A program made the position numbers and the translations under genes. Positions 1-64,000 of a DNA stretch of 64,000 nucleotides are shown piece by piece. The notes beneath the pieces are model-generated. The model saw only the letters and a list, made by a program, of their open reading frames with translations, searched no databases and was not told where the DNA came from. Numbering within the stretch: the stretch's first letter is position 1; every line of letters begins with the position of its first letter. Source of the stretch: Styela clava (Eukaryota; Chordata; Ascidiacea; Stolidobranchia; Styelidae). The stretch covers positions 9,672,001-9,736,000 of the forward strand of contig NC_135251.1 in NCBI RefSeq assembly GCF_964204865.1. The letters are read 5' to 3'.

Positions 1-59
1 TGTACCCATATATTTTGATCAAACACAACACAGGTTGTTTCCAAACAATAAAAAAGAGC

Positions 60-330
60 AAAATAACCATAAAGAGGAGCATGGCGACATAAATTGCAAA
101 GCATTTTTCAAAGCATCACTGCAGGATCATACTTTTAGGGGTCGTTTCTATAGTGTGTATCTTGGCCGTAGCGTTAACGACCTGACAGTTCCGCAACCGT
201 GATGATGCGGTGAATCTTCCGTACCTGAGCGAGAAACGGTCTCCACCGTGGGATATTATCCCTTTGTGCAGACGATGTTGAGCGTTCCGCTGATTGTGTT
301 ACTGACGGGAGGGAAGAGGGTGATCTGATT
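60..330 (-). repeat. Left copy of a diverged direct duplication, possibly formerly coding
   Basis: This segment aligns with 960-1250 in the same orientation. Shared words include 'aataaccataaa', 'gagcatg', 'tgtgtatcttgg' and 'accgtgatgat'. On the minus strand both copies contain a frame reading A-Q-x-x-x-K, then I-I-T-V, L-S, followed in another frame by K-I-H and later by a hydrophobic M-L-L-F-M-V-I-L stretch. The frame is broken in both copies. GC content is higher than in the surroundings, which suggests a decayed exon pair of an unrecognised membrane protein, but this is inference. Confidence 0.35.
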
Positions 331-959
331 GGTTCCTAATCTATATTGCACCTCCGCTCGATAGGAATGCTCAGTCGTTCTGTCTGTCTGTCCGGATTAA
401 TATTCCGTTTCCATGACAGCAGCGAAAAAAGCGCCGATCGTAAAACAGTCGTAATTTTCTCATATTTTTTCGCTATTTACTGGTCAACCAATTGAAATTT
501 GGAGGTTGCCCCCTGTCGAAAAATATACTCTTTCGAACAAATCGTTGTTCATTTCGATAGTCTATAACCTGAAGAAGCCTTAGTAGTTTTAGTGAACCTT
601 TTTTATTATTATTAGCCACAGCATAACTTTTGCGTGAGGAAACCGATGGAACGAACAGCGACCGGTATGAACAGTTTCAGTACAATTCTCTAACAAATTA
701 GCTATTTATTACAATCGAGACTGTTGAGTAGGATAGATTTGCACCCGCCTTCCAAATCTTAGTTCTATTGAAGGCGAAAACTTGCAAACAAGTGGGATCA
801 TTAACACGATATTATAAGTAAGCATCCTTACATTTGGGACGATATGTTTTCTTCGCCTATATATGGCGCTTTGGCGAAATATATATTTTACTTATCAAAT
901 TAAATGCACTCACATGAATACTAAAATACGATTCGAATATTTTTAATTGAAAAGTTCAT

Positions 960-1250
960 GTTAAAATAACCATAAATAGGAGCATGACAACAAATATCAC
1001 AAAGCGTGTTTCGTAGTTTCGCTGCAAGATCTTTTAGTGATTTAGTGATCTCTCCATATTGTGTATCTTGGTCGGAACGTCAACTACGTGAAAGTTTCGA
1101 GACCGTGATGATATGGCAATGCTTGTTTTCCTGAGCGTGGAATCGTGCTCACCCTCGATTGCAATCCCCATGTGATTGAATAATTAGCGTTCCGCGTGCG
1201 GTCTCACTAGCGGAAGAAAAGCATGCGGTCTGAGCAGTTGGGAAATTTTT
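960..1250 (-). repeat. Right copy of the diverged direct duplication
   Basis: Second copy of the 60-330 segment, strongly diverged. On the minus strand it retains I-I-T-V and the hydrophobic M-L-L-F-M-V-I-L segment, with a stop codon between them in the hydrophobic-segment frame. No product can be named. Confidence 0.35.
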
Positions 1251-4200
1251 ATTTATTCGGGCACTCGAAGCAGGCGAGTCGGGGAATAGAACCTATTTTG
1301 CTAAAGGTAAAGGCTCTAGCTTGATGTTAATTAACTCTGTATAGTGTCATTAACATTGGACTTTAGGATTACGCATCTATAGTCAAATTCGAAGGTATTA
1401 AACTACACTGTTGCTTTAAACACTTGGCGGTGTTGCCGCTGTTTTAATTCATTAGATAGATTCATTAGTCAGGGCTATTGAGAACGAGGAATATTCACTC
1501 GAATTGAAATATGAGCCTGTTTGTAAAATGACCGAAGCTGAATTCGACTCTTTGCTATGGCTCTAATATCCGAGCCATTCAAAAAGCGACCTTTATTCAG
1601 ATTTCGGACTTAAGTTTTGTTGAAAAGGCCCAATTTTCCTTAAAGATCACATTCTATAAATTTTCTTGCTAGGAAGCATTCGGTGTGTTGTTTTTAATAT
1701 TCTGAACTATAACAAAAATTAAAATAAAAAATAACCCATAATTTACTCTAAGATCATACTTTTATTAATCAATTTTGAATTGCGTACTGTTCACTGTTGC
1801 GTTAAACAAAATACTATATCTATGAATGCAGCTTTAGAGCAGTAGTCAACACAAAGCGAACTCAATTAGATATATGTTTGTGTTTATTTATCTTAGGAAA
1901 ATACAGCATTTGATACCACCGTGCAATTCTTGTATCGTTTAGATTTTAGAATATCACAATTAGGCATTGTTTCATAAATAATTAGTAATTATTATTTGCA
2001 ACATGATATAGTTATAACGGCATCGCCTTTTCTAATCCCCGTTGCTTACATCTTATAATTCATATTGCTTTTATTTATTGTTTTATGACTGCATTTAGTT
2101 CTCGTGGATATATTTTTAGCCAGAAGTTTTCAAATAGATCTCAACCAAATTTATATTGATGAAACATATACATGTACGCTTTTAAATTGCACAAGAATAA
2201 AGGTAATTCATATAAGTACTCTGTTTAGTATTTCACAATTACCTATTAAAGCAAACACTGTTTCCTCAATTGTATATATACATATATACAATTACGGAAA
2301 TGTTTTCTTTTCTCGGAATGAATTGAGCAAAACATTGCAATTTTTTGTTGAGAAGAAACATTATGAGCAATGAATAAAAATATGTATAAGTTTATCCCTG
2401 AAAGTCTAACAGCGTAGACAGTGAATAACTGTGGAATGACGAGTAGTGCAATGAATTATGACATGCTGAGGTTGAAGGTAGTCCAATGGAAAATAATTCA
2501 CCAGGCAGCTGTTTGATAATTGTTAAGTAAAACTCATTAGGTGGCATTCTAGCGTTGGAGAGAATTGATTCTTTGACTCACTGTCTCGTTAGAGAGACCT
2601 AACCAGAAAATGATAAAAATAGTTGGCCATATATCGAATTAGAGATTAAATTGGCGGTAAAATAAGCTTTATCTCGTCGATTGATGCATATGGCCTGATG
2701 TTACCGATGTAAATAATGTTGAACAAGGTAATCTCCTAGTTGAGTTGAAACTGGTTCATTGCCAGGTGAAAAGTTTTATATTATAGTATAAATGCGACAC
2801 ATTTTTATCCATTTTACTGTTGTCTATAAAATTTTGTTTTGACTTGATTTTAAACGACCCGGATTGATGTGTTTGTTAGTGAAGCGACTCTTCCTGACTG
2901 GGACTTGAACTCTAAAAATTGGGTGCAATTCGATTCGTAAGTCAAGTGACAATTTAACATTTGGACACCTTTATCCAACACTGCGCTAATTAGTATGAAA
3001 TAATATAATAACCCTTGATGTAGTACGACCCATTTTCTCGCATCCAACTCATGCATTTCGCTATTGGACAGGTCGGAATACATTTTTAGAAACGATTTCA
3101 GGTTACCATATACGTTATTTAATAACAGCGTAATGTCGTATATATAAATTACCCTTTTTCGCTTATTCAGACATGAAATAAACTGTCACGTTATTTTTGA
3201 GTTTCATACTACAGTACTTTCACTGTATAATTGATACCTCCTTCGTAGTCTAATTAACACTCGCAAACTAAAACAAATGCGCGACAAAAATGCTTCCCGG
3301 CATTTCATCGCGAATGTATTGACTCAACTTACATATAGACATATATGAGATTTTATTCAATTCTGATAATAGTGGGAAGGGACGTAGAAAGAAACGTAGA
3401 AAACTCAAAAGATTTGCATTTGTACTTCATGTTTACGCGTAATTAAATAATTCAAATCTTTTATCTAATTATGGGAAAATACTTTGAATGAGTGTTAAAA
3501 TATCAAATGCACTACCAAATAACCTATTTAGTCTTGATTCATTTATATATATATTCTCGTTTTTTACCAAAATGAATTTTAATAAACATATGTAAAAACT
3601 ATTTATTTACCAGAATTGAAATGAAATGCGATGGTATTTATACAAAATTAGTAAATGTATTTTCATAATCACGGTATTTTCAGAGTAAATAAAATAGGAT
3701 AGAATATTGTCTGCTGGTCATAGCCATCATCAATAATAGGATAAAAATACAAACAAAAATCCTTTTCTCTTTTGGCATTTCCAACAATAGATTTTATTTC
3801 TTGTGTGACCTTTTCCGCTCCGAATGTCAAATACTAAAGTTGTCCTAAAATAAAGTTCACTGATAGAGTTAGGCACTTTAAAAAAATATATATTGACATT
3901 ACCCAAAAGTTTAATGGCCACAAATTGAACTTATAGGTCATTTTCTAAATTTCGTTGTTTTAGTTTTTGCCTGGGTTAGCGTTGATATTCTTAGCAATAC
4001 TCTTTCTCGGAAACTGGTGGACCAATCGATTTCAAAATTTCAGTTCTTGAAAATGGAAAACGTCGTATAGAGTCGAACGCTTTTATTGTTTATCAAATTT
4101 TTGGAGTTCGTTGAGGGCCCAATACTTCACAGTAAATATTACTGTTTTTTTTTTATAATTTACGTAAACACTCGTATGACATTCGGTACCTAAAGATGAG

Positions 4201-7152
4201 TCGTGGAGATTCGAATACTTTTACCGTTCTTAATTTTTTTTGAGGCCTGAGGGCACAATCCTATATTACTGGTTTTTACACACCTTCGTATGACATTCGG
4301 TACAAATCAATTAAAACATTTAACAGTGGTTTACGGAGTCCATATCAGCCATTTGCCTTTCGTGTTGATATTTTAAGCATTGGTTTATTGCTGATTTGCA
4401 GGATGTTTAATTAATTTTCGAAGAAGGCTGTTGACAAGCAATCGCCCGGCAAAGGATCTACACTTTTTACACTACACTAATATTAGCATTTACGCATTTA
4501 ACCTCTGTATGGTCAGTCGAACAAAGCAATTTTTTGTACCATTCAAACTTATAAATATTTTCATTTAATACTCTATAGTCTACTCTATACGACCAATATG
4601 TTCCGTGTTTTGTATTTTCATTCTTTGATCTTGCCATATTTTTTTCTGTCATTTTATATATATCGTTAGAGTTTTCCTTTCAAAAACGAAACCAGATACA
4701 GTACGTCACAAATCGTGATATACCTGATAAGGACATTAAATATTCAAAATATTTACGCCTAATCGTTGATCTCTAGAGACATTCAATAAATGCCGGGAAA
4801 TTTGCGCTTTAAACCAATAGGAGGAAATTTTGATGTGTGTTTTCTTTAAATGAAATATTCATAGGAACGTTAAGTATTGAGATTTACTCCCTTTTTACGC
4901 TGTTAAGCAGAACAAACCTTTAGAATGGAAATTTTTCAATATACACAGCTTATTTACGTTATTCGCTTTAAACAAGATAATAGACAAGTCATTGATATTC
5001 TATATTTGGAAGAAAGGAATCTTTGCGTTCGGCAAAAATTTATTACTTCTTCCCTAAAAGCACATTTTTAAGTTAACTAGGATAAGGGAGGAAATCGTTT
5101 ACTTCGAGATTTATTTTTGAATAGTTGTAAGCAATTTAAGCCTACGCACGTTTACTTCATCTAATAAAAATTTGACAGCGACTACGCATGATGTCACAAC
5201 ACACACTCTACGTCAAATTCTAGTAATTGCATGGGCTATACTGCGCAAGAAAGATCTAAAATGCCGCATGAACAACAATCGCTTTAACCCAATCTCATTT
5301 TTCTTTATTCGGCACGAAGTGTACATAATTAGATCTTTTATTATTATGCTGATTTTGTTCTTGTTTATTTTAGTATTTATTTATTTTTATATAAAATTAT
5401 TACCGATCATAGATTTTAAAATATGTATGGAATTTAGAGATGCCAATTATTGATGAATTTTCTTTAATTGCATAATTTTAAAATTAGTTAGTTGTTGGCG
5501 GTTAGATTTGTTTGAATTGTGTTAAATGACTCAGCAATAATGACTACTACAGCAAATGTAATGCATATATGAAACTGGACATCAGGCTCAAAATTTATCG
5601 ATTTCAGATTTTTCCAACTGATTTGATATATTTTATAGTATTGAATAAATCCCATATCATTTTGAAATCATGCCATACGTTAATCACCGCGTCATTTTTA
5701 AAATGAAATGTAACGTGATCAGATTACGTGGAAATATAGAAAAATGATTGAAAATATCATTATATTTGTGCATGCAAATGAGAATTTGAACTCTTGAATT
5801 GACTAACGAATTTGGTAAATACCGTAAAAATATGGTCAGAAATATCAAATAAATAATTAGACAACAGAAATTTCACTAAAATTCAAAAATCATTTTCACT
5901 TTCGGTTGGAATGATATCAACAATGAGTAATTAAATAATCATTTAGTGTTTTTCCATATTTCTTATTAATTACTAATATTTATCCTGCACTTTAAAGGTA
6001 TTTTTTATCACAGTCATTATTATGCCATAGTCTAAAATTGTGTTGAAAGTTAAAATACCGGATCTATTTTTTACTTATCTCAGTCGTAAGAAAAATCATC
6101 AATAATGCAATGCATTTTCCGCGTGAAAATAGATTATAGATCTATTTAGCCATAAAAACTTAAAGATAGGATTTAGGGTGGATTTCTGTAGAGAAACAGT
6201 AATTTGCAGTAAATGCAGAAACAGCTTAAAACAATTTGAGTTCGAAAGGGTCCTTTTTTCAAATATTTTTTATGATGAGGTCTACATTATAATAATTACA
6301 ATAGAAATAGAAAAATCCGGCGCTTGAAAAAGATTTATTTTAATATATTTTGTGCCATTGCAGACAGTTTGTTTGGCAGAATGTTTAATTTTTGATCAAT
6401 TCATGTATCAGACTTGTATATACAATTGTATTCACAATTAAGCAGCATTTCTTTGACAAACCCACTGCCAATATATTGTTCTTGAAGTAGCAATATGACT
6501 GTCAATTGATACTGACAGTCATTGTATAATTATTCTTTGTCGCATTTTTGGACACGAATCGTATATATGGCGTTTTTGTTAAACTATTGCTATTGTTAGT
6601 AGTTTGTTTGAGAGGCTTGGAGTAGTTGTTGCAGTTGTGAAAAAATCTTTCTTTTTAAGTCCCAACTATAGGATAAATTGATTTCTAAACTATCATACTT
6701 AAGGATTTCGCTAGAAGACAATCTTTCCATTGACATATGATGACCTATGCTTTGCCGAAAATTTCACTTTTTTTATTTTAATTTATGGGAACAGTATTTT
6801 CACAGTTTAGTTCAATATATTTTATCATTACTCTTTTGTTTATTAGGAGAACCAGGTTTTACTTTATTGTGTAGCTTGAATATGAAAGGAGTAACTTGAA
6901 TAGATCAGAAACAATATTAACTTATTTGTATATTATTCTATCATCATAATTATTTAATTGATAAATAAAAACGATTATAAGAGTTGTTTCGATTCATTGA
7001 ATAGGTCAATATAAATAGCATTGTTTATTGGTATTTATGTTGTCACAATTTAAAGTAATATTTTCTGAAAATTTAATTTTCTTCATGTCAGCGCTACGCT
7101 TGCTAAATTCTTCTTATCTTGTTAAAAACGTGTACTTGACGACAATGCAAGG

Positions 7153-7338
7153 TCATGTCTTATTTTCGAGAATCAAGGTTCCCGTGCTTTTACAAGCTTG
7201 AATCAGATATGAATTCTTTTTCGCGTCCACTTGCATTCGACGGCCAATCAAGTTTCTGTTACCAACTGAGCAAAGTGTGTTTACCGTAGTTTGGAATATG
7301 ACGATGGTCTGGAGCGTGACTTCCGAACGTGGAAGCGA
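7153..7338 (-). other. Candidate terminal coding exon, product unknown
   Basis: On the minus strand a T-rich tract and AG acceptor are followed at 7338 by a 61-codon open frame ending in TGA at 7153-7155. Its GC content is clearly above the surrounding intergenic DNA and its composition is protein-like rather than low-complexity (it contains S-L-P-R-S-E-V and Q-V-D-A-K-K-N). I do not recognise a family and cannot see a partner exon. It could be the last exon of an otherwise unseen gene, a pseudogene fragment, or chance. Confidence 0.2.
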
Positions 7339-8244
7339 CTGTAAAAAAATAAAAAACACGTAGTATGTAGAATGTAAAAATAATTGTAGAACGTCACACC
7401 AAATTTCCATAGTTATTGATTAAGGAATACATAGTATCGCTGCGTACGCTTAGTTCAGGTCCAGAGTTTGAGCAAACAGCTATTTCTCATTTCTTATGTC
7501 AGAGGAAACGTCTTATATAAAACGCAGTAACAATTATAAGTATAAGATATATTTAAACGCAAAGAAATGGTGCAATTCAGAAACTCAATGCTTCTTCAGT
7601 ATAATTATTTAGTATTATCAAGGGGTTGTGGGCGGGATTTAGAACCTATATTCAATAATCATGATTTAGAATTTCACTTTCATAAATGTAAATTTTGATT
7701 TGTCAAAACAGGTTTCACTTATAAAAGTTCAATCAAAGTTTGATCGTTAATTCGGGTAGGAAGTTGCGCAAGAATATTTTATTTTTTATTATTCTCTTGG
7801 TTGTGCGCATCAGATAAGGAGGTAGACAGCCAGCATTTGTAAGTTATCAAAAATACCATAATGTTTGAGCTTTTCGCATGTTATCCACTAATATACAGTA
7901 TATTGAGAAGCATATGATGAAATGATCGGGTTACTGGATGACTGCGAACCATCGTGGTCTATTTCGCGGTTAAATTTCATTTGATTTTTGAACTAATGAA
8001 AAAATACTGCTTCAAAAGATGCTCATAAATTTGTGATATACTGGTTTGTGGATTTTCGTGAATTCTGCAAACAGAACGAAGATCATTGTATAAGATAAGA
8101 TAAAATAGCTTTGCGGTAAATGTGAACTTTTCTAGATATTGATAACAAAAATATAGAATAAAATAAAGCCAGCCATATATTCTGGAGGTAAATTAAGAAT
8201 GTTATATTTTATAGTGTACATTAGAAACTAGTTATTAACTAAAA

Positions 8245-11200
8245 ATGGCTGGATTTCCAAGAGTTGAAGAGATTGTATCCGACCAAACAGTGTTTACTAC
8301 AGCTGTCGCGGGTATGTGCGTTGATAATTTGTCAAGCTTCTTTTTTTTTAAAATCAATTCTATTAATTTAAGGTAAATTTATTATCGTGAAAATTCTTTG
8401 AAATCATTCTAATTGAAACGAACTTTAATTTTCGATAAGACTTTGTTGTGTGGCACGCAAGATTCCAGGAGAATCCATTCTATATAATGCATTCAACCTA
8501 TGCCGACTGAAAATAAATATTATACGAATGAATTGTTGTTTAAGCCAATTAGCATTCTATAGTCGAGGCTATCCAAGATGTAACTGGGTTAATATACTTA
8601 GTATGCACTTATTTCATATTTATTATAATTACACAAATTCCAAATGTAAAAATTAAATTATAGACCGTTGATTATAGTATTCTGATCTGCAAAATTAAAA
8701 AATTTACGTTTTCAGTTAAACTTTTCATTTTGATGAATGTTGGACTTTTATAACCTATTATTTTATCATCAAATGCAAGTTTATGAGGAGGTTGCAAACA
8801 AGAGATTATATGTTATATGCCTTGCTGTATTAAAATGATAAAAAATTATAGCACATTTTATCGCTTTGTTAAAATTTTATGCTTCATTTATTTTTGTTGT
8901 TTGTTATACGCTGTTATTTGAATTTTATTTTTCCAGATTACGACGTGACAAACGAGGAGTTCGTTCTAGATGCAGAACTACGAGCCATAAATGGTTTCCG
9001 TGTATTTGTTTGTACAGTTGGTGTTCTGGGAAACCTAATTGTAATTACGATGATTTTGCTACTCACAGAGTTCAAAAAAGGAATCACACATTGGTAAGAA
9101 ATATTTCAACCGATTTGAACAAAAAATTTCAAAATTTTTTTTTAGAAATTTTGACAATTTGAAGAAAAAAAATTTGTTTTGCTCATTTCATTTTTGTTGT
9201 TGTGTATAAGCCTATTGAGCACGTCAAAATTAGAGAATATTGAAGACACAAACAATGGACACATATATATTAGTCTGAAAATTTTATACACCCGAGTGAG
9301 CAGTTATAAATTTGAATAGATTTACCGCTGAATTTCTCAGAAAGAAATATACGTGTTATGTTATTCACCGAAAAACAATAGTGGAAATATAATTGAAATT
9401 TTTTCACTGTTTGCAACATATAGTATAAACTATAAACAAATAATTTTCATAGTCAAGTAAGATTGCCAAATAGGTCAGTATATGCAATATATGCATTGCT
9501 AACAAACTATTGGACGTACTGATATCTAATGTTTGAAGTCTTTTTATCGAATCTTGGATTCTGAATAGATTTCGTTAGGAATTGTTGATGATAATAATAA
9601 TTCATAATATGGGTTTATATTAAAATATATATGATCTGTCAAAATGAGTTGAAAATTAACGTTCATACTGATAGGCCGCCATAGTAGTAAGGAAAGGAAA
9701 AATATGTTGAAATGTGAATACGAAATAGGCAATTTTTTTCATATCTTACACTTTGTAATTTGTTGAAATGATTGATTTTGTAAGTGATCTTAAATTTACG
9801 CTACTACAGGAACTGATTTCATACCGGAATTGCTAAAACACGATGACTCAAATTTACCAATTTGTAAATTATCCTTGTAGAATAAAGTATGTCCAAACTC
9901 AGTTTCATCGAACAATCGAAAACAAATATTCCAAAAAAGATTTAGCCAACGAAACAAACGTTGTTTTATTTTATTTTTATTTTGCATATATATCTGTAAT
10001 AAAAGCTGAAACTGGATAAAACATTTTTTGTTTGCACGTAAATCATATTTTCGGTTTCGTGCAAATAAAAACGGGTGATTCTTTTCAAAAGTTTCGACTA
10101 TTTCGCTGTTTAAACATCAATAGGTAAAAGTACCTTGTCGCGTCATAAAGTATTCAGCCAACAACCTTTTTTTATATTATCTAACAAAATTGGTACCATA
10201 CACATAAGGTTAAAATCTACTGGTAACACCAATTATCTAAAAAATCCAACATTTTATAATATACTAGGTCAAACCAGAACCAAGCTACCAGGTTCATAAG
10301 TTTGCAGTGTTAGTTGCTCATATTTAGGATCAATAATTTTCAAAATCAGTTTCTATACTTTTTTTCGGTATATGCTGTTTTAGTCTATGTGCTAAAAAGG
10401 GATGTTTCGTGATCTCATTTTAACATTTAAAAAATAAAAACTGTCCAGCGTATGTGATTAATTACACACAGACACCTTTGAAACACATTTCCAGACAAAA
10501 ATAGTACCGGCAAATTATTTGGAACGCCCAGCATCAAATATGATCAATCGAATAATTATTTTATGATTTTTGGTATTATCACAAGTTTACTACAAACTGT
10601 GCGTAAAATGCTTCACATAATCACATTTTTGCCTGTATTTCCATGAAATTAGGTAATTATATTATTAACGTATTATTCCATTTAGACATATAAAACAGTT
10701 GTGTTTTCCCCGCGACTATCTTAGCATTGTTATAACACGTTTTATCATTATTTATATCCTGACATCGCTTCTAAATAGAATTGATTGAAAAAATATTTAT
10801 TTCAATTTTATTTCTATTCAATCGGTTAACTCTAAATTATTTTTTATTATTCCAAAGTATAATCAGAATTATTTTAAAGTCATCAATAATATGATTCTGT
10901 TCAACTGCATATGTATGGTTTAGTTAATATTTCTCCCTTTTTCAGGTATATTCTCCAACTTGCAATCGCCGATTCTGCATTTCTTCTAACTCTTCCGTTT
11001 CAAGTTGTGGAAGATGTAAATAACGAATGGATATTCCCCGATGGAATGTGCAAAGCAAAAGAAGCTATATTGTTTATAAATTATTACAGTTCAATAGCAT
11101 TCCTCATGGTACGCTTTTATTGTATCTAAATTTTTGATTTAGTCTTCTCACATATTCGTAATACCTCAGGAGATTATTAGGTGATTGAATGTTTTTTTTT

Positions 11201-14200
11201 TGTCTTTTATTGGAAATAAACAAGACATCTATTTATTACTTGGAAAATTAGAGCGATGCTACCCTGGGCAGTCAGCATCAAAATTTAATAGCATTGATGG
11301 TCTGCATTGCCAAATTCACGCTTGTTGGATTTCAGTTTTAAATTGCATATTGGCATGCATTAATATGAAATCTGTCATCTGTCTAAAATCATCTATATGA
11401 AATCTGTTTTTAGATACTTTCCAATTACATGACGTGACGTATTAAACTCAAAATAGGTCAAATGATATATGTTTTTCAAATAAACCCTGAAAAATTTAAA
11501 TTAACCCATTATCTTTTCAATTTGTCGGAGCTGAATACTATGTTTGTTATGGTTTACATGACAATAAGCTTGACGCGTTTTTATTCATTCAAAACGTTAT
11601 TTTTCAATGTCACATAAAATCTAAACCTATTCAAATTTATAAATTTTGTATGTTTAGGTAATGGCTGTGGACCGATACATTGCAATTTGTCACGCGTTCT
11701 CTGATAGACTACAAAAGTTGAGGACCCAGAAAGCTGCCTATATTATTACTGCTGTAGTGTGGATAATTGCAGTATTGATCTGCATTCCCATCATGATGTT
11801 TAGTACAAAGAGAGGACAAGAGCCATACTGTAAATGCGAGTAAGGGATTTAATCATATGTATATATATAAGCAAATAAATTTGCTTCCAAATTATTTTTT
11901 TGACAATCAATGTTGTATTGCAGTTCATGCAATAGATTGCACGCCTTATGTCCTACTTCCAACCTGTATTATTGTGTTATATTTGGAAAGCATTTATAAT
12001 GTCTCACTGGCGAAATATGCTGGTTTACCAATTCTAGTGTTAATTAAAATTACAAATGCTTATTTTGTCATAATTTGAAAATATTTGCTTATTTTCTAAC
12101 TGACAATAAATGGCGGTTGTATAATTACGTTTTCATTTTAGATTGCAATTTCCTGAGCCAATGAAGTCACCTCATGAAATCTGTGTATCTGAAGGAATGG
12201 GACCGGACGTTGACTTGGGATCAGGATTTTCCTATGAGGATTGTTTAGATTTGTTTGCTAACCAAGAGAGTGAGCCAGCATGCGCCGAGCCGAGTTTTTC
12301 TGACTAGTATGCCAAATATGTTTTTATTTATTTATTTGAGTTTGCATACACCTTTCATTTGGACCAAAATGTTTAATTAGAAATTACTGTATAATATGAA
12401 ATTCTGATCGACCAATGATGATGTCAATTACAAAAAGTTTAGGTAACCTTTCAAGAGCTTTAGAAAATATAAGTTAATGGAAAAATTTTCAAAAAATTTT
12501 GAAATATAATTCTCGAAGTTCTCAGATATATTGATATTTTATAAAAATAGGTAAATTTCAATAATGATTTTTAACTGTCTAATTATTCATTTGGGAATTT
12601 TAAACTTTCAATATGAAAAAGGCATAGTACATGTAGCCAACCCTACTTATTACACTCTGAATTACGCCGGTGTATTTTGACCTCTGATACCAGCATAAAT
12701 AGGCCCAATTCCATAACCCAAAAGTTCGCTCTAGTAGAAATTAATTTAAATTAGTTACTTTGCAATTTAAAATTTTTATGATTATTTTAAGTATTAGGAT
12801 TGTCTTAAATTTAGATGTTATTAATGTTGTAAATATGACCATATTGAATTTTAGTAAAAAGTAACTTAAACATATACTCATAATTTTTATAGCGAACAGA
12901 GTGGGAATGGTAGCATAGCGGAGTCAGAAGATACATTGCATCCAGGTTGTCATTATATAAACTATAACAAAGGATTCATTGGATTTTTGTATTTCAACTT
13001 CATAATTATGTTCATCGTTCCTTTCATAGTGAGTGGTTATTAGTGAAATATATTTTATCAAAACTTTTGATATAATTACGAATATAAATCAATAGCAGCA
13101 TTTTTTCTGATATTTTTTGCAAATGATATATTTTACTGGATTGACTGACATAGATTGGAAAAAAAAATTAAAAAAGACTTTTGGCTAGTAGAAATACATA
13201 TGTGAAATATACATAATATCAATATTATTTCAAGATTTCCATTATGTTACTCTTCGTACGAGAGTATTGAAAGGTCCTCGTACACTTTGTAATATAGACT
13301 AATGAAGGGCCAAAATTAAAAAAAGGGTAAACTCTTGTCATTCGATTTACTATACCACTACTGCCCTCATGTGGTGAGTAACTTATTGGAAATATTTTCA
13401 AAAATACTTCCATTTGTCATTGACAAAACTAAATCATTTTGTTATTTCAGATCATAGCAATGTGCTACGCCCTCATTATAGTGCACCTCCGTAAAACACG
13501 TTTCCGTGGGGACAGTTGTGGTTCCAATAAACCAACCAAGGATGACCGGGATACCAATAGAGTAGTGATTATGTGTGCAACGCTCGTCCTAGTGTTTGTT
13601 GCTTGTTGGTTACCATACCACTCAGTGCACATGGCAAAAATGACAGGAATACATGGAACAGTGAGTATTGAAAAATATGTCCATATCAAATGCCAATTTA
13701 ACTTATATAATGAACAAAATTCGCTAAACTGAAAATCTAATTTTTAAGAACAGCCAAAACTGCACAACGGTATTTTTAATTAACAATCATTTACATCAAT
13801 TATCAAGAGTTTTGTATTCAGAGCGACTTCTGTGGCAAACTCTTCTACGCAGCATCTCTGATGGCATATCTGAACTCTGCTATAAATCCCTATATCTATT
13901 TCATCGGTGCCCGATTCAAGCAACAATTAAGGTAAGTTGATTTTGCTCCTAAGCAACCCACTACTATCTGTCTAGTGTTCCAATTCTTTTTTTGGATAAA
14001 CAAATTTTATAACTGTGTAAGCGTGTCTTATTCATATCTTATTAAATGTTTTCCCCTACCGGACTACTTGGCAACTTGCAAAAGCATTGTCATGCCTAAA
14101 AGTCAATTTTTTGGAAAGTTTATTTTACAGTATTAATTAATAATTTATGTGAAATTTAGAACTTTAATTTTTTATTAAATCTAATGCCGATTATATGCTA

Positions 14201-14449
14201 ATTTAGAATTACATATATCCAAAAAATTTCTTTAATTTATTAGCTTTTATTACATCATTTTATTACAGACGAATGAGGAGTAGCAAAGCAGCTTCAGCCG
14301 TCATGACGTTTCTTACTCGAACAACTAGGGCTGACTTGAGCTCAGCTAATTCTGGATCGGACCCCACATCTGGGGATAAAACTGCGAAATACACACATGG
14401 AAAAGATAATAATGAAAACGACACACGTGTACGCGAATCGGGAGTTTAG
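8245..14449 (+). CDS. Receptor A: class A GPCR, nine exons, 456 aa
   Basis: Predicted seven-transmembrane peptide-type receptor. Exons: 8245-8311, 8937-9093, 10946-11108, 11658-11839, 12142-12306, 12893-13028, 13451-13660, 13822-13931, 14269-14449. All introns are GT-AG and the phases join without a stop (1371 nt). Landmarks: G-N in TM1, L-A-I-A-D in TM2 (Asp84), Cys110 before TM3, D-R-Y at 134-136, Trp164 in TM4, Pro288 in TM5, C-W-L-P at 342-345, N-P-Y-I-Y at 382-386. ECL2 is exceptionally long (about residues 180-268), acidic, with a sequon at Asn250 and the likely conserved disulfide Cys264. The N-terminus is short with D-Y-D. The protein ends in E-S-G-V, a class I PDZ-ligand-like tail. 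TM2 (T-H-W-Y-I-L-Q-L-A-I-A-D) recalls somatostatin/opioid receptors, but the ligand is unknown. The start is the ATG opening exon 1, whose phase matches its paralogs. Only exon 9 of this gene was carried into the downstream tandem units. Confidence 0.85.
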
Positions 14450-14495
14450 TGTTTGCCTTTTCTGCACTCATTATAAATTCATTTCTTTGAAAGAA

Positions 14496-14501
14496 AATAA
14501 A
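14496..14501 (+). promoter_or_regulatory. Polyadenylation signal of receptor A
   Basis: AATAAA 47 bases after the stop codon of receptor A. Confidence 0.5.
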
Positions 14502-16617
14502 AGTACATTGAATGTAATTTGAAAACTATGAAACAGTGAAAACTTCGAGTTTTGAAATACTTTGAAAATTATTGAGCGTCATTGTATTCGTAGTCTTTCA
14601 TCAATATGATGTAGCGAGATTGATTATTTTTAAAAGATCTTCAGTGACCATAGATATGGCAATAAACTATAATAAAAGCCATTGATTCTATCTGCATATT
14701 TACATGCAGAACTATTTTCTTATTTGAAGTTCTCAGAGCTATTTGAAAAATTCTTCAAAATTATAATTTGCGAAATTGTTCAATGAGATGGAACTCGGTT
14801 TGTTGTTAAACATTCTTGCATCCAATGAAAGAACATCAAAAGTGCAAAATGTTCATAATATTTCTCCGGCACAACTAGTTCTATGTAACTAAAAAGATAA
14901 ATGAATAAATAAAGTTTAATTATATTTTATACAATATCAAAGATAGAGTTTTAACCCAACAATAACATATGCTGGTATGTTTCGGAAGAAATAATATAAT
15001 ATTTTGGTATTTTATTTTGTTGATATATACCCGGGCAGATGCATTTTTTGCAGTTTTGACGTATATCCCACAGTTTTTACAAATAAAAGTATACACAAAT
15101 CAAATTATATTTTGACTGACTTGAAGTCAATATATTGATATTTTTTTCAAAATCTGGCAAACATAAGCAATGCACGATATCTCCAATATTTCTGACTAGT
15201 TTATACTGTAAGAAGGTAAATCGTAGTTATTACGATGACTTACAAATATAGGTTTTCTTCAAAACAAATTATCCACCATCAAATAAAATCTCCGCTTATC
15301 TTTTTCGTGTTTGTTTCACTATATTTTTAATTTTCAGAATATTTTTTTTTCTAATGAAATAAATATACAGATAAAGTGCTTTTGTAGTAGTAAGTGTACC
15401 AGGTTAAGGTTGGGCCATAATTTCAGGTACAAATACTATACGGTATTCACTTGGCTAATCCCGGAACTCATAATATACCTAAGGAAATATATAAGGAAAA
15501 TTGGAAAAAAATAATGGCGTACACATACTAAGTTGCGGTGTCCGCCATATTGGTGCACATACTTCTTGAGCGCCAATTATTGTGATCATGTCAATTATTT
15601 CAATTCATTTTGGAATGGATATTAATAAATATTTTTGAAAGCAGATGATAAGTTATATTCTACATTCGTAATGTAAAGTTTTCATACTTGCTGTGAAGTT
15701 TTTCATTCTGAAAAAGTATGTACACCGTGTACAACTCTATACAACCCGTCAATATCAGGTAAGAAGCATTGCCTTTCTAACTTGTCACATCCCAATAAAT
15801 TTTATACCGAGAAGCCATATTATAAGTGTGGATATACAGTAAATGTGTTCAAATATTCTAAATTGTATTTACAGCAATATTAAACAGATTTAGCTGAACT
15901 TCTGTTAAAAGTTCAAAAATATTCCAATAAATATATATAAATTAAATCTCTTGGTCAAGCTAACCCGTAACACATCTGATCTATTGAATTTCCATAAAAA
16001 TTGAACAATAATAATACCGTAACAACCATAAAAATGTATATAGCTTCAAAGAATAATTTTTTTTTTAAGTAAACCGTCGAAGTGGGGCATGATATAAATA
16101 ATCTCATTTTATAGAATTATATTAACTTTATCTATATATATGAATAATATTTTCTATTCGAGATGGAGATTTTATAACTAGTATTACAAATATTTAGGAA
16201 TGAGGACTAAAAATATATACTAGTGTCCACCTTGTCTACAAAATTTAAAATAATTATCAAATACAAGATCGAATCTGATTATCTTAAACTATATTTTTGA
16301 TTTTTTTATATAAAAAATTATTACAGTATTTTCACATCAGCAAAACAAAATAATTATATTGTCAATCTTTGAAAATGTGCTGACATTTTAAAGAAGCCTT
16401 GACGACCATTTGCCAGTTTTGTAAACAAAGTGATTTCTACAAGCATATGAGCCAAACTTATTTAGATTTCACATTTGCACGGTGATGTCAAAAAAAATCA
16501 AAATGAATTATTAAACAATCTTTAGTTTAAATGGAATAAAACAACTTCTTGAGACTAAAAGCAGGATTTATTCTCAAATTAATGCGTTTTAATTACCTTA
16601 AGTAGTATACTATAGAC

Positions 16618-17240
16618 CTGTCGTCCAAACCGTGGCCCGCGGGTCACATGTGGCCTGCGCGGTATTATTCGAAGCACAAGCCACTATTGAAACATCCAAT
16701 ATAAAAATTATTCCTCGTCGTCCAAGCGCACGAGAAGAACCACTCAGCTATTGAAAGTTTTTTTAGGTCTCTTTGCGAGCGTTCTCGATGTAAAGAGATA
16801 TTTGAATTTATTTTTATCGTCTGCCATGTATTTCAATATGTTTTCCTGCCTTTTTTTCTGTGAAGCTTGAAGAGGCAGTTTTTATGATCTCAATATTTGA
16901 CCGGACTTACTTGTGCAAGCAACTTTTTTCACAGATGAACCATGTCAAATCCCCTGTGATATCACTAATTTCTGACAGTAATAGGGAAAATTCGCTTCGC
17001 ATTGCTACATCGTTCATCGTACGAATATTAACAAACTTGTTGGATAAAAGAAGTGCCATACTTCACATTGAAATATCTATGTGTACTAAAAACTTTTGAC
17101 TTTACTGTATCTTCGTATTTTCATTGTTCTCATAATTTTGTGAGTAATGAAAACTAGAACATAACTACCATGTAATGTGGCCCGCGCAATCATTCGTAAA
17201 CTACATGTGGCCCTTCGGCTATAAAGACGGGACAACTCTG
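16618..17240 (+). mobile_element. hAT-superfamily element, internally deleted
   Basis: A 623-bp insertion flanked by the exact 8-bp duplication CTATAGAC (16610-16617 and 17241-17248), as expected for hAT transposition. Both ends carry 'GTGGCCC' motifs, and the termini (CTGTCGTCC... and ...GGGACAACTCTG) form imperfect inverted repeats. A remnant of the transposase C-terminus lies inside. The homologous spacers of U3-U5 lack it. Confidence 0.75.
16860..17099 (+). pseudogene. hAT transposase C-terminal fragment
   Basis: An open frame of about 79 codons containing Y-L-C-K-Q-L-F-S-Q-M followed by N-S-L-R-I-A-T-S. It matches the pattern of the hAT C-terminal dimerisation region (Y-L-C-E-x-x-F-S-x-M ... 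L-R-I-A). The catalytic and DNA-binding regions are absent, so this is a relic inside a deletion derivative and not a functional transposase. Confidence 0.55.
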
Positions 17241-18215
17241 CTATAGACTGTTATTCACTGTCTAACCTATATTACAAACTACCTCATGCACTTTAATTAT
17301 GTTTCAATTTACAAATACTATGATTGAATAAGGCAATAAAACGGGTGTGTCAATGTCAAATATTTTATAAAGAGTACCAAAATCATATTTCACATTATTA
17401 CAAAACGTTTGCCACAAAGGGGGATGTAAAAGTATATTTTTACAAAATAGCTCTGTTTCAAAACATGTGTTAATAAATAAACCTAAGCGAATAGTTCTAT
17501 TTCTTGTTTTTATATATTTTCCTTCATCACAAAAGCTGGTATTTTTGTTCACAATATATATGTAGAGATACATATAAGTTTTCAAACTGCATTTGTCATG
17601 AAACATTGCATTCAATCCATTTTACAAATTAATATTTTGAAAAAAAGAAATAGAAAAACTCACAAGAACTATATTCTCATTATTAATGTGGATATGCCTG
17701 GAGAAAGTGAACACATTTTGTGTACAATAAGTTAGGATTGTATAAGGATTTCTAAAATATTTGAAAATACAGATTTTATTCCAGAGATTGTGAGTATTTG
17801 ACAACAATTTTGCTGATGGCTAATAACATTGCATAATAGTGGATAAAGTATCTAGATTACATTTTTGTATGAATAGGTGATAGTTCTTAAACTTCAACTT
17901 AGCATTGTTATTAATTAAGCTTCAACCGTTCAATAGAGGAAATACAAGAAACTAAAAATAGAACTGTGCTGAAACAAAATGTTTCTCAGTTTCTAACGTT
18001 CAGTTCATCACAAAAATAATAGTATAATATTCAGATTAGCACACTTGTGAAGTTACATGAGTTCTAGTAGAATAACATATAAGCAAAACGATGTAATTAA
18101 AACCAATATAGCAAAACAATCATTTTTTTTGTCTACAAGACACTCTTATAATTCAATGCCGACAAAATGTTTTATGATTTGCATTTGTGAATGACGTTCA
18201 GGAAGTTTTGGAGTT

Positions 18216-18221
18216 TTTATT
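18216..18221 (-). promoter_or_regulatory. Polyadenylation signal of receptor B
   Basis: AATAAA on the minus strand about 32 bases after the stop codon. The same placement is seen in C, D and E. Confidence 0.5.
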
Positions 18222-18252
18222 TTCTCGAAACATATGTGTTATCATTGTATTT

Positions 18253-21200
18253 TTATAGTTCTGTATCTTCTTGTACTCGGTCTTCGATTTCGTTTTCATC
18301 TTTAACAATTGTGCGCCTTGGTGATTTATTGCTACTTGAGTCAGCCTTTGTTGTCTTGCCGAGAAACGACATTATCACAGAAAAAGGTTTACTGTTTTTC
18401 ATTAGTCTGAAAACAAATATATATTTGATAAATATAAATAAAAATTTTCCATTAAATTTCATGTTTTTTTTTTATTTCAAAGTTAATCAATCGCTGGGTA
18501 GTTGTAAAGCTCAAATAACAAATATCACTTTCAAAATTTTCAAACAAATTGATGCATCCCTTTGCTACATCAGATGAATGTTAAATTTTAAGCCTTAATT
18601 TGAAATGCATTCAACTTACCTTAATTGAGTCTTAAATCTTGCAGCGATGAAATAGACGTATGGATTAATGGCAGAGTTCGAATAAGCCACAAGGGAAACT
18701 GCGTAGAAGATTTTGCTACAGAAGTCACTCTGTTAAATATAAATCAGAGAATATAAAAAGCACATACTGAAGACGTTTTTAAGAAGAAAACAACGAGCAA
18801 GTTCATACCATAAACTAGCTATTAAAAAAGTGAACAATTTTAATATTCTTCGAGTGAACAACAATATATATGTGGCCTATTGGTCATTTGAATGACTTAA
18901 TTTGTAAAAATCGAAAGATCTGTGCAAGCAATTGTATAATTATGAGGAAGTGTTGGTTTTAGGATAATTTTTATGAGTTTTCATTATTATTATAGAATAG
19001 TTATTATAGAATAGTTTCAACAAGCAGTTACTCACAGTTCCTGAAATTCCTGTCAGTTTTGCTATTTGAACAGAGTGATATGGGAGCCAACAGACTGCAA
19101 ACACGATGACTAGTATTGCGCACATGATAACCACTCTATCGGTGTCTTTATCATGTTTTGTTTTTCTACTCAATGCGTCCCCTCGAAATCGCTTTTTGTG
19201 TAAATGAACAATGATCAGAATGTAACAAGCTGCGATAATCTGTAATATCATGAAGTATAATTAATATCGTTATCAGAATGGCATAATTTCTTTCCACGAA
19301 AGAGAAGAATATTATAGTGTAACTTTTTCAGATAAAACAATATAAAACTAAATCAAACATCGAATATTGTTTATTATATCTTATGTTATCAATATTTTTC
19401 ATTATAATGCTATTTTGTTCAAGCATCCTTGTGGAAACGTAAACATACGGGCCCCAATTAGGAGGTATAGTAAGAAGCTTATTAACAATTAATAGCTCAT
19501 AAAATAATAACTCTCAAATCTAATGTGTCAGCTACAATTAATTTTGAAAATCAAATCCGCAAGTAACGTTCAATTAAATTATATAGTGACCCAATAAATT
19601 ACAATGTTTTGTGCTATAAAATTATTACTTCTAAATCTGAGGGAAATTTAATTAACAAAATGATTCCCAAATTAAATTACCCAAACCGAAATAATGCATA
19701 TAAGTTAATATATAAGATAATAGGAAGTTTTAAAGATATAATTGGCATCGTTCAATTGATCAATCGACATTTATTTTCATGCATGGCCGAGCGTGTATCT
19801 TCTATGCTTTTACCAACTGCCTGTAACTGTTATTTATTAATTGGCAAAGATACAAATATTTAATAGACCAGAATATTGGGTCAATTATAGGTTATTGGAC
19901 TAATTATGTTATTGTCTTATTATGCAAAATATCGCTCAAAATAACTAGTAAATATGAAGCGAAGGGTACAACTTTCATCAGTACAACTTAAAACTCACCA
20001 TGAAAGGGACGATGAACATCACGATAAAATTAAAATAGAGAAATCCAATAAATCCCAGGTTATATTTGTTATATTGACACCCTGGATTAGGAGTTTCACC
20101 CGACTCATCGCTTTCTGATAAGGTTTCTCCTGGGTAATCACTATAAAAAGATAAGTTTAAGATAATTAAACTTAAGATAGATAAGTTCTGAGTGCGATAT
20201 AAGTCAACTCTATGAAATATATAAATTTATTAAGAAGGCTTTGTGAACAAAAAGAATGTATTTCTGTTAATTAATTTGAGATCAACGCTTGTAGAAACAC
20301 GTTCAAATGATAGGCACAAATCAGAAACTTCGAAAAACGATGATAGCAAGAATGAAATCAATCATTCGTGAAAAAATAAGAATAGTACACATTATCATCT
20401 GGCGGCGAACAGGCAGGCGATTTCTCCTTGTTGGTCATGTCTTTCATACATTCGTCGTAACCGTACCCTGATCCAGAATCATTGTCGGGATGGTAATCTT
20501 CCAAGCAAATATCGTGAGCTTCCATATCGAGACCATACTCGGGGAATTGCAGTCTAAAAATGATGGTTCTTATGGGTCTGGCAGTAAGAAACGTGAAATT
20601 TGATGTTATTCAAAAGTTCGACCCTCTGATCTTCCTGGCATTTAACATCAAAAATGAATATATAGTGACCAATCTTTAATCAACGACATTAAAAAATCGA
20701 CATAATATATATCAAAATAAACATATACATGGGGAAATTTGAATATTTATTTCCGGTAAATAGATGATGATATATGATGAGATGTTTTGAAATATGGTAA
20801 TACCTGTGTTTTAGCAAAAATTATTTATCTTCACATACGCAAAAAAAATAAAATTTAAAAGTTTCTCACGCGCATCTACAAAAAGGTTCACGTCCTCGTT
20901 TTGTGCTGTACATCATAATAGGTGTACATATCAATATAGCAACTGTCCATACAATAGCAGTAATAATATAAGCTGCTTTTGTAGTTCGTAATTTTTGCAA
21001 CCGGTCTGAGAATGCGTGACACACTGCAATGTAACGATCCAAAGCCATCACCTAAATGCACAGAGATATTTTAAGTGTTAGAATTGTATTTTAACTAGCA
21101 TTAATTCATTGGCAAAATAGATTCGGATTTGATACGAAAACAAAAATAATGCAAGAACCCTATTCATTTTTATTCCAAAATCTGAATTAGCCCTAAAATT

Positions 21201-23861
21201 CGAACTATCCTGCCTAATCATTTGAAAAACATTAATTAATAAAAAATCCGCCGTGTGATCAACATTGAAATCAAATCATGTTATGGTATTATATTATGAC
21301 TTACAACGATACAGTTTATAGAACAAACAAATACAGAAATATATACGTAATATGGACTTGTTAATAATTACACACACTAGAAAATCCTACGAAATTTTCT
21401 CTATACATGATTGCATCAATCATAAAAAATGGTTTCGTATAACCTATAGAGGCAATTCTCAGGAAATGTTTGCACGTGTTTGTGTAATAGTTGGACCGCG
21501 ACCCCTATATATTGCCATTGTAATAGCAAAGTATTTGTTATTATCTTTTTCCGAAATTGACGTTCGTATCCTCGGTCATTATGGTCCAGAGACCATCTTT
21601 TGATCTGGGTTTCAAAGCTGTACCTATTTGACTTATAATTTTAGGTAGGGTCCTGTGTCAATTTTTACATTCAACTGTCAAATTAATCTCTGAATATGAC
21701 GTAAACTAATTTGGTTTTACTGGGGCAATATGCGACTAATCATTTTCATGTAATTACTCAAAATCAAAAATCTATCCTTTCAAATTCTACGGGTGCTAGG
21801 TAGTAATCAATTAATTTGAAGTACGCATTACTTTATTTTATGTTTCCTCTGTATCAATCATGCTTTGTTTGTAAAATGTAGCCTTACGAATTGCAATAAG
21901 GATTTTATCAGCTTTTTTTGTCGATAACCCATCAGTCACATTTACCACATAACACCAAGCGTGAGTGATACAGGTCCACGCAACTTAATATATGAAATTG
22001 CAATACAAAATAGTATCGGTGCTAACACTACTTTACTTTTTTACTAAGATAACCAAATGAAATAAAAAATAATTTACCGTGAGGAAAGAAATTGAACTAT
22101 AATAGTTTATGATTAAAACAGTTTCTTTTGCTTTGCACATCCCATCTGGAAATATCCATGCGTTGTTAACATCTTCAACAACTTGGAACGGGAGAGTCAA
22201 AAGAAACGCAGAATCAGCAATGGCAAGCTGAAGAATATACCTATAAAAGTGTCATAGGTTAATACTATAATTTTTGAATACAATTACTTTGAAAAAAATT
22301 GTTGTAGGTTTAATTGGCGTGATCGCCCAGTCATTTTAAAGGTCCTGAAGTATATCTTTTGAAATCCGCGCATGCTTGCACATGTATCTGTTAGATGCAG
22401 AGGCGTGAGGATAAGCGTAGTATAATGAAATATACAATATTTTTATGAAGACCTCGTTGATGACGTAGTTAATATTAGAAAACATTGAGTACGTGTTGAA
22501 AAGCGTTAATTTTTATTTAGACATAAACCAAAATTACCATGTAAGGTCTGAAAGTAATATATCACTTGTTCAAAAATACGCATAGGTCAGATATTATAGA
22601 TTGCTTTCTTTACAATTTAAAACATAAACAAAAGAGATTATCAACGCCATTTTCATCAGCCAAGCATCCACATAAATTGCATTTATCAATGTGTAACTCC
22701 TTTTTTAAATTCAGTTGCACAACATTGTTTATACACAGTCAGTGCCAGAAATCATTGCGCGTATAGCGTAATTCGGAAGTTATAGGTAATGTTAATATAT
22801 TCTAGATCGCGAACACAATTCTAGATTTCCCGGGAAACTGGCGGTAGATTTGGGACAAAACTGGGCATGTATGTCTGAAATGGAGTCCACATAATCCCGA
22901 AAGTCAATAAATTTTGTTGTTGTTTGCATGTCTCATTTGTAAATGCAGTCTGAGTCTGTCTATTCGGAGTAAAAGACGTTTGCAAAATTGCAAAGTCTAC
23001 ATGTTTACAAGTACGAATAGGTCGGATATTTGGTAAGGCTTTCTTTGCAATTCAAAACATAAACAAAAGAGATAATAAACGCCATTTACATCAGTCAATC
23101 GTTTACATAAAATGCTTTTACCAATGTGTTACTCCTTTTTTAAATTCCGTCAGCAACAAAATCATTGCAATCACGATAATGTTCCCCAAAACTCCGACAA
23201 CACAGACAAATATTCTGAAAGCATTTATCGCTAGAAAATCTGGATCCAGTGTATATCCATAGTTTTCATTGATGTGATTGTAATCTAATTTGAAATGTAA
23301 CATTATTTTGTAATAAAACAATGAAAACGAATCAGACTGTTAAAATTAGTATACTTAATGTACTTATTGATATGCCCCTAAAGGTAGCTTAAAATACCTT
23401 AAATAAAATTAAGATAAAAACAATTGATTAAAGAAAACTCTCTTTTTTATACTTCTATAATATAAGTTTATATACTATCGGAGAAGGTGATGGGATTTTT
23501 TTTTACCCAAAAACGTATTTTAAAATTTAAATAGTGTTTTTTGCTAGTGAGGAAACACTAGCGAAGTATTTATTTATCTAGCTATCTTGAGACTTATATA
23601 GTATATTACTATATCATCATTAAATATTCATCATTGTCTCAAAACGTTTTAGCTTGGCAAAGATACGTTTTTGAATATTTATTCAAATATGTGTACAAAT
23701 AGATTGGTATTATTTATGATTTATACTTTTTCAAAAAATCACATATAGATAACTAAACAACAAAATCAATAACAAGGGTTACCTGGATATGTTGTAGCAA
23801 TTTCATAACTGGTAGAAATATTCAATTCAATTGGCTCGGAGTCACCAAACGTCTCTGTCAT
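18253..23861 (-). CDS. Receptor B: class A GPCR, nine exons, 453 aa
   Basis: Minus-strand paralog of receptor A with the same nine-exon plan. Exons in transcript order: 23783-23861, 23122-23284, 22078-22240, 20870-21051, 20389-20553, 19999-20140, 19036-19239, 18620-18729, 18253-18406; total 1362 nt, open throughout. Landmarks: L-A-I-A-D (Asp90), Cys116, D-R-Y at 140-142, C-W-L-P at 348-351, N-P-Y-V-Y at 388-392. The N-terminus has an N-I-S sequon. Exon 5 gives most of a long acidic ECL2 with L-E-D-Y-H-P-D-N-D and Y-G-Y-D-E-C, plausible tyrosine-sulfation contexts. It ends D-T-E-L, class I PDZ-ligand-like. It faces receptor A tail to tail; a piggyBac insertion lies about 340 bp upstream of the start. 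Ligand unknown. Confidence 0.85.
22567..22717 (-). repeat. Duplicated exon 2 3' end inside intron 2 of receptor B
   Basis: This segment repeats 22990-23153, which includes the 3' end of exon 2. On the minus strand it still reads E-F-K-K-G-V-T-H, but the following donor is ATAAATG instead of GTAA. It is a decayed partial exon within the intron; equivalents exist in C and D. Confidence 0.5.
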
Positions 23862-24198
23862 TTTATTAGCAAGTTAGTAAAATATATATGTTACAAATAT
23901 ATTCTTCAAAAAATAAATACACGCAACCATTAAACCATTCGTCAAAACATACGAATCATTGCACTGTCAAAAGACAAAAAATATAGTTCAACGCAACTTC
24001 CGTTATTTTTCAAATTTCTGAGTGCAAACTGAAGGAGTTCATTTTAAGAAATTGAGACCGGGGTCACAAATAATTTATTAGCTACCATTCTGTACAAAAC
24101 AAATATAAATATTTATCATATCTGAGAAATTTGTTTAATCATATTATATCGAAGGCTGGTAAACTCGAATACGGAATAACAACTTCATATCGACAACT
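23862..24198. other. 5' flank of receptor B
   Basis: AT-rich upstream DNA homologous to the flanks of C, D and E, ending at the TTAA target of the piggyBac insertion. An AT-rich tract (TATATAT-like) just before the start codon is conserved among paralogs, but it lies too close to the ATG to call a TATA box. Confidence 0.45.
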
Positions 24199-24918
24199 TT
24201 AACCACTTAACGACGACGGGGTCGTTTTCGGGACATTGACTTTATTGCACCCCATAGTACGAACCAGGATAGCTAGAGAGAAAGCGGCGATTGTCCCGAA
24301 ATCGTCTGTACCCACTCTCTCGTTTGAGCATATTTAGCGCCACCAAATGTTTCATATTTTGTGGTCAGCCATCTTTGTTTACATTGATGTCGGTTGAAAT
24401 GTGATGTCTGTAGCAGTCGGATTTCGTCGTCTTTTTTGGGGTATAAAGCTTTACCCCAGAGAGTCGAAAAAAATCACAGTAAGAGGCCGTTATGTGTACT
24501 TTCATTTGGTGAAAAGAGTTTTGCCTAACAATTAGTTGTTTACTGCTGACGCCAGTTTTCCCAACTGTCACTAAATCGTCCCATCCGTCCATGTTTTGCA
24601 GTTTAAGTTGTCTTTCATAAACCAAGACACTTGAAATTGAAGAGCAGAAATAGGAACATAATCTAATATGTTTTAAGTATGTGTAACTCTGTTATCGAAA
24701 TTTATATATAGTGAAGTTTAATTAGTTAAAATAATGTCTTTCCCTCTAAACCTGATAATATTTTGATCAAGTTTTGCTTCTGATGTTGACTGGCTAAAGC
24801 CTAAAGTAATGATAATATTTTGATCAAGATTTGCTTCTGATATTGACTGGCTAAAGTAATATGCAGGAATTTCTTCAAATTGTTTAGTGGTAGAAGTAAT
24901 TTATTCAAATAATGAAAA

Positions 24919-26747
24919 ATGGATGAGAAGGAGAATTGGAGAATTCGTATTCCACCTAGTGGGGATGTTAGCGAAGACAGTGACTGCAGCAGTAGCGAAG
25001 ATGAATATGTACCACCGAAAAAGATTAGAGACTATGCCTTGTTGTCAGAAAGTTCAGATGACGAAGCTGCTAGTCAGGATATATCCATTGACCAGGGAGG
25101 AGAAAGTGATCAGGAAGCAAGAGGGTCAGGCGAGATGTCAGTTTCTTCCGTGGTTGAAGTCGAGGTGTGTATTGGAATCAATATCCCACGTAGGAAGCCC
25201 GTATGGAGGATTGTACAGGAAAGTGACCCAGAATCAGCACGAGAGCTGCCTGCATGGAAAGGCCGTGAGTATGAATCGGAAACAGTGCGAGCACCAATTG
25301 AATATTTCAAATATTTTTTTGACTCGGATGTAATGCACCAAATAGTTGCGGAAACCAATATCTATGCGAGCCAAAGCGATCCCTCCAAACAACTAAACCT
25401 TACAATTCCAGAAATGGAGAAGTTTCTTGGTTGTGTCGTTTACATGTCTATTTTTCGTCTACCGAGAACACGCATGTTTTGGGCTGTGGAAACAAAGGTT
25501 AACTGCGTTGCCGATGTAATGACCCGTGATCGATGGGAAAGAATAAAAAAGATGCTCCATTTCAATAACAACGATTTACTTCATGGCGATTCTGATGTTC
25601 AACAAAATCGATTGTTTAAAATCAGACCCCCGTTAGAAATGCTTAAAGCAAAATTCAAACCACTGCATCAAGAGCAAGTTTTATGTATCGACGAGCAGAT
25701 GGTTCCGTTTACTGGGAGGTCAGGGCTGAAACAATATCTTCCCAAAAAGCCCCACAAATGGGGTATAAAATTTTTATGTTGTGTGGAACAGATGGTTTGG
25801 TACACAACTTTGAAATATATACAGGAAAGATACATCCTGTTTCTGGTTACCCTGATCTCGGAGCTAGTGCTAACATAGTCATCAAACTGACCGATAATGT
25901 GGAGAATGATGTAAATCACATACTCTGTTTTGACAATTGGTTTACGTCCATACCTTTGATGTCCGTTCTCGCCAAAAGGAAGATCTATTGTATAGGGACG
26001 GCGAGACAAAATCGGTTATTGGGATGCGAGCTGGAATCTGACAAAGATTTGAAAAATAGAGGACGGGGATGTTATCAGGAAAAGACGTCATGTGTTGAGG
26101 ACACTGAAATAAGAGTTGTGAAGTGGTATGATAAACGAAGTGTAACTATTGCCAGTTCTTTTGCCAGCGCCATGCCCACATCAGAAGTCCGAAGATGGGA
26201 CAACGTCACGAAACAGCACATAATGGTGACTCGTCCTTTTATGGTAGATTTTTATAACCGTAGCATGGGAGGCGTAGACTTGTTAGATGCGCTTATAGCC
26301 TACTATAGAATACGCATTCGGTCAAAAAAGTACTACCTGAGGATCTTCTTCCACCTGGTTGATTTGGCTATTGTAAACAGCTGGATCCTATACAGAAGAG
26401 ATTGTGAGTCCCTGGGAGTTGCGAGTAACAAGCAGCGAGATCTTTTATCGTTTCGAAGTTCGGTGGCAGAATCTCTTTGCAAGCTTGGGAAAATATCGAC
26501 TCCGCTTAAGCGAGGCAGGCCATTGTCTACTACCCCACCACGAATCAGAAGAATAGCTACTCCACATCCCAACAATGAGGTTAGAACCGACGCCACTGGC
26601 CATTGGCCTGTGGTAGAAGCTAAGAGACAGCGATGTCGTTTCCCTGGGTGTGATAGCAAGCCGGTAATCAGATGTACCAAATGCGGAGTATATTTATGTT
26701 TAAACAAAGCCAAAAATTGCTTTGCGTGGTACCATGGCGTATATTAA
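24919..26747 (+). pseudogene. piggyBac transposase with one frameshift
   Basis: DDD-type transposase that would cut and paste the element at TTAA sites. The first frame runs from ATG 24919 (acidic Ser-rich N-terminus, then the catalytic region) and the second carries on to 26747. The three expected aspartates are present: Asp in C-I-D-E-Q (codon at 25690), Asp in F-D-N-W-F (25932) and Asp in G-G-V-D-L-L-D (26277). The C-terminus has a cysteine-rich zinc-binding region (C-R-F-P-G-C, C-T-K-C). The frame changes in the T-run at 25771-25775, after the P-H-K-W-G motif, consistent with loss of one base. It is otherwise full length, so either recently inactivated or affected by a sequencing error in the homopolymer. 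Confidence 0.85.
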
Positions 26748-26859
26748 TGACCAACAGTACGGTCCACTGAACATTTTCTGTTGTCCGATTTCGTTTATTT
26801 TGAATTGAATTTGTTATATTCCCATTCGTATCAGTCGCAATACGTGTGAGTATTGACAC

Positions 26860-26865
26860 AATAAA
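26860..26865 (+). promoter_or_regulatory. Polyadenylation signal of the piggyBac transposase
   Basis: AATAAA about 113 bases after the transposase stop codon, within the element. Confidence 0.35.
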
Positions 26866-27037
26866 TTCATCACGTGGACGAGTGTATCGATTTCGTGACA
26901 AAAATTTTTCTCCCAAATGGGGGGTAAAATAAAAAAAAATAAGTTTGAATTCGTATTCTACGGCCTTGAATTAGCAAATAACCGAAGCGGCGATTTTTTT
27001 CTCTCAGCGGATCATAATTCCGGCATTAAGTGGTTAA

Positions 27038-27675
27038 TTTTCAAGAAGCTAAATATATTATTGATTAAAGTTTTTCCGTTTTGCTGACAATACAAAATTG
27101 ACATTTAAAATAGTAAATTTTATAGTCTCAACTCAAAGTATATATGTATTTGAAAACCTCGAACTGATTATAATTCTATTCTTGTCTATAAGCTGTTATG
27201 AGTTGAAGGCAGAAAATTTAGGTCACATAGCAATAGTATATATTTTATCTCCTAAGTAACCTTAAATAGCAATAACTATCCGATATACCCTCAAGTATTG
27301 ACTTCAAAAGAAGCCATGACTGAAATCAATACAGTATGTTTCGCTTCGATTTGAATTCTCTAGCTCCGTACGTATACGTTCATATCCGAATGTCACGTTT
27401 CAGAAGGTCATTATTAAGATGGCGTATTGTTGCAGCCATTCTTCGCTAAGTCTATAATACAGTCTCATTCTCGATCTCATACTTGTCTCATACTCGGTGA
27501 ATGACTTTACTTAACTTCTCACAATCCTCTAATTCTGAGAAAAGCAGAATTCCCGGGTTTCGATTTTGTGATAATAGTAACAAATTTTGTTCTTTACCTA
27601 TTCACAAATATTTTGTCTTCGTGTTTACATTGCTATAGTTTAACTCAAACTGTGAAACTTGGCCTCTATCGTGTG
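27038..27675. other. Remaining 5' flank of U1
   Basis: Homologous to the distal flanks at 40.2-40.87, 49.4-50.06 and 61.6-62.18 kb. It ends with 'acttggcctctatcg' just before the first orphan exon 9. No gene seen. Confidence 0.5.
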
Positions 27676-27803
27676 ACGAATGAGGAGTAGCAAAGCAGCT
27701 TCAGTCGCCCTGTCGTTCCTAACACGACCTACTAAAGCTAACTTGAACACAGCTAATTCTAGATCGGACCCCATATCTAGAAATAAAACCGCAAAATACA
27801 CAA
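27676..27803 (+). pseudogene. Orphan exon 9 #1 (receptor A type), truncated
   Basis: Homologous to receptor A exon 9, starting exactly at the exon's first base (ACGAATGAGGAG) and keeping R-M-R-S-S-K-A-A-S. The AG acceptor is replaced by 'gtg', and no upstream exons exist. Homology stops at about 27803, inside 'acacaagtcaagcg', where the deletion junction joins receptor intron 2. Confidence 0.75.
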
Positions 27804-28552
27804 GTCAAGCGTTCACATAAAATGCATTTACCGATGTGTCCTTTTTAAAATTCAGTCAGCAACAAAATCATTGCAATCACGATAATGTTACCCAAAACTC
27901 CGACAGCACAGACAAATATTCTGGAAGCATTTAACGCTCAAAGTTCTGGATTCAATGTATATCCATCGTCTCCATTGGTGTGATTGTAATCTACATCGAA
28001 ATGTAACAATATTTTGCAAAAAACAATAAAAAACGACTTGCAAATCAGACTATTAAAATATACTTGATATACTCATTGATATGCCGCTAATGTCGCTTAA
28101 AATACCCTAAATAAAATTTACAAATAGTTAACTAGTAAAAAATTTCTTTTTTATACTTTTATAATATATTGGGATTTTTAACATATCCGAAAACGTATTT
28201 TAAAAGTAAAATAGTGTGTTATGCTTGTTGGTAAACACTATAGTAAAGTATTTATTTATTTAGCCACTTAATACTTGTATATCATCATTAATTTTTTATC
28301 ATTGTCTAAAAACGGTTTAGCTTGGCAAAGGTACGTTTTTAAATATTTAGCCAAATAGGTGAACTAATAAACTGGTATTATTAATAATTTACACTTTTGT
28401 CAAAAATCACATACAAGATATCTAATATCACAGATATAGATACCTAAACAACAAAATCAATAACAAGGGTTACCTGGATATGTTGTAGCAATTTCATAAC
28501 TGGTATAAATATTCAATTCAATTGGCTCGCAGTCACCCAACGTCTCCGTCAT
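27804..28552 (-). pseudogene. Truncated receptor pseudogene of U2 (exons 1 and 2 only)
   Basis: Exon 1 (28474-28552) is intact in frame and begins M-T-E-T-L-G-D-C, but its N-I-S sequon has become N-I-Y. Exon 2 (27832-27990) is 159 nt instead of 163 because of a 4-base deletion near its 3' end, which shifts the frame. Exons 3-9 are absent. The piece cannot encode a receptor. Confidence 0.85.
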
Positions 28553-28654
28553 TTTATTTAGCAAGTTTGTAAAATATATACGTTACAAATATGTTCCTAA
28601 ATAAGAAAGACACGGAAACGTAACTTTTGTTCGTCAAACATTTCATTGAAATAT

Positions 28655-29468
28655 CGTCACGCTAATAACCGAATTGCGTAAGTCATTTTTAGCAGTTTTA
28701 AAAAAACGTAAAAAACTTCCTAATGGTATTGTTATGCCATTGAGAGTCAATAATTTGCCATGATTCAATTTTTTGATCGTAGTCGGATTTAAGTTAATTT
28801 GTATGACGCAGTTAAGTGACGTCATAATGGCGCACTGTGACTTAGGCAGAAATGTGGTATGACTTGCGGACATACGCAATTTTGCAACTTCACTATATGC
28901 ACCAGTCCTAAAAACTAAACAATCCAAAATCGAATGTAATTCTCAGTATCTACAATGTCTAATCCCCAAAATAGCTAATCAGTTTCAATTACATTATTTT
29001 TTATGTTTAAAAATATATATTTCATCAATATAACACGTTCTGCACACCCACCGAAATAAGACTAAGATTATATATAAAGAACAAAACAGCAATGCACCAG
29101 ATATAAAAGCCAACCAAGGTAAATTGGACCCGGCCAGTGAATATCACAAGTGCACGTCTTTCATACTGTAGTAAAAATTTAAACTAATACGCGCTAAGCT
29201 AGAATCCGAGATGCACAAACTCGAAAATACTTCGCCGAGGTTATTTTGCCTTTATGACAATAGTTCTGCGGTAACAATGATAATTCATTATGACGAAACA
29301 ATCGCACAAATGTGCATGTCATACTAAATCTCCATTTTTATGGGTTTGGGAATTCCTAAAATAAAATCTGAGTTAACAGACAGGTTCGCAGCATTACATA
29401 AATACCTATTTTATAAAAAACTTAAAATCGCCAAAAATGACTTAGGCAATTCGGTTATTAGCGTGACG
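28655..29468. mobile_element. Fold-back DNA element with about 47-bp inverted ends, U2 copy
   Basis: The ends (CGTCACGCTAATAACCGAAT... and its inverse, ...GTTATTAGCGTGACG) match over about 47 bp with a few differences. The element is flanked by ATAT on both sides. The equivalent site at about 49.13 kb in U4 is empty ('gaaatatgctaatagac'). The interior has no recognisable transposase, so this is probably non-autonomous. Superfamily not assigned. Confidence 0.75.
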
Positions 29469-29737
29469 ATATGCTAATAGACAATTTCATATATTTCAAC
29501 AGAACTTTCCTTATTTTTGAATTTCTAATTGCAAACTTGTGGAGTTCATTTTTAGAAATTATTTTTGCCTGTTACAAATAGTTTGTTAGCTATAATTCTG
29601 TACAAAAGAAATCAAAACAGTTATCATATCAGAGAATTTATTATTAATATTTAGTATTTCATTATATTGTAGACTCGTAAACTCCCGAATATCAACTTTC
29701 ACATAAACCACTTTTATTCTTTAAGAAGCTAAATATA

Positions 29738-30482
29738 CCGTATTTCTCCGTGTATAATACGCAGGGCTCTTTTAGGATGTGGATTGTATGAAAATACCAA
29801 GGTCCATGCATAATACGCACGATCGAATTCAGTCACTCACTTCGGTCACTTGCGTCGACCGCATTTGGTATTTTCGGGATGCCAGCCTAGCAAGTTTCAC
29901 TGTGATTTAATAATATGTTTCAAGTGTTTATGACACTGACAGGCTGTTACCCGGCTTTAAATTATCGTGCTGTTACCTATCTTAGAGCATTTTGAAAATG
30001 GTTGGGAAAAAAAGATTTGTGAGCGTTAGGTTTGCCGATCGGTCAAAACGAGAGAAATGAAACAAGCCGAAATTCAGAGTGAGAAAAAATGATTTAGGAA
30101 CATTCAATTCTGCCGATACGGCAAAACAGAAATGAGGGACGCCAGACTGGACGACAACAACAATCAGACTATCGATTTGAAGTGACTTTCTTATCACTTA
30201 TATACACTGGTTATCGAAATAGATGCGTTGTCTTTTCTTAGACAAGATAGTCCATTCTGTGGGTGTGATTCTACTGCAACAAGCATGATCTAGTTATTAC
30301 GGACTTTGTTACATAAAATTAATAGAAATAAGACGGAAAGAAAACATGTGTATTTTGCAATTGCATGTAAAATATCGATCAGGTTTTTTGAAAATTTTCT
30401 ATACCAATGTATAATACGCACCCCCTAATTTTGAAGATGAGATCTGGAACCAGAAGTGCAAATTATACACGGAGAAATACTG
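29738..30482. mobile_element. TA-flanked inverted-repeat element (Tc1/mariner or pogo-like MITE)
   Basis: A 745-bp insertion with TA on each side and terminal inverted repeats beginning CCGTATTTCTCCGTGTATAA and, on the other strand, CAGTATTTCTCCGTGTATAA. U3 has the empty site ('aaatatatattagcaattcaag' neighbourhood near 40.18 kb). TA duplication fits the Tc1/mariner/pogo group. The interior contains only short broken frames. Confidence 0.7.
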
Positions 30483-31095
30483 TATTGGCAATTTAAGTTT
30501 TTTCCTCGTTCCTGACAAATTAAGTTAAAATCTTAAAGTTCAAAGCGTCAACTTACAGTTTAAAAATCTTTGAACATCTCGAACTGATAATAATACTATT
30601 CTTAGATAGATAAACTTTAAAAATAGCAATGACTATCCGAAATAGCCTCAAGTATTGACTTCAAAAGTAGTACATGTACAGTTTTTCATCTGCGCTGGAC
30701 AATAGGTAATAAATTAGACAAATTCGTAATGAGGAATGTACATTTTTAATGTATGCGGGCGATATGCAATACTGAAATCAATACCGTATATTTCGCATTC
30801 ACTTTGAATTATTCTAGCTCATACGTCTACGTTCATATCCGGATGTCACGTTCAAGAAAGTCATTATTAAAATGTCATTTTGCTGCAGCCATTCTTTGCT
30901 AAGCCTGTTTGTTATACAGGCTCATTGCATACTCGGTGAATGACCTTACTTTAACTCCTCACAATTTTCTCATTCTGAGAAAAGCACAATTCCCGGGTTT
31001 TGATTTGTAATAATAAGAATAAATCTTGTCGCAAGTATTTTGTCTTCGTGTTGCTATAGTTTAACCAAACTGTGAAACTTGGCCTCTATCGGGTA

Positions 31096-31264
31096 ACGAA
31101 TGAGGAGTAGCAAAGCAGCTTCAGTCGCCCTGTCGTTCCTAACACGAACTACTAAAGCTAACTTAGGCTCAGCTAATTCTAAATCGGACCCCACATCTGG
31201 GGATAAAACCGCAAAATACACACACGGAAAAGATAACAATGAAAACGACACGCGTGTACGCGAG
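31096..31264 (+). pseudogene. Orphan exon 9 #2 (receptor A type)
   Basis: An in-frame copy of receptor A's C-tail exon (R-M-R-S-S-K-A-A-S ... H-G-K-D-N-N-E-N-D-T-R-V-R-E). The acceptor AG is replaced by 'ta' and the original stop codon is removed by a short deletion that fuses into the former 3' flank. No upstream exons are present, so not a gene by itself. Confidence 0.75.
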
Positions 31265-33373
31265 ACCTTCTTTTTTCAGAAGGCTAATTATGCGTACATT
31301 GGATGTGATTTGAAAACTAAGGAACAGTAAAAACATCGAACTCTCAAATACTTTGGAAATGATTTATGGTTATTGTATATGTATTAATTGGTTAAATTAA
31401 GCATCATATGTCGATATATTATTGGGTATAAATCGTCTAAAGAACCGTCGTTTGCAATGGATATGCCGAAAATGCTCTATACGTAACATTGCAGTTGTCT
31501 GCAATAATAATTTTGAAATAGTTCAAAAAGATAAACTTCGTTTGCTGTTATCTATTTTAAATATTTATCCGATGAGAGTGAACGAAATCTCAGGATGTTC
31601 TAAATATTTCTTACGCACAACTAGTTCTATAGAACTACAAAGATAAATACATGAGTTTATTTTCATTTTTTTAATTTAATATAGAGTTTTAACCTAACAA
31701 GAAATGTTGTTGTGTTTTAGTAGAAAATCTATAGTATTTTGTTTTCTTTCTGGATTTCTGTGTAATTTTGTTAAATTGATGGCAATTCGAACTCATATAC
31801 GTTCATTCTTGGGCAGATGCATTTTGTAGCTTTGATGTATACCCAACAATTAAAAAAAAAATTATATACAATTAAATTTAAAATGGTGTTTCAATATATT
31901 GATATTTTAATCTAAATTTGATAATCATATGCAATGCACAATTGCTCAAATATATCTGACCTGTTTATACGTTAAAAAGTTAAATCGTAGTTTCCTCAAA
32001 ACAAATGATGATTTAGGATCCACCACCAAATAAGTTTGCCTTTTTTCCCATGTTTGTTCCACTATATTTTTAATGTTCAGAATATTTGTTTTTCTGATAA
32101 AATGAATGTACAGATAAGGGATAAACAACACTTTTTTGTATATATGAGTGAAAGTAAAGTTGAGTAGAACAAAGTAAAGTAATTATCGCAATTTAGTTTT
32201 CATTTCAATTTATTTTGAAAAGATTATATATTAATAGAGCAAATGATAAATTATATCTTACATTCGCAACGTATTCTCATCGATATTTATTTGACGTTAA
32301 ATCGTTTTTACTCTGAACAAGTATGTTTATCAAATACAACTATACAAACCGTCACTGCCAGGTAAAAAGCATTGCCTTTCTAATTAATCACACCATGATA
32401 GGAGGCATGAAGTTTTATATTGAAAGTTATAGAAACATGATAATTAAATACCCGGGGGGTTGCAAGTAGTATAAAGACTAATTCTCAAATTAATGTTTTA
32501 TTTACTTTAAATAGTACACTTTATTAGAATCTTATCCACCTATCTGATCTTACATATATTACACACTGCCTCATGCAATTTCATAATTTTATTATGTTTA
32601 TATTTACAAATACCATGATTGAATAATGCCATAAAGTAAAGCAATCAACGAGTGTACCAATGTCAATTAATAAGAAGAGGTAACAAAATCTTATTTAACA
32701 TGATTGAAAAAACTTTACCAACAAATTTAAATTGGATAGAATGTAAACTTATTTATTTACAAAACAGATCGGTTTCAGAACACGTGTGAATAAATTAACG
32801 CACGTGAATTTTTCTATTTCTCGTTTCGATATATGTTATTTCCTCACAAGAGCTGGTAATTTATTGTATTTTGGTTTACAATTTTGCTAGTGGTAACATT
32901 GCATTATAATGTCTATAAATAATTAGATTATAAATTTAATTTTTGTAGGAATATGTAATTTTTACTGAAAATTCTAGGTGAAATTTGAAGGTTCCTAAGG
33001 TAATTAAACTAATTTAGCTTTAGAATTATTATGCTTCAACTGTTTAATCATTTAAATCAAGAGAATAAAAATTGAGTTGTGCCAAACCAAAATGTTTCTC
33101 AGTTTATACCGCTCACTCTTATCACAGAAATATCAGTATATTATTCAGATTACCACACCTGCGAAGATACATGAGTTCTAGTAGCATAACCTATAAGAAA
33201 AACTAAGTAATTAAAACCAATATAGCAAGAAACAAGTTTTTTTGTCTACAAGACTCTTTGTGTTTTAATTCAATGCCGACAAAATGTTTCATGATTTGCA
33301 TTTGTGAATGACGTTTCAATAGGACGTTCTGGAGTTTTTATTTGCTTGAAACATATATGTTATCATTGTGTCT
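31265..33373. other. Spacer between orphan exon 9 #2 and receptor C
   Basis: Homologous to the A-B tail-to-tail spacer but shorter, without the hAT insertion. AT-rich; no gene seen. Confidence 0.5.
33337..33342 (-). promoter_or_regulatory. Polyadenylation signal of receptor C
   Basis: AATAAA on the minus strand about 32 bases after the stop codon, in the position conserved with B, D and E. Confidence 0.5.
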
Positions 33374-36300
33374 TTATAGTCCGGTATCTTCTTGTACTCG
33401 GTCTTCGATTTCGTTTTTATCTTTACCAATTGTGCGCCTTGGTGATTTATTGTTACTTGAGTCAGACTTTGTTGCTTTGGCGAAAAACGACATTATCACC
33501 GAAAAAGGTTTACTGTTTTTCATTAGTCTGAAAACAAATATAGGTAAATTTTCTCAATTTAATTTTATGTTTTTGTTTTATTCCAAAACTTAATTAATCG
33601 CTGAGTAGCTGTGAAGCCCAAATAATACATATCACTTTCATAATTTTCAAACAAAGTGCTGCTTCATTTCGCTACATCAGATGAATGTTTAATTTCAAAC
33701 CTCAGTTTGAAACGCATTCAACTCACCTTAATTGAGTTTTAAATCTTGCAGCGATAAAATAGATGTATGGATTAATTGCCGAGTTTAAATAAGCCACAAG
33801 AGAAGCTGCGTGGAAGAGTTTGCTACAGAAGTCACTCTGTTAAATATAAATCAGAGAATATACAAAACACATTTAAAATACGTTTTTAAGATGAAAACCA
33901 CGAGCAGGTACATAATATAACCGAGCTATTAAAAAAGTGAACAATTTCAATATTTTCCAAGTGTGTGTGACCTATTGGTCATTTGAATGACGTATATGTA
34001 AAAGTCGGAGGAGCTGTGCAAGCAATTGTATAATTTTTTGATGGCGAAGTGCTAGTTTTAGGAGAAGTTTTATGAGTTTTCAGCTAAAAGAATTATTGAA
34101 AAATGGTTTCAACAAGCAGTTACTTACAGTTCCTGAAATTCCTTTCATTTTTGCCATTTGAACAGAGTGGTACGGAAGCCAACAGACTGCAAACACAATG
34201 ACTAGTATTGCGCACATAATAACCAGTCTATCAGTGTCTTTATCATTTTTTGTTTTTCTACTCAATGCGTCCCCTCGAAATCGCTTTTTGTGTATATGAA
34301 CAATGATCAGAATGTAACAAGCTGCGATAATCTGTAATATCATAAAGTATAATTAATAATCAACCATCGAATATTGTTTATTATGTCTTATGTTATTGTG
34401 ATTTATCATTATAATGCAATTTCGTTCAAGCATCCTAGTGGCAACGGACACACACGGACCCGAAGTAGGAAACAGACAAAGAGGATGGACCTGCAAATGT
34501 GCCAACAACAATTAATTTTAAAAATCAAAACGCAAGAAAATACTGAATTACCCAAACTGAAATAATGCATATAAGATAATAATAAGTTTTAAGTAGAAAT
34601 AATTTGCATCGTTTGTTATTCAATCGACTTTTATTTTTATGCATGGCTGTGCGTGTGTCTCTACTATGCGTTTACCAACTGCTCATATTTTTTAAACTAT
34701 TACTCAATTTGCAAAAAATACATATATTGAAAAGACAAGTATATTGGGTCAGTTATAGGTTATTGGAATAATTATGACAATGTCTTATTATGCAAAATAT
34801 CGCTCAAAATAACTAGTAAATATGAAGCGGAAGCATCGATGCGTTATGGTACAACTCGCATTGATACAACTTAAAACTCACCATGAAAGGGACGATGAAC
34901 ATCACGATAAAATTAAAATAGAGAAATCCAATAAATCCCAGGTTATATTTGTTATATCGACACCCTGGATTAGGAGTTTCACCCGACTCATCGCTCTCTG
35001 ATAAGGTTTCTCCTGAGTACTCACTATAAAAAGATAAGTTTAAGATAACTAAACTTAAGATAGATAAGTTCTGAGTGCGATATAAGTCAACTCTACGAAA
35101 TATATAAATTTATTAATAAGGCTTTGTGAATAAAAATAATGTATTTCTGTTAATTAATTTGAGATCAACGCTTGTAGAAATACCTTCAAATGATAGGCAC
35201 ATATCAGAAACTTCAACAAACGATGATAGCAAGAATAAAATCAATCATTCGTGAAAAAATAATAATAGTACACATTATCATCTGGCGGCGAACAGGCAGG
35301 CGATTTCTCCGCGTTGGTCATGTTTTTCATACATTCGTCGTAACCGTACCCTGATCCAGAATCATTGTCGGGATGGTAATCTTCCAAGCAAATATCGTGA
35401 GCTTCCATATCGAGACCATACTCGGGGAATTGCAGTCTAAAAATAATAGTTGTTATAGGTCTGCAGCTAGAAACGATCATTGTTATGTAATCGTAGAAGT
35501 TCGACCCTCTGATCTTCCTGGCATTTAACATCAAAATGAATATATAGTGACCAATCTTTAATCTACGACATTAAAAAATCGACATATTATATTTATCAAA
35601 ATAAATATATAAATAGGGAATTGTGAAGCTTTATATCCGGTAAATGTATGAGGATTCGTTTTTCTGTTATTCATAATGTCATCTAAAATGAAGCAGAACA
35701 AAGCAAACAAAGCAAATTTCGTAAATTTAATTAAAAAAAAATACATTGTAATGACATATTTTCAAAATAATGAATACAAAGCACGGATCTAGCTCCCGAA
35801 ATCATTCAGGAAAACATTTAAGGGTATTTTAATGAGAACTAGATAATTTTCAGATTTCTTAAACCTCAACATCATCTGTAGTTCTTATTGTCACTCCATG
35901 CAAGTTTCCCATCAGCTGATTCAAAAATTTGATTGGAAGTTTCATTTGTGAATCTCCAATCAACAGTTAATGTTTCAATTCATTATTTATTTGTTTGTAG
36001 GGCTTTTAAAGTGCACGATTAGATGTTTTGAAATATGGTAATGCTTGTGTTTTAGCAAAAATTATTTGTCTTCGCATACACAAAAAAAAAAAAACTTAAA
36101 AGTTTCTCACGCGCATCTACAAAAAGGTTCACGTCCTCGTTTTGTGCTGTACATCATGATAGGTATACATATCAATATAGCAACTGTCCATACAATAGCC
36201 GTAATAATATAAGCTGCTTTGGTAGTTCGTAATTTTTGCAACCGGTCTGAGAATGCGTGACACACTGCAATGTAACGATCCAAAGCCATCACCTAAATGC

Positions 36301-39071
36301 ACAGAGATATTTTAAGTGTTAGAATTGTATTTTAACTAGCATTAATTTATTGGCAATATAGATTCGGATTTGATACGAAAACAAAAATAATGCAAGAACC
36401 CTAATCATTTTTATTCCAAAATTTGATTTAACCCTAAAATTCAAACTATCCTGCCTAATCATTTGAAAAACATTAATTAATATAGTTTCCGCCTTGTGAT
36501 CAATATTGAAATCAAGTCATGTTATGGTATTATTTTGACTTACAACGATACAGTTTATAGAACAAACAAATACAGGTATATATACGTAATATGGCCTTAA
36601 TAATTAATTACACCAGGAAATCCTACGATATTTACTTTATACATGATTGCATCAATCATAAGAAATGGTTTCGTATAACCTGAAGACGCAATTCTCAGGA
36701 AATGTTTGCACGTGTTTGTGTAATAGTGAAAACGCGACTCCTATATATTGCCAGTGTAATAGCAAAGTATTTGTTATCATCTTTTTCCGAAATGGACGTT
36801 CGTATCCTCGGTCATTATGGCCCAGAGACCATCTTTGATCTGGGTTTCAAAGCTGTACCTATTTGACTTATAATTTTAGGTAGGGTCCTGTGTCAATTTT
36901 TACATTCAGCTGTCAAATTAATCTTTGAATATGACATAAACTAATTTGGTTTTACTGGGGCAATATGCGACTAATCATTTTCATGTAATTACTCAAAATC
37001 AAAAATCTATCGTTTCAAATTCTACGGTTGCTAGGAGGTAATCAATTATTTTAAAGTACGCATTACTTTACTTTATGTTTCCTGTGTATCAAACATGCTT
37101 TGTTTGTAAAATGTAGCCTTACCAATTGCAATAAGGATTTTAACAGCTTTTTATTGTCGATAACCCAGTCACATTCACGCACCCGTTCACGCAACTTAAT
37201 GTATAAAATTGCAATACAAAATAGTATCGGTGCTAACACTACTTTACTTTTTTACTAAGATAACCAAATGAAATAAAAAATAATTTACCGTGAGGAAAGA
37301 AATTGAACTATAATAGTTTATGATTAAAACAGCTTCTTTTGCTTTGCACATCTCATCTGGAAATATCCATGCGTTGTTAACATCTTCAACAACTTGGAAT
37401 GGGAGAGTTAAAAGAAACGCAGAATCAGCAATGGCAAGCTGAAGAATATACCTATGAAAGGGTCATAGGTTAATAATATAATTTTTCGAACACAATCACT
37501 TTGAAAAAATTTGTTGTAGATTTAATTGGCGTGATCGGCCAGTATTTTAAAGGTCCTTCCTGAAGTATATGTTTTGAAATCCGCGCATGCTTGCACAGGT
37601 CCCTGTTAGATGCAGAGGCGTGAGGATAAGCGTAGTATAAAGAAATCTACATGATTGTTATGAAGACGTTGATGACTCGTTGATGACGTAGTTATTATTA
37701 GAATAACATTGAGTATGTGTTGAAAAGCGTTAATTTTAAATAAGATACGTATATAGCAAAGCAAAATTACAATGCAAAGTGATGTCTCACTTGTTTACAA
37801 ATACGCATAGGTCGGATATTGGGTCATTCTTCCTCTACAATTTAAAACATAAACAAAAGAGATTATCAACGCCATTTTCATCAGCCAAGCGTCTACATAA
37901 ATTGCATTTACCAATGTGTAACTCCTTTTTTAAATTCAGTTGCACCATATTGTTTATACACGGTCAGAGCCAGAAATCGTTGCGCGCACAGTGTAATTCG
38001 GAAGTGATAGGTAATGAGAATATATTCTAGATCGCGAACACAATTCTAGATTTCCCGGGAAACTGGCGGTAGATTTGGGACAAAACTGGGCATGTATGTC
38101 TGGAATAGAGTCCACATAACCCCGAAAGTCAATAAATTTTGTTGTTGTTTGCATGTCTCATTTGTAAATGCAGTCTGAGTCTGTCTATTCGGAGTAAAAG
38201 ACGTGAGAATACGAGTCGAATATAAAATATTCAATATTTAAGAACATATACAAAAATTGCAAAGTCTACTTGTTTACAAGTACGCATAGGTCGGATATTT
38301 GGTCAGGTTTCATTTGCATTTCAAAACATAAACAAAAGAGATAATTAAAGCCATTTTCATCAGTCAATCGTTTACATAAAATGCATTTACCAATGTGTTA
38401 CTCCTTTTTTAAATTCAGTCAGCAACAAAATCATCGCAATCACGATAGTGTTTCCCAAAACTCCGACAACACAGACAAATATTCTGAAAGCATTTATCGC
38501 TAGAAAATCTGGATCCAGTGTATATCCATCGTCTCCATTGGTGTGATTGTAATCTACATCGAAATGTAACAATATTTTGCAAAAAAACAATAAAACACGA
38601 CTTGCAAATTAGATTATTGAAATATACTTAATGTACTCATTGATATGCCGCTAATGTCGCTTAAAATACCCTAAATAAAATTTAGTTACAAATAGTTACC
38701 TAGTGAAAAATCTCTTTTTTTATATTTTTATAATATATTGGGAGTTTTAACATATCCGAAAACGTATCTTAAAAGTAAAAGAGTGTGTTATACTTGTTAT
38801 TTAGCCACCTAATACTTGTATATCATCATTAATTTTTCATCATTGTCTAAAAACGGTTCAGCTTGGCTAAGGTACGTTTTTAAATATTTAGCCAAATAGG
38901 TGAAGCAATAAACTGATATTATTAATAATTTACACTTTTGTCAAAAATCCAGATACAGATACCTAAATAACAAAATCAATAACAAGGGTTACCTGGATAT
39001 GTTGTAGCAATTTCATAACCGGTAGAAATATTCAATTCAATAGGCTCGGAGTCACCCAACTTCTCCGTCAT
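33374..39071 (-). CDS. Receptor C: class A GPCR, nine exons, 453 aa
   Basis: Exons in transcript order: 38993-39071, 38391-38553, 37289-37451, 36111-36292, 35272-35436, 34882-35023, 34128-34331, 33727-33836, 33374-33527; 1362 nt, no stops, all exon lengths equal to those of B. L-A-I-A-D, D-R-Y, C-W-L-P and N-P-Y-I-Y are all present. The long ECL2 keeps L-E-D-Y-H-P-D-N-D and Y-G-Y-D-E-C, and the conserved Cys sits in exon 6 (N-P-G-C-R-Y). IL3 reads S-R-K-T-K-N-D-K-D-T-D-R-L. The protein ends D-T-G-L, still class I PDZ-ligand-like. By eye this is the paralog nearest to B. Ligand unknown. Confidence 0.85.
37779..37945 (-). repeat. Duplicated exon 2 3' end inside intron 2 of receptor C
   Basis: Equivalent of the partial exon 2 duplication in B. 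Here the minus strand keeps both the E-F-K-K-G-V-T-H coding remnant and a matching GTAAAT donor, so it could act as a decoy 5' splice site. It lacks its own acceptor-side exon half. Confidence 0.5.
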
Positions 39072-40867
39072 TTTATTTGGCAAGTTAGTAGAATATATAC
39101 GTTACAAATTTATTCCTAAATAATAAAGACACGGAACCATAACTTTTGTTTAACCAAACATTTCATTGAAATATCTTCACGCTAATAACCGAATTGGGTA
39201 AGTCATTTTTAGCAGTTTTGGGAAAAAGGTAAAAAACTTCCTAACAATATTGTTGTGCCACTGGGAGTCAATAATTTGCCATGGTTCAATTTTTTGATCG
39301 TAGCCGGATTTAATTTAATTTGTATGACGCAGTTATGTGACGTCATAATGGCCCACTGTGACTTAGGCAGAAATGTGTCTATGGGTTGGGGACATACGTA
39401 ATTTCGCAACTTGACTATATGCACCAGTCCTGAAAACCAAACAATCCAAAAACGAATGTAATTCCCAGTATTTAATATGTCTAATCCTGAAAATTGCTAA
39501 TCTGTTGCAAGTTTTTTTTTATGATTAAAAATATATATATATTTCATCAATATAACACGCTCTGCAAACCCACCGAAATTAGACTAAGATTAAAAATAAA
39601 GAATAAAACAGCAATGTACCCTTATACAAAAGCTAACCAAGGTGAATTGGACTCAGACAGTGAATATCACAAGTGCATGCCTCCCTATACTATAGAATAA
39701 ATTTAAATTTATAATCGCTAAGCTAGAATCTGAGATGCAAAAACTTGAAAATCTTTTGGCGGGGTTATTTTGCCTTTGTGACGTCACAATATTTCTACGG
39801 TAGCAACGATAATTCAGTATGACGAAACAATTGCACAAATGTGCATGTCATACAAAATCTCCATTTTTAGCGGTTTCGGAATTCCTGAAATAAAATCTGA
39901 GTTAACAGACAGGTGCACAGCATTACATAAATACCTATTTTATAATAAACTCAAAACCGCCAAAAATGACTTAGGCAATTCGGTTATTAGCGTGACATTT
40001 TTAGAAATTGTTTTTGCTTGTCACAAATAATTTGTTAGCTATCATTCTGTACAAAAGAAATCGGAACAGTTATTATATCTGAGATTTTTTATTATTATTT
40101 AATATATCATCATATTGTAACCTTGCAAACTCCCGAATATCAACTTTCACATCAACCACTTTTATTCTTAAGAAGCTAAATATATATTAGCAATTCAAGT
40201 TTTTTTTACTCATGCCTGACAAATGAAGTTTACGTTGAAAATGTGAATGTTCAAAGCTTCAACTTACAGTTTAAAAATATTTGAAAACCTCGAACTGATT
40301 ATAATTTTATTCTTGCCTAAGTTATAAGAGGTTGAAGACAGAAAATATACATCGTACGTAGCAAGATAGATAAACTTTAAAATAGCAATAACTATCCGAT
40401 ATAGCCTTAAGTATTGACTTCAAAAGTAGTACATGTACAGTTTCTCATCTGCGCTGGACAATAGGTAATAAATTAGACAAGTCCTTAATGAGGGATGTAC
40501 ATTTTTAATGTATGCGGGCGATATGCAAGACTGAAATCAATATCGTATGTTTCGCATTCACTTTGAATTATTCTAGCTCATACGTCTACGTTCATGTCCG
40601 GATGTCACGTTCAAGAAAGTCATTAATAAAATGCCATACTGCTGCAGCCATTCTTTGCTAAGCATGTTTGTTATACAGTCTCATTGCATACTCGGTGAAT
40701 GACTTTACTTTAACTTCTCATAATTTTCTCATTCTGAGTAAAGCACAATTCCCGGGTTTTGATTTGTAATACTAAGAATAAATCTTGTCCTTCACTTATT
40801 CGCAAGTATTTTGTCTTCCTGTTGCTATAGTTTAACCCAAACTGTAAAACTTGGCCTCTATCGGGTA
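39072..40867. other. 5' flank of receptor C
   Basis: Contains the second fold-back element copy (39174-39996). The remainder is homologous to the other unit flanks, ending in 'ggcctctatcgggta'. No gene seen. Confidence 0.5.
39174..39996. mobile_element. Fold-back DNA element, U3 copy
   Basis: Same element and same position as 28655-29468, with inverted ends CTTCACGCTAATAACCGAAT and ...GTTATTAGCGTGAC. About 100 bp of flank that follows the element in U2 ('atatgctaatagac' onward) is missing here, so the right edge is rearranged. Confidence 0.7.
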
Positions 40868-41035
40868 ACGAATGAGGAGTAGCAAAGCAGCTTCAGTCGC
40901 CCTGTCGTTCCTAACACGACCTACTAAAGCTAACTTGAGCTCAGCTAATTCTAGATCGGACCCCACATCTGGGAATAAACCCGCAAAATACACACACGGA
41001 AAAGATAACAATGAAACGACACGCGTGTACGCGAG
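40868..41035 (+). pseudogene. Orphan exon 9 #3 (receptor A type)
   Basis: A copy of receptor A exon 9 beginning at ACGAATGAGG, with the acceptor lost. A single-base deletion ('aatgaaacgac' where others have 'aatgaaaacgac') shifts the frame near the end, and the original stop is deleted as in #2. Confidence 0.75.
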
Positions 41036-43020
41036 TCCTTCTTTTATCAGAAGGCTAATTATGCGTACATTGGATGTGATTTGAAAACTAAGGAACAGTA
41101 AAAACATCGAACTCACAAATACTTTGGAAATGATTTATGGTTATTGTATATGTATTGGTTTGTTAAATTCAGCATCATATGTCGATATATTATTGGGTAT
41201 AAATCGCCTAAAGAACCGTCAATCGAATGGATATGGCGAAAATGCTCTATACGTAACATTGCAGTTGTATGCAGGCTTACCCGCTGAATAATATTTTTCA
41301 TTTGAGGTTCTCGGTACCATTTGAGAAAATATTCAAAGTAAAGATTTTTAAATTGTTCAACAAAATAAACCTCGTTTACTGTTATCTGTTTTAAACATTT
41401 ATCCGATGAGAGTAAACGAAATCTCAGAATTCTAAATATTTATTACGCACAACTAGTTCTATAGAACTACAAAGATAAATACATGAGTTTATTTTCATTT
41501 TTTAAAATTTAAAATAGAGTTTTAACCTAACAAGAAAATGTTGTTATGTTTAAGTAGAAAACCTATAGTATTTTGTTGTGGAATTTTTTTGATATACATA
41601 CGTTCAGACCTTTTATGGATTTCTGTGTAAATTTGTTAAATTGATGGCAATTCGAACTCATATACGTTCATTCTTGGGCAGATGCATTTTGTAACTTTGA
41701 TGTATAACCACCAATTAAAAAAAAATTATATACAATTAAAGTTAAAATTAGATTTCAATATATTGATATTTTAAATAAAATTTGATAATCATACGCAATG
41801 CACAATTTCTGTAATATATCTGACCTGTTTATACGTTAAAAAGTTGAATCGTAGTTTCTTCAAAACAAATGATGATTTAAGATCCACCACCAAATAAGTT
41901 CGTCTTTTTTCCCATGTTTGTTCCACTATATTTTTAATGTTCAAAATATTTGTTTTTCTCATGAAATGAATATACAGATAAGGGGATAAACAATATTTTT
42001 TTGTATATATGAGTAAAAGTAAAGTTGAGTAGAACAAAGTAAAGTAATCATCGCAATTTAGTTGCCGTCGCTGCCAGGTAAAACACATTGTAAAACCCGG
42101 GTTGCAAATAGTAGCAAGACTAATTCTCAAATTAATGTTTTATTTACTTTAAATAGTACACTTTATTAGAATCTTATCCACCTATCTGATCTTACATATA
42201 TTACACACTGCCTCGTGCAATTTTATGAATTTATTATGTTTTAATTTACAAATACCATCATTGAATAATGCCATAAACTAAAGCAATCAACGAATGTATC
42301 AATGTCTATTATTAGGAAGGGGTAACAAAATCATATTTCACATGATTAAAAAAACATTTTTTACCAAATGCAAATTGGATAGGATGTAAGTTTATATTTT
42401 TACAAAACATATCTGTTTTCAAACACGTGTGAATAAATTAACATACGTGAATTTTCCTATTTTCTTTTCGATATATGTTATTTCCTCACAAGAGCTGGTA
42501 ATTTATTGTATTTTGATTTACAATTTTGCTAGTGGTAACATTGCATTATAGTGTCTATAAATATTTAGACTATAAACTAAATATTTGTAGAAATATGTAA
42601 ATTTTTACTGAAATATCAAGGTGAAATTTGAAGTTTGCTAAGGTAAATAAACTAATTTAGCATTAGGATTATTATGTTTCAACTGTTGAATCATTTAAAA
42701 CAAGAGACTAAAAATTTAGTTGTGCCTAACCTAAATGTTTTCTCAGTTTATACCGCTCACTTTTATCACAGAAATATCAGTATAATATTCAGATTAGCAC
42801 ACTTGTGAAGTTACATGAGTTCTATAGTAACATAACATATAAGCAAAATTATGTAATCAAAACCAATATAGCAAAACAACAAGTATTTTTTGTCTGCAAG
42901 ACGATATGAATTATAAGTCAATGCCGACGTAATGTTTCATATTTGGATCAAAATAGGTTGTTTCAATAGGACGTTGTGGAGTTTTTATTTGCTCCAGACA
43001 CCTTTGTTATCATTGTGTTT
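41036..43020. other. Spacer between orphan exon 9 #3 and receptor D
   Basis: Homologous to 31265-33373 with small deletions (for example around 42060). AT-rich; no gene seen. Confidence 0.5.
42984..42989 (-). promoter_or_regulatory. Polyadenylation signal of receptor D
   Basis: AATAAA on the minus strand about 32 bases after the stop codon. Confidence 0.5.
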
Positions 43021-46000
43021 CTATTGTCCAGTGGCTTCCTGTACTCGGTCATCGATTTCGTTTTTATCTTTCCTAGCTGTGCGCCCTGGTGATTTATTGT
43101 TACTTGAGTCAGCATTTGGTGCCTTGCCGAAAAACATCAATATCACAGAAAAAGTTTTACTGTTTTTCATTAGTCTGAAAACAAATATAGGTAAATTTTC
43201 ACATTTCAATTTTATGTTTTTTTTTATTCCAAAACTTATTCAATCGCTGAGTGGTTGTAAAGCCCAAATAATACATATCACTTTCAAAATTTTCAAACAA
43301 AGTGCTGCTTCATTTCGGTACATCAGATGAATGTTTAATTTTAAACCACAGTTTGAAAAGCATTCAACTCACCTTAATTGAGTTTTAAATCTTGCAGCGA
43401 TGAAATAGATGTATGGATTAATTGCAGAGTTCAAATAAGCCACAAGAGAAGCTGCGTGGAAAAGTTTGCTACAGAAGTCACTCTGTTAAATATAAATCAG
43501 AGAATATACAAAACACATATAAAATACGTTTTTAAGATGAGAACCACGAGCAGGTACATAATATAACCGAGCTATTAAAAAAGTGAACAATTTCAATATT
43601 TTCCAAGTGTGTGTGACCTATTGGTCATTTGAATGACGTATATGTAAAAGTCGGAGGAGCTGAGCAAGCAATTGTATAATTTGTTGTTGGCGAAGTGCTG
43701 GTTTTAGGAGAAGTTTTATGAGTTTTCAGCTAAAAGAATTATTGAAAAATAGTTTCAACAAGCAGTTACTTACAGTTCCTGAAATTCCTGTCATTTTTGC
43801 CATTTGAACAGAGTGATACGGAAGCCAACAGACTGCAAACACAATGACTAGTATTGCGCACATAATAACCACTCTATCAGTGTCTTTATCATTTTTTGTT
43901 TTTCTACTCAATGCGTCCCCTCGAAATCGCTTTTTGTGTAAATGAACAATGATCAGAATGTAACAAGCTGCGATAATCTGTAATATCATAAAGTATAATT
44001 AATAATCAAACATCGAATATTGTTTATTATGTCTTATGTTATTTATCATTATAGTGCTATTTTGTTCAAGCATCCTAGTGGCAACGGACACACATGGACC
44101 CGAAGTAGGAAACAGACAAAGAGGATGGACCTGCAGTTCAATGCCCAAACAAAGTCCTTATCTCATAATTTATCCTTTTTCAAACTAATCACTATCAAAT
44201 CAAATGTGTCAACAACAATTAATTTTAAAAATCACATACGCAAAAAAATACTGAATTACCCAGTATTTATAATGCATACATTAAGTGCAGTAATGCATAT
44301 AAGATAATGAAAAGTTTTAAGGAGATAATTGGCATTGTTTGTTAATCAATCGACTTTTATTTGTATGCATGACCGTGAGTGTGTCTCTACTATGCGTTTA
44401 CCAACTGCTTATATCTGTTATTTTTTAAACTATTTCTCAATTTGCAAAAGTACATATATGGAATAGACAAGAATATTTTGTCAAATATAGGTTATTGGAA
44501 TAATTATAACAATGTCTTATTATGCAAAATATCGCTCAAAATATTTAGTAAATAAGAAGCAAAAAAATCAATGCGTTATGGTACAACTTCCATTAGTACA
44601 ACTCAAAACTCACCATGAAAGGAACGATGAACATCACAATAAAATTAAAATAGAGAAATCCAATAAATCCCAGGTTATATTTGTTATAATGACACCCTGG
44701 ATTAGGAGTTTCACCCGACTCATCGCTTTCTGGTAAGGTTTCTACTGGGTAATCACTATAGAAAGATAAGTTTAAGATAAATAAACTCAAGATTGATAAG
44801 TTCTGAGTGCGATATAAGTCAACTCTATGAAATATATAAATTCATCAAGAGGGCTTCGTGAATAAAATTAATTTATTCCTGTTAATTAATTTGAGAACAA
44901 CGCCTGTAAAAATACGTCCAAATGATAGGCACATATCAGAAACTTCAAAAAACGTTGATAGCAAGAATCAAATCAATCATTCGTGAAAAAATAAAAATAG
45001 TACACATTATCATATGGCGGCGAACAGGCAGGCGATTCCCTCATTTTGTACATTTCTTCCATACATATTTCGTACCCTGATCCAGAATCATTGTCATCTT
45101 CCAAGCAAAAATTGTGAGCTAACATATCGAGATCATACTCGGGAAATTGCAGTCTAAAAATAATAGTTGTTATAGTTCTGGCAGTAAGAAACGTTCATTT
45201 TATGTAATGACAAAAGTTCGATCATCTGGTCTTCCTGGCTTTTAACATTAAAGTGAATATATAGTGACCGATCTATAATCCACGACATTAAAAAATCGAC
45301 ATAATATATATCAAAATAAAAACAAGTGAATAGGGAATTGTGAAGATTTATATCCGGTAAATATATGATGATACGTTTTTCTGTTATTCAGAATATCACC
45401 TAAAATGAAGCGAAACAAAGCAAACAGGGCAAATTTCGTAAATGAAATTAAAAACGGATAAGATCATTGTTTGTAAAATAAAATATATTTATTCAACATT
45501 GACGCTGAAAAAAGATACTTACAGAATAATGAATACGAAGCACGGATCTAGCTCCCAAAATCATTCAGAAAAACTTTTAATGGTATTTTAATGAGAACTA
45601 GTTTATTTTCAAATTTCTCATTGTTAAACATCAACATAATCTGTAGTGTTTTATTGTCACTTCATGTCAATTTCACAATTGCTGATTCATGAAGTTGATT
45701 GAAAATTTCATTTATATGAGGTAAGGTTTTTAAAGTGCACTATTATATGTTTTGATATAGGGTAATATGATGCTGGTATTTTGGCCTAAATTAATTGTCT
45801 TTGCATACGCAAAAATTAAATTAAAAAATTCCTCACTCGCATTTACAAAAAGGTTCACGTCCTCGTTTTGTGCTGTACATCATGATAGGTGTACATATTA
45901 ATATTGCAACTGTCCATACAATAGCAGTAATAATATAAGCTGCTTTTGTAGTTCGTAATTTTTGCAACCGGTCTGAGAATGCGTGACACACTGCAATGTA

Positions 46001-49000
46001 ACGATCCAAAGCCATCACCTAAAACATAGAAATGTTTGAAGTGTTAGATTGTTTTTTAACTAGCATTAATTATTGACAAAATAAATTCAGATTTGATACG
46101 AAAACAAAAACAATTCAAGTATCTTAATAATTTTCATTCCAAAATCTGAATTACCCCTAAAATTCAAAATATTTCTGCCCAATCAATTAAAAATTATTAA
46201 TAAGTAATTTTTACGCCTCCCAGCCAGCATTGAGATAAATATTGAGTTCCTTAATTTTACTTAAGCATGACGTAAAACGCTGCAGTTTAAAGAACCAAAC
46301 ACAACAAATACATGAATATAAGTAACATGACCTAATTAATTACAGTAGGAAGTCTTAGGGAATTTTCTTTATACAAGATTGCGTCAATTATAGGAAATGG
46401 TTTCGTATGACCTAATTAAGACTATCATTTTAGAAAATGCTTGCACGTGTTTGTGAAACAGTTGCAACATGATCCCGATATATCACAGTAAAACTAAAGC
46501 AGCCCAAGTCAAATTTTTCTGACTGTTTTTGATCATCGGCTATTTCTGGCCATCTTTTGTTCTGATTACGAAGCTCTACCTATTTTGCTTTTTTAGTAAT
46601 TTTTTTGTGTCAATTTTTACGTTCAGCTGTCAGTTAAAAACTAACTATTACGAAAATACAATTTTCTCAAAATCTTCAAATGTGACGTTAGCTTATCTAG
46701 TTTTAGCGAGACAAAATGCAACTACTCCTGTTCTTGTAACAACTGAAAATCAAATACCTTTCATTTCAATTTCTACGGGGCTAGGAAGTAATCAATTTCT
46801 TATAGTACGCTTTATTTTACTCTTAATTTTCCTGTGTATCAAAAAGGCTGTGTTTGTAAAACATAGTCTTACAAAATGCAATGAAAAATTTTAACGACGT
46901 TATATTGTGGATAATTGTCTAATCACAATCATTATATCTCACCAATCGCGAGTGATTCAGGTTCATGCAACAATATATATATATATATATATAGAAATGC
47001 AATACAAAATGGTATCGGTGCTAACACTACCTTATTATGTATTTTACTAAAATTGCCGAAAATGATGGAATGAAAAATCATTTACCGTCAGAAAAGAAAT
47101 TGAACTATAATAGTTTACGAATAAAACAGCTTCTTTTGCTTTGCACATCCCATCTGGAAATATCCATTCGTTGTTAGCATCTTCAATAACTTGGAACGGG
47201 AGAGTAAGAAGAAATGCTGAATCGGCGATTGCAAGCTGAAGAATATACCTATAAAAGGGTCATATGTTGATACTCTCTCTAATTTTTAGAATACAATAAC
47301 CTTCAAAAAATTTGTTGTAGGCTCAATTGGCATGATGGCCCAGCTAATAGGGCGTTACTCTTGGCTTTGTTATTATCGTAGACAGTAATCGAGTTTTGAT
47401 TCCCGCGCCCGTCACCTCAGCCAAATTGGGTATGCAATGACTAACGGAGAGATACCAGTCATTTTGAAGGTCTTTGAGTATATCGTTTGGAATACGCACC
47501 TGGCTGCAAAGGACCTTGTTAAAGGCCTGAGGCGTACTGATAAGTATCGTATAATGAAATCTAGGCCTACATCCTTTTTATGAAGACCTTGTTGATGGCG
47601 CAGTTATTATTAGAAGTACATTTAGTGCGTGGTTAAAAGCGTTAATTTTCAATAAGATATACAAAATTCCAATGCAAAGTCCGAAAGTAATATATCACTT
47701 GTTTATAAGTACGCGTAGGGCGGATATTAGGTCATGCTTCCTCTACCATTCAAAACATGAACAAAAAAAAATTATCAACGCCATTTCCATCAGCCAAGCA
47801 CACATATTTTGCATTTATCAAAGTGTAACACCTTTTTTGAAATTCAGTGACACGAAATTGTGTATACACAGTCAGAGCCAGAAATCGTTGCGCGTATAGC
47901 GTAAATTCGGAAGTGATAGGTGATGTTATTATATTCTAGATCGCGAACACAATTTAGATTTCCCGGGAAACTAGCGGTAGATTTGTCAAATCTTGGAATG
48001 TAGGTCTGAAATAGAGACCACATAACCTAAAAGTTAAATTTTGTTGTTGTTTGCGTGTTCCATATGTTCATGCAGTCTGTGGCTGCCTAGTCGGAGTGAA
48101 AGACGTGGGAATTTGAGTCGGATGTAAAAACATCAATATTTAAAAACGTATACAAAAATTGCAAAGTCTGAAAGTAATATTTCACTTGTTTACGAATGAA
48201 TACGCATTTATCGGATATTATGTAATACTTCTTTTATAGTTCAAAACATAAACAAAAGAGATAATAAACGCCACTTTCATCAGCCAATCGTTTACATAAA
48301 ATGCATTTACCAATGTGTGACTCCTTTATTAAATTCAGTAAGCAACAAAATCATTGCAATCACGATAATGTTACCCAAAACTCCGACAGCGCAGACGAAT
48401 ATTCTGAAACCATTTATAGCTTGAATATTTGGATCCAATGTATATTCATCGTTTCCATTGGTGTGATTGTAACCTTATGTGAAATGTAACAATATTTTGC
48501 AATAAAACAATAAAAACGACTTGCAAACCAGACTGTTAATGTACTCATTGGTGTCGTGTCGTGTCGCTTAAAATACCTTGAATTATATTTAGTTACAAAT
48601 AGTTGAATAGAGAAAATTCTCCTTTTTCTATACTTTTATAATATAAGTTTATATAATATCTAAGAAGGTGTTGGAATTTTAACATATCCGGAAACGTATT
48701 TAAAAAGTGGAATAGTGTGTTATGATCGTGAGGAAACACTAGCGAAATATTCATTTAGCCACCCAACAATTCATTAATCATTATATCATCATTATTTATT
48801 CATCATTGTCTAAAAACGATTTAGCTTGGCAAAGATACGTTTTCAAATATTCAGCCAAATGGATGAAACAAACAGACTGGTATTATTAAAAGTTTACACT
48901 TTTTCCAAAAATCACAGATACAGATACCTAAATTACAAAATCAATAACAAGGGTTACCTGGGTATGTTGTAGCTAGTTCATAGCTGGTAGAAATATTCAA

Positions 49001-49036
49001 TTCAATTGGCTTGGAGTCAACCAACGTCTCCGCCAT
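43021..49036 (-). CDS. Receptor D: class A GPCR, nine exons, 448 aa
   Basis: Exons in transcript order: 48958-49036, 48311-48473, 47086-47248, 45837-46018, 45004-45153, 44614-44755, 43774-43977, 43373-43482, 43021-43174; 1347 nt, open throughout. Class A landmarks are intact. Exon 5 is 15 nt shorter than in B and C, removing the H-P-D-N portion and one tyrosine cluster, but keeps three cysteines and S-P-A-C-S-P-P. The start region reads M-A-E-T-L with the N-I-S sequon. It ends A-T-G-Q, so the PDZ-ligand-like tail of A-C is lost. Intron 2 contains a tRNA-like SINE. Ligand unknown. Confidence 0.85.
46973..46993. repeat. (AT)n microsatellite
   Basis: About ten AT dinucleotides in intron 3 of receptor D; shorter or absent at the equivalent site in the paralogs. 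Confidence 0.7.
47344..47458 (+). mobile_element. Short tRNA-like SINE in intron 2 of receptor D
   Basis: A 115-bp insertion absent from the same intron position in B ('gatcgcccagtcatttt') and C, bounded by CCAG repeats. It contains GTTTTGATTCC (47393-47403), close to a pol III B box, and an A-box-like AGCTAATAGG about 50 bases upstream, then 'cgcgcccgtcacctcag'. No poly(A) tail is obvious. It could be a SINE or a tRNA pseudogene. Confidence 0.4.
47690..47850 (-). repeat. Duplicated exon 2 3' end inside intron 2 of receptor D
   Basis: Equivalent of the partial exon 2 duplication in B and C, more decayed: the donor is ATAAATG and the coding remnant is altered. Confidence 0.4.
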
Positions 49037-50062
49037 TTTATTAGCAACTTAGTAAAATATATATCTTACAAATATGTTCTTAAATAAAAAAAAAAACGAA
49101 TCATAACTTTTGTTCGTCAAACATTTCATTGAAATATGCTAATAGACAATTTCATATATTTCAAAAAAACTTTGCTCATTTTCACATTTCTAATCGCAAA
49201 CTTGTAGAGTTCATTTTTGAAAATTATTTTTGCGTGTCACAAATCATTAATTAGTTAGCTTAAATTTTGTACAAAAGAAATCAAAACAGTTATCACATCT
49301 GAGAATTTTTTTCATTATTTTATCATATCGAAGCCTCGTAAACTCGCGAATAACAACTTTCACATAACCACTCTCATTCTCAAGAAGCTAAATATATTAG
49401 CGATTTTTTCATTATGCCTGACAAATAAATTTTACCTTGAAAATGTTTTAGGTTTAAAGCTTCAGCTTACAGTATAAAAATATTTGAAAACCTCAAACTG
49501 ATTATAATTCTATTTTTGTCTATGTTCTAAATCTAAGAGTTTAAAGACAAAAATATACATTGAGGCAAAATAAATAAACTTTAAATAGCAATAACTATCC
49601 GATATAGTCTCAAGTATTGACTTCAAAAGTAGTACATCTACAAGTTCTCATCTGCGCTGGACAATAATTATTAAATAATAAGTAATCTTCAATGAGGCAA
49701 TAACATTTTTACGTTAGATGCGTTATGCCAGACTGAGATCAATACAGTATGTTTTGCTTTGATTTTGAATTCTTCTAGCTCGTACGTATACGTTCATTTT
49801 CGGATGTCACGTTCCAGAAAGTCATTATTAGGAAGTCGTATTGTTGCAGGCATTCCTTGCTAAGCCTAGTAGACAATTCCATGGAATACTCGGTGAATAA
49901 CTTTACTTAACTTCTCACAATTCTCTCATTCTGAGAAAAGCACAATTCCCGGGTTTTAATTTTGTTATAATGAGAATAAATTTGGTTCTTTACGTATTCA
50001 CAAGTATTTTGTCTTCGTGTTTATATTGCTATAGTTTAACCCAAATTGGCCTCTATCGGGTG
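49037..50062. other. 5' flank of receptor D
   Basis: Homologous to the other unit flanks but with no transposon insertion, so it serves as the empty-site reference for the fold-back, TA-flanked and piggyBac elements. Ends 'ggcctctatcgggtg'. No gene seen. Confidence 0.5.
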
Positions 50063-50246
50063 ACGAATGAGGAGTAGCAAAGCAGCTTCAGTCGCCCCGT
50101 CGTTCCGGACACAATCTACTACTAAAACTAACTTGAGCAAAGCTAATTCCAAATTGGACCCCATATCTGGAGATAAAACCGCAAAATACGAACATGGAAA
50201 AGATAACAATGAAAACGACACACCTGTACGCGAATCAGGAGTTTAG
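50063..50246 (+). pseudogene. Orphan exon 9 #4 (receptor A type), stop codon retained
   Basis: A full-length copy of receptor A exon 9 reading in frame to the native end R-E-S-G-V and stop (50244-50246), with more amino-acid changes than #2 (for example A-P-S-F-R-T-Q). The acceptor AG is replaced by 'tg'. It preserves the ancestral 3' flank that #2 and #3 have lost. Confidence 0.75.
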
Positions 50247-52411
50247 TTGTCGGAACTTCACCACTCATTATGAATTCCTTTTTTCAGAAGGCTAATTATG
50301 AGTACATTGGATGTGATTTGAAAACTAATAAACAGTAAAATCATCGAGCAGGTCATTGTATTGGTATTGGTTGGTTAAATTCAGCGATATATAATTGGGT
50401 ATAAACCGTCTAAAAAACCGTCAATTGCATGGATATGGCAGAAATGCTCTTCTATACGTAACATTGCAGTTGTCTGCAGGCTTACCCGCTGAATAGTTTT
50501 TCTAATTTGGAGTTCTCGGTACCATTTGAAAAAATATTCAAAATAATAATTTTGAAATAGTTCGACAAGATAAACTTCGTCGGCTTTTGTCTATTTTAAT
50601 CATTTATCCGATAAGAGTAAACGAAATCTCAGGATGTTCTAAATATTTCTTACGCACAACTATTTCTATAAAACTACAAAGATAAATACATGAGTTTATT
50701 TTCATTTATTTTTAATTTGAGATAGTGTTTTAACCTAACAAAAAAATGTTGTTATGTTTTAGTAGAAAATCTATATTATTTTGTTTTGAAATTTTCTAGA
50801 TATACATACGTTCAGACCTTTTATGGTTTTCTGTGTATTTTTGTTAAATTGATGGCAAATCGAACTCACATACGTTTATTACCTGGAAGATGCATTTTGT
50901 AGTTTTGATGTATAACCACCAATTAAAAAACAGATTATATACAATTAAATTTAAAATTAGGTTTCAATATTTTGATATTTTAATCAAAATTTGATAATCA
51001 TATGCAATGCACAATTTCTCCAATATTTCTAACTTGTTTATACGTTAAAAGGTTAAAACATAGTTATTACGATGACTTACAAATACAGGTTTTCTTCAAA
51101 ACAAATTATCTAACGTCAATTATATTTACTGCTTTTTTTCATGTTTGTTCAACCATATTTTTAATTTTCAGGATATTTTCCTTTACAGATAAACTGCTAA
51201 ACAACAGGTCTTTTTGTATATATGAGTGAAAGTAAAGTTCAGTAGAACAAAGTAAAGTAATTATCGCAATTTAGTTTTCATTTCAATTCATGTTGAAAAG
51301 AATATGTATTAATAGAGCAAAATTATATCTTACATTCGCAATGTATTCTCATCAATATTTATTCGACGTTTAAATCGTTTTTTTCTGAACAAGTATGAAC
51401 AAGTATGTTTATCACATACAACTACACAAACTGTCACTGCCAGGTAAAAAGCATTGTCTTTCTAATTAATCACACCATGATAGGAGGCATGAAGTTTTAT
51501 ATCAAAAGTTATAGAAACATGATAATTAAAAACTCGGGTTGCAAATTGTAGTAAAACTTATTCTCAAATTTAATGTGTTTATGTACTTTAAATAGTACTC
51601 TTTATTAGAATCTCATCCACCTATCTGATCTTTTATATATTACACACTGCCTCATGCAATTTTATGATTTTATTATGTTTTACATACAAAGACCATGATT
51701 GAATAATGCCATCAACGAAGCAATCAACGAATGTACCAATGTCAAATATTTGAATAGAGGTAACAAAATCATATTTAACATGATTTAAAAACGTTTCCAA
51801 CAAATGTAAATTGGATAGAATGAAAAAATTTTATTTTTACAAAACAGATCGCTTTCAAAACACGTGTGAATAAGATAACGTACGTGAATTTTTCTATTCC
51901 TCGTTTTAATATATTTTATTAACTCACAAGAGTTGGATTTTGGTTTACCATTTTTCTGATGACTAATAACATTGCGTAATAGTGTCTATAGATATTTAGA
52001 CTATAAACTAAATTTTTGTATAGGAATATGTATTTTTTACTCAAAAATCAAAGTGAAATTTGAAGCTTCTTAATTAAGGTAGTTAAACTAATTTAGCATT
52101 AGGATTATTATGCTTCAACTGTTCAATCGTTTAAAACAAGAGACTAAAAATTGAGTTGTGCTAAACCAAAATGTTTCTCAGTTTATACCGTTCACTTTTA
52201 TCACAAAAATACGTTCTAGTAGCATAACATATAAGAAAAACTATGTCATTGAAACCAATATAGCAAAACAACGAGTTTTTTTGTCTGCAAGCCGCTATGT
52301 ATTATAATTCAACGTCGACGTAATGTTTTATATTTGGATGAAACGAGGTTGTTTCAATAGAACGTTATGGAGTTTTTATTTGCTCCAAACATCTTTGGTA
52401 TTGCTGTGTTT
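50247..52411. other. Spacer between orphan exon 9 #4 and receptor E
   Basis: Homologous to the other tail-to-tail spacers; AT-rich, no gene seen. Confidence 0.5.
52375..52380 (-). promoter_or_regulatory. Polyadenylation signal of receptor E
   Basis: AATAAA on the minus strand about 32 bases after the stop codon. Confidence 0.5.
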
Positions 52412-55400
52412 CTATTGTCCAGTAGCTTCCTGTACTCGGTCCTCGATTTCGTTTTTATCTTTTCCAATTGTTTGCCTTGGTGATTTATTGTTACTTGAGT
52501 CAGTCTTTGTTGCCTTGCCGAAAAACGACATCATCACAGAAAAAGGTTTACTGTTTTTCATTAGTCTGGAAACAAATATATGTAAATTTTTCTGATTAGC
52601 TTTCATGTTTTTTTTTTCATATTGTAAAAATACATCTATCGGTGAGTAATTGTAAAATCCAAATATTCTACATCACTTTCAAAATTTACTAAACAAATTG
52701 CTGCCTTTCGTTAAATAAATACTGCTAAAGCAGGGGTGGGCAAACTGCGGCCCGCAAAGAAAATTTGTGCGGCCCGCAGAGAAGTGTCAATTTTGAATGG
52801 TATGCCCGCGAAACGAGTTTTCAGTTTAGTTAATCTGGTATGCGAACAAATGCTTAATAGTAACCGATATTACAACTGTTTTCTTACATTAATGTAAACG
52901 AGGGCGTCTTCGGAGCACCTCACATTTTTGTAAACGTTGCGCGGCCGCACGGGTGTCGGGTAATACGTGGCCTTCAAACGCGCCGCCGATAACGCGCTTG
53001 GGTTTCGCACGCCGTTGCACGTTACGCCCATATTATTATCACATGTACATGAGTATTGTCCTTTTTCACTTAATTCATTTTTGTTACAATTCAATATGTT
53101 TCTCCCATTTCCAAAATCATTCAATAGTGTTATTGTCGGCACTATAATAACTAAATAGTATATTTTCATCGAATCGAATAATTTTAACGAATTGACGAAT
53201 ATTGGGTTGAATTCGGGATTTTATTCCGATTTTTATTTTTTGGGTCGGCTTTGATCTTTCTGTTACAGTTTTAAAATTAACTGTCATAATTTTAAGCTAA
53301 AAATATTATCATTTTTGACGCCGGAATGTGGGTATTTTTCAAGACGATAGTTGACATTCTTGATTTTATTTTCTATTGTGGCTGTTTTATTTTCGTATTC
53401 AAATAGTGAATAAAAACCCTGCAAATTCATTGCGTGAATCCTAAATTCTATTTTGAGTTCAAATTATGATTAATTTGTCGGCAATAATGGCAATTCTACT
53501 AGTCAAACAATAATAGTTCCACTTAGTCTGACTGATTCAAACTGTAAGCGTGGATGTTTTTTTTTTCAAAATAAGTATTAAATGAAATGGTATATCCTAC
53601 AATTTGTGAGAATATCTATATGTGAATAACAAATCATTAAAATCCCGAGATTTTCAGGAAATAATTGCGGAATCGGGATTGAAAAAAACAGCCCAAACCC
53701 GGGATTTTGGGATCGAGATTTCCCGGGGTCCCAACTCTACATAGCACGGTACCTGATTGAAAAATACTCAGTTCGCACGTTCCGTAATCTGACAGTAGGT
53801 CTATAATTTAGCGAGGTCTGATAGTAAAATGGAGGCAAACAAACAGCAAAATATTATCCAGTTCGAACAGCTCTCCTTCGCCTTGCAGAAACTTCATTAG
53901 AACAGCGTTTAACATGTTTAATATATAATAAAAGACAGCAGCAAATTTCTCAATAAATTGGATTGTCCTTTTCTGCATCGCCTATTTTTGTCCTAATTGC
54001 ATTCCTTTAAATACATTGTGTTCATGACATTTTGGGTTAATTTTGAAGGTCCGCCGGTCCGCAAAAATTATTTTGAAATTTTACCGTTCCGCGTACTGAA
54101 AAAGGGTTGAGAACCACTGCCCTCAGCAATGCCGTAAGATCAATACCAAAACGAAACAATTTTTTGTGCTTGCAACTACAGTATAAACTCTATCTACAAA
54201 ATTAATTAGTTCCTGAAACTCTTTCATAGGTAGAAAATTCCGTAAGTAGGGACGCATTTTACCTGTAATTGCGCTAATACGTTCTAAGCCGCCACAAAAC
54301 CCGAACATAATATTTGTATAAATTATAATATTGGTTAAAACACGTAGCGAAAACACGTTAGAATTATATTACTGCATAATAAATAGAAAAGGTACACACG
54401 GAACAAAGAAAGAACATAGAAATACCGAATAAAAACAACGAACGGTATGTTTGTTTACTTTTGGTATTGGTCGACTAGGCTAGGCTAAACGCTAGCAACA
54501 CATTGTACGTTCCCGCGGGAAACAAACGGGCTAATGGGAAGGCGAATTTATATTAATTTATTGCTGCGCCGCACATGACTGGCTGTCTTCGATTACGATA
54601 AAAAATATAATAGATGTAGAATGATTTAAATCAAAACGTGACGGCGACGCTAAGATATGTGCGCCATGTTCGATATTCTCATAAACACAAAAAACGATAT
54701 TCGAAGGTCGCGATTTCTGTATATTGAACTCAAATTGGACAACCCTTCTCCAAGCACTGCATTGAATTAACCTGGAATAAACAAATATACCTATACACGT
54801 TTTTTAAGTTTTCGTTTTTCAGCCTTTTGTATGTGAAAAAAATCTTATGTTAGCCGAATAAAAGAATTTTCGTAAATTAGATTTTTCGTATCCAGGGCCT
54901 TTCGTAGGTAGAGTTTCTAGGTGCGTCCCGCGGACTCACCCAGTGACTTGTATCTAGCCCGCTTGTAATAAAAGTTGCACACCCCTGTGCTAAAGCATAA
55001 AATAAATGTTAAATTGCATTAAACTCACCTTAATTGCGTTTTAAATCTTGCAGCAATGAAATAGACGTATGGATTAATTGCAGAGTTCAAATATACCATA
55101 AGAGAAGCCCCGTAGAATAGTTTGCTGCAGAAGTCACTCTGTTAAATATAAATCAGAGAATTTTTGAGGCACATTTTTGAGGAAATTTTTAGAACAAAAA
55201 CCACGAGCAAGTTCATAACATAACCGAGCGTATGAGAAAATTGAACAATTTGAATATTTTCCAATTGGACAAGAATATATGGTGGTTGAATAACCTCATC
55301 CCTAAAGGCCGATAGAGCTGTGCAAGCTATTAACACATTTTTCAGAAATGAACATCTTGATCTTCGGTCATTATGGCCCAGAGACCTCTTGGTCAGGGTT

Positions 55401-58400
55401 CCGAATCTGTACCTGTTTTACTCATGATTTTATGCAGTGCCTTGTGTCAATTTTTACGTCAAGCTGCTGTCAAAAAAATACTATTCTCTCAAAATATATA
55501 AATGTGACATAAGCAAATTTGAATTTACTAGGACAGTATGCGATTTTCTCATGTTCATGTAATTACTTAAAATCCAATACTTTTCGTTTCAATTTTGTCT
55601 AGAAATTCATAACATAACCGAGCGTATGAGAAAATGGAACAATTTGAATATTTCCAATTGGACTAGATTATATCTGTGGCCATATTCGTCATTTGAATGA
55701 CCTCATCTGTAAAGGTCGAGGGAGCTGTGCAAGTATTTGAATACTTTTATGATATTGAAGAGCCGGTCGTTGGAAACGTTTTATGTAGTTTTTAGCTAAA
55801 ACTAATATTATGGTATAGTTTCAGCGAGCAATTACTTACCGTCAGTGTTCCCTCTAAGGTGTGCGCGTGTGCGCGCGCACACAGCTTTCAGAGGCTGCGC
55901 ACATGCATAGATTTATTGCGCACAGACGTATTTCGATGTAATGTAACAATGTGCTCGGTTGGCAGGTTGAGAAAGTTTGTTGTTGGCTCACTTATTATCC
56001 GGTTAGAACGCCAAAATTTCTTCATTGGTTTTTGCACAAATATTAGTCATTTCCAAAAAAGTGCGCACACACCAAAATTTCTGCGCACACATACTACAAA
56101 AAATTAGAGGGAACATTGCTTACCGTTCCTGAAATTCCTGTCATTTTTGCCATGTGAACAGAGTGATACGGAAGCCAACAGACAGCAAACACAATGACTA
56201 GTATTGCGCACATAATCATCACTCTATCGGTGTCTTTATCATCTTTTGTTTTTCTACTCGATGCGTCCCCTCGAAATCGCTTTTTGTGTAAATGAACAAT
56301 GATCAGAATGTAACAAGCTGCGATAATCTGTAATATCAGAAAGTATAATTAATAATGCTAACAGAATGACATAATTTCTTTCCACGAAAGAGAAGAAGAT
56401 TATAGTCCAACTTTTTCAGATAAAACAACATAAAACCGAATAAAACATCAAACATTGTTTATTATTTGTTATATTATTTTCATTTATCATTTTAATGCTA
56501 TTCCGTTCAATTCTCTGTGTCAACGGACATATACGAGCCCGTGGTAGTAAGTATAGACAAAGAAGATGGACCTGCAGTTCAATACACAAACACTGTACTT
56601 ATCTTATAATAATATACCAACTAAATTATTTAGTGACATGAAGAATTACAATGCTGTGTGCTATAAAATCATTGCTTTCTATCTGAGGGAAATTTAATTA
56701 GTAAAATGATTTCCAAAAATAAATTACTCAAACTGAAATAATGCATATATATATGATAACATAAAAAGATTTATAAAGATCATCGGCCGCCGTTTTATTT
56801 TTTTTATTTTTATGCATGGCCGTGTGTGTGTCTCTGCTATGAATTTACCAACTGTCTATGTCTGTTATTTTTCAAATATTTTGCATACTATTACGTATTT
56901 ACGTAAATTACATACATTGAAAAGATAAGCACATTGAGTCAATTACAGGTAATTTGAATAATTAGGACATTGTCTCATTATGCGAAATATCGAACAAAAT
57001 AACTAGTTACTAGTGTATATCAACCGAAGAAAATTAAATTATCCAATTGAATTGCTTCAAGTTTAAGTATAGGTACAACTTACAACTCACCATAAAAGGG
57101 ACGATAAACATCACGATAAAATTAAAGTAGAGGAATCCAATAAATCCCTGGTTATATTTAATATAATGACACCATGGATGAAGAGTTTCACCCGATTCAT
57201 CACTTTCAGGTTCTCCGCTGTAATCACTATAAATAGATAAGTTTAATAACTTCTGAGTGCGGTATAACTCCACGAAGTATATAAATAATTAGGGTTTTGT
57301 GAAAGAAAGGAATGTATTTTTGTCAAATAATTTGAGTTAATGCTTGTAGAAACAAGTTCAAAATGATAGCCAAGGATCAGAAACTTCAAAAAACAATGAC
57401 AGCAAATTTAAAATCAATCATTCGTGCAAATGAAACATACTAAACGTAATCTTCTGGCGGAGAACAGGCAGGAGAGTTGTTCATTTCGGCCATGTCTCTT
57501 ATACATTCTTCGTATGTGTACCCTGATCCGGAATCATTGTCGGGATAGAAACCTTCACCCAAGCAAATGTCGTGAGCTGACATTTCGGGACCATACTCCG
57601 GGAATTGCAGTCTGAAAATAATAGTTATAATAGGTCTGGCAGTAAGAAACGTTCATTTTATGTTCTTGTAAACATTCGATCATCTGATCTTCCTGTCATT
57701 TTGGAGGTCTCAAACAAATTTTAAAAGTGTATATATCGATACCAATCTTAAATGTACGACATTAAAAAACATTCATATTTATCATAAAAATAAAAAAATA
57801 AATATATTCCTTCATTATATTTCGTGAATATCTAATGCTTCGTTTTTATGTCATTCATACTAGCACCTGAAATTAGGCAGAACAAAGCAAACGAAGCAAA
57901 TTTCTTAATTGTAATTAAAATAAATAAAATTCATTTTGGAAAAAAAATATATTTATTGAACATTTACGTTGTAATAAGCAATAAGAATTTTTCAGAATAT
58001 TTAACATGAAGCCTTCATTTAGCTCTTGAAGTCATTTTGAATAGTTATCAATTGTGTTTTATTGAGATATATTTTTTTTTTTTCAGGTTTTTTAATTTTA
58101 AACCTGAACATTAGCAGCAGATTTTATTGTCACAAAATTAACGCTATTCACATCGGCTGCTTCCAATAATTGATTGAACGTTTGATTAGTATATCTCCAG
58201 TCAATGTTTTAATTTGTTATCATTTATTTCTTTGTACGGCTTTCAAAGTGTACAATTATTGAAATATGGAAATGATTGTGGCTGAGCGAAAAATATTTGT
58301 TTTCGCATACGCCCTAAAAAATTAAAATGTTTCTTACTCGCATTTACAATAAGGTTCACGTCCTCGTTTTGTGCTGTACATCATGATAGGTATACATATC

Positions 58401-61312
58401 AATATTGCAACTGTCCATACAATAGCCGTAATAATATAAGCTGCTTTTGTAGTTCGTAATTTTTGCAACCGGTCTGAGAACGCGTGACACACTGCAATGT
58501 AACGATCCAAAGCCATCACCTAAATGCACAGAGATATTTTAAGTGTTAGGATTATAATTTAACTAGTATTAATTTATTGAAAAAATAGATTCCGATTTGA
58601 TACGGAAACAAAAACAATGCAAGAACCCTAATCATTTTTATTCCAAGGTCTGCATTAGCCCTAAAATTCAAAATGTCCTGCTTAATTATAAGAAAAACCT
58701 TAATTAAAATATTTCCCGTCGTGTGATCAATATTGAAATCAAATCCTTTCATGACATTACATTATGACTTACAACGATACAGTTTACAGAACAAACAAAT
58801 ACAGGAATATACGTAATGTGGCCTTACTAGTTAATTACAGTAGGAAGTCCTAGGAAAATTCTCCATACATGATTGCATCAATCATAGGAAATGGTTTCGT
58901 ATAACCTAATTAAGACGCAATTCCTAGGAAATGTTTGCACGCGTTTGTGTAATAGTGAAAACGCGATCCCTATTTTTCGCTACAGTAAAACCAAGCAGCT
59001 ATTAACACATTTTTCAGAAATGAATTTTTCGATCCTCGGTCATTATGGCCCAGAAACCATCTTTTGGTCAGTGTTTCGAATCTGTACCTATTTTACTTGT
59101 GATTTTATTCAGTGCCTTGTGTCAATTTTTACGTTAAGCTGCTGTTAGAAAAATACTATATTCTCAAAATCTATAAACGTGACATTAACAAATTTGAATT
59201 TACTGTGACAACATGTGATTACTCCATTTCATGTAATGACTTCAAATCCAATATCTCTCGTTTCAAATTCGACTGCTATAGGAAGTAATCAATTATTTAA
59301 AGTACGCATTAATCACTCTTAATTTCCCTGGGTATAAACATGCTTTCGTTTCTAAAATGTACCCTATTTGAATTGCAATACAGATATCTAACAGCGTTTA
59401 TTGTCAATAGCCTAATCACGTTTATTATATCTCACTAAATTATTCAGGCTTAAGCAACTTAATATATAAATAAAAATTGTATAGGTTCTAACACTACTTA
59501 AAAATTAAATAATAAAAAATACTTCACCGTGAGGAAAGAAATTGAACTATAATAATTTATGAATAAAACAGCTTCTTTTGCTTTGCACATCCCATCTGGA
59601 AATATCCATTCGTTGTTAGCATCTTCAACAACTTGGAACGGGAGAGTAAGAAGAAATGCTGAATCGGCTATTGCGAGCTGAAGAATATACCTATAAAACA
59701 GTCATGGGTTATTACTTGAATTTAGATGTCAGCAGTTATTGTCCAGATGGGAGACAAGTGGGAAACGTAAGACAATTGGGACATTTTCGCAACAGAATTA
59801 ACATGATGCACAGTGAGAGCCAATAATGGCTGCACGTATTGCGTATGTCGTGTGTGAGGCAATAATAATATATTCTGGATCGCAAACACAATTCTAGCGT
59901 CTTCTGGAAACTGTCGGGCCCATCCAGACGAAACTTGGCATGTAGGTCTGGAATGGTGTAAACATAACCCAAAAAGTCATTTAATTTTGTCATTTTGCCT
60001 GTCTCCTTGTAGTCTTTTTTGTCGAACACTAAGCCTGAATTTTCATAAATTTAATAATTGTTTATTTAATTGTATTCCAATGGGAATCCCAGAAGCCTGG
60101 ACAGGCGCAAATTCATGTGGGATGAGATGGAACTGAAAATTATGTTCTATGTACAAGCCTGAATACCAGTGGCTGCTTCAGAGCTAAAGATATGCGAATA
60201 AGTGTCGAATATATTTTTAAAGTACTATTGTTGACGTACTTATTATTTGATCTTCGTTGAGTACGTAGTTAAAAACGTTCCATTGTCAAACTAATATAGC
60301 AAAATGGCAATGCACAATGAGTCCGAAAGTAATATCTCACTTGTGTACAAGTACGCATATATCGGATATTAGGTTATGCTTCCTTTACAAATGAAAACGT
60401 AAACACAAGAGTATCATCGCCATATTCCTTAAACAAGATTCAACTCAAAAAATGTTCAAAAGTAATATTTCTCTTGTTTACATGTACGCGTAGTTCGGAT
60501 ATTAAGTCATGTTTCTACTACAATTCTAAACATAAACAAACACGATTATCAACGTTATTTTCATTAACCAAGATTCAACATAAAACATTAGATGTACTTA
60601 CCAATGTGTGACTCCCTTTTTAAATTCAGTCAGCAACAAAATCATTGCAATCACGATAATGTTACCAAAAACTCCAATAGCGCAGACAAATATTCTGAAA
60701 CCATTTATCGCTCGAAGTTCTGGATCCAATGTATATCCATCGTTTTCATTGGTGGGATTGTAACCTAATTTGAAACGTAACAATATTCGTATTAGAACAA
60801 TATAAAAAAAAAACTTGAAAATCAGACTGTTAAAGTTACTATATTTACTATACTCATTCATCGCTTAAATGACCTCAAATAAAATTTAGTCAAAAATGGT
60901 TAAGAAAAGAATTTTTTTTTCATAAGTTCATAAAATATGAGAAGATGTTGTCATTTATAACATATCCCAAAAACGTTTCAAAAATGTTAAATACTGTTTT
61001 ATGGTCGCGAGGAAACATTAGCAAAGTATTTATTTATTTAGCTAACTTAACACTGATATACCATTAATAATTATTCATCATTTTATAAAAGCGGATTTGC
61101 TTGGAAAAGATTTGTTTTTAAACACTTGGACTAAAATTTGGGAACAAATAGACTGTCATTATTAATAATTTACATCTTTTTGAAAAATCACAGATACAGA
61201 TACCCATATAACAAAATCAATAACAAGGGTTACCTGGATATGTTGTGGCAATCTCATTACTGGTAGAAATATTCAATTCAATTAGCTCAGAGTCACCCAA
61301 CGTATCTGTCAT
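52412..61312 (-). CDS. Receptor E: class A GPCR, nine exons, 453 aa
   Basis: Exons in transcript order: 61234-61312, 60602-60764, 59528-59690, 58338-58519, 57441-57611, 57091-57226, 56124-56327, 55029-55138, 52412-52565; 1362 nt, open throughout despite three intronic rearrangements. Class A landmarks are intact. Exon 5 is 171 nt, the longest of the set, with a new N-N-S sequon and E-D-Y-V-Y at its end. Exon 6 is 136 nt as in receptor A. Intron 8 holds a hAT nest, intron 7 a copied piece of intron 3, and a MITE abuts the exon 7 donor, which is kept as ACG|GTAAGC. It ends A-T-G-Q like D, without a PDZ-type tail. Several exon 2 and 6 residues (E-L-R-A-I-N-G-F, T-L-H-P) resemble receptor A more than B-D. 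Ligand unknown. Confidence 0.85.
52731..54987. mobile_element. hAT element with nested relics, in intron 8 of receptor E
   Basis: A 2257-bp insertion flanked by the exact 8-bp duplication TGCTAAAG (52723-52730 and 54988-54995). The ends are CAGGGGTGGGCAAACTGCGG and ...GCACACCCCTG, typical hAT termini. The interior includes a second hAT-like end at about 54084-54119 (GGTTGAGAACCACTG) and a 'cccgggattttgggat' repeat region near 53.7 kb, suggesting nested older elements. No intact transposase frame seen. Confidence 0.8.
55211..55750. repeat. Intron 7 local duplication enclosing a copy of intron 3 sequence
   Basis: 55211-55325 and 55605-55750 are two copies of the same intron 7 segment ('ttcataacataaccgagcg...'). 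Between them, 55326-55604 matches intron 3 of the same gene (about 58998-59275; shared 'ggtcattatggcccaga', 'ccttgtgtcaatttttacg'). The other receptors have a single intron 7 segment and no intron 3 copy. Confidence 0.7.
55843..56118. mobile_element. hAT-type MITE at the exon 7 splice donor of receptor E
   Basis: A 276-bp element with termini CAGTGTTCCCTCTAA and TTAGAGGGAACATTG, flanked by the 8-bp duplication CTTACCGT (55835-55842 and 56119-56126). The interior is rich in GTGCGCGC-type palindromic sequence. No coding capacity. The duplication contains the 5' splice site itself. Confidence 0.85.
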
Positions 61313-63309
61313 TTTATTTAGTAGATAAATAAAATATATATGCGACAAATATATTCTTAAATAAAAAAGATACACAATCATTAAACACGTTTGTAAAAAA
61401 ATACGAATCGTTTCATTTAAAAAATCCAATAGACAATTTTATATATTTTATCACAACTTTCCGTTTTTTTACGTTAGCTATCATTCTGTAGGAAGAAAAT
61501 CAAAACTGTTATCATATCTGATAAGTTTATTTTAAATATATTATCAACATATCGTAGCCTCGTGAACTCGAAGACCCGAATTACAACTTTCACATCAACA
61601 ACTTTCATTTTAGGAAGCTTAATATATCAACGATTAAAGTTGTTTTCATTATGTCTGACAATTAAAATTTGACATTAAAAATGTAAAAATTTAAAACTCA
61701 AACTATAAAAATATTGGAGAACCTCGAACTGAATATATTTTGTCTATTTTGTAAGAGATCAAAAGCAGAAAATATACGTCATATATCAAAAATAGATATT
61801 TGATCTCTCTAGGAATAACTAACTATACGATATAGCCTCGAGTCTTGGCTTCAAACGTACTACAATTTCTCTGCTGCAATGGACGATACGAAATAAATTA
61901 AACAAATCCGAGACAAAAATTCTTACTACACGTGCGTTATGCCCGACTGAAATCAATACAGTGAGTTTCTCTGTGATTTTAAATTCTTATAGCCCTAACA
62001 TCTACGTTTATATCCGGATGTCACGTTCCAGAACGTCAGTAATAAAAAATTGTACTGTTGCAGCCATATTTTTGCTAAGTTCAATATAGATATCTTATTG
62101 CATACTCGAAGACTATCCTTACTTTAACTTCTCACAATTATCTCATTCTAAGGGAAAACACAATGCAGTCAAACTTGGCCTCTAGTAAAACATATGTTTT
62201 CAAATCTGATATCTGTCACGATTTGTTTGTGGCTTATAACATGACTGCATGAAAAATGAAAAAAAAATAGTAACAATTGCGTAAATACGTAAAGAGAAGT
62301 TTCACAAACGTGACATTTGGCAGTTGAATTTATTTTTAACGTCGTGAATTAGAATGAAAATTTTCCAAGCAAATTTACATCCAAATTAGTAAAACATTTG
62401 CTCTAGTAAATTCATTACGCCATTCCAACGAGGACAAGGCCAAATATGGTACAGACAAAAATACTATCAGTGTTTCCACGGTCAATCAAAAATATTCCAA
62501 GAAAGTAACATTCTTCAAAAATCTTTATTATAAGAGGTAACTTAGATGAAAATGATGTTTTCCTGTCACTCAAAGTAAACGTGAAACTGTAAACCATTTC
62601 TATAAAACGTTAAATTTCAGTTATCTAAAGTAAAAGCAGCCACCCTCACATGCTGACTCAAGTCCAATTAAAAATTATCTATCTGAGCGATTTAATAAAT
62701 TTTCCTATTTTAACAAGAATAGTCATGCATTAGCACTAGAATTAAATATAACGTTATTTTAATAAATCCATATATTGTAAAGACAAACATCTCATAAATA
62801 AATTTGAAATGAATAAAATACGTTTGAAGACAGTAATTCATTCAGAAATCATTGTTATCGGTGGGTTGAGAAGAATATCCCTCATTAGAGAGATGTAAGT
62901 TGCCTAGAAAACAATATTGGCGTTGAAAATACGCACTTAAACCACTCTAAATTAGCCTTAATTTAATGCAAACTTTGTAAATTCAGTGAATAAAGATAGC
63001 ATTTCGAAGGCCTTCCATATCTTAAACATGTCGAAACACTCAAATTAGGATCTGCAATCAAAAGCTTTTGCTTGCTGTTATAATTTTTGTTCCAGCGTAT
63101 TATGTCGGCATTTGAATACAATACCGCGTTCATCATCAAGTAAACTATAAGATATTAAAAGTGCTACACATTGAATCGAGTTAAATTTTGCTTTTGGAAG
63201 CTTATCCAAATCGATTAAGGCTTTTATAGTCTTAAGTGTGTTTTAGCGTAAAATACCTGATAATATGCAAAATTTTAAAGCGGGCATAATATGATTTATT
63301 TTGTGTATA

Positions 63310-63540
63310 TTTGAAACATGAGGTTTTTCGTCTACCCAAAAGGCTTGTGGTTGTAGTGTTCCGCGAGCGTCTTCCGAGTGTTCCGTGGAAAATAAATCGA
63401 AAATACGTCTTGATGGGTCGCCATCGCGATCTAGGGATCGTGAAGTTGTCGCCCAACTGCCCGCTCAATATCGCGTCGCCGTCGGCCTGAAGCGGACTAA
63501 ATGAGGTAGGGTAGTGGCATTTTCGTCAACCGTCGGTCTA
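63310..63540. other. GC-rich island of unknown nature
   Basis: About 230 bp with GC content well above the rest of the window ('gtcgcccaactgcccgctc', 'gcgtcgccgtcggcctgaag'). Several frames are open on both strands for 60-80 codons, including one ending after V-A-V-G-L-K-R-T-K, so frame openness does not identify a coding strand. The A-rich, ATA-repeated tract after it (63578-63625) could be a retroelement tail. It may be an exon or part of a repeat. Confidence 0.3.
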
Positions 63541-63551
63541 GCTTTTTGACT

Positions 63552-63565
63552 GAGAGAGAGAGAGA
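63552..63565. repeat. (GA)n microsatellite
   Basis: Seven GA dinucleotides following the GC-rich island. Confidence 0.7.
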
Positions 63566-64000
63566 TTTATTATTCGTCAACCAGAAAAAAAAACATAAAT
63601 ACAATGATAATAATAATAAATATAAAGCAATAAGAACAACGTGTCTTCGGTATGGACTGGAGGCAGCGATACGACCCTGCGGTCATCAGAGTCAGCTCCC
63701 ACCATGTTCGCACCAATTGAAATAAGGTCACAGTAAAAATATTTAATATTATAAAGCGGTTATAAATTCTAGAATTCTGTATCTTTGTTGTTTTAAGTTC
63801 ATTATCGAGTTTGCAGCAATCCTTTGGGTTTTGCTATAGGCAAACAGGTAGGTTTAAAAAATACAGGTAAATAGTTCCACATATCTATCTGGTTTTACTT
63901 TGAAATGCTGAAAAAATTACTCATTTTGCGTTAAACTCGATTCAGCAGGTAAAAAACTGCAGCTTGCAAACTTGCAGCAATTACTTACTATCTCCATTAG

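Follow-up and report, generated by a model that had tools for sequence, protein, structure and literature searches.

A tandem receptor array in Styela clava and the record of its growth at a recurrent seam

How does a block of tandem receptor genes come to carry stranded pieces of a neighbouring gene between its copies, and how much of that history can still be read from the locus itself? In tandem gene families of some age, the traces of origin have often been erased. Here, we analyse a 64,000-nucleotide stretch of the Styela clava genome (assembly GCF_964204865.1, contig NC_135251.1, positions 9,672,001 to 9,736,000), hereafter the window, to which all coordinates refer. We consider it very probable that the array in this window arose by one illegitimate tandem duplication of an A/B-like receptor pair, followed by unequal crossover and gene conversion. 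The copying process is an ordinary, textbook one; it is the clarity of its record that is unusual. Since the original join, both outer ends and chimeric inner units survive, how a receptor family was born and grew becomes readable, and relatively datable, from a single locus.

Receptor genes and the layout of the array

Five receptor genes are present in the window; their exons were delimited manually on the sequence.

8937..14449, plus strand: receptor A, exons 2-9 (translated exons with GT/AG sites; PF00001, 1.4e-54)
14269-14449, plus strand: exon 9 of receptor A, which forms the left edge of Unit 1
18253..23861, minus strand: receptor B, nine exons, 453 amino acids, open frame
33374..39071, minus strand: receptor C, nine exons, 453 amino acids, open frame
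43021..49036, minus strand: receptor D, nine exons, 448 amino acids, open frame
52412..61312, minus strand: receptor E, nine exons, 453 amino acids, open frame, with a dispersed repeat in intron 8

Exon 1 of receptor A was searched for and not found. In receptors B to E, GT/AG splice sites accompany all of the nine-exon structures and the frames of 448-453 codons are open. Receptor A, which the profile scan covered, scored 185.8 bits against PF00001 (cut-off 30.5), and the alignment of all five receptors contains DRY, CWLPY and NPYIY or NPYVY, corresponding to the DRY, CWxP and NPxxY motifs of rhodopsin-family GPCRs. On this basis, A to E are classed as rhodopsin-family GPCRs. Among solved structures, receptor E is matched best by somatostatin receptor type 2 (9.6e-41), with other somatostatin, nociceptin and opioid receptors as the next closest. 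By sequence similarity the array receptors thus resemble the somatostatin/opioid group, and they may bind a somatostatin- or opioid-like peptide. When compared with receptors of this type, to which E is linked by its match to the type 2 somatostatin receptor structure, the array receptors have a long acidic second extracellular loop that spans exons 4-6. In exons 5-6 of A to E (for example 57091-57611) this loop contains a conserved SGSG/LGSG stretch and tyrosines, and its length differs between the receptor copies.

Protein identity is 84-92% within B to E and 67-71% between these receptors and A. Synonymous distances are 0.10-0.25 within B to E, whereas those between A and the others are saturated (2.7-3.4; undefined for A-E), which indicates that the A/B pair is much older than the array. 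The dN/dS ratio within B to E is 0.31-0.49 in all six pairs, so the four receptors are kept by purifying selection. Further relatives lie on several contigs of the 376.6 Mb assembly, with at least 96 matching pieces, array pieces included, among the 93 of 172 candidates scored.

Self-BLAST revealed a collinear pattern which, together with alignment of the units, resolves positions 14269-62184 into a tandem array of five head-to-tail units.

14269..27675: Unit 1, the real exon 9 of A, the A-B intergenic region, receptor B, and a flank with a piggyBac-like insertion (self-BLAST and unit alignment)
27676..31095: Unit 2, an orphan exon cut after 127 bp, a deleted receptor body, remnants of exons 1 and 2, and a flank with an element bearing terminal inverted repeats
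31096..40867: Unit 3, an orphan exon whose native stop was removed by a deletion also present in Unit 4, receptor C and flank
40868..50062: Unit 4, a frameshifted orphan exon, receptor D and flank
50063..62184: Unit 5, an orphan exon (open frame, 3-nt insertion), receptor E, and on the right a flank that ends in GGCCTCTA and is interpreted as the original one

The receptor-bearing units measure 9.2-13.4 kb. The array thus contains four intact-looking receptors (B to E) and one gutted copy, in Unit 2, where the receptor is lost beyond exons 1 and 2 and the exon 2 remnant carries two in-frame stops. An initial annotation of this DNA had described a five-unit tandem array of a tail-to-tail receptor pair. 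The five units are borne out by the self-alignment, but only four of them hold a receptor. Similarly, the A/B pair is real, but it is the sole such pair, the other units consisting of a receptor and an orphan exon.

Two of the units carry insertions of their own.

24199..27037, Unit 1 only: piggyBac-like insertion with TTAA, 17-nt inverted ends that are 88% complementary, and a transposase in two overlapping frames
29735..30485, Unit 2 only: 0.75 kb element with 29-nt inverted ends that are 90% complementary

The piggyBac-like element looks broken, since its transposase is split over the two frames. Receptor E contains further repeated sequence: the dispersed repeat in its intron 8 (52840-54119) has at least 96 matching pieces genome-wide among the 40 of 3292 candidates scored, and two direct copies of about 270 bp (55325-55592 and 58997-59266), 86% identical, both lie in introns of this gene.

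The seams and the orphan exons

All four inner joins follow the same order: a flank ending GGCCTCTA, a 7-nt filler, and then ACGAATGAGG, with which exon 9 of receptor A begins. The string GGCCTCTATCG occurs four times in the window (at 27661, 31081, 40853 and 50048), in comparison with a mean of 0.00 in 100 shuffles, and GGCCTCTA has a fifth occurrence at 62177-62184, to the right of receptor E.

27669..27675, plus strand: filler TCGTGTG, seam between Units 1 and 2
31089..31095, plus strand: filler TCGGGTA, seam between Units 2 and 3
40861..40867, plus strand: filler TCGGGTA, seam between Units 3 and 4
50056..50062, plus strand: filler TCGGGTG, seam between Units 4 and 5

Across the four seams the filler is identical at five of its seven places and variable at two, and the seam falls on the same base in every case. 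In receptor A itself, exon 8 ends with CAATTAAG followed by GTAAGT, and exon 9 starts with ACGAATG preceded by TTACAG. The join is absent only at the outer ends of the array, where the real exon 9 of A stands on the left and the flank beyond E on the right. The orphan exons begin at 27676, 31096, 40868 and 50063, as first annotated, and each of these is the base matching 14269, the start of A's exon 9. The 11-letter junction word that had been noted before each orphan exon is found at all four seams, but it is a composite, GGCCTCTA being flank and TCG the start of the filler. The closing word described after receptor E is also present, one base to the left of the annotated 62178-62185. Junctions differing in position between units had been named as evidence against the initial reading; on alignment no difference was observed at any of the four.

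The flank to the right of E matches the other units through GGCCTCTA and then diverges. Its final match comprises only 14 letters (AAACTTGGCCTCTA) and comes after about 100 bp that are gapped in E's flank when it is aligned with the other units, and the exact end of E's flank therefore rests on a short match. Measured in Unit 5, the upstream distance from the first coding exon of receptor E to the seam is 872 bp (61312 to 62184). When the parental break sites are placed side by side, they have no shared run at the break, with the 7-nt filler in between. A templated source for the filler was considered and rejected: near the two parental sites, the longest matches to the filler, edges included, are 6 nt (A) and 5 nt (E), lengths reached by 448/1000 and 990/1000 shuffles, respectively. 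Likewise, the exon-boundary location of the seam could suggest an RNA-mediated origin, which we rejected because homology continues through intergenic DNA and intron-bearing receptors. With random breaks in A, a break at an exon boundary has a probability of about 0.9% (counting ±1 base at each of 16 boundaries over the 5513 bp of A), a coincidence that the one-join model does not explain.

The case being built on the assembled sequence, an artefact, with haplotypes duplicated or reads wrongly joined, was considered as an alternative. A seam probe run over the 376.6 Mb assembly gave five candidates, all of them in the locus: each of the four seams and exon 9 of A. All four places matched by an exon 4 probe are inside the array. 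Among the 40 of 69 candidates scored for a probe of the array-end flank, the array copies were recovered and no match elsewhere exceeded 54 bp. Collapsed or duplicated haplotypes had been raised in the initial annotation as an objection to its own reading; the probes revealed no second copy of the seam and, among those 40 of 69 candidates, none of the array-end flank. Moreover, the units differ by 3% to nearly 40% (500-column windows, with windows of misaligned insertion set aside) while all lying on one contig, and they have private insertions and a private deletion. An assembly artefact is consequently extremely improbable.

The orphan exons themselves look dead. The splice acceptor AG is missing in all four, whereas A's own exon 9 is preceded by TTACAG, and hence they cannot splice at the native site. 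The copy in Unit 2 is truncated (127 bp), that in Unit 3 has lost the native stop, that in Unit 4 is frameshifted and that in Unit 5 is open. A deletion at the end of the exon is common to Units 3 and 4 and absent from Units 1 and 5, Unit 2 being cut before the site. It could be argued that the orphans function as alternative last exons of A, or as short genes, given that the frame in Unit 5 is still open and that none of the five copies of exon 9, A's included, varies over the initial 29 nt (4/100000 permutations). This is highly unlikely in view of the lost acceptors, of the damage to the other three copies, and of dN exceeding dS in two of the three orphan pairs computed, albeit over few sites.

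Conservation is not confined to the exon. From the exon's first base, the four seams share an invariant run of 35 columns (25/10000 permutations), and the 65 columns before it have 1-2 variable positions per window of 19-27 columns, compared with mostly 3-13 per window farther away. This conserved patch extends over 27611-27704 at the first seam, and likewise at the other three. Local gene conversion or retained function could be the cause. We think it highly improbable that the roughly 95 bp at the seam (about 65 bp of flank, the filler and at least 29 nt of exon 9) constitute a functional DNA element, acquired or partly original, kept in every unit; if so, the segment might serve, for instance, as a regulatory element situated between adjacent receptors and derived in part from a dead exon.

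Outer ends and chimeric inner units

Descent of all seams from one join predicts that left ends bearing the seam resemble one another more than they do the left end at A, and that right ends bearing it resemble one another more than they do the flank of E. Distances and site counts were computed after dropping columns gapped in any compared unit, and Unit 2 was excluded from the left-end table and from the site-pattern analysis, as it has too little sequence. At the left ends, K2P distances from Unit 1 to Units 3, 4 and 5 are 0.333-0.372, compared with 0.095-0.160 among Units 3 to 5, and the smallest outer distance exceeds the largest inner distance in 500/500 bootstraps. Realignment gave 0.296-0.325 versus 0.095-0.158. 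Restricted to the exon's initial 127 bp, the outgroup test succeeded in 163/500.

At the right ends, Unit 5 is 0.256-0.297 from the others, versus 0.084-0.244 among Units 1 to 4. With five units, the mean outer distance exceeds the mean inner distance in 1000/1000 replicates and the strict test holds in 522/1000; with four units the corresponding values are 991/1000 and 381/1000, and the point estimates narrowly fail the strict test (smallest outer 0.264, largest inner 0.268). The weakness of the strict result reflects the flank of Unit 1, which is also well diverged. In the adjoining part between exons 2 and 1, the strict test holds in 974/1000. These values, computed with the inserted sequences removed, supersede an earlier right-end run in which the piggyBac-like insertion was misaligned (26/500; 431/500 for a subset). 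Overall, the two outer copies are the most diverged of their part; the left one behaves as a clear outgroup, and the right one may be an outgroup, with weaker support.

These results bear on whether a fragile site was instead used repeatedly, by separate duplications, which would make the seams alike without their stemming from one event. Breakpoints can cluster at breakage-prone sites, as discussed by the authors of the yeast CUP1 study (PMC4232551). However, all four seams carry one 7-nt filler, with only two of seven positions variable, at the same exon base, and in the mean test the seam-bearing flanks group together against E's flank. Recurrent duplication of this kind is very improbable and close to refuted.

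When misaligned units cross over, the left part of the new unit comes from the right-hand parent and its right part from the left-hand parent, and the two parts are equally old. Unit 3 groups on its left side with Unit 4 (0.095) and on its right side with Unit 2 (0.071-0.084); Unit 4 groups on the left with Unit 5 (0.160) and on the right with Unit 2 (0.145-0.166). Both are thus left/right chimeras with a similar age on the two sides, which fits unequal crossover. In agreement with this pattern, the deletion on the left is common to Units 3 and 4, while a stretch of about 0.75 kb on the right side is present in Units 2 and 3 only. Among 307 informative sites in Units 1, 3, 4 and 5, 133 join Units 1 and 3, 121 join Units 3 and 4, and 53 join Units 1 and 4. 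Along the unit the pattern switches sharply, sites of the first two classes falling in clusters (maximum chi-square 67.3, 0/5000 permutations), with Unit 1-like tracts in Unit 3 near receptor exon 9 and, in a long tract, over exons 6-2. These tracts point to gene conversion or further crossovers.

Three observations run contrary to a simple history. The orphan exon of Unit 2 is nearer to that of Unit 4 (0.049) than to that of Unit 5 (0.131), the third grouping retains its 53 of 307 sites, and the distance between Units 3 and 4 falls to 0.029 over receptor exons 8-7, such that ages have been blurred by later conversion. An alternative is that break-induced or rolling-circle replication added the copies, from which identical seams and tandem units would also generally be expected. 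Such replication would tend to copy whole units, whereas the inner units here are left/right chimeras with similar ages on both sides, a pattern that gene conversion after whole-unit copying could nevertheless mimic. We regard this route as unlikely and favour crossover between misaligned units.

In the sequence of events that we propose, the start would be an old tail-to-tail pair of rhodopsin-family receptors, A on the plus strand and a B-like gene on the minus strand. A break about 0.9 kb upstream of exon 1 of the minus-strand gene would have been joined, through the 7-nt filler, to a second break falling on base one of exon 9 in A, so that each new unit would gain a whole minus-strand receptor and a stranded last exon of A devoid of its splice acceptor. 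Misaligned crossovers and gene conversion between units would then have raised the count to five and produced chimeric units, and one unit would have lost its receptor body. Receptors B to E are held by purifying selection while the orphan exons decay. End-joining is our inference for the joining chemistry, any number and order of the crossovers would be provisional, and the extra receptor copies may have been useful. The initial annotation had likewise proposed one join followed by unequal exchange. The loss of the receptor body in Unit 2, the filler and the mosaic structure had escaped it, and its interpretation is nonetheless well supported by the shared seam and filler, by the outgroup position of the left end, with weaker support from the right, and by the chimeric inner units.

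Comparison with known arrays

No published description of this locus was found in the part of the literature covered. The closest described case found is the CUP1 array of Saccharomyces cerevisiae. CUP1 arrays arose by nonhomologous joining of ends that share little or no homology, and in one repeat type the seam holds an extra base; the breaks lie inside neighbouring genes, so that units carry gene parts; and unequal crossover is named among the ways in which existing arrays change (PMC4232551). The same text gives units of about 1.2-2 kb, 0.5% divergence and five types (PMC4232551). The Styela array resembles CUP1 in its nonhomologous join and in breaks within neighbouring genes, with all four inner seams here at the same place. 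In contrast to CUP1 as described there, it is old (K2P about 0.3 at its ends), of one seam type, partly decayed, and has receptor-bearing units of 9.2-13.4 kb.

The Sdic cluster of Drosophila melanogaster is related in kind: its description reports a unit derived from two neighbouring genes, tandem expansion and widespread gene conversion (PMC7475035). All three features are common to the present locus; however, Sdic is described as a new chimeric gene (PMC7475035), whereas here the fragment of the neighbour looks dead and the receptor was copied whole. The present locus also illustrates how a piece of a neighbouring gene can persist for a long time as a marker inside an array, and although the mechanism is textbook, the legibility of this locus is unusual.

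Two minor features lie in the window outside the array. A gene for U3 small nucleolar RNA is present at 123-333 (87.1 bits), and a 44-bp stretch at 62572-62615 recurs at many other places in the genome.
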